Assembly: GCA_024402895.1 (NCBI GenBank)
Contig: JAKSSX010000006.1
Coordinates: 1 to 43,002 of the forward strand
Length of the DNA stretch: 43,002 nucleotides
Direction: 5' to 3'
Source of the DNA: Candidatus Saccharimonadota bacterium
Lineage (GTDB): Bacteria > Patescibacteriota > Saccharimonadia > Saccharimonadales > Saccharimonadaceae
The position numbers were made by a program, and so were the translations under genes. Shown piece by piece: positions 1 through 43,002 of the stretch. Under the pieces are notes generated by a model that saw only the letters and a program-made list of their open reading frames with translations, was not told the origin of the DNA and made no database searches. The number at the start of each line of letters is the position of its first letter. Within the stretch, counting starts at the first letter, position 1.

Positions 1-464
1 AAAGCGAAAAGCAAAGCCTCGACAATAATAATTGCAATAACTAAGCGAACAATCGAGCCCATATCGACAAACTTAGATAAGGAAGATGCTTCGCTAGCAA
101 GCTGGAAATCTTCTGGTAAGAGAGGATAGCCACGCGAATTATATTTTGCGATATGAATGAAAGTTAGAATCGAGAGTGCGCCGAAGCTAATGCCGACTGT
201 AAGAATTGGTCTGCCGCAAACTGCCCAAAAGGCAACGAGAATTAGCCAAACAATAAATGCGTTAAATAGAAAAACTAGTGGGCTTCCAAAAACGAAGCTC
301 CAAACGCGAGTGAAATCATTAATAAAATAACGATACTCTAGGAACCATGTCAAAATGATTGCTGAAAAGAGAAGAAAAACCAACGAAGCGCCAATATACT
401 GACCCTGTTCATTCCAACGCTTTGGGCTGACTTTCTTCCAAAATTTCTTCAAAGATTGTTTCAT
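1..464 (-). CDS. LTA-synthase-like sulfatase family protein, N-terminal part (runs off window)
   Basis: The minus-strand frame is open from ATG at 464 to the window edge, about 154 codons, so only the N-terminus is present. It starts with a basic stretch (MKQSLKKFWKKVSPKRW) followed by at least three hydrophobic segments at roughly residues 25-42, 60-82 and 88-103. Next comes a juxtamembrane stretch containing RGYPLLPEDF, then another hydrophobic segment at the edge. A membrane domain followed by a 'G-x-PLLPxD' motif is typical of phosphoglycerol transferases/lipoteichoic-acid synthases, whose sulfatase-like catalytic domain would follow outside the window. A TGGTAAAAT extended -10 ends 9 nt before the ATG. 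The family call rests on topology and that motif only; another polytopic membrane protein is possible. Confidence 0.5.
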   Translation of the reverse strand, partial: MKQSLKKFWKKVSPKRWNEQGQYIGASLVFLLFSAIILTWFLEYRYFINDFTRVWSFVFGSPLVFLFNAFIVWLILVAFWAVCGRPILTVGISFGALSILTFIHIAKYNSRGYPLLPEDFQLASEASSLSKFVDMGSIVRLVIAIIIVEALLFA

Positions 465-473
465 ATCTTACTA

Positions 474-482
474 ATTTTACCA
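474..482 (-). promoter_or_regulatory. Extended -10 promoter of the sulfatase-like gene
   Basis: On the minus strand TGG-TAAAAT ends 9 nt before ATG 464. This predicts a transcript that begins 2-3 nt upstream of the start codon. No recognisable -35 or Shine-Dalgarno is seen. Confidence 0.5.
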
Positions 483-531
483 TATCGGTCTGAATGATTA
501 TACTTATGCTTTCTTTTCTGAAGCTTAAAAT

Positions 532-537
532 TATAAT
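532..537 (+). promoter_or_regulatory. -10 element of comEC, leaderless spacing
   Basis: TATAAT ends 6 nt before ATG 544, the spacing found at many other starts in this window. ATG 544 is in frame with comEC, but its third codon is TGA (550-552); see findings. Confidence 0.5.
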
Positions 538-633
538 TTTTCCATGAAATGAATTCATCGACCGCACATTTCTATTCTGCCAATTGCAATCTCGCTAGTA
601 GTCATCATAATCGCTTTTGTTTCGGAATATATA

Positions 634-1821
634 TTGCCGCGCAAAACTGAGTTGGAGCCACTGTTTGAGAAAAACGTTGTTCTTTCCGGCAGTATTTCTG
701 ATGATGTTGATTTCAAGAAAAATGATTATCGCATACGCCTAAAAACTAATCATGGACCAATATATGTAATGATTGAAAGAATGCCGAAAGGCGTAGAACT
801 AGGGCGCTCAGATTTAATTAGCTTGAAGGGGAAAATCCAGGCGGGCTTCGGTAATTATGTGGCATTCATGTATCATCCTGAAATAATTAAAGTTAGTCAT
901 CCTAGCATGCCGGACTTCTCGAAAGAAGTTCGTGACGCTTTCTCTAAATCAGTTATCGAACAGATAGATAATAGCGAGCAAAGCAACCTAGCTCTGAGCT
1001 ATCTTACTGGCCAGAAAACACTTCTGACGGAAGAGCAGAGTGAAAAGCTGCGTCTTGTCGGCTTGGCGCATGTCGTTGTTGCGTCGGGCTATCATCTTTC
1101 TGTTGTTGTAAGTCTAGCTAAAAAATATTTAGGCAAGATTTCTCGCTTTGCCACGCTCAGTGGAGCGCTAATATTACTTACCGCATATATAAGCGTCACT
1201 GGTTTTACGCCAAGTATGGCACGCGCAGGAATGATGACCGCGATAGTTCTGTTTGCTTGGTATTATGGGCGAAGATTCCATCCGGCCAGGCTAATTATGT
1301 ACGTAATGGCGATAAGTTTAGTTATGGACGGCGGCTATATTTCGAACCTTGCATGGCAACTTTCTTTTGCCTCCTACACGGGAATAATCTTTATTACGCC
1401 ACTAATTACGAATTTTCTATATGGCGACAAAAAGCCGGGCTATTTTGCAAATATAATTATCGCCAGCGTTTCAGCGCAGATTTTTTGTCTGCCGTTCACG
1501 CTGTATTATTTTGGATCGATACCAGTTTTTGCCTTTGTTTCAAACTTACTTATTACGCCACTAATCCCATTCGCAATGCTCGGCACATTTTTATTAGGCA
1601 TTACGAGAATTCCGGTTTTTACATTTTTAACTAAGCTGATTTTAGCATTTCAGCTCAAGGCTATCGATTTCCTCGTATCGTTCCCGTGGGCAAACATTGA
1701 TTTCGGTGCCGGAAAAATAGAAGTATTTTTATTGTTTATTCCAATAGTTGCCACGATATTGATATTACGGCGGTGTACCAGATATAGTTATCGCCCCAGT
1801 TATGTTAAAATATGTGCATGA
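634..1821 (+). CDS. comEC: ComEC/Rec2 competence-domain membrane protein
   Basis: This is a polytopic membrane protein of the ComEC family, which forms the inner-membrane channel that carries single-stranded DNA into the cell. A short soluble N-terminal region (residues 5-90, OB-like) precedes the competence domain. The domain carries LRLVGLAHVVVASGYHLSVV, matching the family's 'GxxHllaiSGlHl' signature, then SMARAGMM and about seven further membrane segments. The C-terminal metallo-beta-lactamase domain of longer ComECs is absent, as in many short versions. The coordinates use TTG 634. The reading frame is open back to 553 and codes there for a plausible basic residue stretch plus TM helix (HRPHISILPIAISLVVIIIA), so the native protein probably begins further upstream. 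The leaderless-type ATG at 544 is blocked by TGA at its third codon. The 3' end overlaps tsaE as ATGA. It fits with the pilus operon downstream as a DNA-uptake component. Confidence 0.85.
   Translation: MPRKTELEPLFEKNVVLSGSISDDVDFKKNDYRIRLKTNHGPIYVMIERMPKGVELGRSDLISLKGKIQAGFGNYVAFMYHPEIIKVSHPSMPDFSKEVRDAFSKSVIEQIDNSEQSNLALSYLTGQKTLLTEEQSEKLRLVGLAHVVVASGYHLSVVVSLAKKYLGKISRFATLSGALILLTAYISVTGFTPSMARAGMMTAIVLFAWYYGRRFHPARLIMYVMAISLVMDGGYISNLAWQLSFASYTGIIFITPLITNFLYGDKKPGYFANIIIASVSAQIFCLPFTLYYFGSIPVFAFVSNLLITPLIPFAMLGTFLLGITRIPVFTFLTKLILAFQLKAIDFLVSFPWANIDFGAGKIEVFLLFIPIVATILILRRCTRYSYRPSYVKICA
1803..1811 (+). promoter_or_regulatory. Extended -10 promoter of tsaE inside comEC
   Basis: TGT-TAAAAT lies in the last codons of comEC and ends 6 nt before ATG 1818. 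The spacing argues for start 1818 over the in-frame ATG at 1812. Confidence 0.55.
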
Positions 1822-2222
1822 TAATTCACTCTGAAACAGAGATGTTGGACTTCGGTAAAAAGTATGCTGAAGCTTTGGAGATTCCGGCAGTTATTGAGCT
1901 TATTGGCGACGTCGGTGCTGGCAAGACTACTTTTGTGCGCGGCTTAGCACAGGGTCTTGGTATCAGTGAACCACTCAGCTCGCCGTCTTTTACAATTTCT
2001 CGTTTTTATCAGGGTGAAAAGAGTGCGCTCACGCATTACGATTTTTACCGTCTCGAGGATCCGGGTTTGATGGCAGAAGATTTAGCTGACGCGATTGAAG
2101 ATGATAATAATGTTACGGTAATCGAATGGGGACAGAGCATTGCTGATATTTTGCCAGAAGGCCACAAAATTATTGAAATTAAATACATCGACGAAAATAC
2201 GCGGGAGATTACTGAAAGATGA
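1818..2222 (+). CDS. tsaE: tRNA threonylcarbamoyladenosine biosynthesis ATPase TsaE
   Basis: TsaE is the ATPase that cycles with TsaB-TsaD in making the t6A modification at position 37 of ANN-decoding tRNAs. The 134-residue length is typical. The Walker A motif is GDVGAGKTT near residue 31, followed by the family's SPSF segment (SSPSFTI), the HYDFYRL motif and a Walker-B-like VIEWGQ near residue 102. Start 1818 was chosen because a TGTTAAAAT -10 ends exactly 6 nt upstream and the ATG overlaps the comEC stop as ATGA. The 3' end also overlaps tsaB as ATGA, so the three genes are translationally chained. The tsaD gene is not in the window. Confidence 0.93.
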   Translation: MIIHSETEMLDFGKKYAEALEIPAVIELIGDVGAGKTTFVRGLAQGLGISEPLSSPSFTISRFYQGEKSALTHYDFYRLEDPGLMAEDLADAIEDDNNVTVIEWGQSIADILPEGHKIIEIKYIDENTREITER

Positions 2223-2551
2223 AACTTTATTTAGACACATCTTCGCCAAAAACTATTCTCAAACTTGACGATAAAAACTATGAATGGGATTCTGGCCGCA
2301 CTCTTGCGCGTGATTTATTGAAATTTATTCACGATAAGTTAGTTGAAAACGGTGCAGATTGGAAAGATATTTCCGAAATTACATTTTTCGCTGGTCCAGG
2401 CAGTTTCACTGGACTTCGCATTGGCGCTACGGTTATCAATACACTCGCTCAAGACTTAAATATTCCACTTTACAATCACCGCGGCGAAAAAGTCGAGTTG
2501 ATTTTGCCAGAATATGGCCGTCCAGCAAATATTACTCCACCAAAAAAATAA
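2219..2551 (+). CDS. tsaB: Short TsaB-like protein (N-terminal half only)
   Basis: TsaB is the inactive ASKHA-fold partner that dimerises with TsaD for t6A synthesis. The hallmark GPGSFTGLRIG is present near residues 59-69, and the protein begins with the MKLYLDTSS strand typical of the N-terminal ASKHA lobe. At 110 residues it is about half the usual 220 or so. It stops shortly after the first lobe, with a polar tail ending PPKK, so the second lobe is missing. No frameshift continuation is evident because the terminator follows directly. Adjacency to tsaE in an ATGA overlap supports the assignment. Whether the short form is functional cannot be told from the sequence. Confidence 0.82.
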   Translation: MKLYLDTSSPKTILKLDDKNYEWDSGRTLARDLLKFIHDKLVENGADWKDISEITFFAGPGSFTGLRIGATVINTLAQDLNIPLYNHRGEKVELILPEYGRPANITPPKK

Positions 2552-2557
2552 TCTGCA

Positions 2558-2566
2558 TGCTAGAAT
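2558..2566 (+). promoter_or_regulatory. Extended -10 promoter of rny
   Basis: TGC-TAGAAT, with a transcription start predicted near 2573, about 56 nt before the rny ATG. The hexamer overlaps the left arm of the terminator hairpin of the upstream operon. Confidence 0.45.
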
Positions 2567-2608
2567 AAAAACAGGGGGAATTACTGTTTTTATTATTCGT
2601 TTTTAATT
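2564..2608 (+). terminator. Rho-independent terminator after tsaB
   Basis: An 11-bp stem (AATAAAAACAG with CTGTTTTTATT, 2564-2574/2584-2594) with a 9-nt loop is followed by a T-rich run. The stem is AT-rich apart from its top. Confidence 0.6.
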
Positions 2609-2628
2609 TTACTTAGAAAGAGGTACAG

Positions 2629-4149
2629 ATGGATTGGATTATTCCAGCAATCGCTGCGCTCGTCGTTGGTGCAGGTGCCGGCGTTGGTGTTTCTTATGCT
2701 TCAAATAAGCGTAAAGAAAATGGCGGCAAAAACAAAGCAGAAGAACTTGTTCGCAAAGCAAAACACGAAGCTAGCGAAATCGTTCTTAACGCTAAAAAAG
2801 AAGCTACCGATATTCATGACAAGAATCAGAGAGAAGAATCAGAGCGTCGCAAGGAATGGAAAAAGACTGAGGATCGTCTCGCGGAGCGTGAATCTTTGCT
2901 CGATAAGAAGCTTGATCAGTTAGATAAAAAGTCCGAGAATCTTCGCAAAGAAGAAAACGAACTCGAAGACCTAAAAGAAGAAGTCCGCGGTATTCGCACA
3001 AAGGCTCAGGAAAAGCTCGAAAAAATTGCCGGTCTCAGCAAGGCAGAGGCAAAAGAGAAGCTTATGGCTATGACCGAGCGCGATATTAAACAGGATCTTA
3101 CTGAGCTTATTGTGAAAGAACAGAAAGCTCTCCATGACCACATTGAAGAAACTGCAGAATCGATTCTTCTAACTACTATGGAGCGTATGTCTTCTGAGGT
3201 TACGGCCGATCGTACTGTCACTGCGTTGAAGCTTCCTGATGACGATATGAAAGGTCGCATCATCGGTAAGGAAGGTCGCAATATTCAGGCTCTTCAGCAT
3301 GCTACTGGTGTTGATGTTCTCGTTGATGATACTCCAGGCATGGTAGTTCTAAGCAGCTTCGATCCAATTCGTCGCCAGGTTGCTCGTTATGCGTTAGAGC
3401 GTCTCATGAAAGATGGCCGCATTAACCCATCTAGCATCGAAGATGCAGTTGCTCGCGCAAACCGCGAAATCGAAAAAGAAGTTGTTCGTGCCGGCGAAGA
3501 TGCTGCACGCGAAGTTGGCGTAATCGGTATTCCAAGCGAAATCCTTCACCTTCTTGGCGAATTAAAGTTCCGTACTAGCTATGGCCAGAACGTTCTTCTT
3601 CACTCTATTGAAATGGCTCACATGGGCGGCATGATTGCAGAAGAAATCGGTGCAGATGTTCAGGTTACTAAGACTGCATGTTTGCTTCACGATATGGGTA
3701 AGGCTGTTACTCACAAGATTGAGGGTAAGCACGCTGATATCGGCGCAGAGCTCGCAAAGAAGTATGGCATGGGCGATAAAGTTGTTCACGCAATCGCAGC
3801 TCATCATAACGATATCGAGCCAACTACTCCAGAAGCTCTCGTTGTTAAGATTATGGATGCTATTTCCGCAGCACGTCCGGGCGCACGCAATATCTCAGCA
3901 GAGAACTTTGCAGAGCGCATGAAAGCTCTCGAGAATGTTGCTACCAGCTTCCCAGGTATCGATAAGGCATATGCAATCTCTGCAGGTCGCGAAGTCCGTG
4001 TTATTGTTGAACCAAAGCAGATTGACGATCTTTCCGCTCTTAAGCTTGCTCGCGAAATTGCTGACAAGATTGAGGCTACAATGCAATATCCTGGCGTAAT
4101 TAAGGTTAACGTCATCCGCGAAACTCGCGCAATCGAATACGCTAAATAA
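2629..4149 (+). CDS. rny: Ribonuclease Y
   Basis: RNase Y is a membrane-anchored endoribonuclease that initiates mRNA decay. The 506 residues show the full family order. An N-terminal TM helix (IIPAIAALVVGAGAGVGVSY, residues 4-23) is followed by a long charged coiled coil to about residue 150. A KH domain around 200-260 carries GRIIGKEGRNIQ. The HD domain has HSIEMAHM and LLHDMGK, whose His-Asp pair binds metal, and later AAHH. The ATG is preceded by an AGAGG Shine-Dalgarno. The gene is transcribed alone, with its own promoter upstream and a strong terminator behind it. Confidence 0.97.
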   Translation: MDWIIPAIAALVVGAGAGVGVSYASNKRKENGGKNKAEELVRKAKHEASEIVLNAKKEATDIHDKNQREESERRKEWKKTEDRLAERESLLDKKLDQLDKKSENLRKEENELEDLKEEVRGIRTKAQEKLEKIAGLSKAEAKEKLMAMTERDIKQDLTELIVKEQKALHDHIEETAESILLTTMERMSSEVTADRTVTALKLPDDDMKGRIIGKEGRNIQALQHATGVDVLVDDTPGMVVLSSFDPIRRQVARYALERLMKDGRINPSSIEDAVARANREIEKEVVRAGEDAAREVGVIGIPSEILHLLGELKFRTSYGQNVLLHSIEMAHMGGMIAEEIGADVQVTKTACLLHDMGKAVTHKIEGKHADIGAELAKKYGMGDKVVHAIAAHHNDIEPTTPEALVVKIMDAISAARPGARNISAENFAERMKALENVATSFPGIDKAYAISAGREVRVIVEPKQIDDLSALKLAREIADKIEATMQYPGVIKVNVIRETRAIEYAK

Positions 4150-4160
4150 TTAAAAATCCT

Positions 4161-4190
4161 AAAAGTATCGCTCTCGGGGCGATACTTTTT
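4161..4190 (+). terminator. Terminator after rny
   Basis: A perfect 11-bp stem (AAAAGTATCGC/GCGATACTTTT) with a 7-nt loop ends in a T-run. The next promoter's -10 (4192-4200) starts 2 nt later. Confidence 0.85.
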
Positions 4191-4191
4191 G

Positions 4192-4200
4192 TGGTAAAAT
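4192..4200 (+). promoter_or_regulatory. Extended -10 promoter of the pilus operon
   Basis: TGG-TAAAAT ends 6 nt before ATG 4207, predicting a leaderless first gene. It lies directly behind the rny terminator. Confidence 0.6.
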
Positions 4201-4206
4201 ATAAAC

Positions 4207-5064
4207 ATGAGCGTTAATGGCGCTGAGCCTACGGGTGAGGTCAAAAAAGAGATAGAAGAGCCTATTTTGGGCGACAACGGCGTAAACTATGATGTCTACG
4301 CTGAGGATTTTGCGCCTAATAAAACTTCAAATGAAGATACCTTTTTTGATTCGAAAGAATATGCCAAACGCCAAAAGACGGAACTTATTACGAACGTCAA
4401 AGGTGCTGATAAAATTAAGCGCGAAGAAGAAAAACGTGAAGCGGCTGACGAAAAGCGCAAGCTAAAAACTTTACGCAAAGAGGTTCAACAGGGGCAAATT
4501 GCGCCTAAGGAAACTCAGAAAAAGAAGAAAGAAACAGACGAAAAAGCACTTGTTCGTAGATATAAGAGAGCAGAGTTTTTTAAAAAACATGGCAAGAAAA
4601 TTACGATTGCTGTGGTTTTAGTAATTATTTTGTCTGCGACAGCTATCGTAACTACGATTAAGATTTCTAACGAAAAGGAAGAGCAACAGACAAAAGAAGA
4701 AATTGCGGTAGATCTAAGCCATAACGTTAAAGATATAGATGAAGCTCGCGAACATTATGGCGCCGAATCTGAGGCATATTATGAGGCTGTTCAGAGGTTA
4801 ATTAATGAAGCTAAGCATAATGCTAATAAAGCCAATCTATTATTACTAAGAGCTGAAGATTTGGCAAATACTAATACTCCAGAGTTAATCAAAAAAGCAC
4901 TTGAGGACGCTTATGCTGCCGAAGAGTTATATCCAACTATCGAAAGCGCATTTAGAATTGAGGATATCGAGAGAAAGTTGGGTAACGAAGAAAAAGCTAA
5001 CGAATACAAAGCGATAAAAGAAGAGCGCGTCCAAAGCTCAGGACAACCGACGGGAGAGGGCTAG
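4207..5064 (+). CDS. Single-pass membrane protein heading the pilus operon, unknown function
   Basis: I do not recognise a named family. The 285 residues divide into three parts. The first is a long, highly charged, probably helical or coiled-coil cytoplasmic region (residues 1-128, Lys/Glu/Arg-rich). The second is one TM helix (KITIAVVLVIILSATAIVTT, about 130-150). The third is an external alpha-helical domain rich in Ala, Glu and Asn that could be TPR-like. The next gene, for a secreted protein, begins one nucleotide after this stop codon, so the two are co-translated. The position and topology resemble a PilN/PilO-type bitopic assembly protein of type IV pili, but this is a guess from context. 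The start follows the leaderless spacing rule. Confidence 0.6.
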   Translation: MSVNGAEPTGEVKKEIEEPILGDNGVNYDVYAEDFAPNKTSNEDTFFDSKEYAKRQKTELITNVKGADKIKREEEKREAADEKRKLKTLRKEVQQGQIAPKETQKKKKETDEKALVRRYKRAEFFKKHGKKITIAVVLVIILSATAIVTTIKISNEKEEQQTKEEIAVDLSHNVKDIDEAREHYGAESEAYYEAVQRLINEAKHNANKANLLLLRAEDLANTNTPELIKKALEDAYAAEELYPTIESAFRIEDIERKLGNEEKANEYKAIKEERVQSSGQPTGEG

Positions 5065-5065
5065 A

Positions 5066-8000
5066 ATGAAAAAAAGGTTGCTATTTATTACAGTTATTGC
5101 TCTATCTATTTCGGTAATAATGGGTGGAGAGGCTTTTGCTGCCGATAAAGACAAAGCGACTTGTATGAACAAAGCTAATTCGATGTTCAAAGTCAATAAT
5201 GCTTCTACGAAAGTGTACAATAATATCTCGGATATCTCGCCAGGTAACTCATTGGACGCTGCTGGTGTCGAGTGGGCTTGTTCTGGTGGAACCTCAAGGG
5301 GCATTACTTGGTTAACCGACGATAACGGATACACTAATAATGGTAATGGTACGTATACTATTCACGCAAACGCGTTTATTAACCGTACGGGTACAACTAA
5401 TATGGCTATTGTCGGCGCTGTTAGTTATAACTGGGGGCAGACTATATATGCGACAAACGTGTTAATTTGCAATAGTTCTAAAACTAAATGCGATGGTGCA
5501 ATCGGTATTTCATACCCCTCAGGCTGGTCGAATGCATACGGTAATTTTACTGGTAGCGGCCAACCTTCTGCTGCCGGCTATGGTAACAATTATCGAACAA
5601 GAGATCTTTTGCGCGCGACGAGTGACAATACTTCCGGCTTGAACGGTTGGACTAAACCGCAGAGTATTGGTCGAATTACTATAGATGGTGAAACGCTCAT
5701 CAATAACGCTGGTATCGATGAAAGTCCTAATGATTACGGTGTAATCACGCTAAAGTTATTCCGTGGCTTCAACAATGGTTCCTCTAGCTATGGTTGGTCT
5801 ACCTTTCAGGTGCTAGTAGAAAAGAAACCGGATGTTAGCGCTATCAATAATAAAACTCGTGCGCGTACTGACGTGGGTAATGATGGTACTGTAGACCATA
5901 CGGATACTACTGGTTTTGGTACAGATAGCGGCACTATTAGCTATACGACGGCAAAGAAATCCAATTCGATTCAATTTGATAGTATTCTTCATGCGAAGGT
6001 TCTATCTGGTAACGAACATAATGCTACCTTTACTTGGAGTGGGCTCGGTTCTACGTCAGGTACCTCTGCATCTACTACAATAGCTGCAAAACATGGCAAC
6101 GGACAATATACTCCATCGGATTGGAGTGGTTCAACATATAACTATAAAAAAGTTTCAGTTAATCTTGATCCAGGCGAAAACGATACTAAATGTTCGGGTA
6201 TAAATACGCCGCAAAGTTATTCGACCACTGCTGGCGGAAGTGGTACGAGGACTTCGCAAATATGTATTAAACTTTCGCGCGCAAGTGCGAGATTTAGTGG
6301 CACTACCACTGCGGCTGTCATTAAAAATACTGGCACTGACGGCGGTACCTCAGTAAACATCCCAAACAATCATGTAATTAATCTTGCTAACAGTGATGAT
6401 GGCTCATATAAGATTACTTTCACGCATAAAGTAAGTCGCGGTAATGATGGTGCAGGCGAAAACGTCGCTACGTATTTTGAGGCGTCTCGAAGAGATCCGA
6501 GCGCAAAGAAATCATCGACAGCAACTTGGAGTCCAACGGACAGCAATAAAAAAGCGAACACTACTGCGTTAGCGGAGGGTGGGCAGACTAATGTTTGGAC
6601 TCCGTCCGTTTCTGGTACTCTAAAATATGGCGAATCTCGTACTTTCTGTAGCACGATGAGTTATCGCGCTGTTCAGAAAACGAGTGATGCTCTCACTAAG
6701 GCAACTGACTCCGAGTATTGTATTACTATTACGCGCCCAAAGGCGAGCTGCTCTATTAATGCTGCGTTTAAATATGGCGTAAGCGACGGCATTAACGTTG
6801 GCACAATCGGTGTTCGCAACTTTAATAGTGGCGCAACTGATTTCTCGTGGACTACCGTTAACAGGGATCCACTCCATACACTTGCTTATAACGATAGAAA
6901 TATCTGGGCTATGCCTGGCGATGATATTCAGTTCAAATACGGCGCGTGTGCGGGTGCATTTTATGCAATCGAATATACCCCGACTATTGTCGATAACGGA
7001 ACTCATTACTCGACTGCCGGCTGGCTCGCAGTAAATGCAAAGGGCTCTGATGGCTCAACTGGAACACGTTACTTCTATGGCAATAATACTACTTCTGACG
7101 GTTATCTATTTAAAGATACAGCTAATAAATATAGGAACTATACTAACTATAAAAACCCAGTAAACTTCAGCGGAGCAAGCCTTAATGCTATCCGCGTAGA
7201 TACTCCATTACCATACGCTACTTGGACAACCGGCAACTTTGGCACTAACTTGCCAACCAGCGGTTTCTTAAGCCATCCAGCTAACTCTGAGCCAGTCGCA
7301 GAAATGTTTGGCAATACGAATGGTAACGGCAAGGTAAAATATACTGCTTCGCCAAGCACTTCCGGCTATGACGGGACTACAGCTAATACATATAAGGTTT
7401 GTAAATCTGCAGACGGCGAAGGCTGTGTTCTTGGCAGGCAAGATGTCGGCGGCGTAATTGTTCAGCAGCTCACTTGGAATTATCATGTTGTTGAAAATAG
7501 TAACGTCATAGGCAGTGCTGCAAACCATAGCGCGACAGGCATGGTCCGCGTTCCATATAACTACTATTTGCAGCCATTCGTTAGGAATGAGAGTGGCGTT
7601 GTATATCTCGGCGAAAGCGGAGTTATGAACCCTGGCGTTGTAGTCTTCCCACGCGAGAACAAATATGTCCATGGCGGCGCAACTTATGCAACTACAACGA
7701 AAGAAACGCATATTAATGTTAAAGTTTACAATCAGCAATCTGGTAAAGTATTGGCAGTCAGTAACAGTAATACTCGCCTAAATAAAGAAGGCAAGACTCT
7801 CAATTCCGGCAGTGAAACTAGACTTGTTGATAATTCATTCTTACCTAATGGTATGAAGTTCACTATTCTAGACGATAATACTAATCAAGTTGGTCAGAAG
7901 ATTTGTACTGAGATAAAAATCTGGCCAGTTGATAGCCATGAAACTGGCAATAGAAATGCGGTTAGGGGTGCAGCGGAGAATAACTCCACTGATTCTAACG

Positions 8001-9136
8001 TTCAGTATGCGCTTATGGAAGGCTATCGCACTACTAATGGTCAGCCAAGGTATTCAGCTACTGCGACATCCTGTTCAACTATCGCAAAACGCCCAACGAT
8101 GAGCGTCGAATCCTCGAACGCATATAGCGCAACTTCGTTTACTACAAGTCTATACGCTAAGACATTTTATGATAAGAAATATATCTTCGGTTCCTGGAGC
8201 GAATATGGCGTGTTTGGCTCAATAAATACTTCGGATGGCAAGACTTTCGTTTCCGGTGCAGCGATTGGCTATGCTGCAAATCAGAATAATACCGTCCGCA
8301 ATACTACTCGCGACAATGAGGAATCATTATCGGTTGCTACTGGCACAACGAGTGGCAAAGTTTGCCAATTTACGACGCAAACTTTCGTTAATATAGTTAA
8401 TGGTGAATGTTCATCTAAGGATACAACTATCGGTAGAGATGCGATGAAGAATTATCGTGACGATATTCTTCGCCGCTATGATGAAATAAGCAACACTCGT
8501 AATAAAGTTGGTAGTAATCTTGATGCTATCGCAGCGGACTTAGAGAGTTATCGCTTAGACGATGGTGATACGAACAGCGTTATTGGCGTATATACGGAAG
8601 GCGATGCGTCACTAAGTACGGTGCCGGCAACCGCGGAAAATACGAATCATACAATTGTCTACAACGTTAATGGCACACTCACGATAAACGGCAACATCAA
8701 TGATGAACGTAATGTACCAAAGAAAGATCCTTCGGAAATGACAGGCGTAATTATTATTGCTGATCGCGTCTGGATTGATGCAAGTGTAGATTATATTAAT
8801 GCTGTCATTGTTACTCGCGAGAAGAACAACGCAGAGGTTAATACTTGCAAGACGAGCAACGGCGTCACAATGACTATTAATGGAGTCTCCGGCACGCTTA
8901 ATAGTAAAGTCTGCAATAAGACGCTCGTATTTGACGCTCCAGTATTTACGAGAAAAATTATTCTCAACCGTACTGCAGGAGCGAGTGATGGCAAGCAGGG
9001 CGCAGGTAGAGAGTCAATTAAGCGCGCAGAAATCTTTAATCTAAATATGGCGAATTACCTTTGGAGCTATAGCCAAATGACTACACATGGTCAGGCTGAA
9101 ACTACCTACATAAAAGAGCTTCCTCCAAGGTATTAA
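5066..9136 (+). CDS. Giant secreted protein of the pilus operon, candidate tip or adhesin subunit
   Basis: This is a 1356-residue exported protein. It has a classical signal peptide (MKKRLLFITVIALSISVIMG, with cleavage probably near GEAFA-A). The mature part is rich in Thr, Ser, Asn and Gly and alternates in a way typical of beta-sandwich surface proteins. About 15-20 scattered Cys could form disulphides. No repeat unit is obvious by eye. The C-terminal 200 residues look different: a helical segment (RRYDEISNTRNKVGSNLDAI), a beta-rich part with TLTINGNI and GVIIIADRVWID, and a terminal RAEIFNLNMANYLWSYSQM segment that looks like a conserved end module. It sits before four prepilin-like genes, so a pilus tip adhesin analogous to PilY1 is inferred. 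A purine-rich GGGAGAGGG Shine-Dalgarno lies inside the end of the previous gene. Confidence 0.65.
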   Translation: MKKRLLFITVIALSISVIMGGEAFAADKDKATCMNKANSMFKVNNASTKVYNNISDISPGNSLDAAGVEWACSGGTSRGITWLTDDNGYTNNGNGTYTIHANAFINRTGTTNMAIVGAVSYNWGQTIYATNVLICNSSKTKCDGAIGISYPSGWSNAYGNFTGSGQPSAAGYGNNYRTRDLLRATSDNTSGLNGWTKPQSIGRITIDGETLINNAGIDESPNDYGVITLKLFRGFNNGSSSYGWSTFQVLVEKKPDVSAINNKTRARTDVGNDGTVDHTDTTGFGTDSGTISYTTAKKSNSIQFDSILHAKVLSGNEHNATFTWSGLGSTSGTSASTTIAAKHGNGQYTPSDWSGSTYNYKKVSVNLDPGENDTKCSGINTPQSYSTTAGGSGTRTSQICIKLSRASARFSGTTTAAVIKNTGTDGGTSVNIPNNHVINLANSDDGSYKITFTHKVSRGNDGAGENVATYFEASRRDPSAKKSSTATWSPTDSNKKANTTALAEGGQTNVWTPSVSGTLKYGESRTFCSTMSYRAVQKTSDALTKATDSEYCITITRPKASCSINAAFKYGVSDGINVGTIGVRNFNSGATDFSWTTVNRDPLHTLAYNDRNIWAMPGDDIQFKYGACAGAFYAIEYTPTIVDNGTHYSTAGWLAVNAKGSDGSTGTRYFYGNNTTSDGYLFKDTANKYRNYTNYKNPVNFSGASLNAIRVDTPLPYATWTTGNFGTNLPTSGFLSHPANSEPVAEMFGNTNGNGKVKYTASPSTSGYDGTTANTYKVCKSADGEGCVLGRQDVGGVIVQQLTWNYHVVENSNVIGSAANHSATGMVRVPYNYYLQPFVRNESGVVYLGESGVMNPGVVVFPRENKYVHGGATYATTTKETHINVKVYNQQSGKVLAVSNSNTRLNKEGKTLNSGSETRLVDNSFLPNGMKFTILDDNTNQVGQKICTEIKIWPVDSHETGNRNAVRGAAENNSTDSNVQYALMEGYRTTNGQPRYSATATSCSTIAKRPTMSVESSNAYSATSFTTSLYAKTFYDKKYIFGSWSEYGVFGSINTSDGKTFVSGAAIGYAANQNNTVRNTTRDNEESLSVATGTTSGKVCQFTTQTFVNIVNGECSSKDTTIGRDAMKNYRDDILRRYDEISNTRNKVGSNLDAIAADLESYRLDDGDTNSVIGVYTEGDASLSTVPATAENTNHTIVYNVNGTLTINGNINDERNVPKKDPSEMTGVIIIADRVWIDASVDYINAVIVTREKNNAEVNTCKTSNGVTMTINGVSGTLNSKVCNKTLVFDAPVFTRKIILNRTAGASDGKQGAGRESIKRAEIFNLNMANYLWSYSQMTTHGQAETTYIKELPPRY

Positions 9137-9160
9137 AACGTGATTTTTCGCTTATGCTAA

Positions 9161-9168
9161 TGTATAAT
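9161..9168 (+). promoter_or_regulatory. -10 promoter of the first prepilin gene
   Basis: TATAAT (9163-9168), preceded by CGCTTATG, ends 6 nt before ATG 9175. The prepilins can thus be expressed separately from the 1356-residue protein. Confidence 0.6.
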
Positions 9169-9174
9169 AAAGAT

Positions 9175-10164
9175 ATGGGCATTGTTCCGGAGAAAGAGCT
9201 AAAAGGTTTTACTATTATTGAGGTAATGCTATTTTTGGCGCTCAGCGGCTTCCTTCTAGCAGGTATTCTTGCCGGAACCGGTTCAAGCATTGCTAACCAA
9301 CGTTACAAAGACGCCGTTCAGGATGCAACTGATGCTTTACGTAGTGCATTCGCGTTCGTTGCTGATACCCAGATTGAAACTCGTAGTAATGGCGAAGGTG
9401 CATGTGGTGGCACAGTTGATGGCTTTAATGATGTCTCTGCTGGCGACAATACGCTTCGTGGTCGCACATCTTGTGCTGTTTATGGCGCCGTAGTCATGAT
9501 TGATGGCCCACTTATTCAGACCACTACTGTTATTGGTCGCGATTATTTTGATTTCATTCGCGCAGCTTACGACGCATCGGTTTCTAATAGCTCAATCAGC
9601 AATGACTTAGCTACTGTTTTGAATCCGGCGAACGATCTAGAACTTTTGAAAGCTCTTCATGTTAATAATCTAGCTTATCATTGTCCTACGGCTGGCAGTT
9701 GTAAAGATGTTGCTGTTGCTGGTGGCGTAAAGCAACAGAAGTTAAAATGGGATACTTCCTTCAAAGCTCCTCGTGGCGAAGAGGATAATAAAAACGAAGA
9801 CCTGAAGCTTACTTTGTTAATTTATCGCTCGCCAGTTAATGGTTCTATTCGCACGATTTCAATGGATAGAGTTATTACTAATAATGACGGTTCTACTGTT
9901 GATTATAGTAATGAATCTAGTTTGTATAGCCTCTCTAGCCAGGGCATCTATCAATTCTTCGGTAAAAACCAAAATAACACTCCATATATGACTCAAAAGA
10001 ATATTTATCTTTGCGTTGATAGTAATGGTGCTGATAGCTATGCTGAGCACCGTAGAATTATCAAGATTGCGAAGAATGCTCACTCTCAGAGTGGTGTCAT
10101 TCTATTAGATATGGATGCTGAAGTATATGAAAACGGTCAAGAGGTATTATGCGACGACAAGTAA
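9175..10164 (+). CDS. Type IV prepilin-like protein 1
   Basis: The N-terminus carries a type III (prepilin) signal: a short leader ending KG followed by FTIIEVMLFLALSGFLLAGI, with the Glu at +5 expected for prepilin-peptidase cleavage and pilin assembly. The roughly 300-residue globular part has paired Cys (ACGG, TSCA, YHCPTAGSC, LCVD, VLCDD) and no close family that I can name. This is larger than typical major pilins (140-180 residues), which suggests a minor pilin or pseudopilin. ATG 9175 is preferred to the in-frame ATG 9154 because 9154 lies upstream of the -10 TATAAT, and 9175 follows that element by exactly 6 nt. It overlaps the next gene by 16 bp. Confidence 0.8.
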   Translation: MGIVPEKELKGFTIIEVMLFLALSGFLLAGILAGTGSSIANQRYKDAVQDATDALRSAFAFVADTQIETRSNGEGACGGTVDGFNDVSAGDNTLRGRTSCAVYGAVVMIDGPLIQTTTVIGRDYFDFIRAAYDASVSNSSISNDLATVLNPANDLELLKALHVNNLAYHCPTAGSCKDVAVAGGVKQQKLKWDTSFKAPRGEEDNKNEDLKLTLLIYRSPVNGSIRTISMDRVITNNDGSTVDYSNESSLYSLSSQGIYQFFGKNQNNTPYMTQKNIYLCVDSNGADSYAEHRRIIKIAKNAHSQSGVILLDMDAEVYENGQEVLCDDK

Positions 10165-11015
10165 AACATAAACGTGGCGATACTCTTATCGAAGTAATGC
10201 TTTCGATTTCTATTTTTGCGCTCGTTGCGATGATTACTATTAACATGATGAATGACGGCATTAATACTGCTCAGCGCACCCTTGAGGCAGAAATGGCTCG
10301 TAATGAAATCGATGCACAGGCAGAGGCATTGCGCTTCATTCACAACAGCTATGTTTCTGAACGCCAGGAATCCGAGTCGCAGAGCCAGTTCCGCAAGGTT
10401 TGGAGCAAGCTCATCTCGAATGCTTCTATTCCTAGCCTAACCGCTACGACCGCAGCAGATGTTGATCCAGGCGCGTCTTTCGATATTAATAATATGAATT
10501 CATGTGAAGAAGCATACCAGAACGGCGCACATTTGGAGCGTTTTAAGGCTTTTGTTCTTAATACACGCCTTATTGTTCCTGAATTTTCGACTAACTCGAA
10601 CTTTAGCTATCTTGGCTTAAAATATAGCGATAAAACTACTTCTAGTGAAGATAATCTAATGAATCACATGATTGTCTACTATAGCAAGGGCGGAACTAAA
10701 TCTGGCAAGTTTAGCGCCCCATCACTATATCCACGTATTATTTTTGGTAAGCTATCGGGCAATAATTTAGCTGGTCATAAGACCAATGATGACAATACTG
10801 CTCTCGATGAAGGTAGTGATATTTTTAACGATGTCGCTATGGCTGAAGGTATTTGGATTAATGCCGTCAGTAATATAGATAAGAATATTACTTCAAGTAA
10901 GGGCGCTGATTATTATGACTTTTATATCAGAACTTGCTGGCATGCTGCTGGCCGTCGCGTTCCTTCAACTATTACTACTGTTGTTCGCTTGTATAATCCG
11001 GAGGTTATGCAGTAA
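10149..11015 (+). CDS. Type IV prepilin-like protein 2
   Basis: A basic leader (MRRQVKHKRG) precedes DTLIEVMLSISIFALVAM, a prepilin-type cleavage site and helix with Glu at +5 but Asp instead of the usual Phe at +1. The substitution is tolerated in some minor pilins. The rest of the 288 residues is an Asn/Ser-rich globular domain that I do not recognise, with few Cys. A GAGG Shine-Dalgarno sits 5 nt before the ATG inside the preceding gene. The stop overlaps the next start as TAATG, so this is the middle of a translationally coupled minor-pilin cluster. Confidence 0.8.
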   Translation: MRRQVKHKRGDTLIEVMLSISIFALVAMITINMMNDGINTAQRTLEAEMARNEIDAQAEALRFIHNSYVSERQESESQSQFRKVWSKLISNASIPSLTATTAADVDPGASFDINNMNSCEEAYQNGAHLERFKAFVLNTRLIVPEFSTNSNFSYLGLKYSDKTTSSEDNLMNHMIVYYSKGGTKSGKFSAPSLYPRIIFGKLSGNNLAGHKTNDDNTALDEGSDIFNDVAMAEGIWINAVSNIDKNITSSKGADYYDFYIRTCWHAAGRRVPSTITTVVRLYNPEVMQ

Positions 11016-11992
11016 TGAAAAAGAAGGGCTTCACAATTATCGAGCTCATGCTCGCAATGGCATTCCTTGGTACGATGCTTGTTGGTATTGCATCGTTAAC
11101 TATGCGCATTACGAATATCTATCAAAAAGGTCTTTCTTTACGCAATATTAACTCGATTGGTCGCGAAATTATTTCTGATATTACGCGCACAACGAATGGA
11201 TCAAGGGTAAATATCGATATTAATCCAGAAGTACCAACTAATGGTCTCGTTACTCAATCCGACATTAGCCTCGCTCGTGCCGAATACTATATCTATACTG
11301 AAGAATTTGAGAATGGCGATAATCTCGCTGATGGCGGCCGTCAGATGGGTGGCGTATTCTGTACTGGTGATTTTAGCTACATTTGGAACACGGCAGACAA
11401 TCTTCGCAAGATTCGCGAAAACGGTGACGATAAGGTTAAGGATAAAAACATCAATTCTTCGAACGTTAATGAAATTCTCGCAAAAAATGTCTACGTTATT
11501 CACGCGAAAGATGGCTACGTCATTCCAAAGCTAGCTCGTTTCCAGGACAAGGAAAGGGAAGCGTGTACTCATACTGAGATGACTATAAATGGAAGCGTCC
11601 GCTATGTTCCATCTCAAGACAAGGATATTGCTCTTAAAGCAAAGAGCGCATACCTCTTCGATATTAGTGCTGAAGGTAGAAAGTTAGATGCCGTAACTGA
11701 GCTCATTGAGGATAATGAAGCTGACCTCGCGCTCTACGATTTCAAAGTATTTCCGGCAACTCAACACAATGCGACGAAACAGATTTTCTACTCTGGCATG
11801 TTTATTCTAGCTACATATCGCGGCGGCGTTAACATTAAGTCTAATGGCGATTTCTGTCAGGGCTCCGATAATGAAAATGGTCTCAGAGACAGTGATATTA
11901 CCTTGAATGATTTCGATTATTGCGCAGTAAATAAATTCAATTTTTCCGCCCGCGCAACTGGAGAAACTGGTATAAATAAATATGGAGAGTAA
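11015..11992 (+). CDS. Type IV prepilin-like protein 3
   Basis: The protein starts MKKKG followed by FTIIELMLAMAFLGTMLVGI, a textbook prepilin signal with Phe at +1 and Glu at +5. The 325-residue protein then has an extended N-terminal helix (through about residue 55) and a beta-rich globular domain with a handful of Cys. This resembles PilW-type minor pilins in size, though I cannot assign it to one family with confidence. Translation is coupled to the upstream gene through TAATG, and the 3' end abuts the next prepilin-like gene. Confidence 0.82.
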   Translation: MKKKGFTIIELMLAMAFLGTMLVGIASLTMRITNIYQKGLSLRNINSIGREIISDITRTTNGSRVNIDINPEVPTNGLVTQSDISLARAEYYIYTEEFENGDNLADGGRQMGGVFCTGDFSYIWNTADNLRKIRENGDDKVKDKNINSSNVNEILAKNVYVIHAKDGYVIPKLARFQDKEREACTHTEMTINGSVRYVPSQDKDIALKAKSAYLFDISAEGRKLDAVTELIEDNEADLALYDFKVFPATQHNATKQIFYSGMFILATYRGGVNIKSNGDFCQGSDNENGLRDSDITLNDFDYCAVNKFNFSARATGETGINKYGE

Positions 11993-11996
11993 TGAA

Positions 11997-13559
11997 ATGA
12001 AGACAAGAAAAGGTGCAGCCTCGATCTATATTGTAATTTTTACAACAACTTTGTTGGGCATTATTGCGCTTAGCTTTGTACGTATTATGCTTGCGGAATC
12101 TATGCGCACTACGAACTACAGTCTTTCTCAGTCCGCATATAACTCTGCGCTAGCTGGCGTTGAGGATGCGAAGATTGTCTTACTTCGTTACCAAAGCTGC
12201 TTGAACGATAACAGCTTCTCGACTGCTGGTGGTAAGAATAGCAACTGTAATGAATATATGGAAAAATTCAAAGACATGCAGACTGCTATGAATACCTCTA
12301 AAGACTGCAACACCGTGGGTTATTTGTTGCATGGCAACACGAGCAATGTCGAGACCGTAATTAGAACTAATAAAGATTACGATACTGGCACTATTGATCA
12401 GGCTTACACTTGCGTAAAAATTGCAGCTTACACCGAGGATTTCCTTGCGACGCTCAGTAGCAAGAATCCTACTAAGCTAATCCCATTACGCACTGATAGT
12501 CAGAGCGAGCATAACAGCGTTAACCGTATTCAGATTCAATGGTTCGACGATCAGAACTATACTGATATCTCAAATGAAGGTGTTATTAAGGATGAATATG
12601 CTGGTTTTTGGAAAAAGAATAACGGTAGCGACCTTACTGGCAGAATTACAACCAACAAAGGCAACTACTCAAAGAAAACTGCTGCGGATTTCGGCAGTTC
12701 ATTCACTGAAAAAACGATTGTTCCTCCAGTAGTTCAGGCTACCCTCATTCAGACTAATGAAACCTTCACGATGGAGCAATTCTACGCTAGCGCAGGTACT
12801 GACGTGAATAGTCAGACTAACCGTGGTACTTTGATGCTACGCCCATCAACTAATAATGCTCTCAAGAGTACTTATAACATTACTAATGATAATCATTCAA
12901 ACGTTTTACCAATGAACTCTTTGGCATATTCCGCAAATAAGAGCTTCAATACTCCAATGGATGTTGTTTGTAATCCAAACAGCTCGGAGTGGGGAACTTA
13001 CGCATGTTCAGCAGATATCTACTTACCGCAGCCAATTGGTGGCCTAAACCGTAACATGGCAACATCCTTTATGGTTGTTAACTTGCCATATGGCGGTCCT
13101 CAGACAGATATTTCTGTAAAGATGTTTAGCTGCGCAGATCCAACTGCAGCTTCGACTGCTATCATTGATAGCAAAGTTAACTGCCGTAACGTATACTTCG
13201 CAAACGTTCAGCCAATGATAGACTCGACTGGTCGCGCAAACGACTTGTTCCGTCGCGTTGAATCTCGCATTGAACTAGCTGATACAAACTTCCCAATCGC
13301 AAACTACGCTCTCGCAATGACTGATCCAAACAATACTACTGGTATCGTAAAAGATTTCTACACTACCTACGGCTGTAACTACTCTAGCTCAGAGTTCAGT
13401 ACTCAGAAGAAAGAGATTGTTAACGTTAACGGCAAGCAGCAGAGCGAATTGAACTCGACTGTGAACGTCGCCGATGGTCTTTCGGGTGTTAACCAGAAAG
13501 TCTGTCCTGATGTAGACAAGAACAGTAGCTTGACTCCTGGAAAAGGTAACGGCGAATAA
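11997..13559 (+). CDS. PilX-like pilus assembly protein
   Basis: A short basic N-terminus (MKTRKG) leads into AASIYIVIFTTTLLGIIALS, a prepilin-like hydrophobic helix that lacks the canonical Phe and the +5 Glu. This is the pattern of PilX/GspK-type N-termini. The segment LSQSAYNSALAGVEDAK near residue 50 matches the 'A..Ay.aAlAGve.A' motif common in PilX N-terminal domains. The remaining residues (520 in all from this start) form an Asn/Ser/Thr-rich domain with Cys pairs. The upstream ATG 11982 is also in frame. I prefer 11997 because GGAG lies 9 nt before it. It is the last gene of the operon, 5 nt before a terminator. Confidence 0.75.
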   Translation: MKTRKGAASIYIVIFTTTLLGIIALSFVRIMLAESMRTTNYSLSQSAYNSALAGVEDAKIVLLRYQSCLNDNSFSTAGGKNSNCNEYMEKFKDMQTAMNTSKDCNTVGYLLHGNTSNVETVIRTNKDYDTGTIDQAYTCVKIAAYTEDFLATLSSKNPTKLIPLRTDSQSEHNSVNRIQIQWFDDQNYTDISNEGVIKDEYAGFWKKNNGSDLTGRITTNKGNYSKKTAADFGSSFTEKTIVPPVVQATLIQTNETFTMEQFYASAGTDVNSQTNRGTLMLRPSTNNALKSTYNITNDNHSNVLPMNSLAYSANKSFNTPMDVVCNPNSSEWGTYACSADIYLPQPIGGLNRNMATSFMVVNLPYGGPQTDISVKMFSCADPTAASTAIIDSKVNCRNVYFANVQPMIDSTGRANDLFRRVESRIELADTNFPIANYALAMTDPNNTTGIVKDFYTTYGCNYSSSEFSTQKKEIVNVNGKQQSELNSTVNVADGLSGVNQKVCPDVDKNSSLTPGKGNGE

Positions 13560-13560
13560 A

Positions 13561-13584
13561 AAATGACCCTTCGGGGTCTTTTTT
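13561..13584. terminator. Bidirectional terminator between pilus operon and tRNA-Leu
   Basis: GACCC-TTCG-GGGTC forms a UUCG-capped hairpin with six T on the plus side and a matching A-run on the other. It can therefore end both the pilus operon and the opposing tRNA-Leu transcript, whose 3' end is at 13587. Confidence 0.85.
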
Positions 13585-13586
13585 AT

Positions 13587-13671
13587 TGGTGCCCGCGACT
13601 AGACTCGAACTAGCACATCCGAAGACACTAGCACCTGAAGCTAGCGCGTCTACCAATTCCGCCACGCGGGC
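13587..13671 (-). tRNA. tRNA-Leu(CAG)
   Basis: The acceptor stem GCCCGCG/CGCGGGC is intact and the 3' CCA is encoded. The D-arm is GGCGGAATTGGTAGACGC. The anticodon stem-loop CTAGC-TTCAGGT-GCTAG gives anticodon CAG. A long variable arm of the class II type (TGTCTTCGGATGTG) is present, followed by the T-arm with GTTCGAGTC. At 85 nt it is a class II leucine tRNA reading CUG. A divergent TGCTATAAT promoter lies 9 nt upstream of its 5' end. Confidence 0.95.
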
Positions 13672-13679
13672 ATACGCTA

Positions 13680-13700
13680 ATTATAGCATGATGCTATAAT
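13680..13700. promoter_or_regulatory. Palindromic divergent promoter: tRNA-Leu and GT-C gene
   Basis: Two identical extended -10 elements TGCTATAAT are arranged as a perfect 10-bp inverted repeat around a single base. The right copy ends 6 nt before ATG 13707. The left copy ends 8 nt before the tRNA 5' end. Each would use the other's territory as its upstream region. Confidence 0.7.
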
Positions 13701-13706
13701 AGGGTA

Positions 13707-15266
13707 ATGAGTAGATATCTTAGCTCGGTCTGGTCATTTATTCAGGCTCGCAAGCGTATTATTTGCATTATAGCCCCGGCTCTTCTGGGTCTACTTTTTA
13801 TGATTCTTTGCATCGTTCAACTTCAGCAGTCGATTTGGTTCGACGAGTCATATAGTGCATATTTAACTCGCTTCGAATATCCAAAAATTTGGGAGCTAAC
13901 TTCTCGCGACGTTCATCCACCACTCTACTATTTTGCGCTCAAAACTTGGGCTCATTTCTTTGGTCATACTGATTTTGCGATGCGCATGCTATCTGTGGTA
14001 TTTGGCGCAGTTGCAATTCTTTTCGCATTCCTTTGGATTAAGTATAAATACGGTGCGACATCAGCGGTTTTAGCAACTACTTTGCTTGCTATCTCTCCGT
14101 CGATTGTCCGCTATGGCCAGGAGATGCGCATGTATACGATGGTCCTTGCTATCGTATTTGCAGCAACTTACGTTCTTCAGCTCGCCATAGATAATGGCAA
14201 AAAACGCTGGTGGATTTTGTATGCAATCTTGCTTGCAGCTGGCATGTGGACGCATTATTTCTGTGCATTCGCATGGATCGCACATCTCGCGTATCTTGTT
14301 TCTGTTTATCATAAGAAAATCTTTCAGAAGCGTATCGTTCTAACCTATGTCGGTGCAGTCGCGCTCTTTCTTCCTTGGGCGCCAAGCCTAATCATGCAAA
14401 CCGGGGCAGTGCAAAGCGGTTTCTGGATTCCTGAAATGACGGCACAAACTGTGCTGGATTATTGGACTGAGTCGGTCGCTTACGAAAGCTCATGGGATTT
14501 GAAAAACTGGTTGCTAATGCTAACTATTATCGCGACAATTTACATCATTTCTTTGATCGTGAAGTATCGCACGAAGATGAAATTATTGCTATATATCATG
14601 CTAATTCCGCTCGCGATACTCATTACTGTTTCGATGCCTCCGCTCGAATCGATGTTTATTCCGCGCTACATTTTGTTTGCAATTGCTGCGATTGCGCTCG
14701 TAGCTGGCGTAGCTCTCTCATATTATATTCGCGAGCCATTAACTAAGCGTTTTTCGCAGAAGCGCCTGAAACGTCGTGTTATTTCTGCGTCATTTGCTAC
14801 TTTAGTTCTATTTGGCGCCAGTATCAGCGGCTTAGTGTCTGTATATTCGAAAGGGAATTATAATTTTAGTACGCTTACTAAATCGGCAAGTAAAGATCTC
14901 TTTGAGACTATTGTTACTTTGGATGGCGATCAGAATCTTCCGATTATTAGCGCGTCGGAATGGCTATATTTCGACTTGGCATTCTATGAAACAAAAGAAA
15001 CCCCAGTCTATTTTATGAATGAAGTTGTCGATTATAAATATGGCTCGCAATATCCGCTACGTGATACTAAGGTGGGTCGTATTGACGATTTGGATAAGTT
15101 TATTTCGAAGCGCGATTCATTCTGGTATATTACAACAATCGATAAAGAAACTAATGAGCCTGCTACAAAATTCCCACGCAAAGATTGGTCTGTTCTTCAA
15201 TATTCGGCCGTCAATTTCAATGAGTTTAGTGACACCTACGCCATCGTAAAGATGGTTAAACAGTGA
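13707..15266 (+). CDS. GT-C fold glycosyltransferase (PMT/ArnT-like)
   Basis: This integral membrane glycosyltransferase is predicted to move a sugar from a polyprenyl-phosphate donor to an extracytoplasmic acceptor. The 519 residues contain about ten TM helices. After the first helix comes the conserved loop WFDESYSAYL with the DE catalytic pair, followed by SRDVHPPLYYFALK, the second signature of the GT39/GT83-like group. The C-terminal 130 residues are a small external domain. The start is set by the extended -10 exactly 6 nt upstream. The acceptor is unknown. Glycosylation of surface or pilus proteins is possible because the pilus operon is next door, but they are separated by a terminator. 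Its TGA stop is part of the tRNA-Pro promoter. Confidence 0.82.
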   Translation: MSRYLSSVWSFIQARKRIICIIAPALLGLLFMILCIVQLQQSIWFDESYSAYLTRFEYPKIWELTSRDVHPPLYYFALKTWAHFFGHTDFAMRMLSVVFGAVAILFAFLWIKYKYGATSAVLATTLLAISPSIVRYGQEMRMYTMVLAIVFAATYVLQLAIDNGKKRWWILYAILLAAGMWTHYFCAFAWIAHLAYLVSVYHKKIFQKRIVLTYVGAVALFLPWAPSLIMQTGAVQSGFWIPEMTAQTVLDYWTESVAYESSWDLKNWLLMLTIIATIYIISLIVKYRTKMKLLLYIMLIPLAILITVSMPPLESMFIPRYILFAIAAIALVAGVALSYYIREPLTKRFSQKRLKRRVISASFATLVLFGASISGLVSVYSKGNYNFSTLTKSASKDLFETIVTLDGDQNLPIISASEWLYFDLAFYETKETPVYFMNEVVDYKYGSQYPLRDTKVGRIDDLDKFISKRDSFWYITTIDKETNEPATKFPRKDWSVLQYSAVNFNEFSDTYAIVKMVKQ

Positions 15267-15272
15267 TATAAT
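15264..15272 (+). promoter_or_regulatory. Extended -10 promoter of tRNA-Pro
   Basis: TGA-TATAAT, with the TGA being the stop codon of the upstream glycosyltransferase. It ends 12 nt before the mature tRNA 5' end. Confidence 0.65.
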
Positions 15273-15284
15273 ACGCCCTAGAGT

Positions 15285-15360
15285 CGGGGCGTAGCGCAGC
15301 TGGTAGCGCGCGCGGTTCGGGACTGCGAGGTCGCCCGTTCGAATCGGGTCGCCCCGACCA
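15285..15360 (+). tRNA. tRNA-Pro(CGG)
   Basis: The acceptor stem CGGGGCG/CGCCCCG is intact, with discriminator A and an encoded CCA. The D-arm is GCGCAGCTGGTAGCGC. The anticodon stem CGCGG/CTGCG closes loop TTCGGGA, giving anticodon CGG. The T-arm is CCCGTTCGAATCGGG. Length is 76 nt. A C1 start with G72 is usual for bacterial tRNA-Pro. Confidence 0.96.
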
Positions 15361-15379
15361 TTACGAAGCATAAAAATAA

Positions 15380-15407
15380 GCCGCATCAGTTAAGATGCGG
15401 CCTTTTT
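15380..15407. terminator. Bidirectional terminator after tRNA-Pro
   Basis: A perfect 8-bp GC-rich stem (GCCGCATC/GATGCGGC) with a 6-nt loop has T5 on the right. On the other strand it is followed by TTATTTTT, so it also ends the opposing gene whose stop codon is at 15407-15409. Confidence 0.85.
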
Positions 15408-15991
15408 CAGCCGTTCCATTTGCGGAACAGTTTAGTAAGTTGCTGGCTATTGAGCTTAAATCTCTTCTCGAAATTGACGCGTAAGAAAAACTCTGGATAG
15501 CGGATAGGATAGGGCCACTTATCAAGAATTTCGTAGTATTCTGTCGGACTCAGCTTCGAGTCAATCATTCCGGCCAAATGATATATCTTACCTCTTTCGT
15601 CTTCGCAGAAAGTCAGGATATATTTATCTCCGGAAATCTTCTTCTCGACGCGATCGTCGAATAGCTTTTCTTTGCGCTGCTCAATTAGTGTCTTGTCGTA
15701 ATAATCCCACCTGTGACAACGTGTACCAGGACCAAAACCTAAAACATACATCAGAAAATCATTCGGATGATTCGGAAAATGCATTCGCGAAAGTTTCGGC
15801 TCGCTGCCATCGCACTCAACAATAAATGCGTCGCCACTTTTGACATTATCACGACGTGCTACCTCTTTGCCACGCCAGAAAATTTGTAGTACTTCCGTCA
15901 TCGGATCGTAACTGTAATCAGTAGATCGAGAATCGCCGAGACGAATTTTAATTACTCCATAACCGCCAATAAAAATCTTGTGTTTTGCCAT
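15407..15991 (-). CDS. Hypothetical protein, 194 residues, strong ribosome binding site
   Basis: I do not recognise this protein. It is soluble, with no signal peptide or TM helix, and is rich in charged and aromatic residues (Lys, Arg, Asp, Tyr, Phe, Trp). It starts with a beta-rich part (MAKHKIFIGGYGVIKIRLGD). The middle holds three Cys (VECDG, TRCHRWDYYDK, TFCEDERG). The C-terminus, KWPYPIRYPEFFLRVNFEKR onward, is helical and basic. No catalytic signature is evident. The ATG is preceded by AGGAGGTGAG, one of the best anti-SD matches in the window, behind an approximately 60-nt leader. High expression is therefore plausible. It shares a divergent palindromic promoter with ftsH. Confidence 0.7.
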   Translation of the reverse strand: MAKHKIFIGGYGVIKIRLGDSRSTDYSYDPMTEVLQIFWRGKEVARRDNVKSGDAFIVECDGSEPKLSRMHFPNHPNDFLMYVLGFGPGTRCHRWDYYDKTLIEQRKEKLFDDRVEKKISGDKYILTFCEDERGKIYHLAGMIDSKLSPTEYYEILDKWPYPIRYPEFFLRVNFEKRFKLNSQQLTKLFRKWNG

Positions 15992-16058
15992 AAGCTCACC
16001 TCCTCTTTGTGAAAAGCAAAACTACCAGCTGATTAAAAAGTGCTCTCCTATCTAATTT

Positions 16059-16068
16059 ATTATATAAT
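16059..16068. promoter_or_regulatory. Palindromic divergent -10: ftsH and the 194-residue gene
   Basis: ATTATATAAT is its own reverse complement and gives overlapping TATAAT hexamers on both strands (plus 16063-16068, minus 16064-16059). The same decamer is used at 34510-34519. Here both transcripts have leaders with Shine-Dalgarno sequences. Confidence 0.6.
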
Positions 16069-16097
16069 AGATATATTCACTTTTATAGGAGTATAAC

Positions 16098-17993
16098 GTG
16101 CCAGAATATAAAAACACTGCGGGCAACAAAAAATCGCAGAAACCGAATAAAACTTTAAATTTCCTAAGACTGGGCATCTTTTGGCTAATCGTACTATTTT
16201 TGGGTAGCGCAATCTTTTCCAGCATGACTGGCGAAGGCTACGGCAAAGTAGAGGAGCGCACCATTACGGAAATCCTCAATTACGCAAAAGAAGATAAGCT
16301 CGAAAAAATCGAAGTTACCGGTAACGAACTTAAAGTTACTGCAAAAGATAATGTAGATTTGCCAAAGGTTATGATTTCTCGCAAGGATGGCGCAGGCACA
16401 TTGCAGGATCAGGGCTTCAGTGAAGTAATCAGCGAAGGTAAAGTTGCTGTCGAAAACAAAGACAATACTGACGTCTTTGGTATGATTATGGACATCGCTC
16501 TAATTGTTGGCCCAATTCTTCTTGTAGTTGGCTTCCTTATTTTCATGATGCGCCAGGCGCAGAGCATGAACAATCAGAATATGGGCTTCGGCAAAGCAAA
16601 AGCTCGTCTTTATGGAAACGAGAAAAAGAAAGTTCTCTTTACTGATGTTGCCGGTAATGAAGCAGCAAAGCAGGATCTTTCTGAGGTTGTCGACTTCCTA
16701 AAGAATCCAAAGAAGTATGAAAAGCTCGGCGCAAAGATTCCGCGCGGTGTTCTTCTCGCTGGCGATCCTGGTACTGGTAAAACTCTCATGGCTCGTGCTG
16801 TTGCTGGTGAAGCAGGCGTCCCATTCTTCTCAATTTCTGGTTCTGAATTTGCTGAAATGTTCGTTGGTGTCGGCGCATCTCGTGTCCGTGACCTCTTCGC
16901 AAAGGCAAAGAAAAATGCTCCAAGTATTATCTTTATCGATGAGATCGATGCTGTAGCTCACAAGCGCGATGCTCGTGGTGGTGCAGGTCGCGAAGATGAA
17001 CAGACCCTTAACCAAATCCTCGTCGAGATGGATGGTTTTGATAATGACACTGGCGTCATCGTCATTGCTGCAACTAACCGCGTCGATATGCTCGATAAGG
17101 CACTTCTACGCCCAGGTCGCTTCGATCGTCATGTTAACGTTACGCTCCCAGAGCGCAAAGATCGCGTTGATATCCTAAAAGTACACTTCAAGAACAAACC
17201 AGTCGCCGACGATGTTGATATTGAGGCGCTCGCAGCAAAGACTGCAGGTTCAAGTGGCGCAGATCTCGCAAATATCGCAAACGAAGCAGCAATCAGTGCA
17301 GCTCGCAATAATCGCAAGCAGGTCACCAATGCTGACGTTACTGAAGCATTTGAACGTGTCGCTATCGGCCCAGAGCGCAAGTCTAAGGTCATGAATGAAC
17401 AAGAGCGCAAGACTACTGCCTATCACGAAGCAGGTCACGCAATTGTCGGTCATGTTCTTCCGGATTCCGATCCAGTTCACAAAGTTACTATCATTCCACG
17501 TGGTCGTACCGGCGGTGTCACTTGGTTCCTACCTCCAGAAGATCGCAGCTATAAGAGTGTCTACGATTTGAAAGATGTCCTTGCTCGCGCAATGGGTGGC
17601 CGCGTTGCAGAACGCCTCATTCTCGGCAAAGACGGCATTACTACTGGCGCAAGTTCCGACCTTCAGCATGTTGCTGAGCTCGCTCGCGAAATGGTTACCG
17701 CAGAGGGCATGGGTGAAAAACTTCGCGATCAGGTTTTCAATACCAATGAAGTAAACTTCTTTGGTGATCGTGCAAAGATTTATTCTGAAAAGACTTCCGA
17801 AATTATCGATGCAGAAATCGAAGCACTCGCAAAGGAAGCTAACGCTCGCGCTGAAGCAGTCCTTCAGGCTAACCGCAAGTATCTCGACGAACTCGCAAAA
17901 GCTCTCCTAGAGAAAGAAACTCTCGAAGAGAAAGAAGTTGCAGCAATTCTCAAGGGTACAAGCTTGCCAGAATCTGCTAAGTTGCACGATTAA
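16098..17993 (+). CDS. ftsH: ATP-dependent zinc metalloprotease FtsH
   Basis: FtsH is a membrane-bound AAA+ protease that extracts and degrades membrane and regulatory proteins. The 631 residues have the standard order. A first TM helix (about 24-45) is followed by a small external domain and a second TM (about 130-152, [20 protein letters not shown]). The AAA+ module has Walker A GDPGTGKT near residue 222, Walker [11 protein letters not shown], and the SRH region with the AATNR and RPGRFDR motifs. The zinc site HEAGH is near residue 440. The start is GTG at 16098, preceded by a TAGGAG Shine-Dalgarno. Full length and all key residues are intact. It lies just upstream of murJ, which has its own promoter. 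Confidence 0.98.
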
Positions 17994-18011
17994 TAAAGTT
18001 AATAAATGTTT

Positions 18012-18017
18012 TATAAT
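18012..18017 (+). promoter_or_regulatory. -10 element of murJ
   Basis: TATAAT ends 9 nt before ATG 18027, giving a leaderless or nearly leaderless mRNA. No Shine-Dalgarno is visible. Confidence 0.5.
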
Positions 18018-18026
18018 TGAATAAGT

Positions 18027-19661
18027 ATGAAGAGGAAGCTCCGTTTTCGTTCAGTTGTTTCGCTTGCAAACTCTAAGTTGTCAGTAAAAACTGCGGCTAT
18101 CGTAATTGCGGGCTCTACTCTTGTGTCCGCATTGCTCGGCATCTTCCGTGACCGCTGGCTCAATACGATGTATTACGATACGTATCCAGCAGGCCTCGAT
18201 GCTTACACGGCAGCTTTCACTGTTCCGGACTTCTTATTCTTTATTATTACGTCAGGCGCTTTGGCAGTTACTTTTGTACCAGTCTTCAACCAACGCCTCG
18301 TTAACGGCAATAAAAAATCCGCATGGGAGCTCAGTACTAGCACGCTCAATTTTCTAGCGCTTCTAAGCTTGATTGCGTCTGTATTGATTATGATTTTCGC
18401 TGATCCGCTCGTTCGCTACGTAGTTGCGCCGGGCCTCAATGAATCTGCGATGTCTCTTGCGATTAATATGATGCGCGTGATTGCAATTAATCCGTTCCTG
18501 TTCTCGATTTCTACCGTGCTCGCAAGCATGCAGCAGGCAGTTGGCCGTTTTGTATTCTACTCGCTTGCACCAGCGCTCTATAACGTCGGCATTATCGTCG
18601 GTATTCTTGTCTTTACGAACGGCATTAATATCTTCGGAATTCAGTTGTTTGAAGGTGGTATTATGGGCGTCGCACTTGGTGTTGTCTTCGGTGCGCTTTT
18701 ACAGCTCGCGACCAGTATTATCGGCCTCGTTGGTCTCGGTTTTGACTATAATTTCAAGATTAACTGGAAGAATCAGGGCTTCCGCACAGTTCTTAAACTT
18801 CTTCCATCTCGCTCCGCAGACCAGGGCATTGATTATGTTATGAGCATCATCAATACTAACCTTGCATCTCGTATGGGCGAGCAGTCTATTCGCGCTTATC
18901 AGCAGGCATCCAGCCTTCACTCAATGCCGGTCAACCTTATTGGCGTAGCAATTTCTACCGCATTCTTCCCGAAGCTTAGTGAAGAAGCAGGGCGCAAGAA
19001 TGACGTAAAGTTCCGTGATACTTACCGCGAGGCACTTAGCACGATTATTTTGATTTCTATGCCTATTGCTATCATCGCGTTCTTTACGCGCGGATATGTC
19101 GTTAACTTTATCAAGAACGGCGGCGATCCAAAGATTGCTAGCGTTCTAGGCGCATTTATTGTCGCAATCATCACGCAGTCGCTTTATCACATCGTTGCGC
19201 GCGGTTTCTATGCAAAGCAGAACGCAAAAACCCCGCTCATTGTTTCGATTGCGGCGTTCATTGTTCAGGTTGTCGCAGCTATCTTGTTCAGCTTTGGTGG
19301 CTTCGGTCCGGAAGGCTTGGCTTATGCATGCAGCATCTCTGCAATTTTCGAAGTTGGCGTCTTGCTAATTATTCAGAATCGCGAAGGCAAACTTCTCGAC
19401 CGTGAATTCTGGGTTACTGCAGTCAAGATGACTATCGCGTCAGTAATTGCCGGCGGCGTTTCCTACATCCTCACGAAGCTTCTTCCACTTCGCGCAAGCG
19501 ACAACTCCTTCCTCGCAACCTTCCCGAAGTTCTTCGTTATCGCCGGCGTTAGCTTAATCCTTTACATTATTATTTGCGCAATGCTCAAAATTAAAGAGGT
19601 CAAACCAATTATCGACCGCTTTAATAAGATTGTATTTGGTAATGTAAAGCCAAAAGAATAA
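18027..19661 (+). CDS. murJ: Lipid II flippase MurJ (MviN)
   Basis: MurJ moves lipid-linked peptidoglycan precursor across the cytoplasmic membrane. The 544-residue MOP-superfamily protein has about 14 TM helices. The N-terminal signature is visible as VSALLGIFRDR, then DAYTAAFTVPDFLFFIITSG and FVPVFNQRL, which are hallmark MurJ stretches. A central MPVNLIGVAISTAFFPKLSE and later ARGFYAKQNAKTP complete the family pattern. It ends only 6 bp from the convergent ruvB, with no terminator hairpin in between. Together with murB it indicates that the organism builds its own peptidoglycan. Confidence 0.95.
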   Translation: MKRKLRFRSVVSLANSKLSVKTAAIVIAGSTLVSALLGIFRDRWLNTMYYDTYPAGLDAYTAAFTVPDFLFFIITSGALAVTFVPVFNQRLVNGNKKSAWELSTSTLNFLALLSLIASVLIMIFADPLVRYVVAPGLNESAMSLAINMMRVIAINPFLFSISTVLASMQQAVGRFVFYSLAPALYNVGIIVGILVFTNGINIFGIQLFEGGIMGVALGVVFGALLQLATSIIGLVGLGFDYNFKINWKNQGFRTVLKLLPSRSADQGIDYVMSIINTNLASRMGEQSIRAYQQASSLHSMPVNLIGVAISTAFFPKLSEEAGRKNDVKFRDTYREALSTIILISMPIAIIAFFTRGYVVNFIKNGGDPKIASVLGAFIVAIITQSLYHIVARGFYAKQNAKTPLIVSIAAFIVQVVAAILFSFGGFGPEGLAYACSISAIFEVGVLLIIQNREGKLLDREFWVTAVKMTIASVIAGGVSYILTKLLPLRASDNSFLATFPKFFVIAGVSLILYIIICAMLKIKEVKPIIDRFNKIVFGNVKPKE

Positions 19662-19667
19662 AAGTTA

Positions 19668-20666
19668 TTATTTCTCTAAGTGTTTGCGCGCAACTTCGGT
19701 TGCGATGCGACCTTTTGGCGTGCGCTGAATCATGCCAAGGCGCATCAAATATGGCTCGTAGTAATCTTCAATTGTTGAAGGCTCGTCGCCGGTAAGCGCA
19801 GCAATCGTATTAAGACCAACTGGTTTGTCGCCGTATTTATCGAGCATCAAAGTAAGCATATTACGATCAGCCGGGTCCAAACCAAGCTCATCAATCTCTA
19901 GCATTTCAAGTGCAGATTTTGCAATCGGAGCATCAATAATGCCATCGCCGTTTACGTCAGCATAGTCGCGAACGCGCTTCAAAAGACGGTTTGCGATACG
20001 TGGAGTAAGGCGGGAACGCTGCGCAAGAAGCTTAGCGGCATCCGGTTTAATATCAGCCTCAAGCAAGTTCGCAGAGCGCTCAATAATCTTCTGAATGTCG
20101 TCGTCGCCATAGTATTCTAGGCGATAAGAATGGCCAAAACGGTCGCGTAGCGGACCTGCCAAACTACCGGCCTGAGTGGTTGCGCCGATGAGAGTGAAGT
20201 GTGGCAAATCTAGCTTAACGCTGCGACCAGCCGGACCTTTGCCAATTACGATATCAAGCTTGTAATCCTCCATCGCGGAATAGAGAATTTCCTCAACTGC
20301 GCGGCGCAAACGATGAATTTCGTCGATGAAAAGAATATCGCCGTCGGTAAGATTCGTGAGGATACTTGCAAGGTCGCCAGCCTTCTCGATGGACGGAGCA
20401 GAAGTAGCGCGAAAGTTTGCGCCCATTTCGTGCGCGATAACGCCGGCCATAGTAGTTTTACCAAGTCCAGGAGGGCCATAAAGCAAAACATGATCTAGGA
20501 CGTCGCCACGCTTTTTGGCTGCGTCGATTGCGAGTTTAAGATTTGCCTTGAGGCGTTTCTGGCCAATATATTCTTCAAGATTTGTCGGACGCAAAGAAAA
20601 CTCAACGACGTTTTCCTCGGCGTCATCTTCATGAAGGCTAGTATCAATTACGCGCTCAATTGCCAT
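19668..20666 (-). CDS. ruvB: Holliday junction branch migration ATPase RuvB
   Basis: RuvB is the hexameric AAA+ motor of the RuvABC system. It has the N-terminal EYIGQ segment, Walker [10 protein letters not shown], Walker [11 protein letters not shown], sensor GATTQAGSL with PLRDRFG, and the C-terminal winged helix with [13 protein letters not shown]. Length from ATG 20666 is 332 residues, normal for the family. That start is preferred to an in-frame codon six residues upstream because TATAAT ends exactly 6 nt before it on the minus strand. Its partner ruvA is 3 kb away on the opposite strand rather than in the usual ruvAB operon. RuvC is not in the window. Confidence 0.97.
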
Positions 20667-20672
20667 ATATCT

Positions 20673-20678
20673 ATTATA
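20673..20678 (-). promoter_or_regulatory. -10 element of ruvB
   Basis: On the minus strand TATAAT ends 6 nt before ATG 20666, so a leaderless transcript is predicted. Confidence 0.55.
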
Positions 20679-20684
20679 CAACAC

Positions 20685-20714
20685 TTGACAAATATATAAC
20701 GCTTATGGTATAAT
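20685..20714 (+). promoter_or_regulatory. Consensus sigma-70 promoter upstream of rubrerythrin
   Basis: TTGACA (20685-20690), an 18-bp spacer ending TGG, then TATAAT (20709-20714). This is one of only two promoters in the window with a perfect TTGACA -35. It lies immediately behind the divergent ruvB promoter. Confidence 0.75.
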
Positions 20715-20753
20715 AATAAGATAATGCTCGTGCTTTCTGCATGGGGCAATACT

Positions 20754-20762
20754 TGCTAAAAT
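20754..20762 (+). promoter_or_regulatory. Second, proximal promoter of rubrerythrin
   Basis: TGC-TAAAAT extended -10 gives a start near 20769, about 15 nt before the rbr ATG and its AGGAGG site. With the promoter at 20685 this makes a tandem arrangement. Confidence 0.45.
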
Positions 20763-20783
20763 AAAAACAAAACTAGGAGGTTT

Positions 20784-21323
20784 ATGGCAGAAATAAAAGG
20801 AACAAAAACAGAGAAAAATCTTAACGCTGCTTTTGCAGGCGAATCTCAGGCTCGCGTAAAATATCAATTCTACGCAAGCAAGGCAAAGAAAGAAGGTTAC
20901 GAGCAGATCGCTGCTATCTTTCAGGAAACTAGCGACAACGAAAAAGAGCATGCCAAAATCTGGTACAAGCTCCTGAATGATGGCGTCGCTGATACTATGA
21001 CTAACCTTAAGGCTGCCGCTGACGGTGAAAACTACGAGTATGTAGATATGTATGCGAAGTTTGCCGCAGAAGCTCGTGAAGAAGGTTTTGAAGAAATCGC
21101 AACTCTATTTGAGAAAGTTGCAGAAATTGAGAAACATCACGAAGAGCGTTATCGCAAACTTATCGAAAATATCGAAAAAGGTATGGTCTTTAAGGGCGAC
21201 GGCGTAACTGTATGGAAGTGCCGCAACTGTGGCTATATTCATATCGGCGATTCTGCTCCAGAAACTTGCCCAGTATGTAATCATCCTCAGTCCTACTTTG
21301 AAATTGAGGCAGAGAACTACTAA
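20784..21323 (+). CDS. rbr: Rubrerythrin
   Basis: Rubrerythrin is a non-haem iron peroxidase that detoxifies hydrogen peroxide in anaerobes and microaerophiles. The N-terminal ferritin-like four-helix domain carries the diiron ligands ([34 protein letters not shown]). The C-terminal rubredoxin-like domain has two Cys pairs, CRNCGY and CPVCNHP, for a mononuclear iron site. The 179-residue length is typical. A full AGGAGG Shine-Dalgarno and two promoters, one of them consensus, suggest strong expression. A secreted nuclease gene follows after 2 nt. Confidence 0.97.
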
Positions 21324-21325
21324 AA

Positions 21326-22072
21326 ATGTCTCGACGCGCCCGTTATCGAATGCGTCGCATTAGCGCGGTTATTATCGCCGCGCTACTTTTTGGGGTACTA
21401 ATTCTTACTAATCCAAAAGCCTATGAATATGCCAGCATGTTAGGCTTTTCGGATGAAAAACTTCCAGACTATAAAGCCGAGCAGAGCAAAGCTGATTCTC
21501 TACTCGCAAAAGATGTTCTGGAAGATCTTGCAGTCAAAGAAAAGGATACCGAGCATAAATATTATCGCAAACAATTCTACGATAGCTGGGCAATCACTGA
21601 TAGCGGCTGCAATACTCGTGAGGCAATTTTGGCACGCGATTTAACGGATATTTCCTATAAGGATGAAACCTGCAAAGTTGCGACCGGAACACTAATCGAT
21701 CCTTATACCGGCAAGACAATAAAGTTTGAACGTGGCGATAGTACTTCTGCTGCAGTTCAGATTGATCACGTTGTTGCGCTCAGTAATGCTTGGTCTACTG
21801 GTGCCTACTTATTGACTCCGGAAGAGCGCCTAGCCGTCAGTCAGGATCCGCTTAATCTTCTAGCGGTTGACGGCCCGGCAAACCAAGAAAAATCCGACCA
21901 AGCTGCTGATACTTGGCTTCCAAGTAATACGGATTTTCAATGCCAATATGTCGCGCGTCAGATTTCCGTAAAGTATAAATACCATCTATGGGTCACGCCG
22001 CCAGAAAAACTTGCTATGCAAAAAGTCCTCGCGACTTGCCCAGAAGAGCCTACTCGAGGACTACAAAATTAG
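21326..22072 (+). CDS. Exported HNH nuclease (DUF1524 / GmrSD C-terminal type)
   Basis: The 248-residue protein begins with an Arg-rich stretch and a hydrophobic signal/anchor helix (AVIIAALLFGVLILT, about residues 14-28), so the bulk lies outside the cytoplasm. The C-terminal half has the DUF1524 HNH pattern: VQIDHVVALSNAW with the DH catalytic pair, then DPLNLLAVDGPANQEKSDQ (the N and K of the HNH beta-beta-alpha-metal fold). Four Cys probably form disulphides. Relatives include secreted non-specific nucleases of Gram-positives. Inferred roles are degrading extracellular DNA for nucleotide scavenging or processing DNA for uptake. It starts 2 nt after rbr and is therefore coupled to it, an unexpected pairing. 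The 3' end overlaps the convergent rnhB-yraN gene by 23 bp. Confidence 0.82.
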   Translation: MSRRARYRMRRISAVIIAALLFGVLILTNPKAYEYASMLGFSDEKLPDYKAEQSKADSLLAKDVLEDLAVKEKDTEHKYYRKQFYDSWAITDSGCNTREAILARDLTDISYKDETCKVATGTLIDPYTGKTIKFERGDSTSAAVQIDHVVALSNAWSTGAYLLTPEERLAVSQDPLNLLAVDGPANQEKSDQAADTWLPSNTDFQCQYVARQISVKYKYHLWVTPPEKLAMQKVLATCPEEPTRGLQN

Positions 22073-22967
22073 TCACTGATTTATCGCCATTGACGGAAAT
22101 AGCCGCCAATTGTGCGCCCATATCGGGATGATCCTGTAGATATAATTCCGCCGCGAAGTGCATTTGCTCCTGCTTTTTCGCAGTAATAGCATCAATGCCG
22201 CTGTCGTCTTTGCGTGTTTTAACCTCTACAAAATACAAAGAGTTATCTTTTTGTGCGACGATATCAATTTCACACCATTTAGTTTTCCAGTTGCGCTCAA
22301 TAATCTCAAAGCCTTGCCCGATAAGGTAGCTGGCAGCCGCTTCTTCGCCTTCGCGCCCACTAATGATATGGCTAGCGACGGCTTTCTGCGGAGCAGTCTC
22401 GGCGATCTCGGCAACGGGCCTAAAACTAAAACGATGTTCTTCGCACGGACCTAATTCTAATAAAGCCTTTTTATGCGCGGCCGTTCCGTAGCCTACATGT
22501 TTTTCGAAACTATAACCAGGGAAGCGCTCGGCAAGCTCAATCATATAATTATCGCGCGCAACCTTCGCAATAATTGAAGCCGCAGAAACCTCAGGCACTA
22601 ATAAGTCCGCCTTTGGTTTCACGGTTACGAATTTTCCGAGTGGGGTATCGCTAAGGAAATTAATCGTGCCATCAATAATAATTCCATTAAATTCGGCATG
22701 CGCGGCCTGAACTTGCTGGACGGCTTCGCGGCAAGCTTTGCGTAAGGCAGCAGATAAACCGATCTTATCTAGCTCTGAAGCAGAAACCCAGCCAAGGCCA
22801 CAAAAAGCCTTCTCGTGAATTTCGGCAGCCAAAACCTCGCGACGTTTCGCGCTCAGTTTTTTACTATCGGTCAGTCCTTCGATCGGCTCGCGCAAAATAC
22901 ATGCACCAACAACAAGAGGTCCCGCCCAGGGACCTCTGCCGACTTCATCTATTCCAAGTAGTTTCAA
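22050..22967 (-). CDS. rnhB: RNase HII fused to a YraN/UPF0102 nuclease-like domain
   Basis: Residues 1 to about 190 are RNase HII, which removes ribonucleotides from DNA: GIDEVGRGPWAGPLVVGA with the catalytic DE pair, TDSKKLSAKRRE, IIDGTINF and VSAASIIAKVARD are all present. From about residue 200 a second domain follows: GREGEEAAASYL, then CEIDIVAQ and LYFVEVKTRK, the E-I-D and E-x-K motifs of the YraN (UPF0102) PD-(D/E)xK-like family. The usual Gly before EID is replaced by Cys. The two are commonly neighbouring genes; here they are one continuous frame of 305 codons. The start is TTG, one nucleotide after the rplS stop, so translation depends on coupling to rplS. Confidence 0.93.
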   Translation of the reverse strand: MKLLGIDEVGRGPWAGPLVVGACILREPIEGLTDSKKLSAKRREVLAAEIHEKAFCGLGWVSASELDKIGLSAALRKACREAVQQVQAAHAEFNGIIIDGTINFLSDTPLGKFVTVKPKADLLVPEVSAASIIAKVARDNYMIELAERFPGYSFEKHVGYGTAAHKKALLELGPCEEHRFSFRPVAEIAETAPQKAVASHIISGREGEEAAASYLIGQGFEIIERNWKTKWCEIDIVAQKDNSLYFVEVKTRKDDSGIDAITAKKQEQMHFAAELYLQDHPDMGAQLAAISVNGDKSVTNFVVLE

Positions 22968-22968
22968 A

Positions 22969-23415
22969 TTAAGCTTCCGCTTTTTCGGTTGCTTCTGCAG
23001 CTTCCTCGACTACCTCTACAGCTGGAGCTTCTTCCTCAGGAAGAGCGTTAACTGCGTGGCGGTCAAAGTCTTTCTGTGCAAGACGTGCAGACTTACCGGA
23101 GCGCTCACGTAGGAAGCGAAGGTTGTTGCGGCGAACTTTACCGCGGCGTACAATCTCAATCTTTTCTACGAGTGGGCTGTGCATCAAGAAGCTCTTCTCA
23201 ACGCCAACACCGGACGTAACTTTACGGACAACGATACGTTCAGTATGAGAAGCTTTGCGATCAACGCGGATTACAGTACCTTCAAATACCTGAATACGGA
23301 ACTTGTCACCTTCCTTAATTTTCTGGGATACACGTACGGTATCACCGGAACGGACGTCAATGACTGCCTTTTTCTTCTGAGCATCACCGACCAATTTGAG
23401 TAATTCAAACGACAT
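22969..23415 (-). CDS. rplS: Ribosomal protein bL19 with acidic C-terminal extension
   Basis: bL19 sits at the 30S-50S interface. The core matches the family: GDTVRVSQKIKEGDKFRIQV, FEGTVIR, then ERIVVRKVTSGVGVEKSF, HSPLVEKIEIVRRGKVRRN and LRFLRERSGKSARL. At 148 residues it is 30 or more longer than the standard form of about 115. The extra part is an Ala/Glu-rich acidic tail (LPEEEAPAVEVVEEAAEATE). ATG 23415 follows an AAGG-type ribosome site, and TGCTAAAAT (23448-23456) supplies a promoter about 33 nt upstream. Longer in-frame starts would fall in or before that promoter. It is operonic with rnhB-yraN. Confidence 0.95.
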   Translation of the reverse strand: MSFELLKLVGDAQKKKAVIDVRSGDTVRVSQKIKEGDKFRIQVFEGTVIRVDRKASHTERIVVRKVTSGVGVEKSFLMHSPLVEKIEIVRRGKVRRNNLRFLRERSGKSARLAQKDFDRHAVNALPEEEAPAVEVVEEAAEATEKAEA

Positions 23416-23447
23416 ATTCTTACCTTTTAATATTAAAAACTTCCCTA

Positions 23448-23456
23448 ATTTTAGCA
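23448..23456 (-). promoter_or_regulatory. Extended -10 promoter of rplS
   Basis: TGC-TAAAAT on the minus strand. The predicted leader is about 26 nt and contains AAAAGGTAAG before ATG 23415. Confidence 0.55.
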
Positions 23457-23498
23457 TATTTTTATCTGTTTGAAAAGGGTATTATAGGTGTTTTGCGC

Positions 23499-23504
23499 TA
23501 TAAT
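23499..23504 (+). promoter_or_regulatory. -10 element of ruvA
   Basis: TATAAT within TTGCGCTATAAT ends 6 nt before ATG 23511. The identical 12-mer precedes the hydrolase gene at 25226. Confidence 0.6.
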
Positions 23505-23510
23505 AAGGGT

Positions 23511-24092
23511 ATGATAGCTCATCTTAAAGGTATTTTGACCGAAAAATTCGCAAATTCAGTAATTATTGATGTTCATGGTGTCGGCTACGAGGTAGCGCTT
23601 AGTCAAATCGATTTCGACAACCTAAATCTCGATGATGAGGTGAAATTATATACTTATCATCACGTCCGCGAGCAGTCCGAGGAGCTCTTCGGCTTCACGA
23701 GTCTCGCTGCAAAGAAGTTATTCGAACTATTAATCTCAGTACAGGGCATTGGCCCAAAGGCTGCTATGGCTATTCTTAGCCTCGCCCCAGCGGAAGAAGT
23801 ACGCAACGCAATCGCTAATGCGGATGCCGCATACGTTTCAAAGGCTAGTGGTGTCGGTAAGAAATCGGCAGAACGCGTAATTGTAGATTTGCGCGACAAA
23901 GTCGGTCTACCAACTTATTATGGTCGCAAAAGCGAGCCACAGGCGCCAACTAAAGTTATTGAAAATGATGAGGCACTTGATGCGCTTATGGCTCTCGGTC
24001 TCACTCTTGCGGACGCTACAAAAGCCCTCGAAAACATCGATCAGAGCCTCAGCGTAGAGGAGCGTATTCGCCAGGCTCTCAAGAATCGCTAA
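23511..24092 (+). CDS. ruvA: Holliday junction DNA-binding protein RuvA
   Basis: RuvA tetramers clamp the Holliday junction and load RuvB. The 193 residues show the OB-fold N-terminus (MIAHLKGILTEKFANSVIID, VHGVGYEV), tandem helix-hairpin-helix motifs (SVQGIGPKAAMAIL and SGVGKKSAERVIVDLRDK), and a C-terminal domain III (EALDALMALGLTLADATKAL) that contacts RuvB. Start 23511 is chosen because TATAAT ends 6 nt upstream; an in-frame TTG at 23493 lies before the promoter. It is divergent from rplS. A structured non-coding stretch follows. Confidence 0.96.
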   Translation: MIAHLKGILTEKFANSVIIDVHGVGYEVALSQIDFDNLNLDDEVKLYTYHHVREQSEELFGFTSLAAKKLFELLISVQGIGPKAAMAILSLAPAEEVRNAIANADAAYVSKASGVGKKSAERVIVDLRDKVGLPTYYGRKSEPQAPTKVIENDEALDALMALGLTLADATKALENIDQSLSVEERIRQALKNR

Positions 24093-24124
24093 TAAAGCTT
24101 ATGCTTGAATCGGCCTAAAAATTT

Positions 24125-24133
24125 TGCTAAAAT
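24125..24133 (+). promoter_or_regulatory. Extended -10 promoter of the putative structured RNA
   Basis: TTTTGC-TAAAAT predicts a transcript starting near 24140, a few bases before the first stem at 24142. Confidence 0.5.
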
Positions 24134-24139
24134 GATACT

Positions 24140-24372
24140 CGTTGCTCTGGGAACGTGTGTATTATAACTATCACAGTTTGGGGACATAGTCGTAAAGAGC
24201 GATGGCTTTGCTAGTATTTATGGGATCGCCATGCAGTCGCAGGCGATAAGCTAAAGAATAGAAGTAAAGCAATATTACGTAAGCAGGAGAAACCATGAAA
24301 AAGCGTAACCGCAAGGGGACGCTCCAAGTGGACGCGCTTCACTGGAATGAATATATCGAGGTGTAAGCGCAC
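24140..24372 (+). ncRNA. Candidate structured RNA, family not recognised
   Basis: This stretch between ruvA and the dsbA-like gene has its own extended -10 and a strong terminator. By eye it folds into several long-range helices. One is a 7-bp closing stem (24142-24148/24196-24202) enclosing a 5-bp stem (24167-24171/24186-24190). A second is a 12-bp stem with one 2x2 internal loop (24205-24218/24257-24270) enclosing ATCGCC/GGCGAT (24225-24230/24242-24247). A third is a hairpin at 24324-24345 whose loop GCGCTT (24334-24339) can pair with AAGCGC (24365-24370) as an H-type pseudoknot. It has no tRNA-like domain (not tmRNA), no SRP GGAA/AGCAG core, and no RNase P P4 consensus. A 23-codon ORF with a good ribosome site lies in its 3' half, so a cis-regulatory leader is the main alternative. 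Confidence 0.5.
24295..24366 (+). CDS. Possible 23-residue ORF inside the structured RNA
   Basis: ATG 24295 is preceded by GCAGGAGAAACC, a well-spaced Shine-Dalgarno, and reads 23 codons to TAA at 24364. The peptide starts MKKRNRKGTL and ends HWNEYIEV: basic at the N-terminus, acidic and aromatic at the end. I know no family for it. The stop codon lies in the sequence that can form the pseudoknot, so the same bases serve both readings. Either this is a leader or small protein behind a structured 155-nt 5' UTR, or the ORF is incidental to an ncRNA. Confidence 0.3.
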   Translation: MKKRNRKGTLQVDALHWNEYIEV

Positions 24373-24404
24373 AAAAAATAATCGCCCGTAGGCGATTATT
24401 TTTT
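24373..24404. terminator. Strong bidirectional terminator
   Basis: A perfect 14-bp stem (AAAAAATAATCGCC/GGCGATTATTTTTT) closes a CGTA tetraloop, with T-runs in both directions. It ends the structured RNA on plus and the dsbA-like gene on minus, whose TAA stop (24403-24405) overlaps the stem. Confidence 0.9.
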
Positions 24405-25155
24405 ATTCTTCGGTTTTCTCTTCGGATTCAGTATTCTTAGCTGGGCCAGTTTCTAAGCCTTTAGCCTTGAGAGCGTCGTTAATCTGTTTTTCGATATGAT
24501 CTTTAACTTCGCCATCTACATCGCGGAAATTAATCTTCGTTCCGTTAATATAAAGACTTGGAGTTTCAGAAACTTTGTCACGCTTTTTGGCTAGGTCTCT
24601 ATCGAAATCAATCTTCTTTTGAATGCTTGAACTAGTCAAATCACTCTTGAACTTTTCGACATCAGCTTTGTCGCCGGCAACCTTCTCAAAATATTCAGCG
24701 AAGGTATTGGTGCGCTTTTCGGTATCAAAAATATTCTCCCAGTCAGCTTGGTTAGCGTACAAAGTTTCAAGCATTTCCCAGTAGAAGCCCTGGAAGCCAG
24801 CAGACTCGGCAGCTGCAGCAGCAGAGCGAGCATTCTGATGATAAGACATAGGATAAGTGCGGAAAATAAATGCAACGCGATCGCCGTATTCTTTATGGAG
24901 CTGACTCATTTTTGGCATCATTGAAGCACAGCCAGGACACTGAGGGTCTGCATACTCTACTACAACAACCTCTGAATCTTCTTTGCCGCGAACATGATCA
25001 CTAATATTGCCGTTGTTCTCGTCGGCCGCAATAACTTTTGTCGTGTCGTAACTATTAATATTGACGCTGTTGCTTGGGTTGAGGGAAGTGTAAACAGCCA
25101 AACCGCCGAGCCCTAATAGCAAAGCAATGATAATTCCTATAGTAACTTTATTCAT
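24403..25155 (-). CDS. DsbA/BdbD-like exported thioredoxin-fold protein
   Basis: This predicted membrane-anchored disulphide oxidoreductase acts outside the cytoplasm. A single N-terminal TM helix (VTIGIIIALLLGLGGLAVY, residues 4-22) is followed by a thioredoxin fold with the redox motif CPGC in YADPQCPGCASMMPKM. A long helical insertion follows, then the cis-Pro loop SETPSLYING. This is the DSBA-like/thioredoxin_4 architecture (250 residues) and ends in an acidic Glu-rich tail. ATG 25155 is chosen because TATAAT ends 6 nt before it on the minus strand. It would help fold the Cys-containing secreted proteins seen elsewhere in the window (HNH nuclease, pilins, VirB6-like ectodomain); that link is an inference. 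Confidence 0.9.
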   Translation of the reverse strand: MNKVTIGIIIALLLGLGGLAVYTSLNPSNSVNINSYDTTKVIAADENNGNISDHVRGKEDSEVVVVEYADPQCPGCASMMPKMSQLHKEYGDRVAFIFRTYPMSYHQNARSAAAAAESAGFQGFYWEMLETLYANQADWENIFDTEKRTNTFAEYFEKVAGDKADVEKFKSDLTSSSIQKKIDFDRDLAKKRDKVSETPSLYINGTKINFRDVDGEVKDHIEKQINDALKAKGLETGPAKNTESEEKTEE

Positions 25156-25161
25156 AAGATA

Positions 25162-25167
25162 ATTATA
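25162..25167 (-). promoter_or_regulatory. -10 element of the dsbA-like gene
   Basis: TATAAT on the minus strand ends 6 nt before ATG 25155, so a leaderless transcript is predicted. Confidence 0.55.
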
Positions 25168-25213
25168 ACCTAAAACGCTTATCATGACTCGAAGCAAAAT
25201 CGCATATTTGCGC

Positions 25214-25219
25214 TATAAT
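25214..25219 (+). promoter_or_regulatory. -10 element of the alpha/beta hydrolase gene
   Basis: TATAAT in TTGCGCTATAAT ends 6 nt before ATG 25226. This is the same 12-mer as at ruvA. Confidence 0.6.
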
Positions 25220-25225
25220 CTTGTT

Positions 25226-26056
25226 ATGTTTTATGACTTTTTACATAAAGTTCTAAAAATCCCGCTAACCATGCGCGTCCGTTGCGACCGTAGTATTAGC
25301 AAAAAACCGGAATTAACGGTGGTATTTTTGCACGGCATTGCATCTAGCTATGCTACTTGGCGCGAGGTTTTGCCGCCTCTCCTCAGAGATAGAGATTTAG
25401 GCAAAGTTCGTTTTGTTGCGCTAGATTTAATCGGCTTTGGTAAATCCGAAAAGCCAGATTGGTTTACTTACGATTATGCCGGCTATCGCAAAACGCTTAC
25501 TCGTACGTTCAAGAAGCTCAAAATTCGCACGCCGATTGTTTTATGTGGCCATTCTATGGGCGGCCTAATTGCAATCGACTACGCTGCAAATGGCGATCGC
25601 CTCATTGATCAGCTTATTTTAATATCGCCACCAGTTATTAAGGGAAGTGAAGTGGCTGGCCTTCAGGACCAAATCTATACTAAACTTTACGGCGAGCTTC
25701 GCAAACATACCGGCGCTAAGCCAATCTCGGTTGCTGCAAGCTTTATTGACGCTTTGTCTAGCTTCGAAAAGCGCAGCCTTAATACGCGTGCCTTCCGCAA
25801 GACGATGGACAATATTATTCTCAACAAAGAAAACTACAGTACGGCAGCTCATCTCAAGATTCCAATCGAGATTATTCATGGTCGTTTTGATCCGCTCGTT
25901 ATCGGCGCAAATCTAAAGAAGCTAACCGAGCGCAATTCGCATATTCATCTCACGGAAACTTTTGGCGGTCACGATATGTTCGGCGCTAAAGCTAAGAAAA
26001 TTAATAAAATTTTCAAAGACACCATACTGCATATGCTTTTGCAGTCGGATTTGTGA
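25226..26056 (+). CDS. Alpha/beta hydrolase
   Basis: A 276-residue alpha/beta-hydrolase fold enzyme. Oxyanion-hole region VVFLHGIASSYATW, then ALDLIGFGKSEKP, nucleophile elbow LCGHSMGGL (Ser), the acid in IIHGRFDPLV (Asp) and the catalytic His in FGGHDMFG form a complete triad. The length and cap (about residues 145-205) fit small esterase, lipase or C-C hydrolase members, so the substrate cannot be told. The start is set by TATAAT 6 nt upstream. No signal peptide is present, so it is probably cytoplasmic. It is followed by the phosphoketolase genes, whose extended -10 begins in this gene's TGA stop codon. Confidence 0.88.
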   Translation: MFYDFLHKVLKIPLTMRVRCDRSISKKPELTVVFLHGIASSYATWREVLPPLLRDRDLGKVRFVALDLIGFGKSEKPDWFTYDYAGYRKTLTRTFKKLKIRTPIVLCGHSMGGLIAIDYAANGDRLIDQLILISPPVIKGSEVAGLQDQIYTKLYGELRKHTGAKPISVAASFIDALSSFEKRSLNTRAFRKTMDNIILNKENYSTAAHLKIPIEIIHGRFDPLVIGANLKKLTERNSHIHLTETFGGHDMFGAKAKKINKIFKDTILHMLLQSDL

Positions 26057-26062
26057 TAAAAT
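26054..26062 (+). promoter_or_regulatory. Extended -10 promoter of the phosphoketolase genes
   Basis: TGA-TAAAAT, in which TGA is the stop codon of the hydrolase gene. It ends 6 nt before ATG 26069, predicting a leaderless start. Confidence 0.6.
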
Positions 26063-26068
26063 AAGCAT

Positions 26069-27013
26069 ATGCACGGGTTGGGCATTAATATTAACGACAT
26101 CAATGACCGCATCGACTTTTGTAATTATTTAGCGGTCGCTCAAATTTTCTTGCAAGATAATTTCTTGCTCAAGCGTCCGCTTGAATTTTCAGATATCAAA
26201 CCACGTCTTCTTGGCCACTGGGGTTCTTGCCCAGGTATCAACATTGCTTACGCAAACCTCAAGGCGCGTTTTCCTCATATGCAGTTTATTCTTGGCCCAG
26301 GTCATGGTTTTCCTGCGCTTCAGGCAAACCTTTTCTATGATGGCGATTTGCAAGAATATTACCCAGATGCAACCCATAATCTTCATGGTATCGAATACAT
26401 TTGTAAGAATTTCTCATGGCCATACGGTTTTCCTTCGCACTCCAGCCCAATGACGCCAGGCGTTATTGCTGAAGGTGGCGAGCTTGGCTATTCTTTGGCT
26501 ACCGCTTACGGCGCATCTCTCGGTCGCCCAGACAAATTCATTGCTGTCTTAATCGGCGATGGCGAGATGGAAACCGCAACTGCGCTAGCAAGCTGCAATC
26601 TCAATAAGCTACTAAATTCCGACGGCAACGGTCGTGTTCTTCCAATTCTTCACCTCAACGGTTACAAGATTTCTGCGCCAACTATTTATGGTCGCAGTAG
26701 TGAGCGCGAGCTTCTTCAGCTCTTCCGTGGCTTCGGCTATGATCCAGTAATTGTCGACGGTACTAATACTGAAGAATTCCAGACAGTCCTAGCTGACCTC
26801 AAGAGCAATTCGTTTATCATTATGAAGACGCCAAAGGGCTATACTGGCCCACGCGAGGTTGATGGCGTAAAAGTCGAAGGTAACTGCGCGTCGCATCAGG
26901 TCCCACTTCTAAACGCGAAGACCGACCGCGAACAGCTAAAGATGCTAGAAGATTGGTTAAATTCATATAATTTCAAGGAGCTTTATGATAGATTTGCCTA
27001 CGAGAATAGATAA
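26069..27013 (+). CDS. xfp: Phosphoketolase, N-terminal (TPP pyrophosphate-binding) subunit
   Basis: Phosphoketolase splits xylulose-5-phosphate (and fructose-6-phosphate) with phosphate into acetyl phosphate and a smaller sugar phosphate. This 314-residue protein covers only the first domain of the normal enzyme of about 800 residues. The family motifs are intact: LLGHWGSCPGINIAYANL (first active-site His), GPGHGFPALQANL (second His), GFPSHSSPMTPG with EGGELGYSL (third His), the TPP/metal-binding IGDGEMET and ILHLNGYKISAPT. It ends with NFKELYDRF, where the linker to domain 2 begins in single-chain enzymes. The second half starts inside its last 29 bp in another frame, with its own Shine-Dalgarno. 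Confidence 0.93.
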   Translation: MHGLGININDINDRIDFCNYLAVAQIFLQDNFLLKRPLEFSDIKPRLLGHWGSCPGINIAYANLKARFPHMQFILGPGHGFPALQANLFYDGDLQEYYPDATHNLHGIEYICKNFSWPYGFPSHSSPMTPGVIAEGGELGYSLATAYGASLGRPDKFIAVLIGDGEMETATALASCNLNKLLNSDGNGRVLPILHLNGYKISAPTIYGRSSERELLQLFRGFGYDPVIVDGTNTEEFQTVLADLKSNSFIIMKTPKGYTGPREVDGVKVEGNCASHQVPLLNAKTDREQLKMLEDWLNSYNFKELYDRFAYENR

Positions 27014-28160
27014 TCCAGGTGAAGAGCAGGGCTCTAGTGCACAGGTTTTTGGTGACGCTTTGCGCGAAGAAATGTATCGCTATGAAGATTTTTACTTCTT
27101 CTCACCAGATGAAACGACTTCTAATCGCCTTTCTGCAGTTTATGACGCAACCGATCGCGCTTGGACTCGCCATGTAGAGCCATGGGATAAAAGCCTCGCT
27201 CCAAACGGTCGCGTTATTGAGATGCTTTCCGAAAATACATTATTCGCAGCAATGGCTGGCCATATTCTTAGTGGCGGTCGCGGTTGTATGACTTCTTATG
27301 AAGCATTCCTTCCGATTATTTCCTCTCAGCTCGATCAGCATCTAAAGTTCTTGAAGCAGAGCAGCGAATTTGAGTGGCGCAAAGACGTTCAGCCTCTTAA
27401 TATTCTTTCGACTTCTTGCTGGCAGCGCCAGGATCATAACGGCTACACGCATCAGAATCCAGCACTTATTTCTAGCGTTCTCTCAAAGCCATCCAATCGC
27501 GTAAACTGCTATTTCCCAGCAGACGATGTATCCGCAGCTGCAGCTTGGGAGCATATGAGCTCCACTAAGAATGTTGTGAATCTTACAACATTTAACAAGA
27601 ATCCTCAGCCACGTTGGATTGATATTAATCATGCTCGCTATCAGCTTGGCGACGGTCATGGCTGCTCGATTTATCAGTTCGCTTCCGATGAAAACCCAGA
27701 TATTGTAGTTGCTGCTATCGGCGACATTCCTACAACCGAAGCATTAGAGGGTATTAAGCTCGCTAAGGCAGAAGCTCCAAATCTTAAGGTTCGCTTCGTT
27801 GGTATTAGCGCACTTTCCTATGCTGCAATCGGTACTACGGACAATAAACTTCTTCCTCATGATTTCGATGACGTATTCACTCGCAGCAGGCCAATCGTTG
27901 TTAACTTCCATGGTTATTCCGAGACTATTCGCTCAATCTTCTCTCACTACGTAAATCCGATTCGTCTATCTGTTCATGGCTACGAAGATCAGGGCTCAAC
28001 CACCTCGCCGCTCGACGAGCTTGCTCGCAATCACTGCTCACGCTACGATATCGCGGCAGACATTCTAGAACGTTCCGGTAATTATGGCCACGCTCGCAAA
28101 TTCGAGGATTATATCATCGAAAATGCCCATTTTGCGCACCTTACTGGTCTAGATAAATAG
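26985..28160 (+). CDS. xfp: Phosphoketolase, C-terminal subunit
   Basis: This 391-residue protein supplies the remaining two domains of phosphoketolase: FFSPDETTSNRLSAVYDATD (with the catalytic Glu of the family's 'GPDETxSNRL'), SCWQRQDHNGYTHQNP (the His that contacts substrate phosphate) and a C-terminal domain with FHGYSETIRSIF and SVHGYEDQGSTTSP. With the preceding gene every conserved block of the enzyme is present once, in order. The total of 705 residues is about 90-100 shorter than usual, mostly through a missing inter-domain linker. ATG 26985 has AAGGAG 4 nt upstream. The frame is +1 relative to the first gene and the overlap is 29 bp, so translation is probably coupled rather than frameshifted. 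Confidence 0.93.
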   Translation: MIDLPTRIDNPGEEQGSSAQVFGDALREEMYRYEDFYFFSPDETTSNRLSAVYDATDRAWTRHVEPWDKSLAPNGRVIEMLSENTLFAAMAGHILSGGRGCMTSYEAFLPIISSQLDQHLKFLKQSSEFEWRKDVQPLNILSTSCWQRQDHNGYTHQNPALISSVLSKPSNRVNCYFPADDVSAAAAWEHMSSTKNVVNLTTFNKNPQPRWIDINHARYQLGDGHGCSIYQFASDENPDIVVAAIGDIPTTEALEGIKLAKAEAPNLKVRFVGISALSYAAIGTTDNKLLPHDFDDVFTRSRPIVVNFHGYSETIRSIFSHYVNPIRLSVHGYEDQGSTTSPLDELARNHCSRYDIAADILERSGNYGHARKFEDYIIENAHFAHLTGLDK

Positions 28161-28169
28161 AAACGCTTA

Positions 28170-28178
28170 TGCTAAGAT
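28170..28178 (+). promoter_or_regulatory. Extended -10 promoter of the VirB6-like operon
   Basis: TGC-TAAGAT, preceded by CGCTTA, ends 6 nt before ATG 28185. Confidence 0.6.
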
Positions 28179-28184
28179 AAAAAT

Positions 28185-29210
28185 ATGAATGAGGATGGGA
28201 ACCCAAATTTGCCACAAAGCCCTATTTTTTCAGACCCTAACACTGAGACTGAAGTAGGAGCTCCGATTACTAGTGGCAACATAAATCAGCCTATCGCGCC
28301 TAATACTTCCAATCAGGAAAGAGCGCGTAGTTTCTTTGGTGCTGCATCGCGCAGGCCACAACAGACAAGTACAGTTAATCAGATTGACTCAGCTGCAAAG
28401 CGCGAGCTTCAATCTTACATGAGCAGTGATGCTGATAGTTTATATATCGTAAATGATGTTAAGCCTAAAAAGAGTAAAAAGCCCCTCTTCATCGCTCTTG
28501 GTGCAATTGCGGTAGTTGCAATTGTAGTTGTCGCTATCATTATGGGTACGAGTTCCAAATCCGTAAATAAAAACGACATTATTACTGCTTTTAATGAGTT
28601 TGAAGCAGACTATGAGAACGTGCTTTCTGTATACGACTACGACGAAGGTGATATTTCTAAGATTCTAGAGAGCAAAATTAAAGAAACTAGTCTCTTTATT
28701 ATGCAAGATAATGTCGTAAATGAGACAACCAAAGCTCTTGAGAAGGTGAAGAGTAGCTATGCTAATATGGAAAAAAACTCGCCAGAGAAACTTCTACCAG
28801 AAGGAGAGAGAGCGCAATTTAATGATGCAAAAAATAAAGCTAAAGAGCATATCGATATTATCGAGAGCAACGTAGCTCTCTTCAGCAGCCTTAATAAAGC
28901 CTATATTAATACTGTTAGTGATCTTGTAAAAGGAAAGATAGAGACAACCTCTGGCTGTAGTCTTAAAACTGACGCAATGGAAGCATTAGAAAAAGACAAA
29001 AAAACTGCTGAAATTGCGAAGAAGTATTATAAAGCAGTATGCGATATTAACGATGACGTTCTTTTAGGTGTTAATAGAAGTGACAAAAGTGACTATAGTG
29101 TCTCGGATGCTAAGAGGGAAGTAGTCAAGAACTTAGGTAGCTTGTATGACGTTAATACGACGAGGGAATATCTCAGAGGAATGCGCGAGGACTTAGAAAA
29201 TGAAAAGTAA
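28185..29210 (+). CDS. Single-pass membrane protein upstream of the VirB6-like gene, unknown function
   Basis: I do not recognise the family. The 341 residues consist of three parts. The first is a low-complexity Pro/Asn/Ser/Thr-rich cytoplasmic N-terminus (1-98). The second is one TM helix (PLFIALGAIAVVAIVVVAII, about 101-120). The third is an external, mainly helical domain rich in Lys, Asp and Glu with a Cys pair (SGCSLKT, AVCDIND). The topology resembles the first gene of the pilus operon at 4.2 kb, which likewise precedes a large exported protein. Its last codons overlap the next gene by 11 bp. A co-translated accessory subunit for the VirB6-like protein is a reasonable inference. Confidence 0.65.
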   Translation: MNEDGNPNLPQSPIFSDPNTETEVGAPITSGNINQPIAPNTSNQERARSFFGAASRRPQQTSTVNQIDSAAKRELQSYMSSDADSLYIVNDVKPKKSKKPLFIALGAIAVVAIVVVAIIMGTSSKSVNKNDIITAFNEFEADYENVLSVYDYDEGDISKILESKIKETSLFIMQDNVVNETTKALEKVKSSYANMEKNSPEKLLPEGERAQFNDAKNKAKEHIDIIESNVALFSSLNKAYINTVSDLVKGKIETTSGCSLKTDAMEALEKDKKTAEIAKKYYKAVCDINDDVLLGVNRSDKSDYSVSDAKREVVKNLGSLYDVNTTREYLRGMREDLENEK

Positions 29211-32200
29211 AAAAATAAAATATATTGCATTGGCGCTCCTTATAAGCGTAACTGCAGTATTTACTCAAATTAATAGAGTTAGCGCATTCGATACTAGCGA
29301 CATGGCGCTTACATATAACGCAGAGAACCGCGCGAAGGCAAAGGCGTATTACACTGGTCTTGTATATTGTTCGTGGCGTGGCAATGATGTCGATGACTTT
29401 TCTATCTATTGGATGTTGAATGGCGCCTTTGCTGGCAAAGAAAGTGGCAATAATGATACTGGCAATAATATCACGGATGATTATCTAGAATATTTGCGTG
29501 GTTACAAGAATGATAATGTCGACTGTTCGCACGGCACATTGATTAAAGATGCCTTCAATATCTTTGCTGAGATAACGGGCGGTCCAACATGGGACGGCTT
29601 ATCTCTTGATGAAAAGAAACAACTTTTCTGCGGCACTACGTCAACTGGCTTAACTGACCATCATGGCTGGTTCCATGCTGTGTTTGATAGCCGTGGACCA
29701 AATGACTGGAATCGCGATTGTGTTGGTGATATTAACTATGTCGTCGAAGCAAATAGCCCTAACACTACGGACTATGCTTTTGTGCATAATAGTGGTGATG
29801 ATGCGAAAAATGGTATTGACCATATGAGGCGTTTTGTTGACGATCATTACTTCCATGGACAGTTAGATCTTACTGCTGCTTACACTGACGATGAGAGATA
29901 TTATTTACATAAAGGTCTTCTTTTTGGTTACTGTTCGGATACAAATCCTGTAATTACGCTAAGCAACCCTGGTGACGATAGTGGGCATACGTCATTTGTC
30001 GATCTAGAACTTGGCGAAAAAGAACTTAATCTCGTAACAAAGTATGTAAATGTCGAAAATAAACATATTAATGCTGACTGGTTTGAGGTTAAAGACAGTG
30101 GTAGAGATACAAAAGAGAAAGATGCTGACTGTAATGAGGAGGCCCACTACGCAATTGACGCGAACAATGATGCAGCAGTCGCTGGAGCAAAAAACTCTTT
30201 AGTTGAATACTTAAAACTCGACTGCAAGAAAGCCTATACGGACTTCTATGCGGAGCAGCAAACGTATCGTCAGTCCTTAACGGAAGCTGACGTTAATGGC
30301 GGAAAAGCATCATATGTCTCATGGTTTGAAAGCTTACCTGAAACTCCAGATGATGCGTCGTGCTACGTAACTCAAGATACGAACCCAGTTTTCAGGTGCA
30401 CTGTCGATGACTATATTAATGGGTTCCTTGCAACTAATCCGGATCCATCCGCTCCAGGATATAGCGGCTATGCCGTAACTACTCCTTCCGTAGAAACGCC
30501 GGGTGACAGCGGAAGCGCTGGTGCGCGTGATCCAGACTGCTATTCGAACGCTGGCGCGCTTGGCTGGGTTCTTTGCCCAATCATTAATCAAGGTGGCGAC
30601 TTCGTCATTACTATGTATGAGAAGATTATTGAACCATTCCTAGTTCTCGACTCTGGTCTATTTGATGCTAGTAACAGAGTTGGTGGCGTTGCTACCTATA
30701 GTGCGTGGACTCAGTTCCAGACCTATGCAAACATTGCCTTTATCATCGTCTTCCTCGTAGTCCTATTCTCCCAGATTACTGGCTTCGGTATCGATAACTA
30801 CGGTATCAAGAAGATTTTACCAAAGCTTATCATTGCAGCGATCCTTATCAATATGTCATATGTCATTTGTCAGGTTGCCGTCGATGCCGCTAACGTTGTC
30901 GGTTATGGTGTAAAATCTATCTTTGACACGGTCGGTAAAATCAACAGTTATGATTCTATTCAATTGGCAGAAACTCAGGGCCTTTCCTCTGGTGTCGCTA
31001 ACGCCGGTGTCGCAACAACTATTCTGGTTGCGTTAATCATAATCATAACTGGCGCAGCAATCCTGTCTCAGGGTATGGCAATATTGGTTCCAGTATTTAT
31101 GGCGATTATTGGTGTAATTATCGCAATCTTCACGCTATTCTGTTTGCTCGCAGTGCGCAAAGCTCTCGCAGTAGTCTTGGTTGTCGTTTCTCCAGTAGGC
31201 TTCCTGTGTTACATGCTGCCGAATACGAAGAAAATATTCGATAAATGGCTGACAGCATTCAAGGCGACATTGATTGCATTCCCAATCTGTAGCGGTATGG
31301 TCTATGGTGGTCAGGCGGTTGCTCGTATTCTTGTTCTCGGTGCAGGTTCATCGAACTTACCATTCTTGATTGCACTTTCTGCGGCAGTTATGAGTGTCGC
31401 TCCAATCTTCATGATTCCGGGTGTACTTAAGAAATCTATGGGCGGAATTTCCAGATTCATTAATGGTTTCCAGGGCAGAGCAAACAAATTCGCTCAGCGC
31501 CGTGCGGGTGAAAGCCGCGCAATGCGCTACATGAAGCATCAGGGTGAACAGCGTATGATGGCACGCCAAGGCGAATATAATAACAGACGCGCTCAGCGTA
31601 CAATCGCTAGAATGGATAATAAGATGGCGAATGGTAAGAAGTTGAGCTCAGCCCAACAGAGAGAATATATGAACGCACACGGCATGCGCGCAGCTCATGA
31701 GGGCGAACAGCAGAGAGCTTATGCGCTTAGCTTCCAGGACAAGAGTCCGGAGCAGGTAGCAGACTCATTTACTAAGATGGCGCAATCAGGCAAGTATGAT
31801 GCAAACTTGGCTCAGGCCGCAGTTCAGAAGTTGGCAGACTCTGGTCAGCATGAATTGTTGAACAAGACGCTCGACACGATGTCTCCACAGATGTTGGCGA
31901 ATATGAGTGTTCAGGATAAACAAAAGCTCGGCACTCAATTGGCTGGACTTAAGAAAGATAATATTGCTGCTGGTCTTTATGGTAAAAGATTGGCTGCTAG
32001 TGGAACCGGATCGGATAGCTATGACAGAAATCTGTCTTCCTATATGACGGCCGGTGGCGACAGAGGCTTCAATAGTGATGTCGCTCGCGCTGGTCAGAAT
32101 GTAATCGCTTCTCAGGATGACTCAACGCTTAAATATATTGCAGGCTTTAATAATGACGCAGACGGCAATCCTACGGGAGACAACGTCCACTTCTCCGACG

Positions 32201-32649
32201 AACAGATGCGCAACTCCATTGGTAATCTTGATACTAAGCAGCAGGAAGCTATGAATGGTATGTGGCAGAGTATGAGTGATGAGCGTAAGGGTGAGGTTCT
32301 CGCAGGTACATCGACGCAGCAATATGCTAAGATTGATCAAAGTCTCAAAGATAAAATCGGCGGAGATGTCGTTGATAACTCAACCGAGGCTCAGCGTGTC
32401 GCATTGGCTAGCGAAGAGAACGCAAATATTCGCGCTAATCAGACCGCAGAGCAGAAGGCTGTCAGTAGTTGGGATAGCACATCTGCAAGTGTTAAGACTG
32501 AGGCTATAAATAAGCATTGGGGTACGCTCACAAGAGAAGAGCAGTATGAATTCCGCAAGACTGTTCCTAAAAAACCTGGCGAAGACAATGTTGCTCATAT
32601 CGCACGCGTGAGAGCGGAGGCAGCAAAGAAGGGCGGCGGCTGGCACTAG
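29200..32649 (+). CDS. VirB6/TrbL-like polytopic membrane protein with large ectodomain
   Basis: The 1149-residue protein has three parts. Part one is a signal peptide (KYIALALLISVTAVFTQINR) and an extracellular domain (about 31-490) with around a dozen Cys in Asp-Cys or Cys-Ser contexts (YCSWRG, DCSHG, FCGTT, DCVGD, DCNEE, DCKKA), likely disulphide-bonded. Part two is a membrane domain (about 505-745) with seven or so helices, including QGMAILVPVFMAIIGVIIAI and VVVSPVGFLCYMLPNTKK; this pattern and the basic exit IPGVLKKSMGG resemble VirB6/TrbL channel proteins of type IV secretion systems. Part three is a cytoplasmic Gln/Ala/Arg-rich tail (about 750-1149). No VirB4 or VirD4 ATPase is in the window, so a complete secretion system is not shown. 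Assignment is by topology and motif resemblance. A terminator follows. Confidence 0.65.
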   Translation: MKSKKIKYIALALLISVTAVFTQINRVSAFDTSDMALTYNAENRAKAKAYYTGLVYCSWRGNDVDDFSIYWMLNGAFAGKESGNNDTGNNITDDYLEYLRGYKNDNVDCSHGTLIKDAFNIFAEITGGPTWDGLSLDEKKQLFCGTTSTGLTDHHGWFHAVFDSRGPNDWNRDCVGDINYVVEANSPNTTDYAFVHNSGDDAKNGIDHMRRFVDDHYFHGQLDLTAAYTDDERYYLHKGLLFGYCSDTNPVITLSNPGDDSGHTSFVDLELGEKELNLVTKYVNVENKHINADWFEVKDSGRDTKEKDADCNEEAHYAIDANNDAAVAGAKNSLVEYLKLDCKKAYTDFYAEQQTYRQSLTEADVNGGKASYVSWFESLPETPDDASCYVTQDTNPVFRCTVDDYINGFLATNPDPSAPGYSGYAVTTPSVETPGDSGSAGARDPDCYSNAGALGWVLCPIINQGGDFVITMYEKIIEPFLVLDSGLFDASNRVGGVATYSAWTQFQTYANIAFIIVFLVVLFSQITGFGIDNYGIKKILPKLIIAAILINMSYVICQVAVDAANVVGYGVKSIFDTVGKINSYDSIQLAETQGLSSGVANAGVATTILVALIIIITGAAILSQGMAILVPVFMAIIGVIIAIFTLFCLLAVRKALAVVLVVVSPVGFLCYMLPNTKKIFDKWLTAFKATLIAFPICSGMVYGGQAVARILVLGAGSSNLPFLIALSAAVMSVAPIFMIPGVLKKSMGGISRFINGFQGRANKFAQRRAGESRAMRYMKHQGEQRMMARQGEYNNRRAQRTIARMDNKMANGKKLSSAQQREYMNAHGMRAAHEGEQQRAYALSFQDKSPEQVADSFTKMAQSGKYDANLAQAAVQKLADSGQHELLNKTLDTMSPQMLANMSVQDKQKLGTQLAGLKKDNIAAGLYGKRLAASGTGSDSYDRNLSSYMTAGGDRGFNSDVARAGQNVIASQDDSTLKYIAGFNNDADGNPTGDNVHFSDEQMRNSIGNLDTKQQEAMNGMWQSMSDERKGEVLAGTSTQQYAKIDQSLKDKIGGDVVDNSTEAQRVALASEENANIRANQTAEQKAVSSWDSTSASVKTEAINKHWGTLTREEQYEFRKTVPKKPGEDNVAHIARVRAEAAKKGGGWH

Positions 32650-32670
32650 AGCTAACCGCTCAAGGTATAA

Positions 32671-32702
32671 AAAATATCCTGCTAATCGGCAGGATATTTT
32701 TG
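32671..32702. terminator. Bidirectional terminator between VirB6-like operon and folD
   Basis: A perfect 12-bp stem (AAAATATCCTGC/GCAGGATATTTT) with a 6-nt loop, A/T-flanked on both sides. It lies 11 bp from the convergent folD stop. Confidence 0.88.
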
Positions 32703-32713
32703 TTTGATTGAAA

Positions 32714-33490
32714 CTATTTAGTTGAGCGAATGACGTTTTCGAAGAGCATCGCTACGGTCAATGGACCAACGCCGCCAATCTTTGGCGTAATCGTTAAGTC
32801 GTCACGTTCTTCGCGTACTTCGTCGGAGACATCGCCACGAATGATACCTTTTTCGCTAGCCGTACCAGCATCAACGACTACGGCACCCTGCTTAAGCATT
32901 TCTGAAGTGATAAGGCCAGGTTTTCCAGTCGCAGTAACCACGACATCGAACTCAGCTAAGCGCATCAAATCGTCGCCACGATGGAACATCTCGACGTCAT
33001 AATTACTTTCGCGCCACATCTTGAGAAGCGGAGCGCCGACTAATTTACCACGTCCAACTACCGCAAGCTTTAGGGAAGGCAATTCGATGCCATAGCCAGT
33101 CAAAAGCCAATGAATTGCCATAGCGGTTGCCGTATCGCGTTCGCCACGTAGACCATCAACGTCTTTTTCGTTTGGAATAAGCTCCAAAATCGACTCATCG
33201 CACGAAGCGAGAGGAAGCTGTACGATGATACCAGAAACGGTCTTATCTTCGGCTGCTTCACGAACCATATCTGCCGCATTTTCAGGCGTCAAAAGGCGCT
33301 TCTCGACATCGATATGGATATCTGCGCCATACTGTTCCTTAAGTGACATATATTTCGCAATAACAGGACTGTCATTGTCGTAAAAAATCACTAATTTAGG
33401 GAACTTTTTAACTGCACGCAACTGGCGTACCTGTTTTGCCTGGCGTTCTTTGATAAAGCCAGCTAATTCACGTCCATTTAATTCTCTCAT
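32714..33490 (-). CDS. folD: Divergent FolD: methylenetetrahydrofolate dehydrogenase/cyclohydrolase
   Basis: FolD interconverts methylene-, methenyl- and formyl-tetrahydrofolate for one-carbon metabolism. Family landmarks in the 258 residues are KYMSLKEQYGADI (the Tyr and catalytic Lys), GIIVQLPLA, NEKDVDGLRG (active-site Asp) and the Rossmann motif VVGRGKLVGAPL. VVTATGKPGLI, VVVDAGTASEKGIIRGDV and TPKIGGVGPLT follow. It is shorter than the usual 280-300 residues and departs at several positions: GRG where most have GRS, and PKIGGVGP for PVPGGVGP. The central PCTP-type segment is weak, replaced by TATAMAIHWLL. The start overlaps the murB stop as ATGA, so it is translated from the leaderless murB mRNA. 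Confident in family, less so in both activities. Confidence 0.88.
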   Translation of the reverse strand: MRELNGRELAGFIKERQAKQVRQLRAVKKFPKLVIFYDNDSPVIAKYMSLKEQYGADIHIDVEKRLLTPENAADMVREAAEDKTVSGIIVQLPLASCDESILELIPNEKDVDGLRGERDTATAMAIHWLLTGYGIELPSLKLAVVGRGKLVGAPLLKMWRESNYDVEMFHRGDDLMRLAEFDVVVTATGKPGLITSEMLKQGAVVVDAGTASEKGIIRGDVSDEVREERDDLTITPKIGGVGPLTVAMLFENVIRSTK

Positions 33491-34503
33491 TGGCCTAACT
33501 CCATTGGTTCTTGCTCTAGCGTGTAGCCGAATTTTTCTTTTACGCGATCAATAATTTCTTGACGCGCAGCTGCGAGATCGGCGTAGTCGCGAGCACTTTC
33601 ATTAATTAATACTAGGGAAGCCTTATCTGAAACGCGCATGCCGTGGAAGATTTTACCTTTTAGGCCTGCGTTTTCAATGAGCCATCCGGAAGGAATCTTT
33701 CCGCCATCCCAAACTGGAATACCGGCTGCTTCTGCGGCGCGAATTTCTGCTTCGCTGTTAAGATAAACATTTTTAAAGAAGCTACCACTGCTTGCAATCA
33801 TATCTGGATCTGGAAGCTTTGCTTCGCGTACGGCGCGAACTGCGAGACGAATGGTCTCTGGAGAATAATCCTCAATGCCGTTATCATCGAGATATTTCTG
33901 CAAGCTGTTATAAAACGGAGGCTTGAGCTCCTTGTGCTCTAGACAGACAACAACTTTCGTAATGAAATAACGTCCAACTGTGCTGCCACTATTGAAGATG
34001 CTATGGCGGTAACTTAGATCGAGATCGATTTTCGGAATCTCAACGAACTCTTCAAGCAGTGTATCGTAAGCGCGAACGTAAACGAGTGTCTGAGCGATAT
34101 CTTGTCCGTAGGCGCCAACATTCTGAACTGGAGCCGCGCCGACCGTGCCAGGAACCGCACTAAGCGCCTCAATACCGGAGAAGCCTAGGCTAGTAGAGTA
34201 GCAGACGAAATCATCAAGCAATTCGCCGCTATAAGAGTAGAGCTCGATACGATTATTATATTCATCACTTTCGACGCCCATTCCGCGAATTTTATTAACA
34301 AGAATTACACCTTCAAAGCCACCATCACGGCCAATAATATTACTACCAAGACCGAGAACATATACCGGGAGACCTTGTTCGCCGGCAAAAGCGTACGCTT
34401 CCGGAATGTCTTCTTCGGACTCGATATCAATGACGTAGCGAGCATTACCGCCAAGTCTCATAGTAGTTAGGGTAGAAATTGCAATGTTTTCGCGAATCTT
34501 CAT
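33487..34503 (-). CDS. murB: UDP-N-acetylenolpyruvoylglucosamine reductase MurB (type I)
   Basis: MurB is the flavoenzyme that makes UDP-N-acetylmuramate, the second committed step of peptidoglycan synthesis. It begins with TLTTMRLGGNARY, contains the FAD-binding YVLGLGSNII and GFEGVIL, then SAVPGTVGAAPVQNVGAYGQ, and the catalytic Ser in SSGSFFKNVYL. The 338-residue length and the insertion with SYRHSIFN (Tyr of the type I loop) identify the E. coli-like type I form. Its leaderless-type promoter is a palindrome shared with the divergent membrane-protein gene, only 22 bp from start codon to start codon. Confidence 0.96.
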   Translation of the reverse strand: MKIRENIAISTLTTMRLGGNARYVIDIESEEDIPEAYAFAGEQGLPVYVLGLGSNIIGRDGGFEGVILVNKIRGMGVESDEYNNRIELYSYSGELLDDFVCYSTSLGFSGIEALSAVPGTVGAAPVQNVGAYGQDIAQTLVYVRAYDTLLEEFVEIPKIDLDLSYRHSIFNSGSTVGRYFITKVVVCLEHKELKPPFYNSLQKYLDDNGIEDYSPETIRLAVRAVREAKLPDPDMIASSGSFFKNVYLNSEAEIRAAEAAGIPVWDGGKIPSGWLIENAGLKGKIFHGMRVSDKASLVLINESARDYADLAAARQEIIDRVKEKFGYTLEQEPMELGQ

Positions 34504-34509
34504 TAGTAT

Positions 34510-34519
34510 ATTATATAAT
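34510..34519. promoter_or_regulatory. Palindromic divergent -10: murB and the membrane protein
   Basis: ATTATATAAT contains TATAAT on both strands, overlapping by two bases. Each hexamer ends exactly 6 nt from its own ATG (34503 minus, 34526 plus). The 22-bp intergenic gap thus serves two leaderless genes. Confidence 0.75.
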
Positions 34520-34525
34520 ATTATT

Positions 34526-35113
34526 ATGGATAAGCTGAAACGTGGCTTAATTTACGCAATCAGGGCGTGCTTTGTAATATTCGCCGGTCTTTTCTTGGTT
34601 TGGATTTTGCTAGATCCGAACTATAACAAATGGGGCGGCGTGCTTTCTGGTATCGTTTTACCTTTCTTGCCCGTAATTGTTGAGCGCGTATTCAAGACGA
34701 AAATTGCCTTTCGTATTCAGCTTCTATACTACATGTTCTTATTCGTCGCACTCGATATGGGAATCTGTATGGACATGTATAAAACTGTTCCATATTTCGA
34801 TAAGGTTGTTCACTTTGGCTCCGGTATTCTGTCTACGATTATCGGCTACTATGCAATTATCTTCTTTAAGGCGAAGAAAACCCCAATCGCTTTTCGCATC
34901 ATCTTTATTATAGGCGTAAGTATGCTCGTGGCGGTTGCCTGGGAATTCTTTGAGTTCGCTTGCGATAAATTCCTTGGCCAGAACATGCAACAGCTTGTTT
35001 CTGTCGGTGTCGACGATACTATGTTTGATCTCCTTGCAGCTACTATCGGTTCCGGTATTGGCGCATATTTGTTTACGAAACCAAAATTCGTTGAAGCTCT
35101 CGAAAAAAACTAA
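34526..35113 (+). CDS. Polytopic membrane protein, YjdF/DUF2238-like
   Basis: The 195-residue protein has about six TM helices: YAIRACFVIFAGLFLVWILL, then VLSGIVLPFLPVIVERVF, and later IIFIIGVSMLVAVAWEFFEF. The motifs FDKVVHFGSG, AWEFFEFACDKFLG and VDDTMFDLLAATIGSGIGAY resemble the conserved His/Asp/Glu positions of the DUF2238 (YjdF) family, whose function is not established. The start follows the shared palindromic promoter by 6 nt, so the longer in-frame extension upstream is rejected. It stands alone. The region after it is the dnaK control region. Confidence 0.72.
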   Translation: MDKLKRGLIYAIRACFVIFAGLFLVWILLDPNYNKWGGVLSGIVLPFLPVIVERVFKTKIAFRIQLLYYMFLFVALDMGICMDMYKTVPYFDKVVHFGSGILSTIIGYYAIIFFKAKKTPIAFRIIFIIGVSMLVAVAWEFFEFACDKFLGQNMQQLVSVGVDDTMFDLLAATIGSGIGAYLFTKPKFVEALEKN

Positions 35114-35138
35114 CAAAAATAGCCTCCTGACCCCTGTA

Positions 35139-35165
35139 TTAGCACTCTTGACAGTAGAGTGCTAA
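35139..35165. promoter_or_regulatory. CIRCE operator 1 (perfect)
   Basis: TTAGCACTC-N9-GAGTGCTAA, an exact match to the canonical HrcA-binding inverted repeat. Its spacer holds the -35 TTGACA of the dnaK promoter, so bound repressor would occlude RNA polymerase. Confidence 0.95.
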
Positions 35166-35176
35166 TGGACTACAAT
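35148..35176 (+). promoter_or_regulatory. dnaK promoter
   Basis: TTGACA (35148-35153), a 17-bp spacer, TACAAT (35171-35176). The start is predicted near 35183, inside the region between the two CIRCE elements, giving a leader of about 72 nt. Confidence 0.85.
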
Positions 35177-35187
35177 AGCCATAAGAA

Positions 35188-35214
35188 TTGGCACTAAACC
35201 ACCGTAAGTGCTAA
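35188..35214. promoter_or_regulatory. CIRCE-like operator 2 (degenerate)
   Basis: TTGGCACTA-N9-AAGTGCTAA keeps the 9-9-9 geometry of CIRCE with two mismatches on the left and one on the right. It lies in the transcribed leader, 49 bp centre to centre from the perfect copy. Confidence 0.6.
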
Positions 35215-35254
35215 ACGATTAACGTTTTTTCTACGAAAAGGAGGAAAAAATAAA

Positions 35255-37144
35255 ATGAGTAAAATTATTGGTATCGACCTCGGTACGACCAACTCGGCAT
35301 TCGCTTACATGGTCGCAGGTAAGCCAGAGGTTATTACTAACAGCGAAGGTGACCGCACTACGCCATCCGTCGTTGCCATTACTAAGAAGGGCGATCGCCT
35401 AGTTGGTAAGGTTGCACAGCGTCAGCGTGTTACTAACCCAGAAAACACTATCTATGGCATCAAGCGTCTCATCGGCCGCAAATTTAGCGACAAAGAAGTA
35501 GAGAACGATAAAAAGAATGCTCCATACAAGATCGTAAAGAAGGGTGACGGCGTCGCAGTAGAATTTGGCGGCAAAGAATACACTCCAGAAGAAGTTTCTG
35601 CAATGATTCTCAGCAAGATTAAAGCTGACGCAGAGGCATTCCTTGGCGAGAAAGTTACTGAAGCTATCATTACTGTTCCTGCATACTTCGACGATTCTCA
35701 GCGCCAAGCAACCAAAGATGCTGGTAAAATTGCTGGCCTCGAAGTTCGCCGTATCATCAACGAGCCTACCGCAGCAGCACTTGCTTACGGTCTAGAAAAG
35801 AATGAAGACCAGAAGATTATTGTCTTCGACCTTGGTGGTGGTACATTCGATGTTTCCGTCCTCGAGCTTGGTGATGGTGTCTTTGAAGTTAAGTCTACTA
35901 ACGGCGATACTCACCTTGGTGGTGAAGACTTCGATAACAAGATTGTTGATTACATTCTCGACAGCTTCAAGAGCGAAAATGGTATCGATCTCCGCAGTGA
36001 TGCAGCAGCTATGCAGCGCATTAAGGACGAAGCAGAGAAGGCAAAGAAAGAGCTTAGCTCCGCAACTGAAATCGAGATCAACCTTCCTTACATTACTGCA
36101 GACGCAGATGGTCCTAAGCACCTAGAGCTCACGCTTACTCGCGCAAAGCTCGAAGAGCTCGTAAAGCCATTGCTCGAGCAGCTTGATGGCCCAGTTGAGC
36201 GCGCATTGAAAGATGCTGGCCTCGCTCCATCCGATATTGCAGAGGTAGTTATGGTTGGTGGTATGACTCGTATGCCAGCAGTCGTAGAACGCGTTAAGAA
36301 ACTCTTCGGTAAGGATCCAATGCAGGGTGTTAACCCAGATGAGGTCGTTGCAGTTGGTGCAGCTATCCAGGGCGGCGTTCTCGCTGGTGACGTTAAGGAT
36401 GTTCTCCTTCTCGATGTTACTCCATTGACTCTCGGTATTGAGACCATGGGCGGCGTACGCACTCCACTTATCGATCGCAACACTACTATTCCTACCAGCA
36501 AGTCTCAGGTCTTCTCAACCGCAGCTGATAACCAGCCACAGGTAGAAATTCATGTTCTTCAGGGCGAACGCGAAATGGCTTCCGACAACAAATCTCTCGG
36601 TCGCTTCATTCTCGACGGTATCGCACCAGCTCCACGCGGCATCCCACAGATCGAAGTTACCTTCAACCTTGATGCTAACGGTATTCTAAACGTTACTGCG
36701 AAGGATAAAGGTACCGGCAAAGAGCAGAGTATTACTATTCAGAACTCTGGCAACATGAGCAAAGAAGATATCGAAAAAGCACAGCGCGATGCAGAAGCTC
36801 ACGCAGAAGAGGATAAGAAGAAGAAAGAAGCTATCGAAGCTAAGAATATTCTCGAAAACTCTATCTATCAGGCAGAAAAGATGCCGGATGAATACAAAGA
36901 TAAGATTTCTGACGAAGATAAGGAGACTATCAAGAAGGCAGTTTCCGAAGCTAAGGAAAAGCTCGAAAAGAACGCAGATGATAAAGATGCGCTCGAAGCA
37001 GCAACCAAGGCTCTCAACGATGCAATCATGCCAATCGGCGCAAAGATGTATCAGGCAGCTTCTGAAGACAAGAAAGACGACGCAAAGTCCGACGATAAGA
37101 AGGATGATGACGGCGCAGTCGAAGGCGAAGTAGTCGACAAATAA
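35255..37144 (+). CDS. dnaK: Chaperone DnaK (Hsp70)
   Basis: DnaK is the ATP-dependent Hsp70 chaperone. The 629-residue sequence is full length: [16 protein letters not shown] opens the ATPase domain, with AVITVPAYF-type segment ([20 protein letters not shown]), [16 protein letters not shown] and [13 protein letters not shown]. The linker [15 protein letters not shown] leads into the substrate domain, and the C-terminus ends in the disordered acidic lid tail with [12 protein letters not shown] strong AAGGAGG ribosome site precedes ATG 35255. Expression is predicted to be repressed by HrcA through two CIRCE elements. grpE and dnaJ are not adjacent, so the usual hrcA-grpE-dnaK-dnaJ order is broken up here. 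Confidence 0.99.
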
Positions 37145-37155
37145 TCATCATAACT

Positions 37156-37185
37156 AAAAAGACCACCCTGCGAGGTGGTCTTTTT
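37156..37185. terminator. Bidirectional terminator between dnaK and the Clp-like gene
   Basis: A perfect 12-bp stem (AAAAAGACCACC/GGTGGTCTTTTT) with a 6-nt loop works on both strands. It lies 11 bp from the stop codon of the convergent AAA+ gene. Confidence 0.9.
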
Positions 37186-37196
37186 GATGGCTTACT

Positions 37197-39590
37197 TTAT
37201 AAAGCTGCTTTAATCATATCTTCGTCAATAGCAATCGTGTCACCAGAATCGGTAGCGCCGGACAAGACTGCGCGAGCGACGATATTCTCGACCGTCTTTG
37301 AGACGATGCGGCGCATTGGGCGCGCACCAAGCTTAGGGTCGTAGCCACGTTCAACGAGCAAAGCCTTAGCTTCAGACGTGAGTGATACGGAAATCTTGCG
37401 AGGCTCAAGCGTCTTATTAACGCCAGAGATAATCAAGTCGACGATAATGAGCAATGCTTCCTTTGTGAGCGGCTGGAAGACGCAAATCTCATCAAAGCGG
37501 TTCAAGAACTCAGGCTTAAACTCGCCGCCAGAAATCAAATCATTCGTCAAACGTTCCTTAATCAAGGACATATCGAGACCCTGATCAATGTAATCGCGAA
37601 TATTATTTGCACCAGCGTTAGATGTTGCGACGACAATCGTATCGCGGAAGCTAACCTCACGGTTCTTTACGTCGCGCAAAATACCTTCATCGAGCAACTG
37701 AAGCAAAGTAGTCAAAACGAGTGGATGCGCTTTTTCAATCTCATCGAGCAAGACGACAGAGAATGGATGCTTCATAACCTGAGCAGTTAAGCTCAATTCG
37801 TCTGTTGCGCCATCAGCAATCAAACGCTGAACGTCGTCTGCGGAAACATATTCGTTCAAATCGATACGAACAATTTCACCTTCACCCTTGAAGTAGACTT
37901 CAGAGATTGCTTTTGCGAGCTCGGTTTTACCTACACCGGTAGGGCCAAGGAAGAGGAAGGTGCCAATTGGGCGGTTCTCATTGCGAACACCGGCAGCAGA
38001 GCGACGAAGCGCGTCACTAACAGCGGTAACGGCCATATCCTGACCAACCAAGCGTTCGTGAATGAGCGATTCCATATTGAGCAACTTCTCGCGCTCGCTT
38101 TCATCCTGCGAAGACTGCATTTTAACGCCATAAGTCTTTTCGATTGCTTCCTGAACTGAAGTATCGGTAACGAAACCATTCTCTGCATATTTTCCGGCAG
38201 CCTCGAGCAAGTTAAGCGCGCGACCTGGCATTACGAGGTCGTGAACATAACGTTCAGAAAGATGATAAGCTTCGCGCAACGACCAATAGGTATAAGTAAC
38301 GCCTTCCTGGTATTCGAGAATAGGTACATGGTCCTGCATGACCTTGAAGGTTTCTTCCTCGGTTGCAGGTTCAATCATAATTTTATTAAGTGCATTTGCG
38401 AGTGCTGCCTTCTTTGCAGAAATTTCCAAGTAGCGCTGCTGGTCCATGGTAAGAATGACGCGTAAGCGACCGCCTTCGAGCACAGGCAAAAGAATATTAG
38501 AAATATCTACCGAACCAACGCCTTCTTCAAAGAACATCTGAGCGTTATCGAGCCAGAGGATTACGTTCTTTGCGTAGAAAGTCTCATTCAAAATACGAGT
38601 CATTAAACGCTCAAGCTGACCGCGTTCGCCGGCACCACTAATCAAAGCAGACGCATCGAGTTTGAAGACCTGACGGAATTTAATGCGTGACGAAATCTTG
38701 TTGTCGGCATTAAGAATCTCGGAAGCAAACTCATTAACGAGCGTACTGCGGCCAGAACCTTCTGGGCCAATAATTGCAACGTTTTGTCGACCGCCTTTTG
38801 AAAAGACATCAATCATTTGGGAGAGATTTTCACGATGTAAGTCGACGGATACATTGCCGCCACCACGAGTGCTTTCATGGGCCTTAGAAATGTTAACGGC
38901 ATAACTATCGAGCAAAGGCGTATAACCGAACATTAAATCGCGTGCAAAACCGCCAGTATGGCGCTTCAAATTGAGACCTTTAACGAGGTCGTTTAGATAA
39001 TTAAACCAGTTAAGACCGTCATAAAGATCGGAAATTTCGAGCTTCATGGATTTCAAAATCTGCTCATAATTCGGTACACATTCAATAATTGCGACAGCCA
39101 AAACGCCGCCAGAGATAACTTCGGATTTTGTCTTTTCGCGAATCTCGAGCGCCTTATCATAGACCGCATCCATTTCATTAGGAATAAGAGCTGAAACTGC
39201 CTCCATCATACGTGGCGTAATTGAGTAACGCATTGCGAGGAAACCGCCGCTGCGAGTTCTGTAGTACCATTTTGCGATATCTTGCGGAGTAGTGCTCTTA
39301 GTGATGCGAGCTAAACACTCGTTACTGAGAAGATCATTTACAGTGTTACCTGAACCGATTGGGATATGCTTAAGTTCATATTTACCCCAAATTAAAATCT
39401 CTGCAGGAAGGGAAGCGAAACCAATCAAAATCCAGCCCAACGAATTACGGTAAGCGAGAATAACTGCGGCGCCAAAACCGACTAAGGCTAGCATTGAAAT
39501 CCACAAAACTGCTTTTACTGGAGTCGAATTAATGACTTTATCTGCGCGCGCCTCAACTGCACGACGACTAAAACTACTAAACTTTGCCAT
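37197..39590 (-). CDS. Membrane-anchored ClpA/ClpC-like AAA+ ATPase with degenerate first ATPase domain
   Basis: The 797-residue protein starts with two TM helices (AVLWISMLALVGFGAAVILA and LGWILIGFASLPAEILIW, about residues 27-66), unlike soluble ClpA/C. A divergent Clp-N-like helical region follows (about 80-200). The first AAA+ domain has a Walker A of GPEGSGRST (near residue 275) with Arg in place of the essential Lys, and its Walker B reads ILWLDNAQ instead of DE. The second AAA+ domain is intact: GPTGVGKTELAK (near 550), VVLLDEIEKAH, ATSNAGANN, EFLNRFDEI and GARPMRR. The IGF/LGF loop that docks ClpP is not visible between sensor 1 and the arginine region, so ClpP partnership is doubtful. 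A TAATG overlap couples it to the small membrane protein upstream. Confidence 0.88.
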   Translation of the reverse strand: MAKFSSFSRRAVEARADKVINSTPVKAVLWISMLALVGFGAAVILAYRNSLGWILIGFASLPAEILIWGKYELKHIPIGSGNTVNDLLSNECLARITKSTTPQDIAKWYYRTRSGGFLAMRYSITPRMMEAVSALIPNEMDAVYDKALEIREKTKSEVISGGVLAVAIIECVPNYEQILKSMKLEISDLYDGLNWFNYLNDLVKGLNLKRHTGGFARDLMFGYTPLLDSYAVNISKAHESTRGGGNVSVDLHRENLSQMIDVFSKGGRQNVAIIGPEGSGRSTLVNEFASEILNADNKISSRIKFRQVFKLDASALISGAGERGQLERLMTRILNETFYAKNVILWLDNAQMFFEEGVGSVDISNILLPVLEGGRLRVILTMDQQRYLEISAKKAALANALNKIMIEPATEEETFKVMQDHVPILEYQEGVTYTYWSLREAYHLSERYVHDLVMPGRALNLLEAAGKYAENGFVTDTSVQEAIEKTYGVKMQSSQDESEREKLLNMESLIHERLVGQDMAVTAVSDALRRSAAGVRNENRPIGTFLFLGPTGVGKTELAKAISEVYFKGEGEIVRIDLNEYVSADDVQRLIADGATDELSLTAQVMKHPFSVVLLDEIEKAHPLVLTTLLQLLDEGILRDVKNREVSFRDTIVVATSNAGANNIRDYIDQGLDMSLIKERLTNDLISGGEFKPEFLNRFDEICVFQPLTKEALLIIVDLIISGVNKTLEPRKISVSLTSEAKALLVERGYDPKLGARPMRRIVSKTVENIVARAVLSGATDSGDTIAIDEDMIKAAL

Positions 39591-39970
39591 TAGAATACTA
39601 CCCCCATCGAACTAACGATAATACCGATAACTGGCAAAGCCGGAACACATGGCCACAAAACCGCTAAGAGCAAGCCGAAGACTAACTGGAGACTAAGCGT
39701 AATAATGCCTGCAACAATAATGAAGGTACGTACAATAAAGCCGATTACGCGCGAGAGTGTTCTGTCAAAGAAAGCAATTAAAGCGCCCTCGAGGCCACCT
39801 TTTTCGCCAGTTTCGTCAGCAGAAATCTGCCTAAATGGCTGGAATAAAGTTTTTAATAACAAACCGATAGAGAAAAAATCGGCCATATTTCGCATTTTGG
39901 CGCGAAAACCATCAAAATATATCATCCACCCCCTGAAATACCACCACTGTAAAAAGCTAACGGCTAACAT
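39590..39970 (-). CDS. Small membrane protein coupled to the Clp-like ATPase
   Basis: A 126-residue protein with an N-terminal aromatic-rich stretch (FLQWWYFRGWMIYFDGFRAK), an amphipathic middle (PFRQISADETGEKGG) and two long hydrophobic segments near the C-terminus (about 73-92 and 95-123). I know no named family. Its stop shares an A with the start of the membrane-anchored AAA+ gene (TAATG), so the two are translated together and probably form one complex at the membrane. The start follows TGATATACT by 6 nt. Confidence 0.72.
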   Translation of the reverse strand: MLAVSFLQWWYFRGWMIYFDGFRAKMRNMADFFSIGLLLKTLFQPFRQISADETGEKGGLEGALIAFFDRTLSRVIGFIVRTFIIVAGIITLSLQLVFGLLLAVLWPCVPALPVIGIIVSSMGVVF

Positions 39971-39976
39971 GCTTAT

Positions 39977-39985
39977 AGTATATCA
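39977..39985 (-). promoter_or_regulatory. Extended -10 promoter of the Clp-like operon
   Basis: TGA-TATACT on the minus strand ends 6 nt before ATG 39970, so a leaderless transcript is predicted. Confidence 0.5.
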
Positions 39986-40046
39986 TATTAGCTTAAGCCT
40001 ATTATCTTAGCCGAGCTCCAAAAATTTTGCCAAAAGAAAGCGTTTA

Positions 40047-40055
40047 TGCTAAAAT
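40047..40055 (+). promoter_or_regulatory. Extended -10 promoter of the small secreted protein gene
   Basis: TGC-TAAAAT preceded by GCGTTTA. The start is predicted near 40062, leaving a 20-nt leader with AAGGA before ATG 40083, so this one is not leaderless. Confidence 0.6.
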
Positions 40056-40082
40056 AACCAAGATAATTCAAGGAAAATAAAA

Positions 40083-40631
40083 ATGCAAAAACGCAAACAA
40101 CTACAATATGCTGTCGTCGGTGTACTTGGCTTTGCGCTTCTGTTCATGACGATCGGATTCGCTGCATATGCTCAGCTCGTTAGTAATGACACTGCCTCGG
40201 CAGTCAGCCGCAAATATAACGTAAACCATAATGTTGGTTTCGAAGCCGATTCGTATCTCCAAAGTGAAGATTCCGCCACTCCATCCAGCAAAACTATTGG
40301 CAAAAACAAAATCGATTTTAGTGTTACGCTAGAACATCCTGGCGATACTTATGCTGCCTTGATTAATGTTGTAAATAATGGCGACGTAGCTGAAACTCTC
40401 AGCGGAATTGTAATGACTGGGCTCGATGAGAGCATTGCAGATAAAATTGACTATCGTATTTCCTATGACGACGTAGAATATAACGGTACTTCATATAGTG
40501 TCGATAATGAAATCGAAACTGGCGATGGTGCTCGTAAGCAGTTATTCATTGTAGTCGAATATAAAGACGGCGAAGATGTCGGTGCTTTAAATCTCGATTT
40601 GTCTGCTAGCTTAATGTTTAAAAAAGACTAA
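40083..40631 (+). CDS. Small exported protein, camelysin/TasA-like in outline
   Basis: The 182-residue protein has a basic N-terminus and a signal or anchor helix (AVVGVLGFALLFMTIGFAAY, residues 10-29). A beta-rich external domain without Cys follows: VNHNVGFEADSYL, then DFSVTLEHPGDTYAALINVV and LFIVVEYKDGEDVGALNLDL. The hydrophobic start directly followed by a beta-sandwich with 'PGD' and 'NxGD' turns recalls SipW-dependent CalY/TasA surface proteins, but similarity is too weak by eye to be sure. It has its own terminator and precedes a giant surface protein gene, so a surface role is likely. Confidence 0.65.
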   Translation: MQKRKQLQYAVVGVLGFALLFMTIGFAAYAQLVSNDTASAVSRKYNVNHNVGFEADSYLQSEDSATPSSKTIGKNKIDFSVTLEHPGDTYAALINVVNNGDVAETLSGIVMTGLDESIADKIDYRISYDDVEYNGTSYSVDNEIETGDGARKQLFIVVEYKDGEDVGALNLDLSASLMFKKD

Positions 40632-40642
40632 TAAAAAACTCG

Positions 40643-40670
40643 ATCACGCCCAGTAAACGGCGTGATTTTT
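40643..40670 (+). terminator. Terminator after the small exported protein gene
   Basis: An 8-bp GC-rich stem (ATCACGCC/GGCGTGAT) with an 8-nt loop runs into T5. Confidence 0.8.
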
Positions 40671-40684
40671 GTTCGCAAATAATA

Positions 40685-40690
40685 TATAAT
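40685..40690 (+). promoter_or_regulatory. Probable -10 element of the giant surface protein gene
   Basis: TATAAT in an AT-rich stretch just after the terminator. The leader to ATG 40776 would be about 80 nt. It contains an unused GGGAGGT at 40705-40711 with no start codon after it, plus AGGGA 6 nt before the real ATG. Confidence 0.45.
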
Positions 40691-40775
40691 AATGCTAATG
40701 CTATTGGGAGGTAGCACTAATTAGAGTGTGAAGTTTTCTATATAACTCAAATACTGCGAGAGTTTTAGGGAAAAC

Positions 40776-43002
40776 ATGAAAAATATCTTCGGGCGAGGAA
40801 GGAGAACTCGTCTAGAAAGAAATTCGAAAAGAGTAAGGGTGTCGCTTTTTGCGCTCGTCGCTTTTTTGGGTTTGGGCGCCGTCGTAGCAACTTTTGCAGC
40901 GACGCTCGAGAATGACGTTCGCGTGGGTACGAACGCAGAACTTAAATATTATCTTACCGTCAAAGAGGATGGCGTCGACGCGAGCGGAAAAGAGTCAAAT
41001 AACTCTACCGTCGTTCAAGTTAAAAGTGGCCGCATCGAAGTGACAGATAAGATTCCTGACGGTTTAGTATTTCAAAGCTTCGTTACTACCTCTAATGGTA
41101 CAATCGGCGCAGTATCTAGGGGAGACAAAAATGTAGCGTGCACCGGCAAAGTTATCGATGACACTGAAACTGACGGCGTCTGGAATGCGGATAATTCCGA
41201 ATACACCTACCATGGTCTCCACTACAATAAGAACACCGGCATCGTCTCCTTCGCTGCCGAAAAAGTTCAGGCTGGCTGCGAACTAACTGTTGGTATCGTC
41301 GTAAAAACTCCTGAAACTGTCGACGATCCAACTACCTCCCAAATCGAAACTCGTAGAGATTTCTTTAACACTGCATACGCTGCAGAAAAGGACCTAACAG
41401 CTACCTCCAACACTGTCCATGTTTACATCGGTGACTCTCTTGCTACGTTAAATAATGTTACATATAGATACTCCGGCACGGTTCCAGCTAACGCCCCAGC
41501 TGCTCCTGGTGCTCAAAAGTATTCCAAAGGCGTGAAAGTTACTGTTAATAGTAATCCGGCTCTCGAAGGTTATACTTTCTCCGGCTGGACAACCTCTAAC
41601 GTTACCGTAAGTGACGGCTCATTTACTATGCCAGCTAGCGACGTCGAGCTTATTGGTAATTGGACTAAGGATGTTGCTCCAGTAACGCATAAAGTTACCT
41701 ACGTTATTGATGGCGAAAAGCCAGAAGACTACATGCCTCCAAAGGCGAAAGATTACGCGGTTGGTAATTCTGTAGATTTAGATTCAACCGAAAAAGATGC
41801 TATCATTGACGGCTACAAATTCCTCGGCTGGACCACAACTGATCTCGCGCTTTCCGGCAATAGCTTTGAAATGCCGGACAAAGACGTAACTATCTATGGC
41901 TCGTTCGAGCGCATTGGCTATATGGTTTGCTACGAATTCATGAACCAGCCACAGCCAGCTAATGCGGCGAGCCTCGTTCCTGCTTGCGAAAAGCATTATC
42001 CGGGCGAGAAAGTCTCATTAGCGGCTAACCCAACTGCTACTGGTTTTAAGTTTACTGGCTGGTATGCAAAAGATGGCTTCGTAATGCCAGAAAAAGATGT
42101 CCTCATTCAGGGCGAGTGGAATGTTGAGGCGGGGAAGTTCTCTCCTGAAATCTCTAAAACTGTAGTAAATGAAAAAGCTAAATATTACTATGGTGAAACA
42201 GTAGAGTTCAAGATTACCGTTAAGAATACTGCAAGTTATGCGATCAAAGACGTCTTCGTTGAAGAACAACTTGACGGTGCATTCTTTACTGAAGGATCCG
42301 GCTATACAGTCAAGGGCGGAAAGATTGCAGTTATTGCAAATATTCCTGCCGGTCAGAGCGCAGATGTTTATGCTAGCTACAAGATTACTGAGAATAAAAC
42401 CGCAACTCTAACGAACGTTGTTGAGTTAACTAGCGCAATTGCTGACGGTAACAATCATTTTGACGATAGTAAAGAGTATAAGGCGAGCGCGGATTTTAAT
42501 ACGATTCCAGAACCAGTCACTCCGACCGGCATTATTATGAATTCATTGCCTTATGTTGGCATTGCTATTCTAGCCACTAGTACAATTGCATTATTTGTCT
42601 TTATTTCCAAGCAGGGCAAGATTATTGCATTCTTTGCTAGCGCAAAGAAATTCTTCGTAAAGAATAGACTCAAAATTGCAATTCCAAGCCTAGCAATTGT
42701 ATCCGTAATTCTTGGCAGTATTGTAGCGAAGACTGTTTCTGCTGCAACTTACACTGAGGTCATTAAGTCTATTAATCTTACTTCGCAGAACACGAGTTAC
42801 GCAAACAACGCTCCTGGTGCTTGGAATATTGAGAAGAGCGCAAAGTGGACCGGTGCCGGAACTGCGAGAATTACTTTTAAGGTAAATACTATTGCGAAAG
42901 TTACCGAAGGGCATAACGTAGATATTATGATGGTTTTGGATAGCTCTGGGTCTATGTCGGGAAGCAAGCTTGAACGAGTAAAAGCGGATTCCGTGGCGCT
43001 TA
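40776..43002 (+). CDS. Giant surface protein with InlB-type repeats, internal membrane hairpin and VWA domain (runs off window)
   Basis: The frame is open from ATG 40776 to the window end (742 codons, incomplete). The order is as follows. A signal/anchor helix (SLFALVAFLGLGAVVATFAA, about 23-42) is followed by a beta-rich domain. Three InlB B-type (Listeria-Bacteroides) repeats come next at about 225-450, each ending in an 'F.GW' to 'MP..DV.I.G.W' pattern (YTFSGW..TMPASDVELIGNW, YKFLGW..EMPDKDVTIYGSF, FKFTGW..VMPEKDVLIQGEW). A DUF11-like domain covers about 455-565 (YYGETVEFKITVKNTA). A TM helix at about 590-609 (YVGIAILATSTIALFVFISK) is followed by a basic loop and a second helix (IAIPSLAIVSVILGSIVAKT) ending in a signal-peptidase-like VSA-A site near 653. 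The start of a von Willebrand A domain with a MIDAS DSSGSMS motif lies near 720. It is probably an adhesin. The internal signal-like segment is unusual. Confidence 0.8.
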   Translation, partial: MKNIFGRGRRTRLERNSKRVRVSLFALVAFLGLGAVVATFAATLENDVRVGTNAELKYYLTVKEDGVDASGKESNNSTVVQVKSGRIEVTDKIPDGLVFQSFVTTSNGTIGAVSRGDKNVACTGKVIDDTETDGVWNADNSEYTYHGLHYNKNTGIVSFAAEKVQAGCELTVGIVVKTPETVDDPTTSQIETRRDFFNTAYAAEKDLTATSNTVHVYIGDSLATLNNVTYRYSGTVPANAPAAPGAQKYSKGVKVTVNSNPALEGYTFSGWTTSNVTVSDGSFTMPASDVELIGNWTKDVAPVTHKVTYVIDGEKPEDYMPPKAKDYAVGNSVDLDSTEKDAIIDGYKFLGWTTTDLALSGNSFEMPDKDVTIYGSFERIGYMVCYEFMNQPQPANAASLVPACEKHYPGEKVSLAANPTATGFKFTGWYAKDGFVMPEKDVLIQGEWNVEAGKFSPEISKTVVNEKAKYYYGETVEFKITVKNTASYAIKDVFVEEQLDGAFFTEGSGYTVKGGKIAVIANIPAGQSADVYASYKITENKTATLTNVVELTSAIADGNNHFDDSKEYKASADFNTIPEPVTPTGIIMNSLPYVGIAILATSTIALFVFISKQGKIIAFFASAKKFFVKNRLKIAIPSLAIVSVILGSIVAKTVSAATYTEVIKSINLTSQNTSYANNAPGAWNIEKSAKWTGAGTARITFKVNTIAKVTEGHNVDIMMVLDSSGSMSGSKLERVKADSVAL

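Follow-up and report, generated by a model that had tools for sequence, protein, structure and literature searches.

Leaderless genes have mostly been discussed for archaea, Actinobacteria and Deinococcota. In mycobacteria and streptomycetes a large share of genes carry the start codon at the 5′ end, as we propose here, and Nanoarchaeum equitans has leaderless tRNAs, with a promoter spaced to begin transcription on or close to the mature 5′ end. Leaderless genes lying next to a -10 motif were reportedly described in Deinococcota by de Groot in 2014. According to the sections of PMC12340547 on these "-10-motif adjacent to ORF" genes, they make up about 30% of ORFs, and adding a -35 raises their transcription. 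In its section on TA-led genes, Zheng 2011 (PMC3160421) treats genes with a TA-like signal some 10 bp before the start as leaderless; Saccharibacteria are not among the phyla it lists there, and one unclassified genome is left unnamed. Leaderless transcription is also predicted by GeneMarkS-2 (Lomsadze 2018, as cited in PMC9581028). We found no report of leaderless genes in Saccharibacteria or Patescibacteria in the literature searched, which was mostly without subscription papers: in the accessible parts of PMC7441243, PMC6851277 and PMC10434106 the word "leaderless" is confined to reference lists, and that of PMC12641178 holds a single remark on YchF.

The 43,002-nt stretch of DNA analysed here (the window) comes from a tiny symbiotic Saccharibacterium with a 785-kb genome, the assembly of which is 88% complete. 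About a quarter of its genes seem to be transcribed from the first letter of their own start codon, compared with the share of ORFs given above for Deinococcota. The two systems are alike in having a -10 hexamer close to the start codon (about 6–7 bp in Deinococcota) and no -35, and in keeping a second set of classical -35/-10/RBS genes alongside; they differ in that the Deinococcota element is TANNNT with a variable middle and allows a GTG start in pprI, whereas the module here is TRTGn-TATAAT with a pyrimidine at -1 and practically ATG only (PMC12340547, same sections). The TG extension and probably missing -35 are shared with Lactococcus as treated in part of PMC3160421. Leaderless gene expression is known from other bacteria, but its frequency and precision in this group look unusual.

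Hexamers six nucleotides before the ATG

We define the gap as the number of nucleotides from the end of the -10 hexamer to the ATG, and a signal as a gap of 6–8 with a hexamer match of at least 5/6. A first-pass annotation had placed a hexamer 6 nt before an ATG at 14 coordinates in the window, and the spacing is exact at all 14, with nine TATAAT, three TAAAAT (1818, 4207 and 26069), one TAAGAT (28185) and one TATACT (39970). All but one of these ATGs (13 of 14) begin a genuine reading frame. TATAAT precedes ruvB (20664..20678, minus strand; hexamer 20678–20673, ATG 20666), where the module is conserved in relatives, ruvA (23499..23513, plus; ATG 23511) and ATG 9175 (9163..9177, plus), whose product has a pilin-like N-terminus by eye and gave no match in a family search. 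It also precedes a divergent pair whose ATGs lie 70 bp apart, ATG 25155 (25153..25167, minus; thioredoxin-like) and ATG 25226 (25214..25228, plus; alpha/beta hydrolase-like), both named from matches under family cut-offs. With 22 bp between their ATGs, murB (34501..34515, minus; ATG 34503) and ATG 34526 (34514..34528, plus) have in common the 10-bp palindrome ATTATATAAT (34510–34519). The remaining sites are TGC-TATAAT before ATG 13707 (13695..13709, plus; PMT_2 family), TAAAAT preceded by TGG before ATG 4207 (4195..4209, plus), TGA-TAAAAT before ATG 26069 (26057..26071, plus; phosphoketolase N-terminal domain), TGA-TATACT before ATG 39970 (39968..39982, minus) and TATGC-TAAGAT before ATG 28185 (28173..28187, plus), whose hexamer matches at 4/6 only and was not counted as -10-like in the gene-start scoring.

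Two of the 14 fare less well as gene starts. ATG 544 (532..546, plus; TATAAT at 532–537) had been read as a normal start; it meets an in-frame stop at codon 3 (ATG-AAA-TGA, M-K-stop, with the frame open beyond) and is doubtful. At ATG 1818 (1806..1820, plus; tsaE) hexamer and spacing hold, yet the start is ambiguous, overlapping the upstream gene's stop in an ATGA junction, and could be a coupled start instead. The claim that many sites carry TGn applies to six of 14 (1818, 4207, 13707, 26069, 28185 and 39970), where it stands directly before the hexamer; the longer CGCTTATGCTAAnAT context, said to be frequent, was seen at 9175 and 28185 and includes the extended -10 (TRTGn). A 9-nt gap was correctly given for ATG 464 (462..479, minus; TAAAAT at 479–474) and ATG 18027 (18012..18029, plus; TATAAT, murJ), which we class as short-leader variants. 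A repeated CGCTTATG is a putative regulator motif.

The genome-wide histogram of hexamer-to-start distances that had been proposed as a check peaks sharply at 6 nt. Exact TATAAT-N6-ATG occurs 88 times in the whole genome, a list that includes chance matches and at least one tRNA promoter, against 10 occurrences of the reversed pattern, 3 at gap 12 and 2 with GTG at gap 6; these gap-shift, reversed-pattern and GTG controls rule out chance. For exact TATAAT before the ATGs of ORFs of at least 100 codons, the window holds 8 at gap 6 and 0–1 at each other gap from 0 to 30. The exact hexamer before the 233 genes called in 283 kb of the 785-kb genome, on which our gene-level counts rest, gave 25, 10 and 4 at gaps 6, 7 and 8 and 0–4 elsewhere (0 to 35), and 80 relatives' loci gave 207, 56 and 27, with 0–17 at other gaps from 0 to 30. 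In E. coli, strict TATAAT was counted 0 times at gap 6 and once at gap 7, while loose TANNNT peaked unexpectedly at gap 7 (16 versus 1–6 at other gaps); because of this peak, loose TANNNT patterns were considered unreliable and their histograms were dropped.

The signal exceeds background by about 59 gene-gap counts, corresponding to about 60 of the 233 called genes, and in 72 of 76 signal-carrying genes the Shine–Dalgarno (SD) core is absent at every candidate start. Carriers comprise 34 of 74 genes with a divergent neighbour behind them. Among genes that follow a same-strand neighbour they number 15 of 48 at distances above 60 nt, 11 of 31 at 21–60 nt and 14 of 67 at up to 20 nt; stretch edges contribute 2 of 13 (p = 0.002 for divergent-neighbour versus ≤20-nt genes). 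The statement that operons typically begin with a leaderless gene is therefore partly right: the signal is commoner behind divergent neighbours, yet it also occurs in closely following genes.

Sequence marks at the predicted first base

If the A of ATG is the transcription start, a pyrimidine is expected at -1, in line with the pyrimidine -1/purine +1 initiator preference described in the relevant part of PMC5730371, and such an initiator is present at the start codon of the gap-6 class. Across 80 loci, -1 is a pyrimidine at 206 of 209 gap-6 sites; for SD-led ATGs the count is 157 of 267 (the statistical test took the rounded values 207/209 and 158/267), and for in-frame ATGs 4206 of 8653. Counted as one row per gene family, the figures are 74/80 versus 23/43 SD-led (p = 1e-6). 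The rule is less strict in this genome, holding at 75 of the 88 sites listed and, within ORFs, at 23 of 26. It weakens to 82% at gap 7 and 61% at gap 8 in the relatives' loci, so some of those sites may have 1–2 nt leaders or more than one start. The best reading of the strict pyrimidine at -1 is start-site focusing: with a purine in that place, polymerase would be able to initiate one nucleotide too soon and leave an unwanted extra base in front of the AUG. We infer that selection focuses transcription on one base. The rule offers a simple, checkable sequence mark for leaderless starts.

Start codons behind TATAAT at gap 6 were ATG in 235 cases, TTG in 2 and GTG in none, compared with 318 ATG, 55 GTG and 48 TTG in SD-led genes (p = 1e-19); with GTG at 0/237, the Deinococcota type of degenerate TANNNT with GTG starts was not found here. 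Behind loose TANNNT at gap 6, our genome has 50 ATG, 2 GTG and 3 TTG. In a small D. deserti plasmid sample, loose gap-6 matches had GTG in 7/18 and a -1 pyrimidine in 11/18, or 6/14 and 8/14 without GG-containing matches. Leaderless GUG is efficient in mycobacteria and streptomycetes according to a passage of the review PMC9031893, unlike the pattern here. With orthologs included, TGn preceded the hexamer at 200 of the 286 TATAAT-N6-ATG sites, while the figure for 2078 TATAAT was 30%; by gene family, it stood directly before the hexamer in 43/80. TTGACA matches of at least 4/6 occurred in 17/80 leaderless-type families (controls 15, 18 and 17), indicating no -35, versus 21/43 SD-led families (controls 5, 10 and 9; p = 0.002 between the two classes).

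The tRNA genes provide a rough independent ruler for +1: their distances from the same -10 drop off sharply below 7 nt. For 163 tRNAs, exact TATAAT lay 7–12 nt before the mature end in 94 places, closer in 2 and 13–49 nt away in 17. In the window, TATAAT (13685–13680) lies 8 nt before the mature 5′ end of tRNA-Leu (13671–13587; 13587..13685 with promoter, minus), a promoter that also accounts for a false TATAAT-N6-ATG match at 13673, and 12 nt before that of tRNA-Pro (15267..15360, plus). The tRNA leaders appear to be a few nucleotides long; compared with Nanoarchaeum equitans, the promoter element is a bacterial -10 and few-nucleotide leaders are implied for most tRNAs. At gap-8 tRNAs the seventh position is A in 16/16. 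The tRNA-Ser promoters (gap 7, 19/19) have a pyrimidine at the seventh nucleotide and a purine at the sixth (18/19), and therefore +1 is not always the seventh nucleotide. RNase P RNA was not found in 283 of 785 kb.

The leaderless reading and its rivals

Together, the gap-6 histogram, the -1 pyrimidine, the exclusion of GTG and TTG, the extended -10 without -35, ortholog conservation and the tRNA edge support the earlier proposal, and we put at roughly 90% the probability that the listed genes are leaderless, a short promoter placing +1 on the A of ATG. In our model, RNA polymerase with the sole sigma-70 detected (RpoD) would recognise TRTGn-TATAAT without a -35 and begin RNA synthesis 7 nt downstream of the hexamer, at the pyrimidine-ATG. 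With the pyrimidine-ATG at that distance, the A of ATG would be +1 and the mRNA would start 5′-AUG, with neither leader nor SD site; we infer that the actual 5′ ends lie at the ATG. The ribosome most likely initiates directly on the 5′-terminal AUG, in the 70S-type manner suggested by leaderless translation in other bacteria. SD-led genes form a second class, with a longer leader and an extended -10, and often with a -35. Alternative sigma factors were considered and set aside, since this 88%-complete genome has one sigma-70 region-2 match only, a RpoD.

The -10 could be real and the start lie 1–3 nt upstream of the ATG, giving very short leaders. This would suit the gap-8 to gap-10 sites, where 50% of 48 families have A as their seventh nucleotide, which points to 2–4 nt leaders, as well as the A at the seventh position of gap-8 tRNAs and the tRNA-Ser genes, which apparently start at the sixth or eighth. 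In the gap-6 class, however, position seven falls on the A of ATG and is preceded by a pyrimidine in the 74 of 80 families noted above, which disfavours an earlier start and makes this account improbable. Nor is it likely, by a shade less still, that the ATGs are served mainly by farther-upstream promoters, the adjacent -10 being secondary or cryptic. That the signal is borne by 14 of the 67 genes lying no more than 20 nt from a same-strand neighbour, and that 1818 sits in an ATGA overlap, would fit such an arrangement; the higher frequency behind divergent neighbours (34/74) argues against it, as does the finding that the upstream feature common to ruvB of distant relatives is the module itself, the flanks having diverged, and likewise at most murB loci.

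The AT-rich hexamer might instead be no promoter at all and act in the mRNA as a translational signal, an S1-type A/U element replacing the SD site. S1 domains are present in this genome (four matches within one 380-aa frame), and AT-rich upstream biases are discussed as S1 sites in a section of PMC5397173. The spacing is precise to one base, the hexamer has a TRTGn extension and recurs at tRNA genes, and SD-led genes do not share the -1 pyrimidine rule; all of this speaks against the translational-signal reading, which we consider very improbable. In E. coli, kasugamycin is reported to leave leaderless translation uninhibited (PMC5230787). A further finding counts against leaderless starts: IF3 and S1, listed in part of the review PMC9031893 as inhibitors of leaderless translation in E. 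coli, are both present here.

Clade distribution and the SD-led class

In 80 relatives ruvB has the module at gap 6 in 51, gap 7 in 12 and gap 8 in 5 (68/80 at gap 6–8), is SD-led in 9 and unassigned in 3, being leaderless by these marks in some relatives and SD-led in others. For murB, a -10-like hexamer stands at gap 6 in 20/23 loci of the genus, this genome counted. The N-termini of both align across relatives, which rules out wrong start annotation for these two genes. The module reaches its peak in a few genera of a single family, with medians of 81 and 107 sites per genome; most sister genera have fewer sites, and the corresponding figure for the order's other families is 19. The density singled out by the first-pass annotation thus stands out against relatives, but not against Deinococcota, with the ORF share given in the cited part of PMC12340547.

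SD cores were confirmed for four of five genes named as SD-led, rny (RNase Y; 2629..4149, plus; GAGG), ftsH (16098..17993, plus; GTG start), rubrerythrin (rbr; 20784..21323, plus; AGGAGG) and dnaK (35255..37144, plus; AGGAGG), which serve as contrasts; the fifth, rplS, is a real gene whose SD the start caller did not find. Because 16S is missing from the assembly, the anti-SD was read from relatives: a 16S search matched in 36/61 genomes, and of 12 genes retrieved 11 have CCTCCTTT and the twelfth CCTCCTTA. With CCTCCTT kept in these 12 retrieved tails, loss of the anti-SD as driver is unsupported. Loss of IF3 or S1 as driver was likewise rejected, IF3 being found in 143/147 genomes of the class and S1 domains in this genome.

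More tentatively, and with the odds against so broad a claim, a few genera of one Saccharibacteria family may have rebuilt their starts around a 20-nt TRTGn-TATAAT-N6-ATG module with a -1 pyrimidine, selected for single-base accuracy. The result would be a two-tier genome under one sigma, -35-less, leaderless and AUG-only versus -35/SD, with tRNA leaders shrunk to a few nucleotides likewise. High leaderlessness would then be a lineage-specific expansion, switching gene by gene, and not simply a relic of early translation. By these sequence marks, leaderless genes are plentiful in certain genera of an ultrasmall bacterial lineage with reduced genomes but less common in most sister genera and families, so that gain and loss could be traced gene by gene. 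Gene finders that expect an SD may misplace such starts: the mechanical ruvB ORF begins with a GTG that lies 18 nt before the conserved ATG. The compact module could also serve promoter design in Saccharibacteria genetics.

A −10 hexamer at fixed distance from ATG

The first-pass annotation had listed 14 ATGs in the window, each placed 6 nt after a −10-like hexamer. This gap, counted between hexamer end and start codon, is exactly 6 nt at all 14, nine of which have a perfect TATAAT, and two further sites assigned a 9-nt gap were confirmed by reading their coordinates. As starts of leaderless mRNAs, that is, mRNAs beginning at the ATG, two of the 14 fare worse: the ATG at 544 is unusable in this assembly, where its third codon is a TGA (M-K-stop, 544–552) with the same frame open beyond, possibly reflecting a frame break, an assembly error or a different start, and the ATG at 1818, which overlaps the stop codon of the gene upstream, is ambiguous. 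In our own table of 33 genes in the window, 12 carry a −10-like hexamer (≥5/6) with the 6-nt gap; a thirteenth, at 28185, has a weaker hexamer. The phosphoketolase at 26069–28160 is spread over two overlapping ORFs, XFP_N (26069–27013) and XFP plus XFP_C (26985–28160), the second having an AGGAG of its own; it is either a split gene or a frameshift.

In the whole assembly (785,451 bases, 87.8% complete, the window being its contig 18), exact TATAAT-N6-ATG occurs 88 times, against 10 for the reversed pattern, 3 for a 12-nt gap and 2 with GTG replacing ATG. Among 233 genes called over 283 kb, made up of the window and 12 further stretches, exact TATAAT precedes an in-frame candidate ATG 25, 10 and 4 times at gaps 6, 7 and 8, and 0–4 times at any other gap from 0 to 35. 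Tolerating one mismatch (A2 and T6 fixed) gave 50, 19 and 7; the background averaged 5.5 per gap (range 1–11), leaving an excess of about 59, or about a quarter of the genes. The 80 loci of relatives (1.38 Mb) gave 207, 56 and 27, against 0–17 at other gaps from 0 to 30; ruvB itself accounts for at most about 50 of those 207. The genome-wide distance histogram that had been set as a check on the claim peaks sharply at 6 nt, and chance is not the source of the pattern.

Marks of the transcription start

The base before the ATG is a pyrimidine at 206 of 209 gap-6 sites in the 80 loci, compared with 157 of 267 ATGs led by a Shine–Dalgarno site (SD-led) and 4,206 of 8,653 in-frame ATGs; with one row per protein family, the counts are 74/80 and 23/43 (P = 1e-6). 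The same base is a pyrimidine at 75 of 88 sites in the window's own genome, a set that includes chance hits, and at 127 of 150 among the matches listed from other classes of the phylum. Because this −1 base would be absent from a leaderless mRNA, the constraint must act on DNA, and bacterial RNA polymerase favours a template purine (a non-template pyrimidine) immediately before the start (PMC5730371, excerpt). With the start codons, promoters, orthologs and tRNA genes described below, this mark strongly suggests that the A of the ATG is +1.

Start codons at gap 6 were ATG in 235 cases, GTG in none and TTG in 2, against 318, 55 and 48 among SD-led candidates. Because RNA polymerase in general initiates well on G too, this near-absence of GTG and TTG points to a cause in translation. 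Leaderless starts other than AUG likewise perform poorly in E. coli (PMC9031893, excerpt).

In the window, tRNA genes with an adjacent −10 lie at 13587–13685 (minus strand) and 15267–15360 (plus strand). For 163 tRNAs (compared loci L001–L080 and L093–L104, plus the window), exact TATAAT lies 7–12 nt ahead of the mature 5′ end in 94 places, <7 nt in 2 and 13–49 nt in 17, which implies pre-tRNA leaders that would be a few nucleotides long. The seventh nucleotide after the hexamer is A in 16/16 gap-8 tRNAs and in 49/76 for all gaps ≥8. tRNA-Ser promoters always have gap 7 (19/19 counted), with a pyrimidine as seventh and a purine as sixth nucleotide in 18, so the tRNA ruler places +1 only at about the sixth to eighth nucleotide.

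Alignment of 192 leaderless promoters revealed T-R-T-G-n ahead of TATAAT and no −35 element. SD-led genes with an upstream TATAAT have the same extended −10, often with a TTGACA-like −35 (≥4/6), which was found in 21 of 43 SD-led families (controls 5, 10, 9) and is more frequent there than in leaderless families (17 of 80; controls 15, 18, 17; P = 0.002). Their seventh nucleotide is A in 67% of families and their sixth follows no pyrimidine rule, so this rule is strictest where a wrong start would ruin the gene. The genome gave one sigma-70 region-2 match, an RpoD, which retains a VHMVET stretch that we tentatively equate with the extended −10 contact in E. coli sigma-70.

Distribution and comparison with known systems

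Across 147 genomes of the class, the median gap-6 count was 81 for g1, the genus to which the window belongs (n = 9), and 107 for genus g2 (n = 28); the single g10 genome had 126, and counts were 35–62 in g11 and g38 (n = 3 together) and 33–59 in g24 (n = 3). The family's remaining genera had a median of 25 (n = 39), the order's remaining families one of 19 (n = 37) and genomes from other orders one of 31 (n = 27), with control gap-12 medians of 5–13 throughout. The gap-6/gap-12 ratio was 6 to 14 in g1, g2, g10, g11 and g38, 3.5 in g24, 2.7 for the family's remaining genera, 2.1 for the order's remaining families and 5.2 in other orders, and gap 6 exceeded gap 12 in 143 of the 147 genomes. If a TGn is demanded as well, one site or more is present in 268 of the phylum's 286 genomes, counts being mostly 0–20, with maxima of 86–102 in three g2 genomes and of 36 and 30 in single genomes of other classes.

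We tentatively propose that a few genera rebuilt their starts as TRTGn-TATAAT-N6-ATG, with single-base accuracy, two tiers of genes under one sigma factor and short tRNA leaders, in a lineage-specific expansion. The ratio of 5.2 in other orders indicates moderate leaderlessness farther out too. A purely recent origin is thereby made less likely, and we accordingly give the proposal as a whole a probability of about 0.35 rather than 0.4.

An adjacent −10 is well established for leaderless genes (PMC3160421, PMC12340547), and for 21.6% of bacterial species leaderless transcription was predicted by a gene finder (cited in PMC9581028, excerpt); our partial coverage of the literature yielded no report of leaderless genes in Saccharibacteria. 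Loose matching at gap 6 in 250 kb of Deinococcus deserti plasmids gave 11 ATG and 7 GTG, with a −1 pyrimidine in 11/18, or 8, 6 and 8/14 after removal of GG-containing matches; this small plasmid sample suggests that the ATG-only and −1 pyrimidine rules are stricter here. These stricter rules and the clade-level expansion are the points of interest beyond the known architecture. In the E. coli K-12 control (150 kb), TATAAT occurred 0 times at gap 6 and once at gap 7, and loose TANNNT gave an odd peak of 16 at gap 7, which cautions against loose patterns.

Start modes of ruvB and murB

Among the best 80 ruvB relatives retained from named genomes (76 labelled Saccharibacteria, 3 'bacterium' alone and one, L055, Candidatus Nanosyncoccus alces), a −10-like hexamer stands at gap 6 in 51, gap 7 in 12 and gap 8 in 5; 9 are SD-led and 3 are unassigned. 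TCGGAGG is present in six SD-led loci (L025, L026, L029, L034, L062, L071), four with a GTG start and the others with ATG, and the remaining three SD calls are weaker. These six form one relative clade, in which ruvB appears to have switched cleanly to SD-led initiation. N-termini of the M-A/G-I-E-R type align across both modes in most rows, flanks vary freely between distant relatives, and the ruvB tree requires at least three changes of mode.

A search of 26 genomes of the genus for murB left 3 without a match; in the 23 loci found (own genome included), a −10-like hexamer lies at gap 6 in 20 and at gap 8 in one. The two without a −10 (L108, L110) have a tRNA-Arg gene directly upstream, as if murB were co-transcribed with it, yet L109, also behind a tRNA-Arg gene, has a −10. 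Several murB promoters of L114–L125 have a TTATGCGCCTGG-like stretch, possibly an operator or second promoter element, just upstream of TGGTATAAT, and farther flanks diverge; TATGCGCCTGG is exact upstream of murB in L115, L118 and L121. In the window, murB (34503) and the divergent gene at 34526 have a common 10-bp palindromic promoter, ATTATATAAT, with 22 bp separating their ATGs. Divergent TATAAT-N6-ATG pairs within 120 bp number 15 in L001–L080, L093–L104 and the window, some being tRNA promoters.

Follow-up and report, generated by a model that had tools for sequence, protein, structure and literature searches.

The window, by which we mean the whole 43,002-nt stretch of DNA that was analysed, corresponds to contig C18 in a genome of 785 kb. 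Most of its relatives in a public genome collection carry the label Candidatus Saccharibacteria, and many come from ruminant gut samples. Apart from the window ends, positions 24093–24402 (310 bp) are the sole stretch longer than 150 bp that stays uncovered when ORFs of at least 90 codons are counted, in agreement with the original prediction, which had described this as the only gene-free gap of about 300 bp in a tight region. Pfam assignments place ruvA (+) on one side of the gap and a convergent dsbA-like thioredoxin gene on the other. Two other features of the window were noted by eye: a single 305-aa ORF at 22050–22967 (−) that appears to be an RNase HII fused to a YraN/UPF0102-like nuclease domain, and a phosphoketolase-like gene at 26069–28160 (+), which takes the form of two ORFs (314 and 391 aa) that overlap in different frames, possibly because of a frameshift.

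A predicted promoter occupies 24105–24133 (+) and is composed of a −35 box (TTGAAT), a 17-nt spacer and an extended −10 (TGcTAAAAT). Because the promoter scan yielded 2 sites versus 1.0 expected by chance, support for this assignment comes from conservation of the box, which is kept, together with its position 5′ of the microprotein ORF described below, throughout the genus; relatives carry TTGAA or TTGACA, a spacer of about 17 nt and an extended −10. At the other end of the gap lies a bidirectional intrinsic terminator (24373–24404) common to the convergent dsbA gene. This 14-bp A-tract/T-tract hairpin was read directly from the sequence, the automated scanner having missed it because the T-run sits within the stem, and nearly all relatives have a hairpin with a T-run 3′ of the stop codon. 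The extended −10 and the terminator first proposed for this gap are both borne out by these comparisons, and the inferred transcript is monocistronic, with a length of about 0.26 kb. No same-strand gene was found 3′ of the microprotein ORF, where the terminator and the convergent dsbA gene come directly.

A microprotein ORF under purifying selection

The ORF at 24295–24366 (+) comprises 23 codons (MKKRNRKGTLQVDALHWNEYIEV) with a TAA stop, and its Shine-Dalgarno sequence, AGGAG at 24285–24289 (+), lies inside a near-invariant TAAGCAGGAGAA block. Among the same-genus relatives examined first, all 24 gave DNA-search matches, the match spans the ORF in 23, and the block conserved most often coincides exactly with the Shine-Dalgarno sequence plus the ORF. 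A profile search recovered the ORF, in the same frame and of the same size, in 44/45 genomes of the genus (G011 lacks it), and nearly all relatives' ORFs fit the consensus MKKRxRKG[TA]LxV[DE]xLxWN[ED][YF]IE[MVI]. Across 26 distinct ORFs, we obtained a pS of 0.40 and a pN of 0.10, corresponding to a dN/dS of about 0.18. Indels inside the ORF involve whole codons only, with an in-frame insertion of one codon in some relatives, while the spacer between the Shine-Dalgarno sequence and the ATG accommodates single-base differences, and the stop codon swaps between TAA and TAG. Since the ORF is present in 44/45 genomes with this dN/dS, shows no internal frameshift and has single-base variation confined to the spacer before the ATG, we conclude on comparative grounds that it is a real coding gene under purifying selection. 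An ORF with a good Shine-Dalgarno sequence had been pointed out in the 3′ half of the gap, and it is this one.

The microprotein gene always lies 3′ of ruvA in the relatives' loci first compared, and by the same comparisons its inheritance between ruvA and dsbA is vertical within one genus. One locus bearing this genus-specific gene (L094, JAITNW010000006.1) is titled Candidatus Nomurabacteria, and the title is probably wrong. We found no match to the microprotein outside the genus in 247 genomes of the order and 380 of the phylum, and the idea of an ancient small protein was rejected on this result; among the genomes searched, the gene is restricted to a single genus of these ultrasmall bacteria, the Saccharibacteria, from the gut. 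Searches of Pfam, NCBIfam, PHROGs and PDB gave 0 matching families or chains, and our literature search found no paper that deals with microproteins or small RNAs in this group of Saccharibacteria. Small structured mRNAs that encode a microprotein are a known kind of locus; this family of them is new.

The microprotein has a soluble, charged composition, with a basic N-terminus (KKRxRKG) and, towards the C-terminus, W-N and E residues that never vary; these features make binding of RNA or of a protein complex more likely than a membrane role. Its first codons are also constrained at the RNA level. GGG encodes Gly8 in 26/26 distinct ORFs, although it makes up only 7.8% of Gly codons in the genes nearby; Lys3 and Lys7 invariably use AAG, and the last two bases of codon 9 are CG throughout, so that the third base is fixed at codons 3, 7, 8 and 9. 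A candidate ORF-internal hairpin at 24302–24323 (+), AGCGT/ACGCT with AAGGGG in its loop, would account for these fixed synonymous sites, a suggestion that is weakly supported because four of its five pairs never change.

A structured leader with a conserved unpaired core

Between the promoter and the Shine-Dalgarno sequence lies a conserved 5′-UTR element (24134–24206, +) made up of a basal helix, P1, a hairpin, P2, and an unpaired core. The 5′ arm of P1 (CGTTGCTCT) is at 24140–24148 (+) and its 3′ arm (AGAGCGATG) at 24196–24204 (+); P2 (AAC[G]TGTG/CACAGTT) occupies 24152–24178 (+), and the core (GGGGACATAGTCGTAA; genus form GGGG-N4-7-GUCG) 24180–24195 (+). In the window, the leader folds with z = −4.6 relative to dinucleotide shuffles. 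Relatives could form P1 as a helix of 6–11 bp whose arms change together, as in CTGCTCTC/GAGAGTAG, CTGCGCTC/GAGCGTAG and CTGCGCTC/GGGCGCAG, or in CATCGCTCTC/GAGAGCGTG versus CATTGCTCTC/GAGAGCATG. A total of 24 distinct arm pairs was collected, a set in which L103 was mis-picked (its P3 helix was chosen automatically) and L097 ends at a contig edge. A MAFFT alignment of all leaders placed the 5′ arm wrongly in the ATGCTC group, and we therefore relied on arm-swap tests and on a model derived from a well-aligned subset. When P1 arms were exchanged between relatives, 0/5000 swaps paired as well. In the covariance-model alignment, which, unlike the arm-swap tests, had been fitted to the structure and in which counts are inflated by kinship among the sequences, 91% of cells pair and 11/13 pairs of P1 and P2 show compensatory changes. 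The covariation score of P1 and P2 (0.293 versus 0.119) was reached by 0/500 shuffles, and sliding the pairing partner by a single base abolished the signal.

The initial covariance model, built from 9 sequences, placed the leader at the same position in 35/43 loci (E ≤0.3), with an E-value of 0.72 for the window. The rebuilt model, R2, matches the window's own genome with an E-value of 2e-7 and finds exactly one copy in 42/45 genomes of the genus. Outside the genus it gave nothing convincing in 199 genomes of the family and 295 of the order. Because P1 and P2 covary around a conserved unpaired core, the comparisons establish the leader as a real structured RNA. Covariation in the ruvA-dsbA gap, which had been put forward as the test of such an RNA, was thus found, and the 7-bp stem originally described is P1. 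The list of paired segments drawn up at that stage passes over the conserved core, which is the unpaired GGGG(N4-7)GUCG segment within P1. It had also been said that the pattern fits no tmRNA, SRP RNA, RNase P RNA or familiar riboswitch core, and an Rfam scan agrees: no match rose above threshold in the gap (best sub-threshold score 23.4 versus 55 bits) or in the leaders of relatives. Identity with tmRNA was rejected, the genome's tmRNA being located elsewhere (G000:C8:11081-11447; RF00023, 81.8 bits). The window core (AGTCGTAA) resembles 16S rRNA around 1494–1500; no 16S sequence for comparison was found in this genome, and mimicry of the decoding site was set aside as probable chance, the shared stretch being only GUCGU in much of the genus.

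Leader and ORF behave as a unit, because R2 matches in the genus fall on the leader of this ORF wherever both sets of coordinates were compared, and because a second copy in one genome, G298, carries both. That copy (L172, G298:C86:39100-40400) lies away from ruvA beside a pilin-like gene; P1 and the core are intact and the ORF is present, the Shine-Dalgarno sequence is degraded and weaker, and P2 is absent. It may reflect contamination of the MAG. P2 is also absent from L112 and appears dispensable. In G303 (L171, G303:C8:14400-15800), the promoter, ORF, synteny and a possible P1 are kept and the GGGG…GUCG core is gone, which means that the leader element is not indispensable. Judged across the genus, leader and ORF usually travel together, and the core is losable.

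Two further structures are confined to an 11-sequence subclade that consists of the window and the 10 distinct relatives closest to it. P3 (24205–24270, +) is a hairpin domain with an AG/GA 2x2 internal loop, in which 98.7% of cells are paired and 2 pairs show compensatory changes; it corresponds to the 12-bp stem with a 2x2 loop reported earlier, and its tip to the 6-bp stem. A pseudoknot joins GCGCTT in codons 14–15 (24334–24339, +) to AAGCGC overlapping the stop codon (24365–24370, +). Its stem takes the forms GCGCTT/AAGCGC, GCACTT/AAGTGC and GCGCTC/GAGCGC, is intact in 8/11 members of the subclade and covaries among them (6/5000 permutations as good). The original prediction of a pseudoknot coinciding with the end of the ORF therefore holds within this subclade and fails as a general feature, since the pairing was found in 0 of the other 26 distinct sequences checked; given this restriction, the element must have its core elsewhere.

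Mechanism and alternative explanations

Of the two outcomes first envisaged, a new small RNA or a leader controlling a small peptide, the second fits best because the RNA covaries and the ORF is selected; the coding signature rules out a stand-alone non-coding RNA. We put at roughly 55% the probability that the locus specifies a monocistronic microprotein mRNA with a cis-acting structured leader, possibly autoregulated. The covarying 5′-UTR structure, with its conserved core, is tied to one gene, and we infer that it would serve as a control element for its own microprotein. P1, together with P2 or P3, would expose the unpaired GGGG…GUCG core, close to the mRNA's 5′ end, for recognition by a trans-acting partner, and binding of this partner would alter mRNA half-life or the access of ribosomes to the Shine-Dalgarno sequence. 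The simplest candidate for the partner is the microprotein itself, with its basic KKRxRKG N-terminus, which would create an autoregulatory loop resembling those of ribosomal-protein leaders. Those leaders likewise combine covarying structure and a conserved unpaired core 5′ of a gene for a basic protein, whereas the product here has 23 aa, is genus-restricted and matches no ribosomal protein in Pfam, NCBIfam or PDB. More tentatively, the Arg/Lys-rich N-terminus may bind the GGGG…GUCG core of its own leader, and perhaps also AAGGGG in the first codons, with the stop-codon pseudoknot of the subclade as a further layer; this specific proposal is speculative. If true, it would be among the smallest known autoregulatory RNA-protein pairs, with a protein of 23 residues.

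Several other forms of control were considered and set aside. Predicted accessibility of the Shine-Dalgarno sequence averages 0.38, versus 0.44 with shuffled leaders, with no consistent effect of the leader, and therefore no simple switch that sequesters this site is visible. The ORF is not a leader-peptide attenuator for another gene, because the terminator and convergent dsbA come at once and leave no same-strand gene to regulate. A type I toxin-antitoxin system was dismissed as well: the peptide is charged and has no hydrophobic stretch, and the minus-strand promoter match is weak and at chance level.

Among the remaining alternatives to a cis-acting leader, the one we rank highest, while still considering it unlikely, is a dual-function small RNA that encodes the microprotein and would act in trans, with the core as a base-pairing seed on other mRNAs, by analogy with SgrS/SgrT or SR1/SR1P. 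Like these and RNAIII/delta-haemolysin, the predicted product is a short independent transcript, with its own promoter, structured regions, an intrinsic terminator and a small ORF, here one selected with a dN/dS of 0.18; an unpaired conserved core framed by covarying helices has the look of an sRNA seed, and synonymous constraint at the start of the ORF would fit. However, the core sits at the 5′ end and its spacing varies over 4–7 nt, unlike a rigid seed, and the ORF is kept in G303 without it. The present locus also differs from those systems in that the 23-codon ORF is its best conserved part and the fold is a 5′ leader near the Shine-Dalgarno sequence, with no sequence relation to them. 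Somewhat less probable again is that the leader merely stabilises the mRNA as a 5′-terminal stem-loop of the ompA 5′-UTR type, without ligand or regulation. The structure does start within a few nt of the predicted transcription start, placing a stem-loop at the extreme 5′ end as in ompA, and its helices are retained while the sequence drifts and P2 and P3 come and go, but this leaves unexplained, and departs from ompA-type stem-loops in, an unpaired core that is conserved in sequence.

A riboswitch, with a small molecule or ion bound at the core to control the microprotein, seems to us improbable. A compact conserved unpaired core in a covarying 5′-UTR stem is what one would expect of such an element; against this, it occurs before a single gene, in one copy per genome and in one genus, no known metabolic gene lies 3′ of it, no expression platform is seen, the spacing within the core is variable and Rfam gave no match. 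Least probable is a non-coding RNA with an accidental ORF: fixed synonymous sites and, in the subclade, a pseudoknot overlapping the stop codon could be so explained, but not a dN/dS of about 0.18, a frame and length kept in 44/45 genomes, TAA/TAG exchange or indels of whole codons only.

Saccharibacteria have very small genomes, their cell-state switching mechanisms are unknown, and control at the level of translation is expected to play a central part (PMC11665869). The gene described here, single-copy and genus-wide, is at once a folded RNA and a 23-aa protein, with no match in any of the protein and RNA family libraries searched, and is a concrete candidate regulator; structured leaders and microproteins of this group can be found by cross-species comparison of one intergenic gap.

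Leaders in other genera

In the other genera examined, a different gene, often ruvB, lies 3′ of ruvA. At one such locus (L070, genus g133), ruvA is followed by a strong promoter and a leader before a small protein with KGG repeats (MAGTALGAAKAAKTNRERYGKDFYARIGRKGG...), which replaces the microprotein gene.

Genus g25 carries a 5′-UTR element with a strong promoter, a stem at the start site and, in two copies, a GGGGCAAAAGTCG-like core. It differs from the leader described here in that its core is a GGGC/GCCC hairpin, it occurs in several copies per genome with different downstream genes, and its R2 match is non-significant. Homology was rejected, the E-values of 0.02–0.04 per genome being at chance level over 199 genomes and the hairpin being a different one. 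The g25 loci (L155-L163; genomes G133, G138, G360, G364 and G368) contain a multi-copy cassette of promoter and 5′ UTR, with up to three copies per genome and the sequence TTGACTTTTTT...TATATATATTAACTTTTGCTCAAAGT...GGGC(A/G)AAAGTCGCCC...CTTTGAGC. Several small ORFs of different kinds follow these cassettes, and the N-terminus is hydrophobic in many of them.
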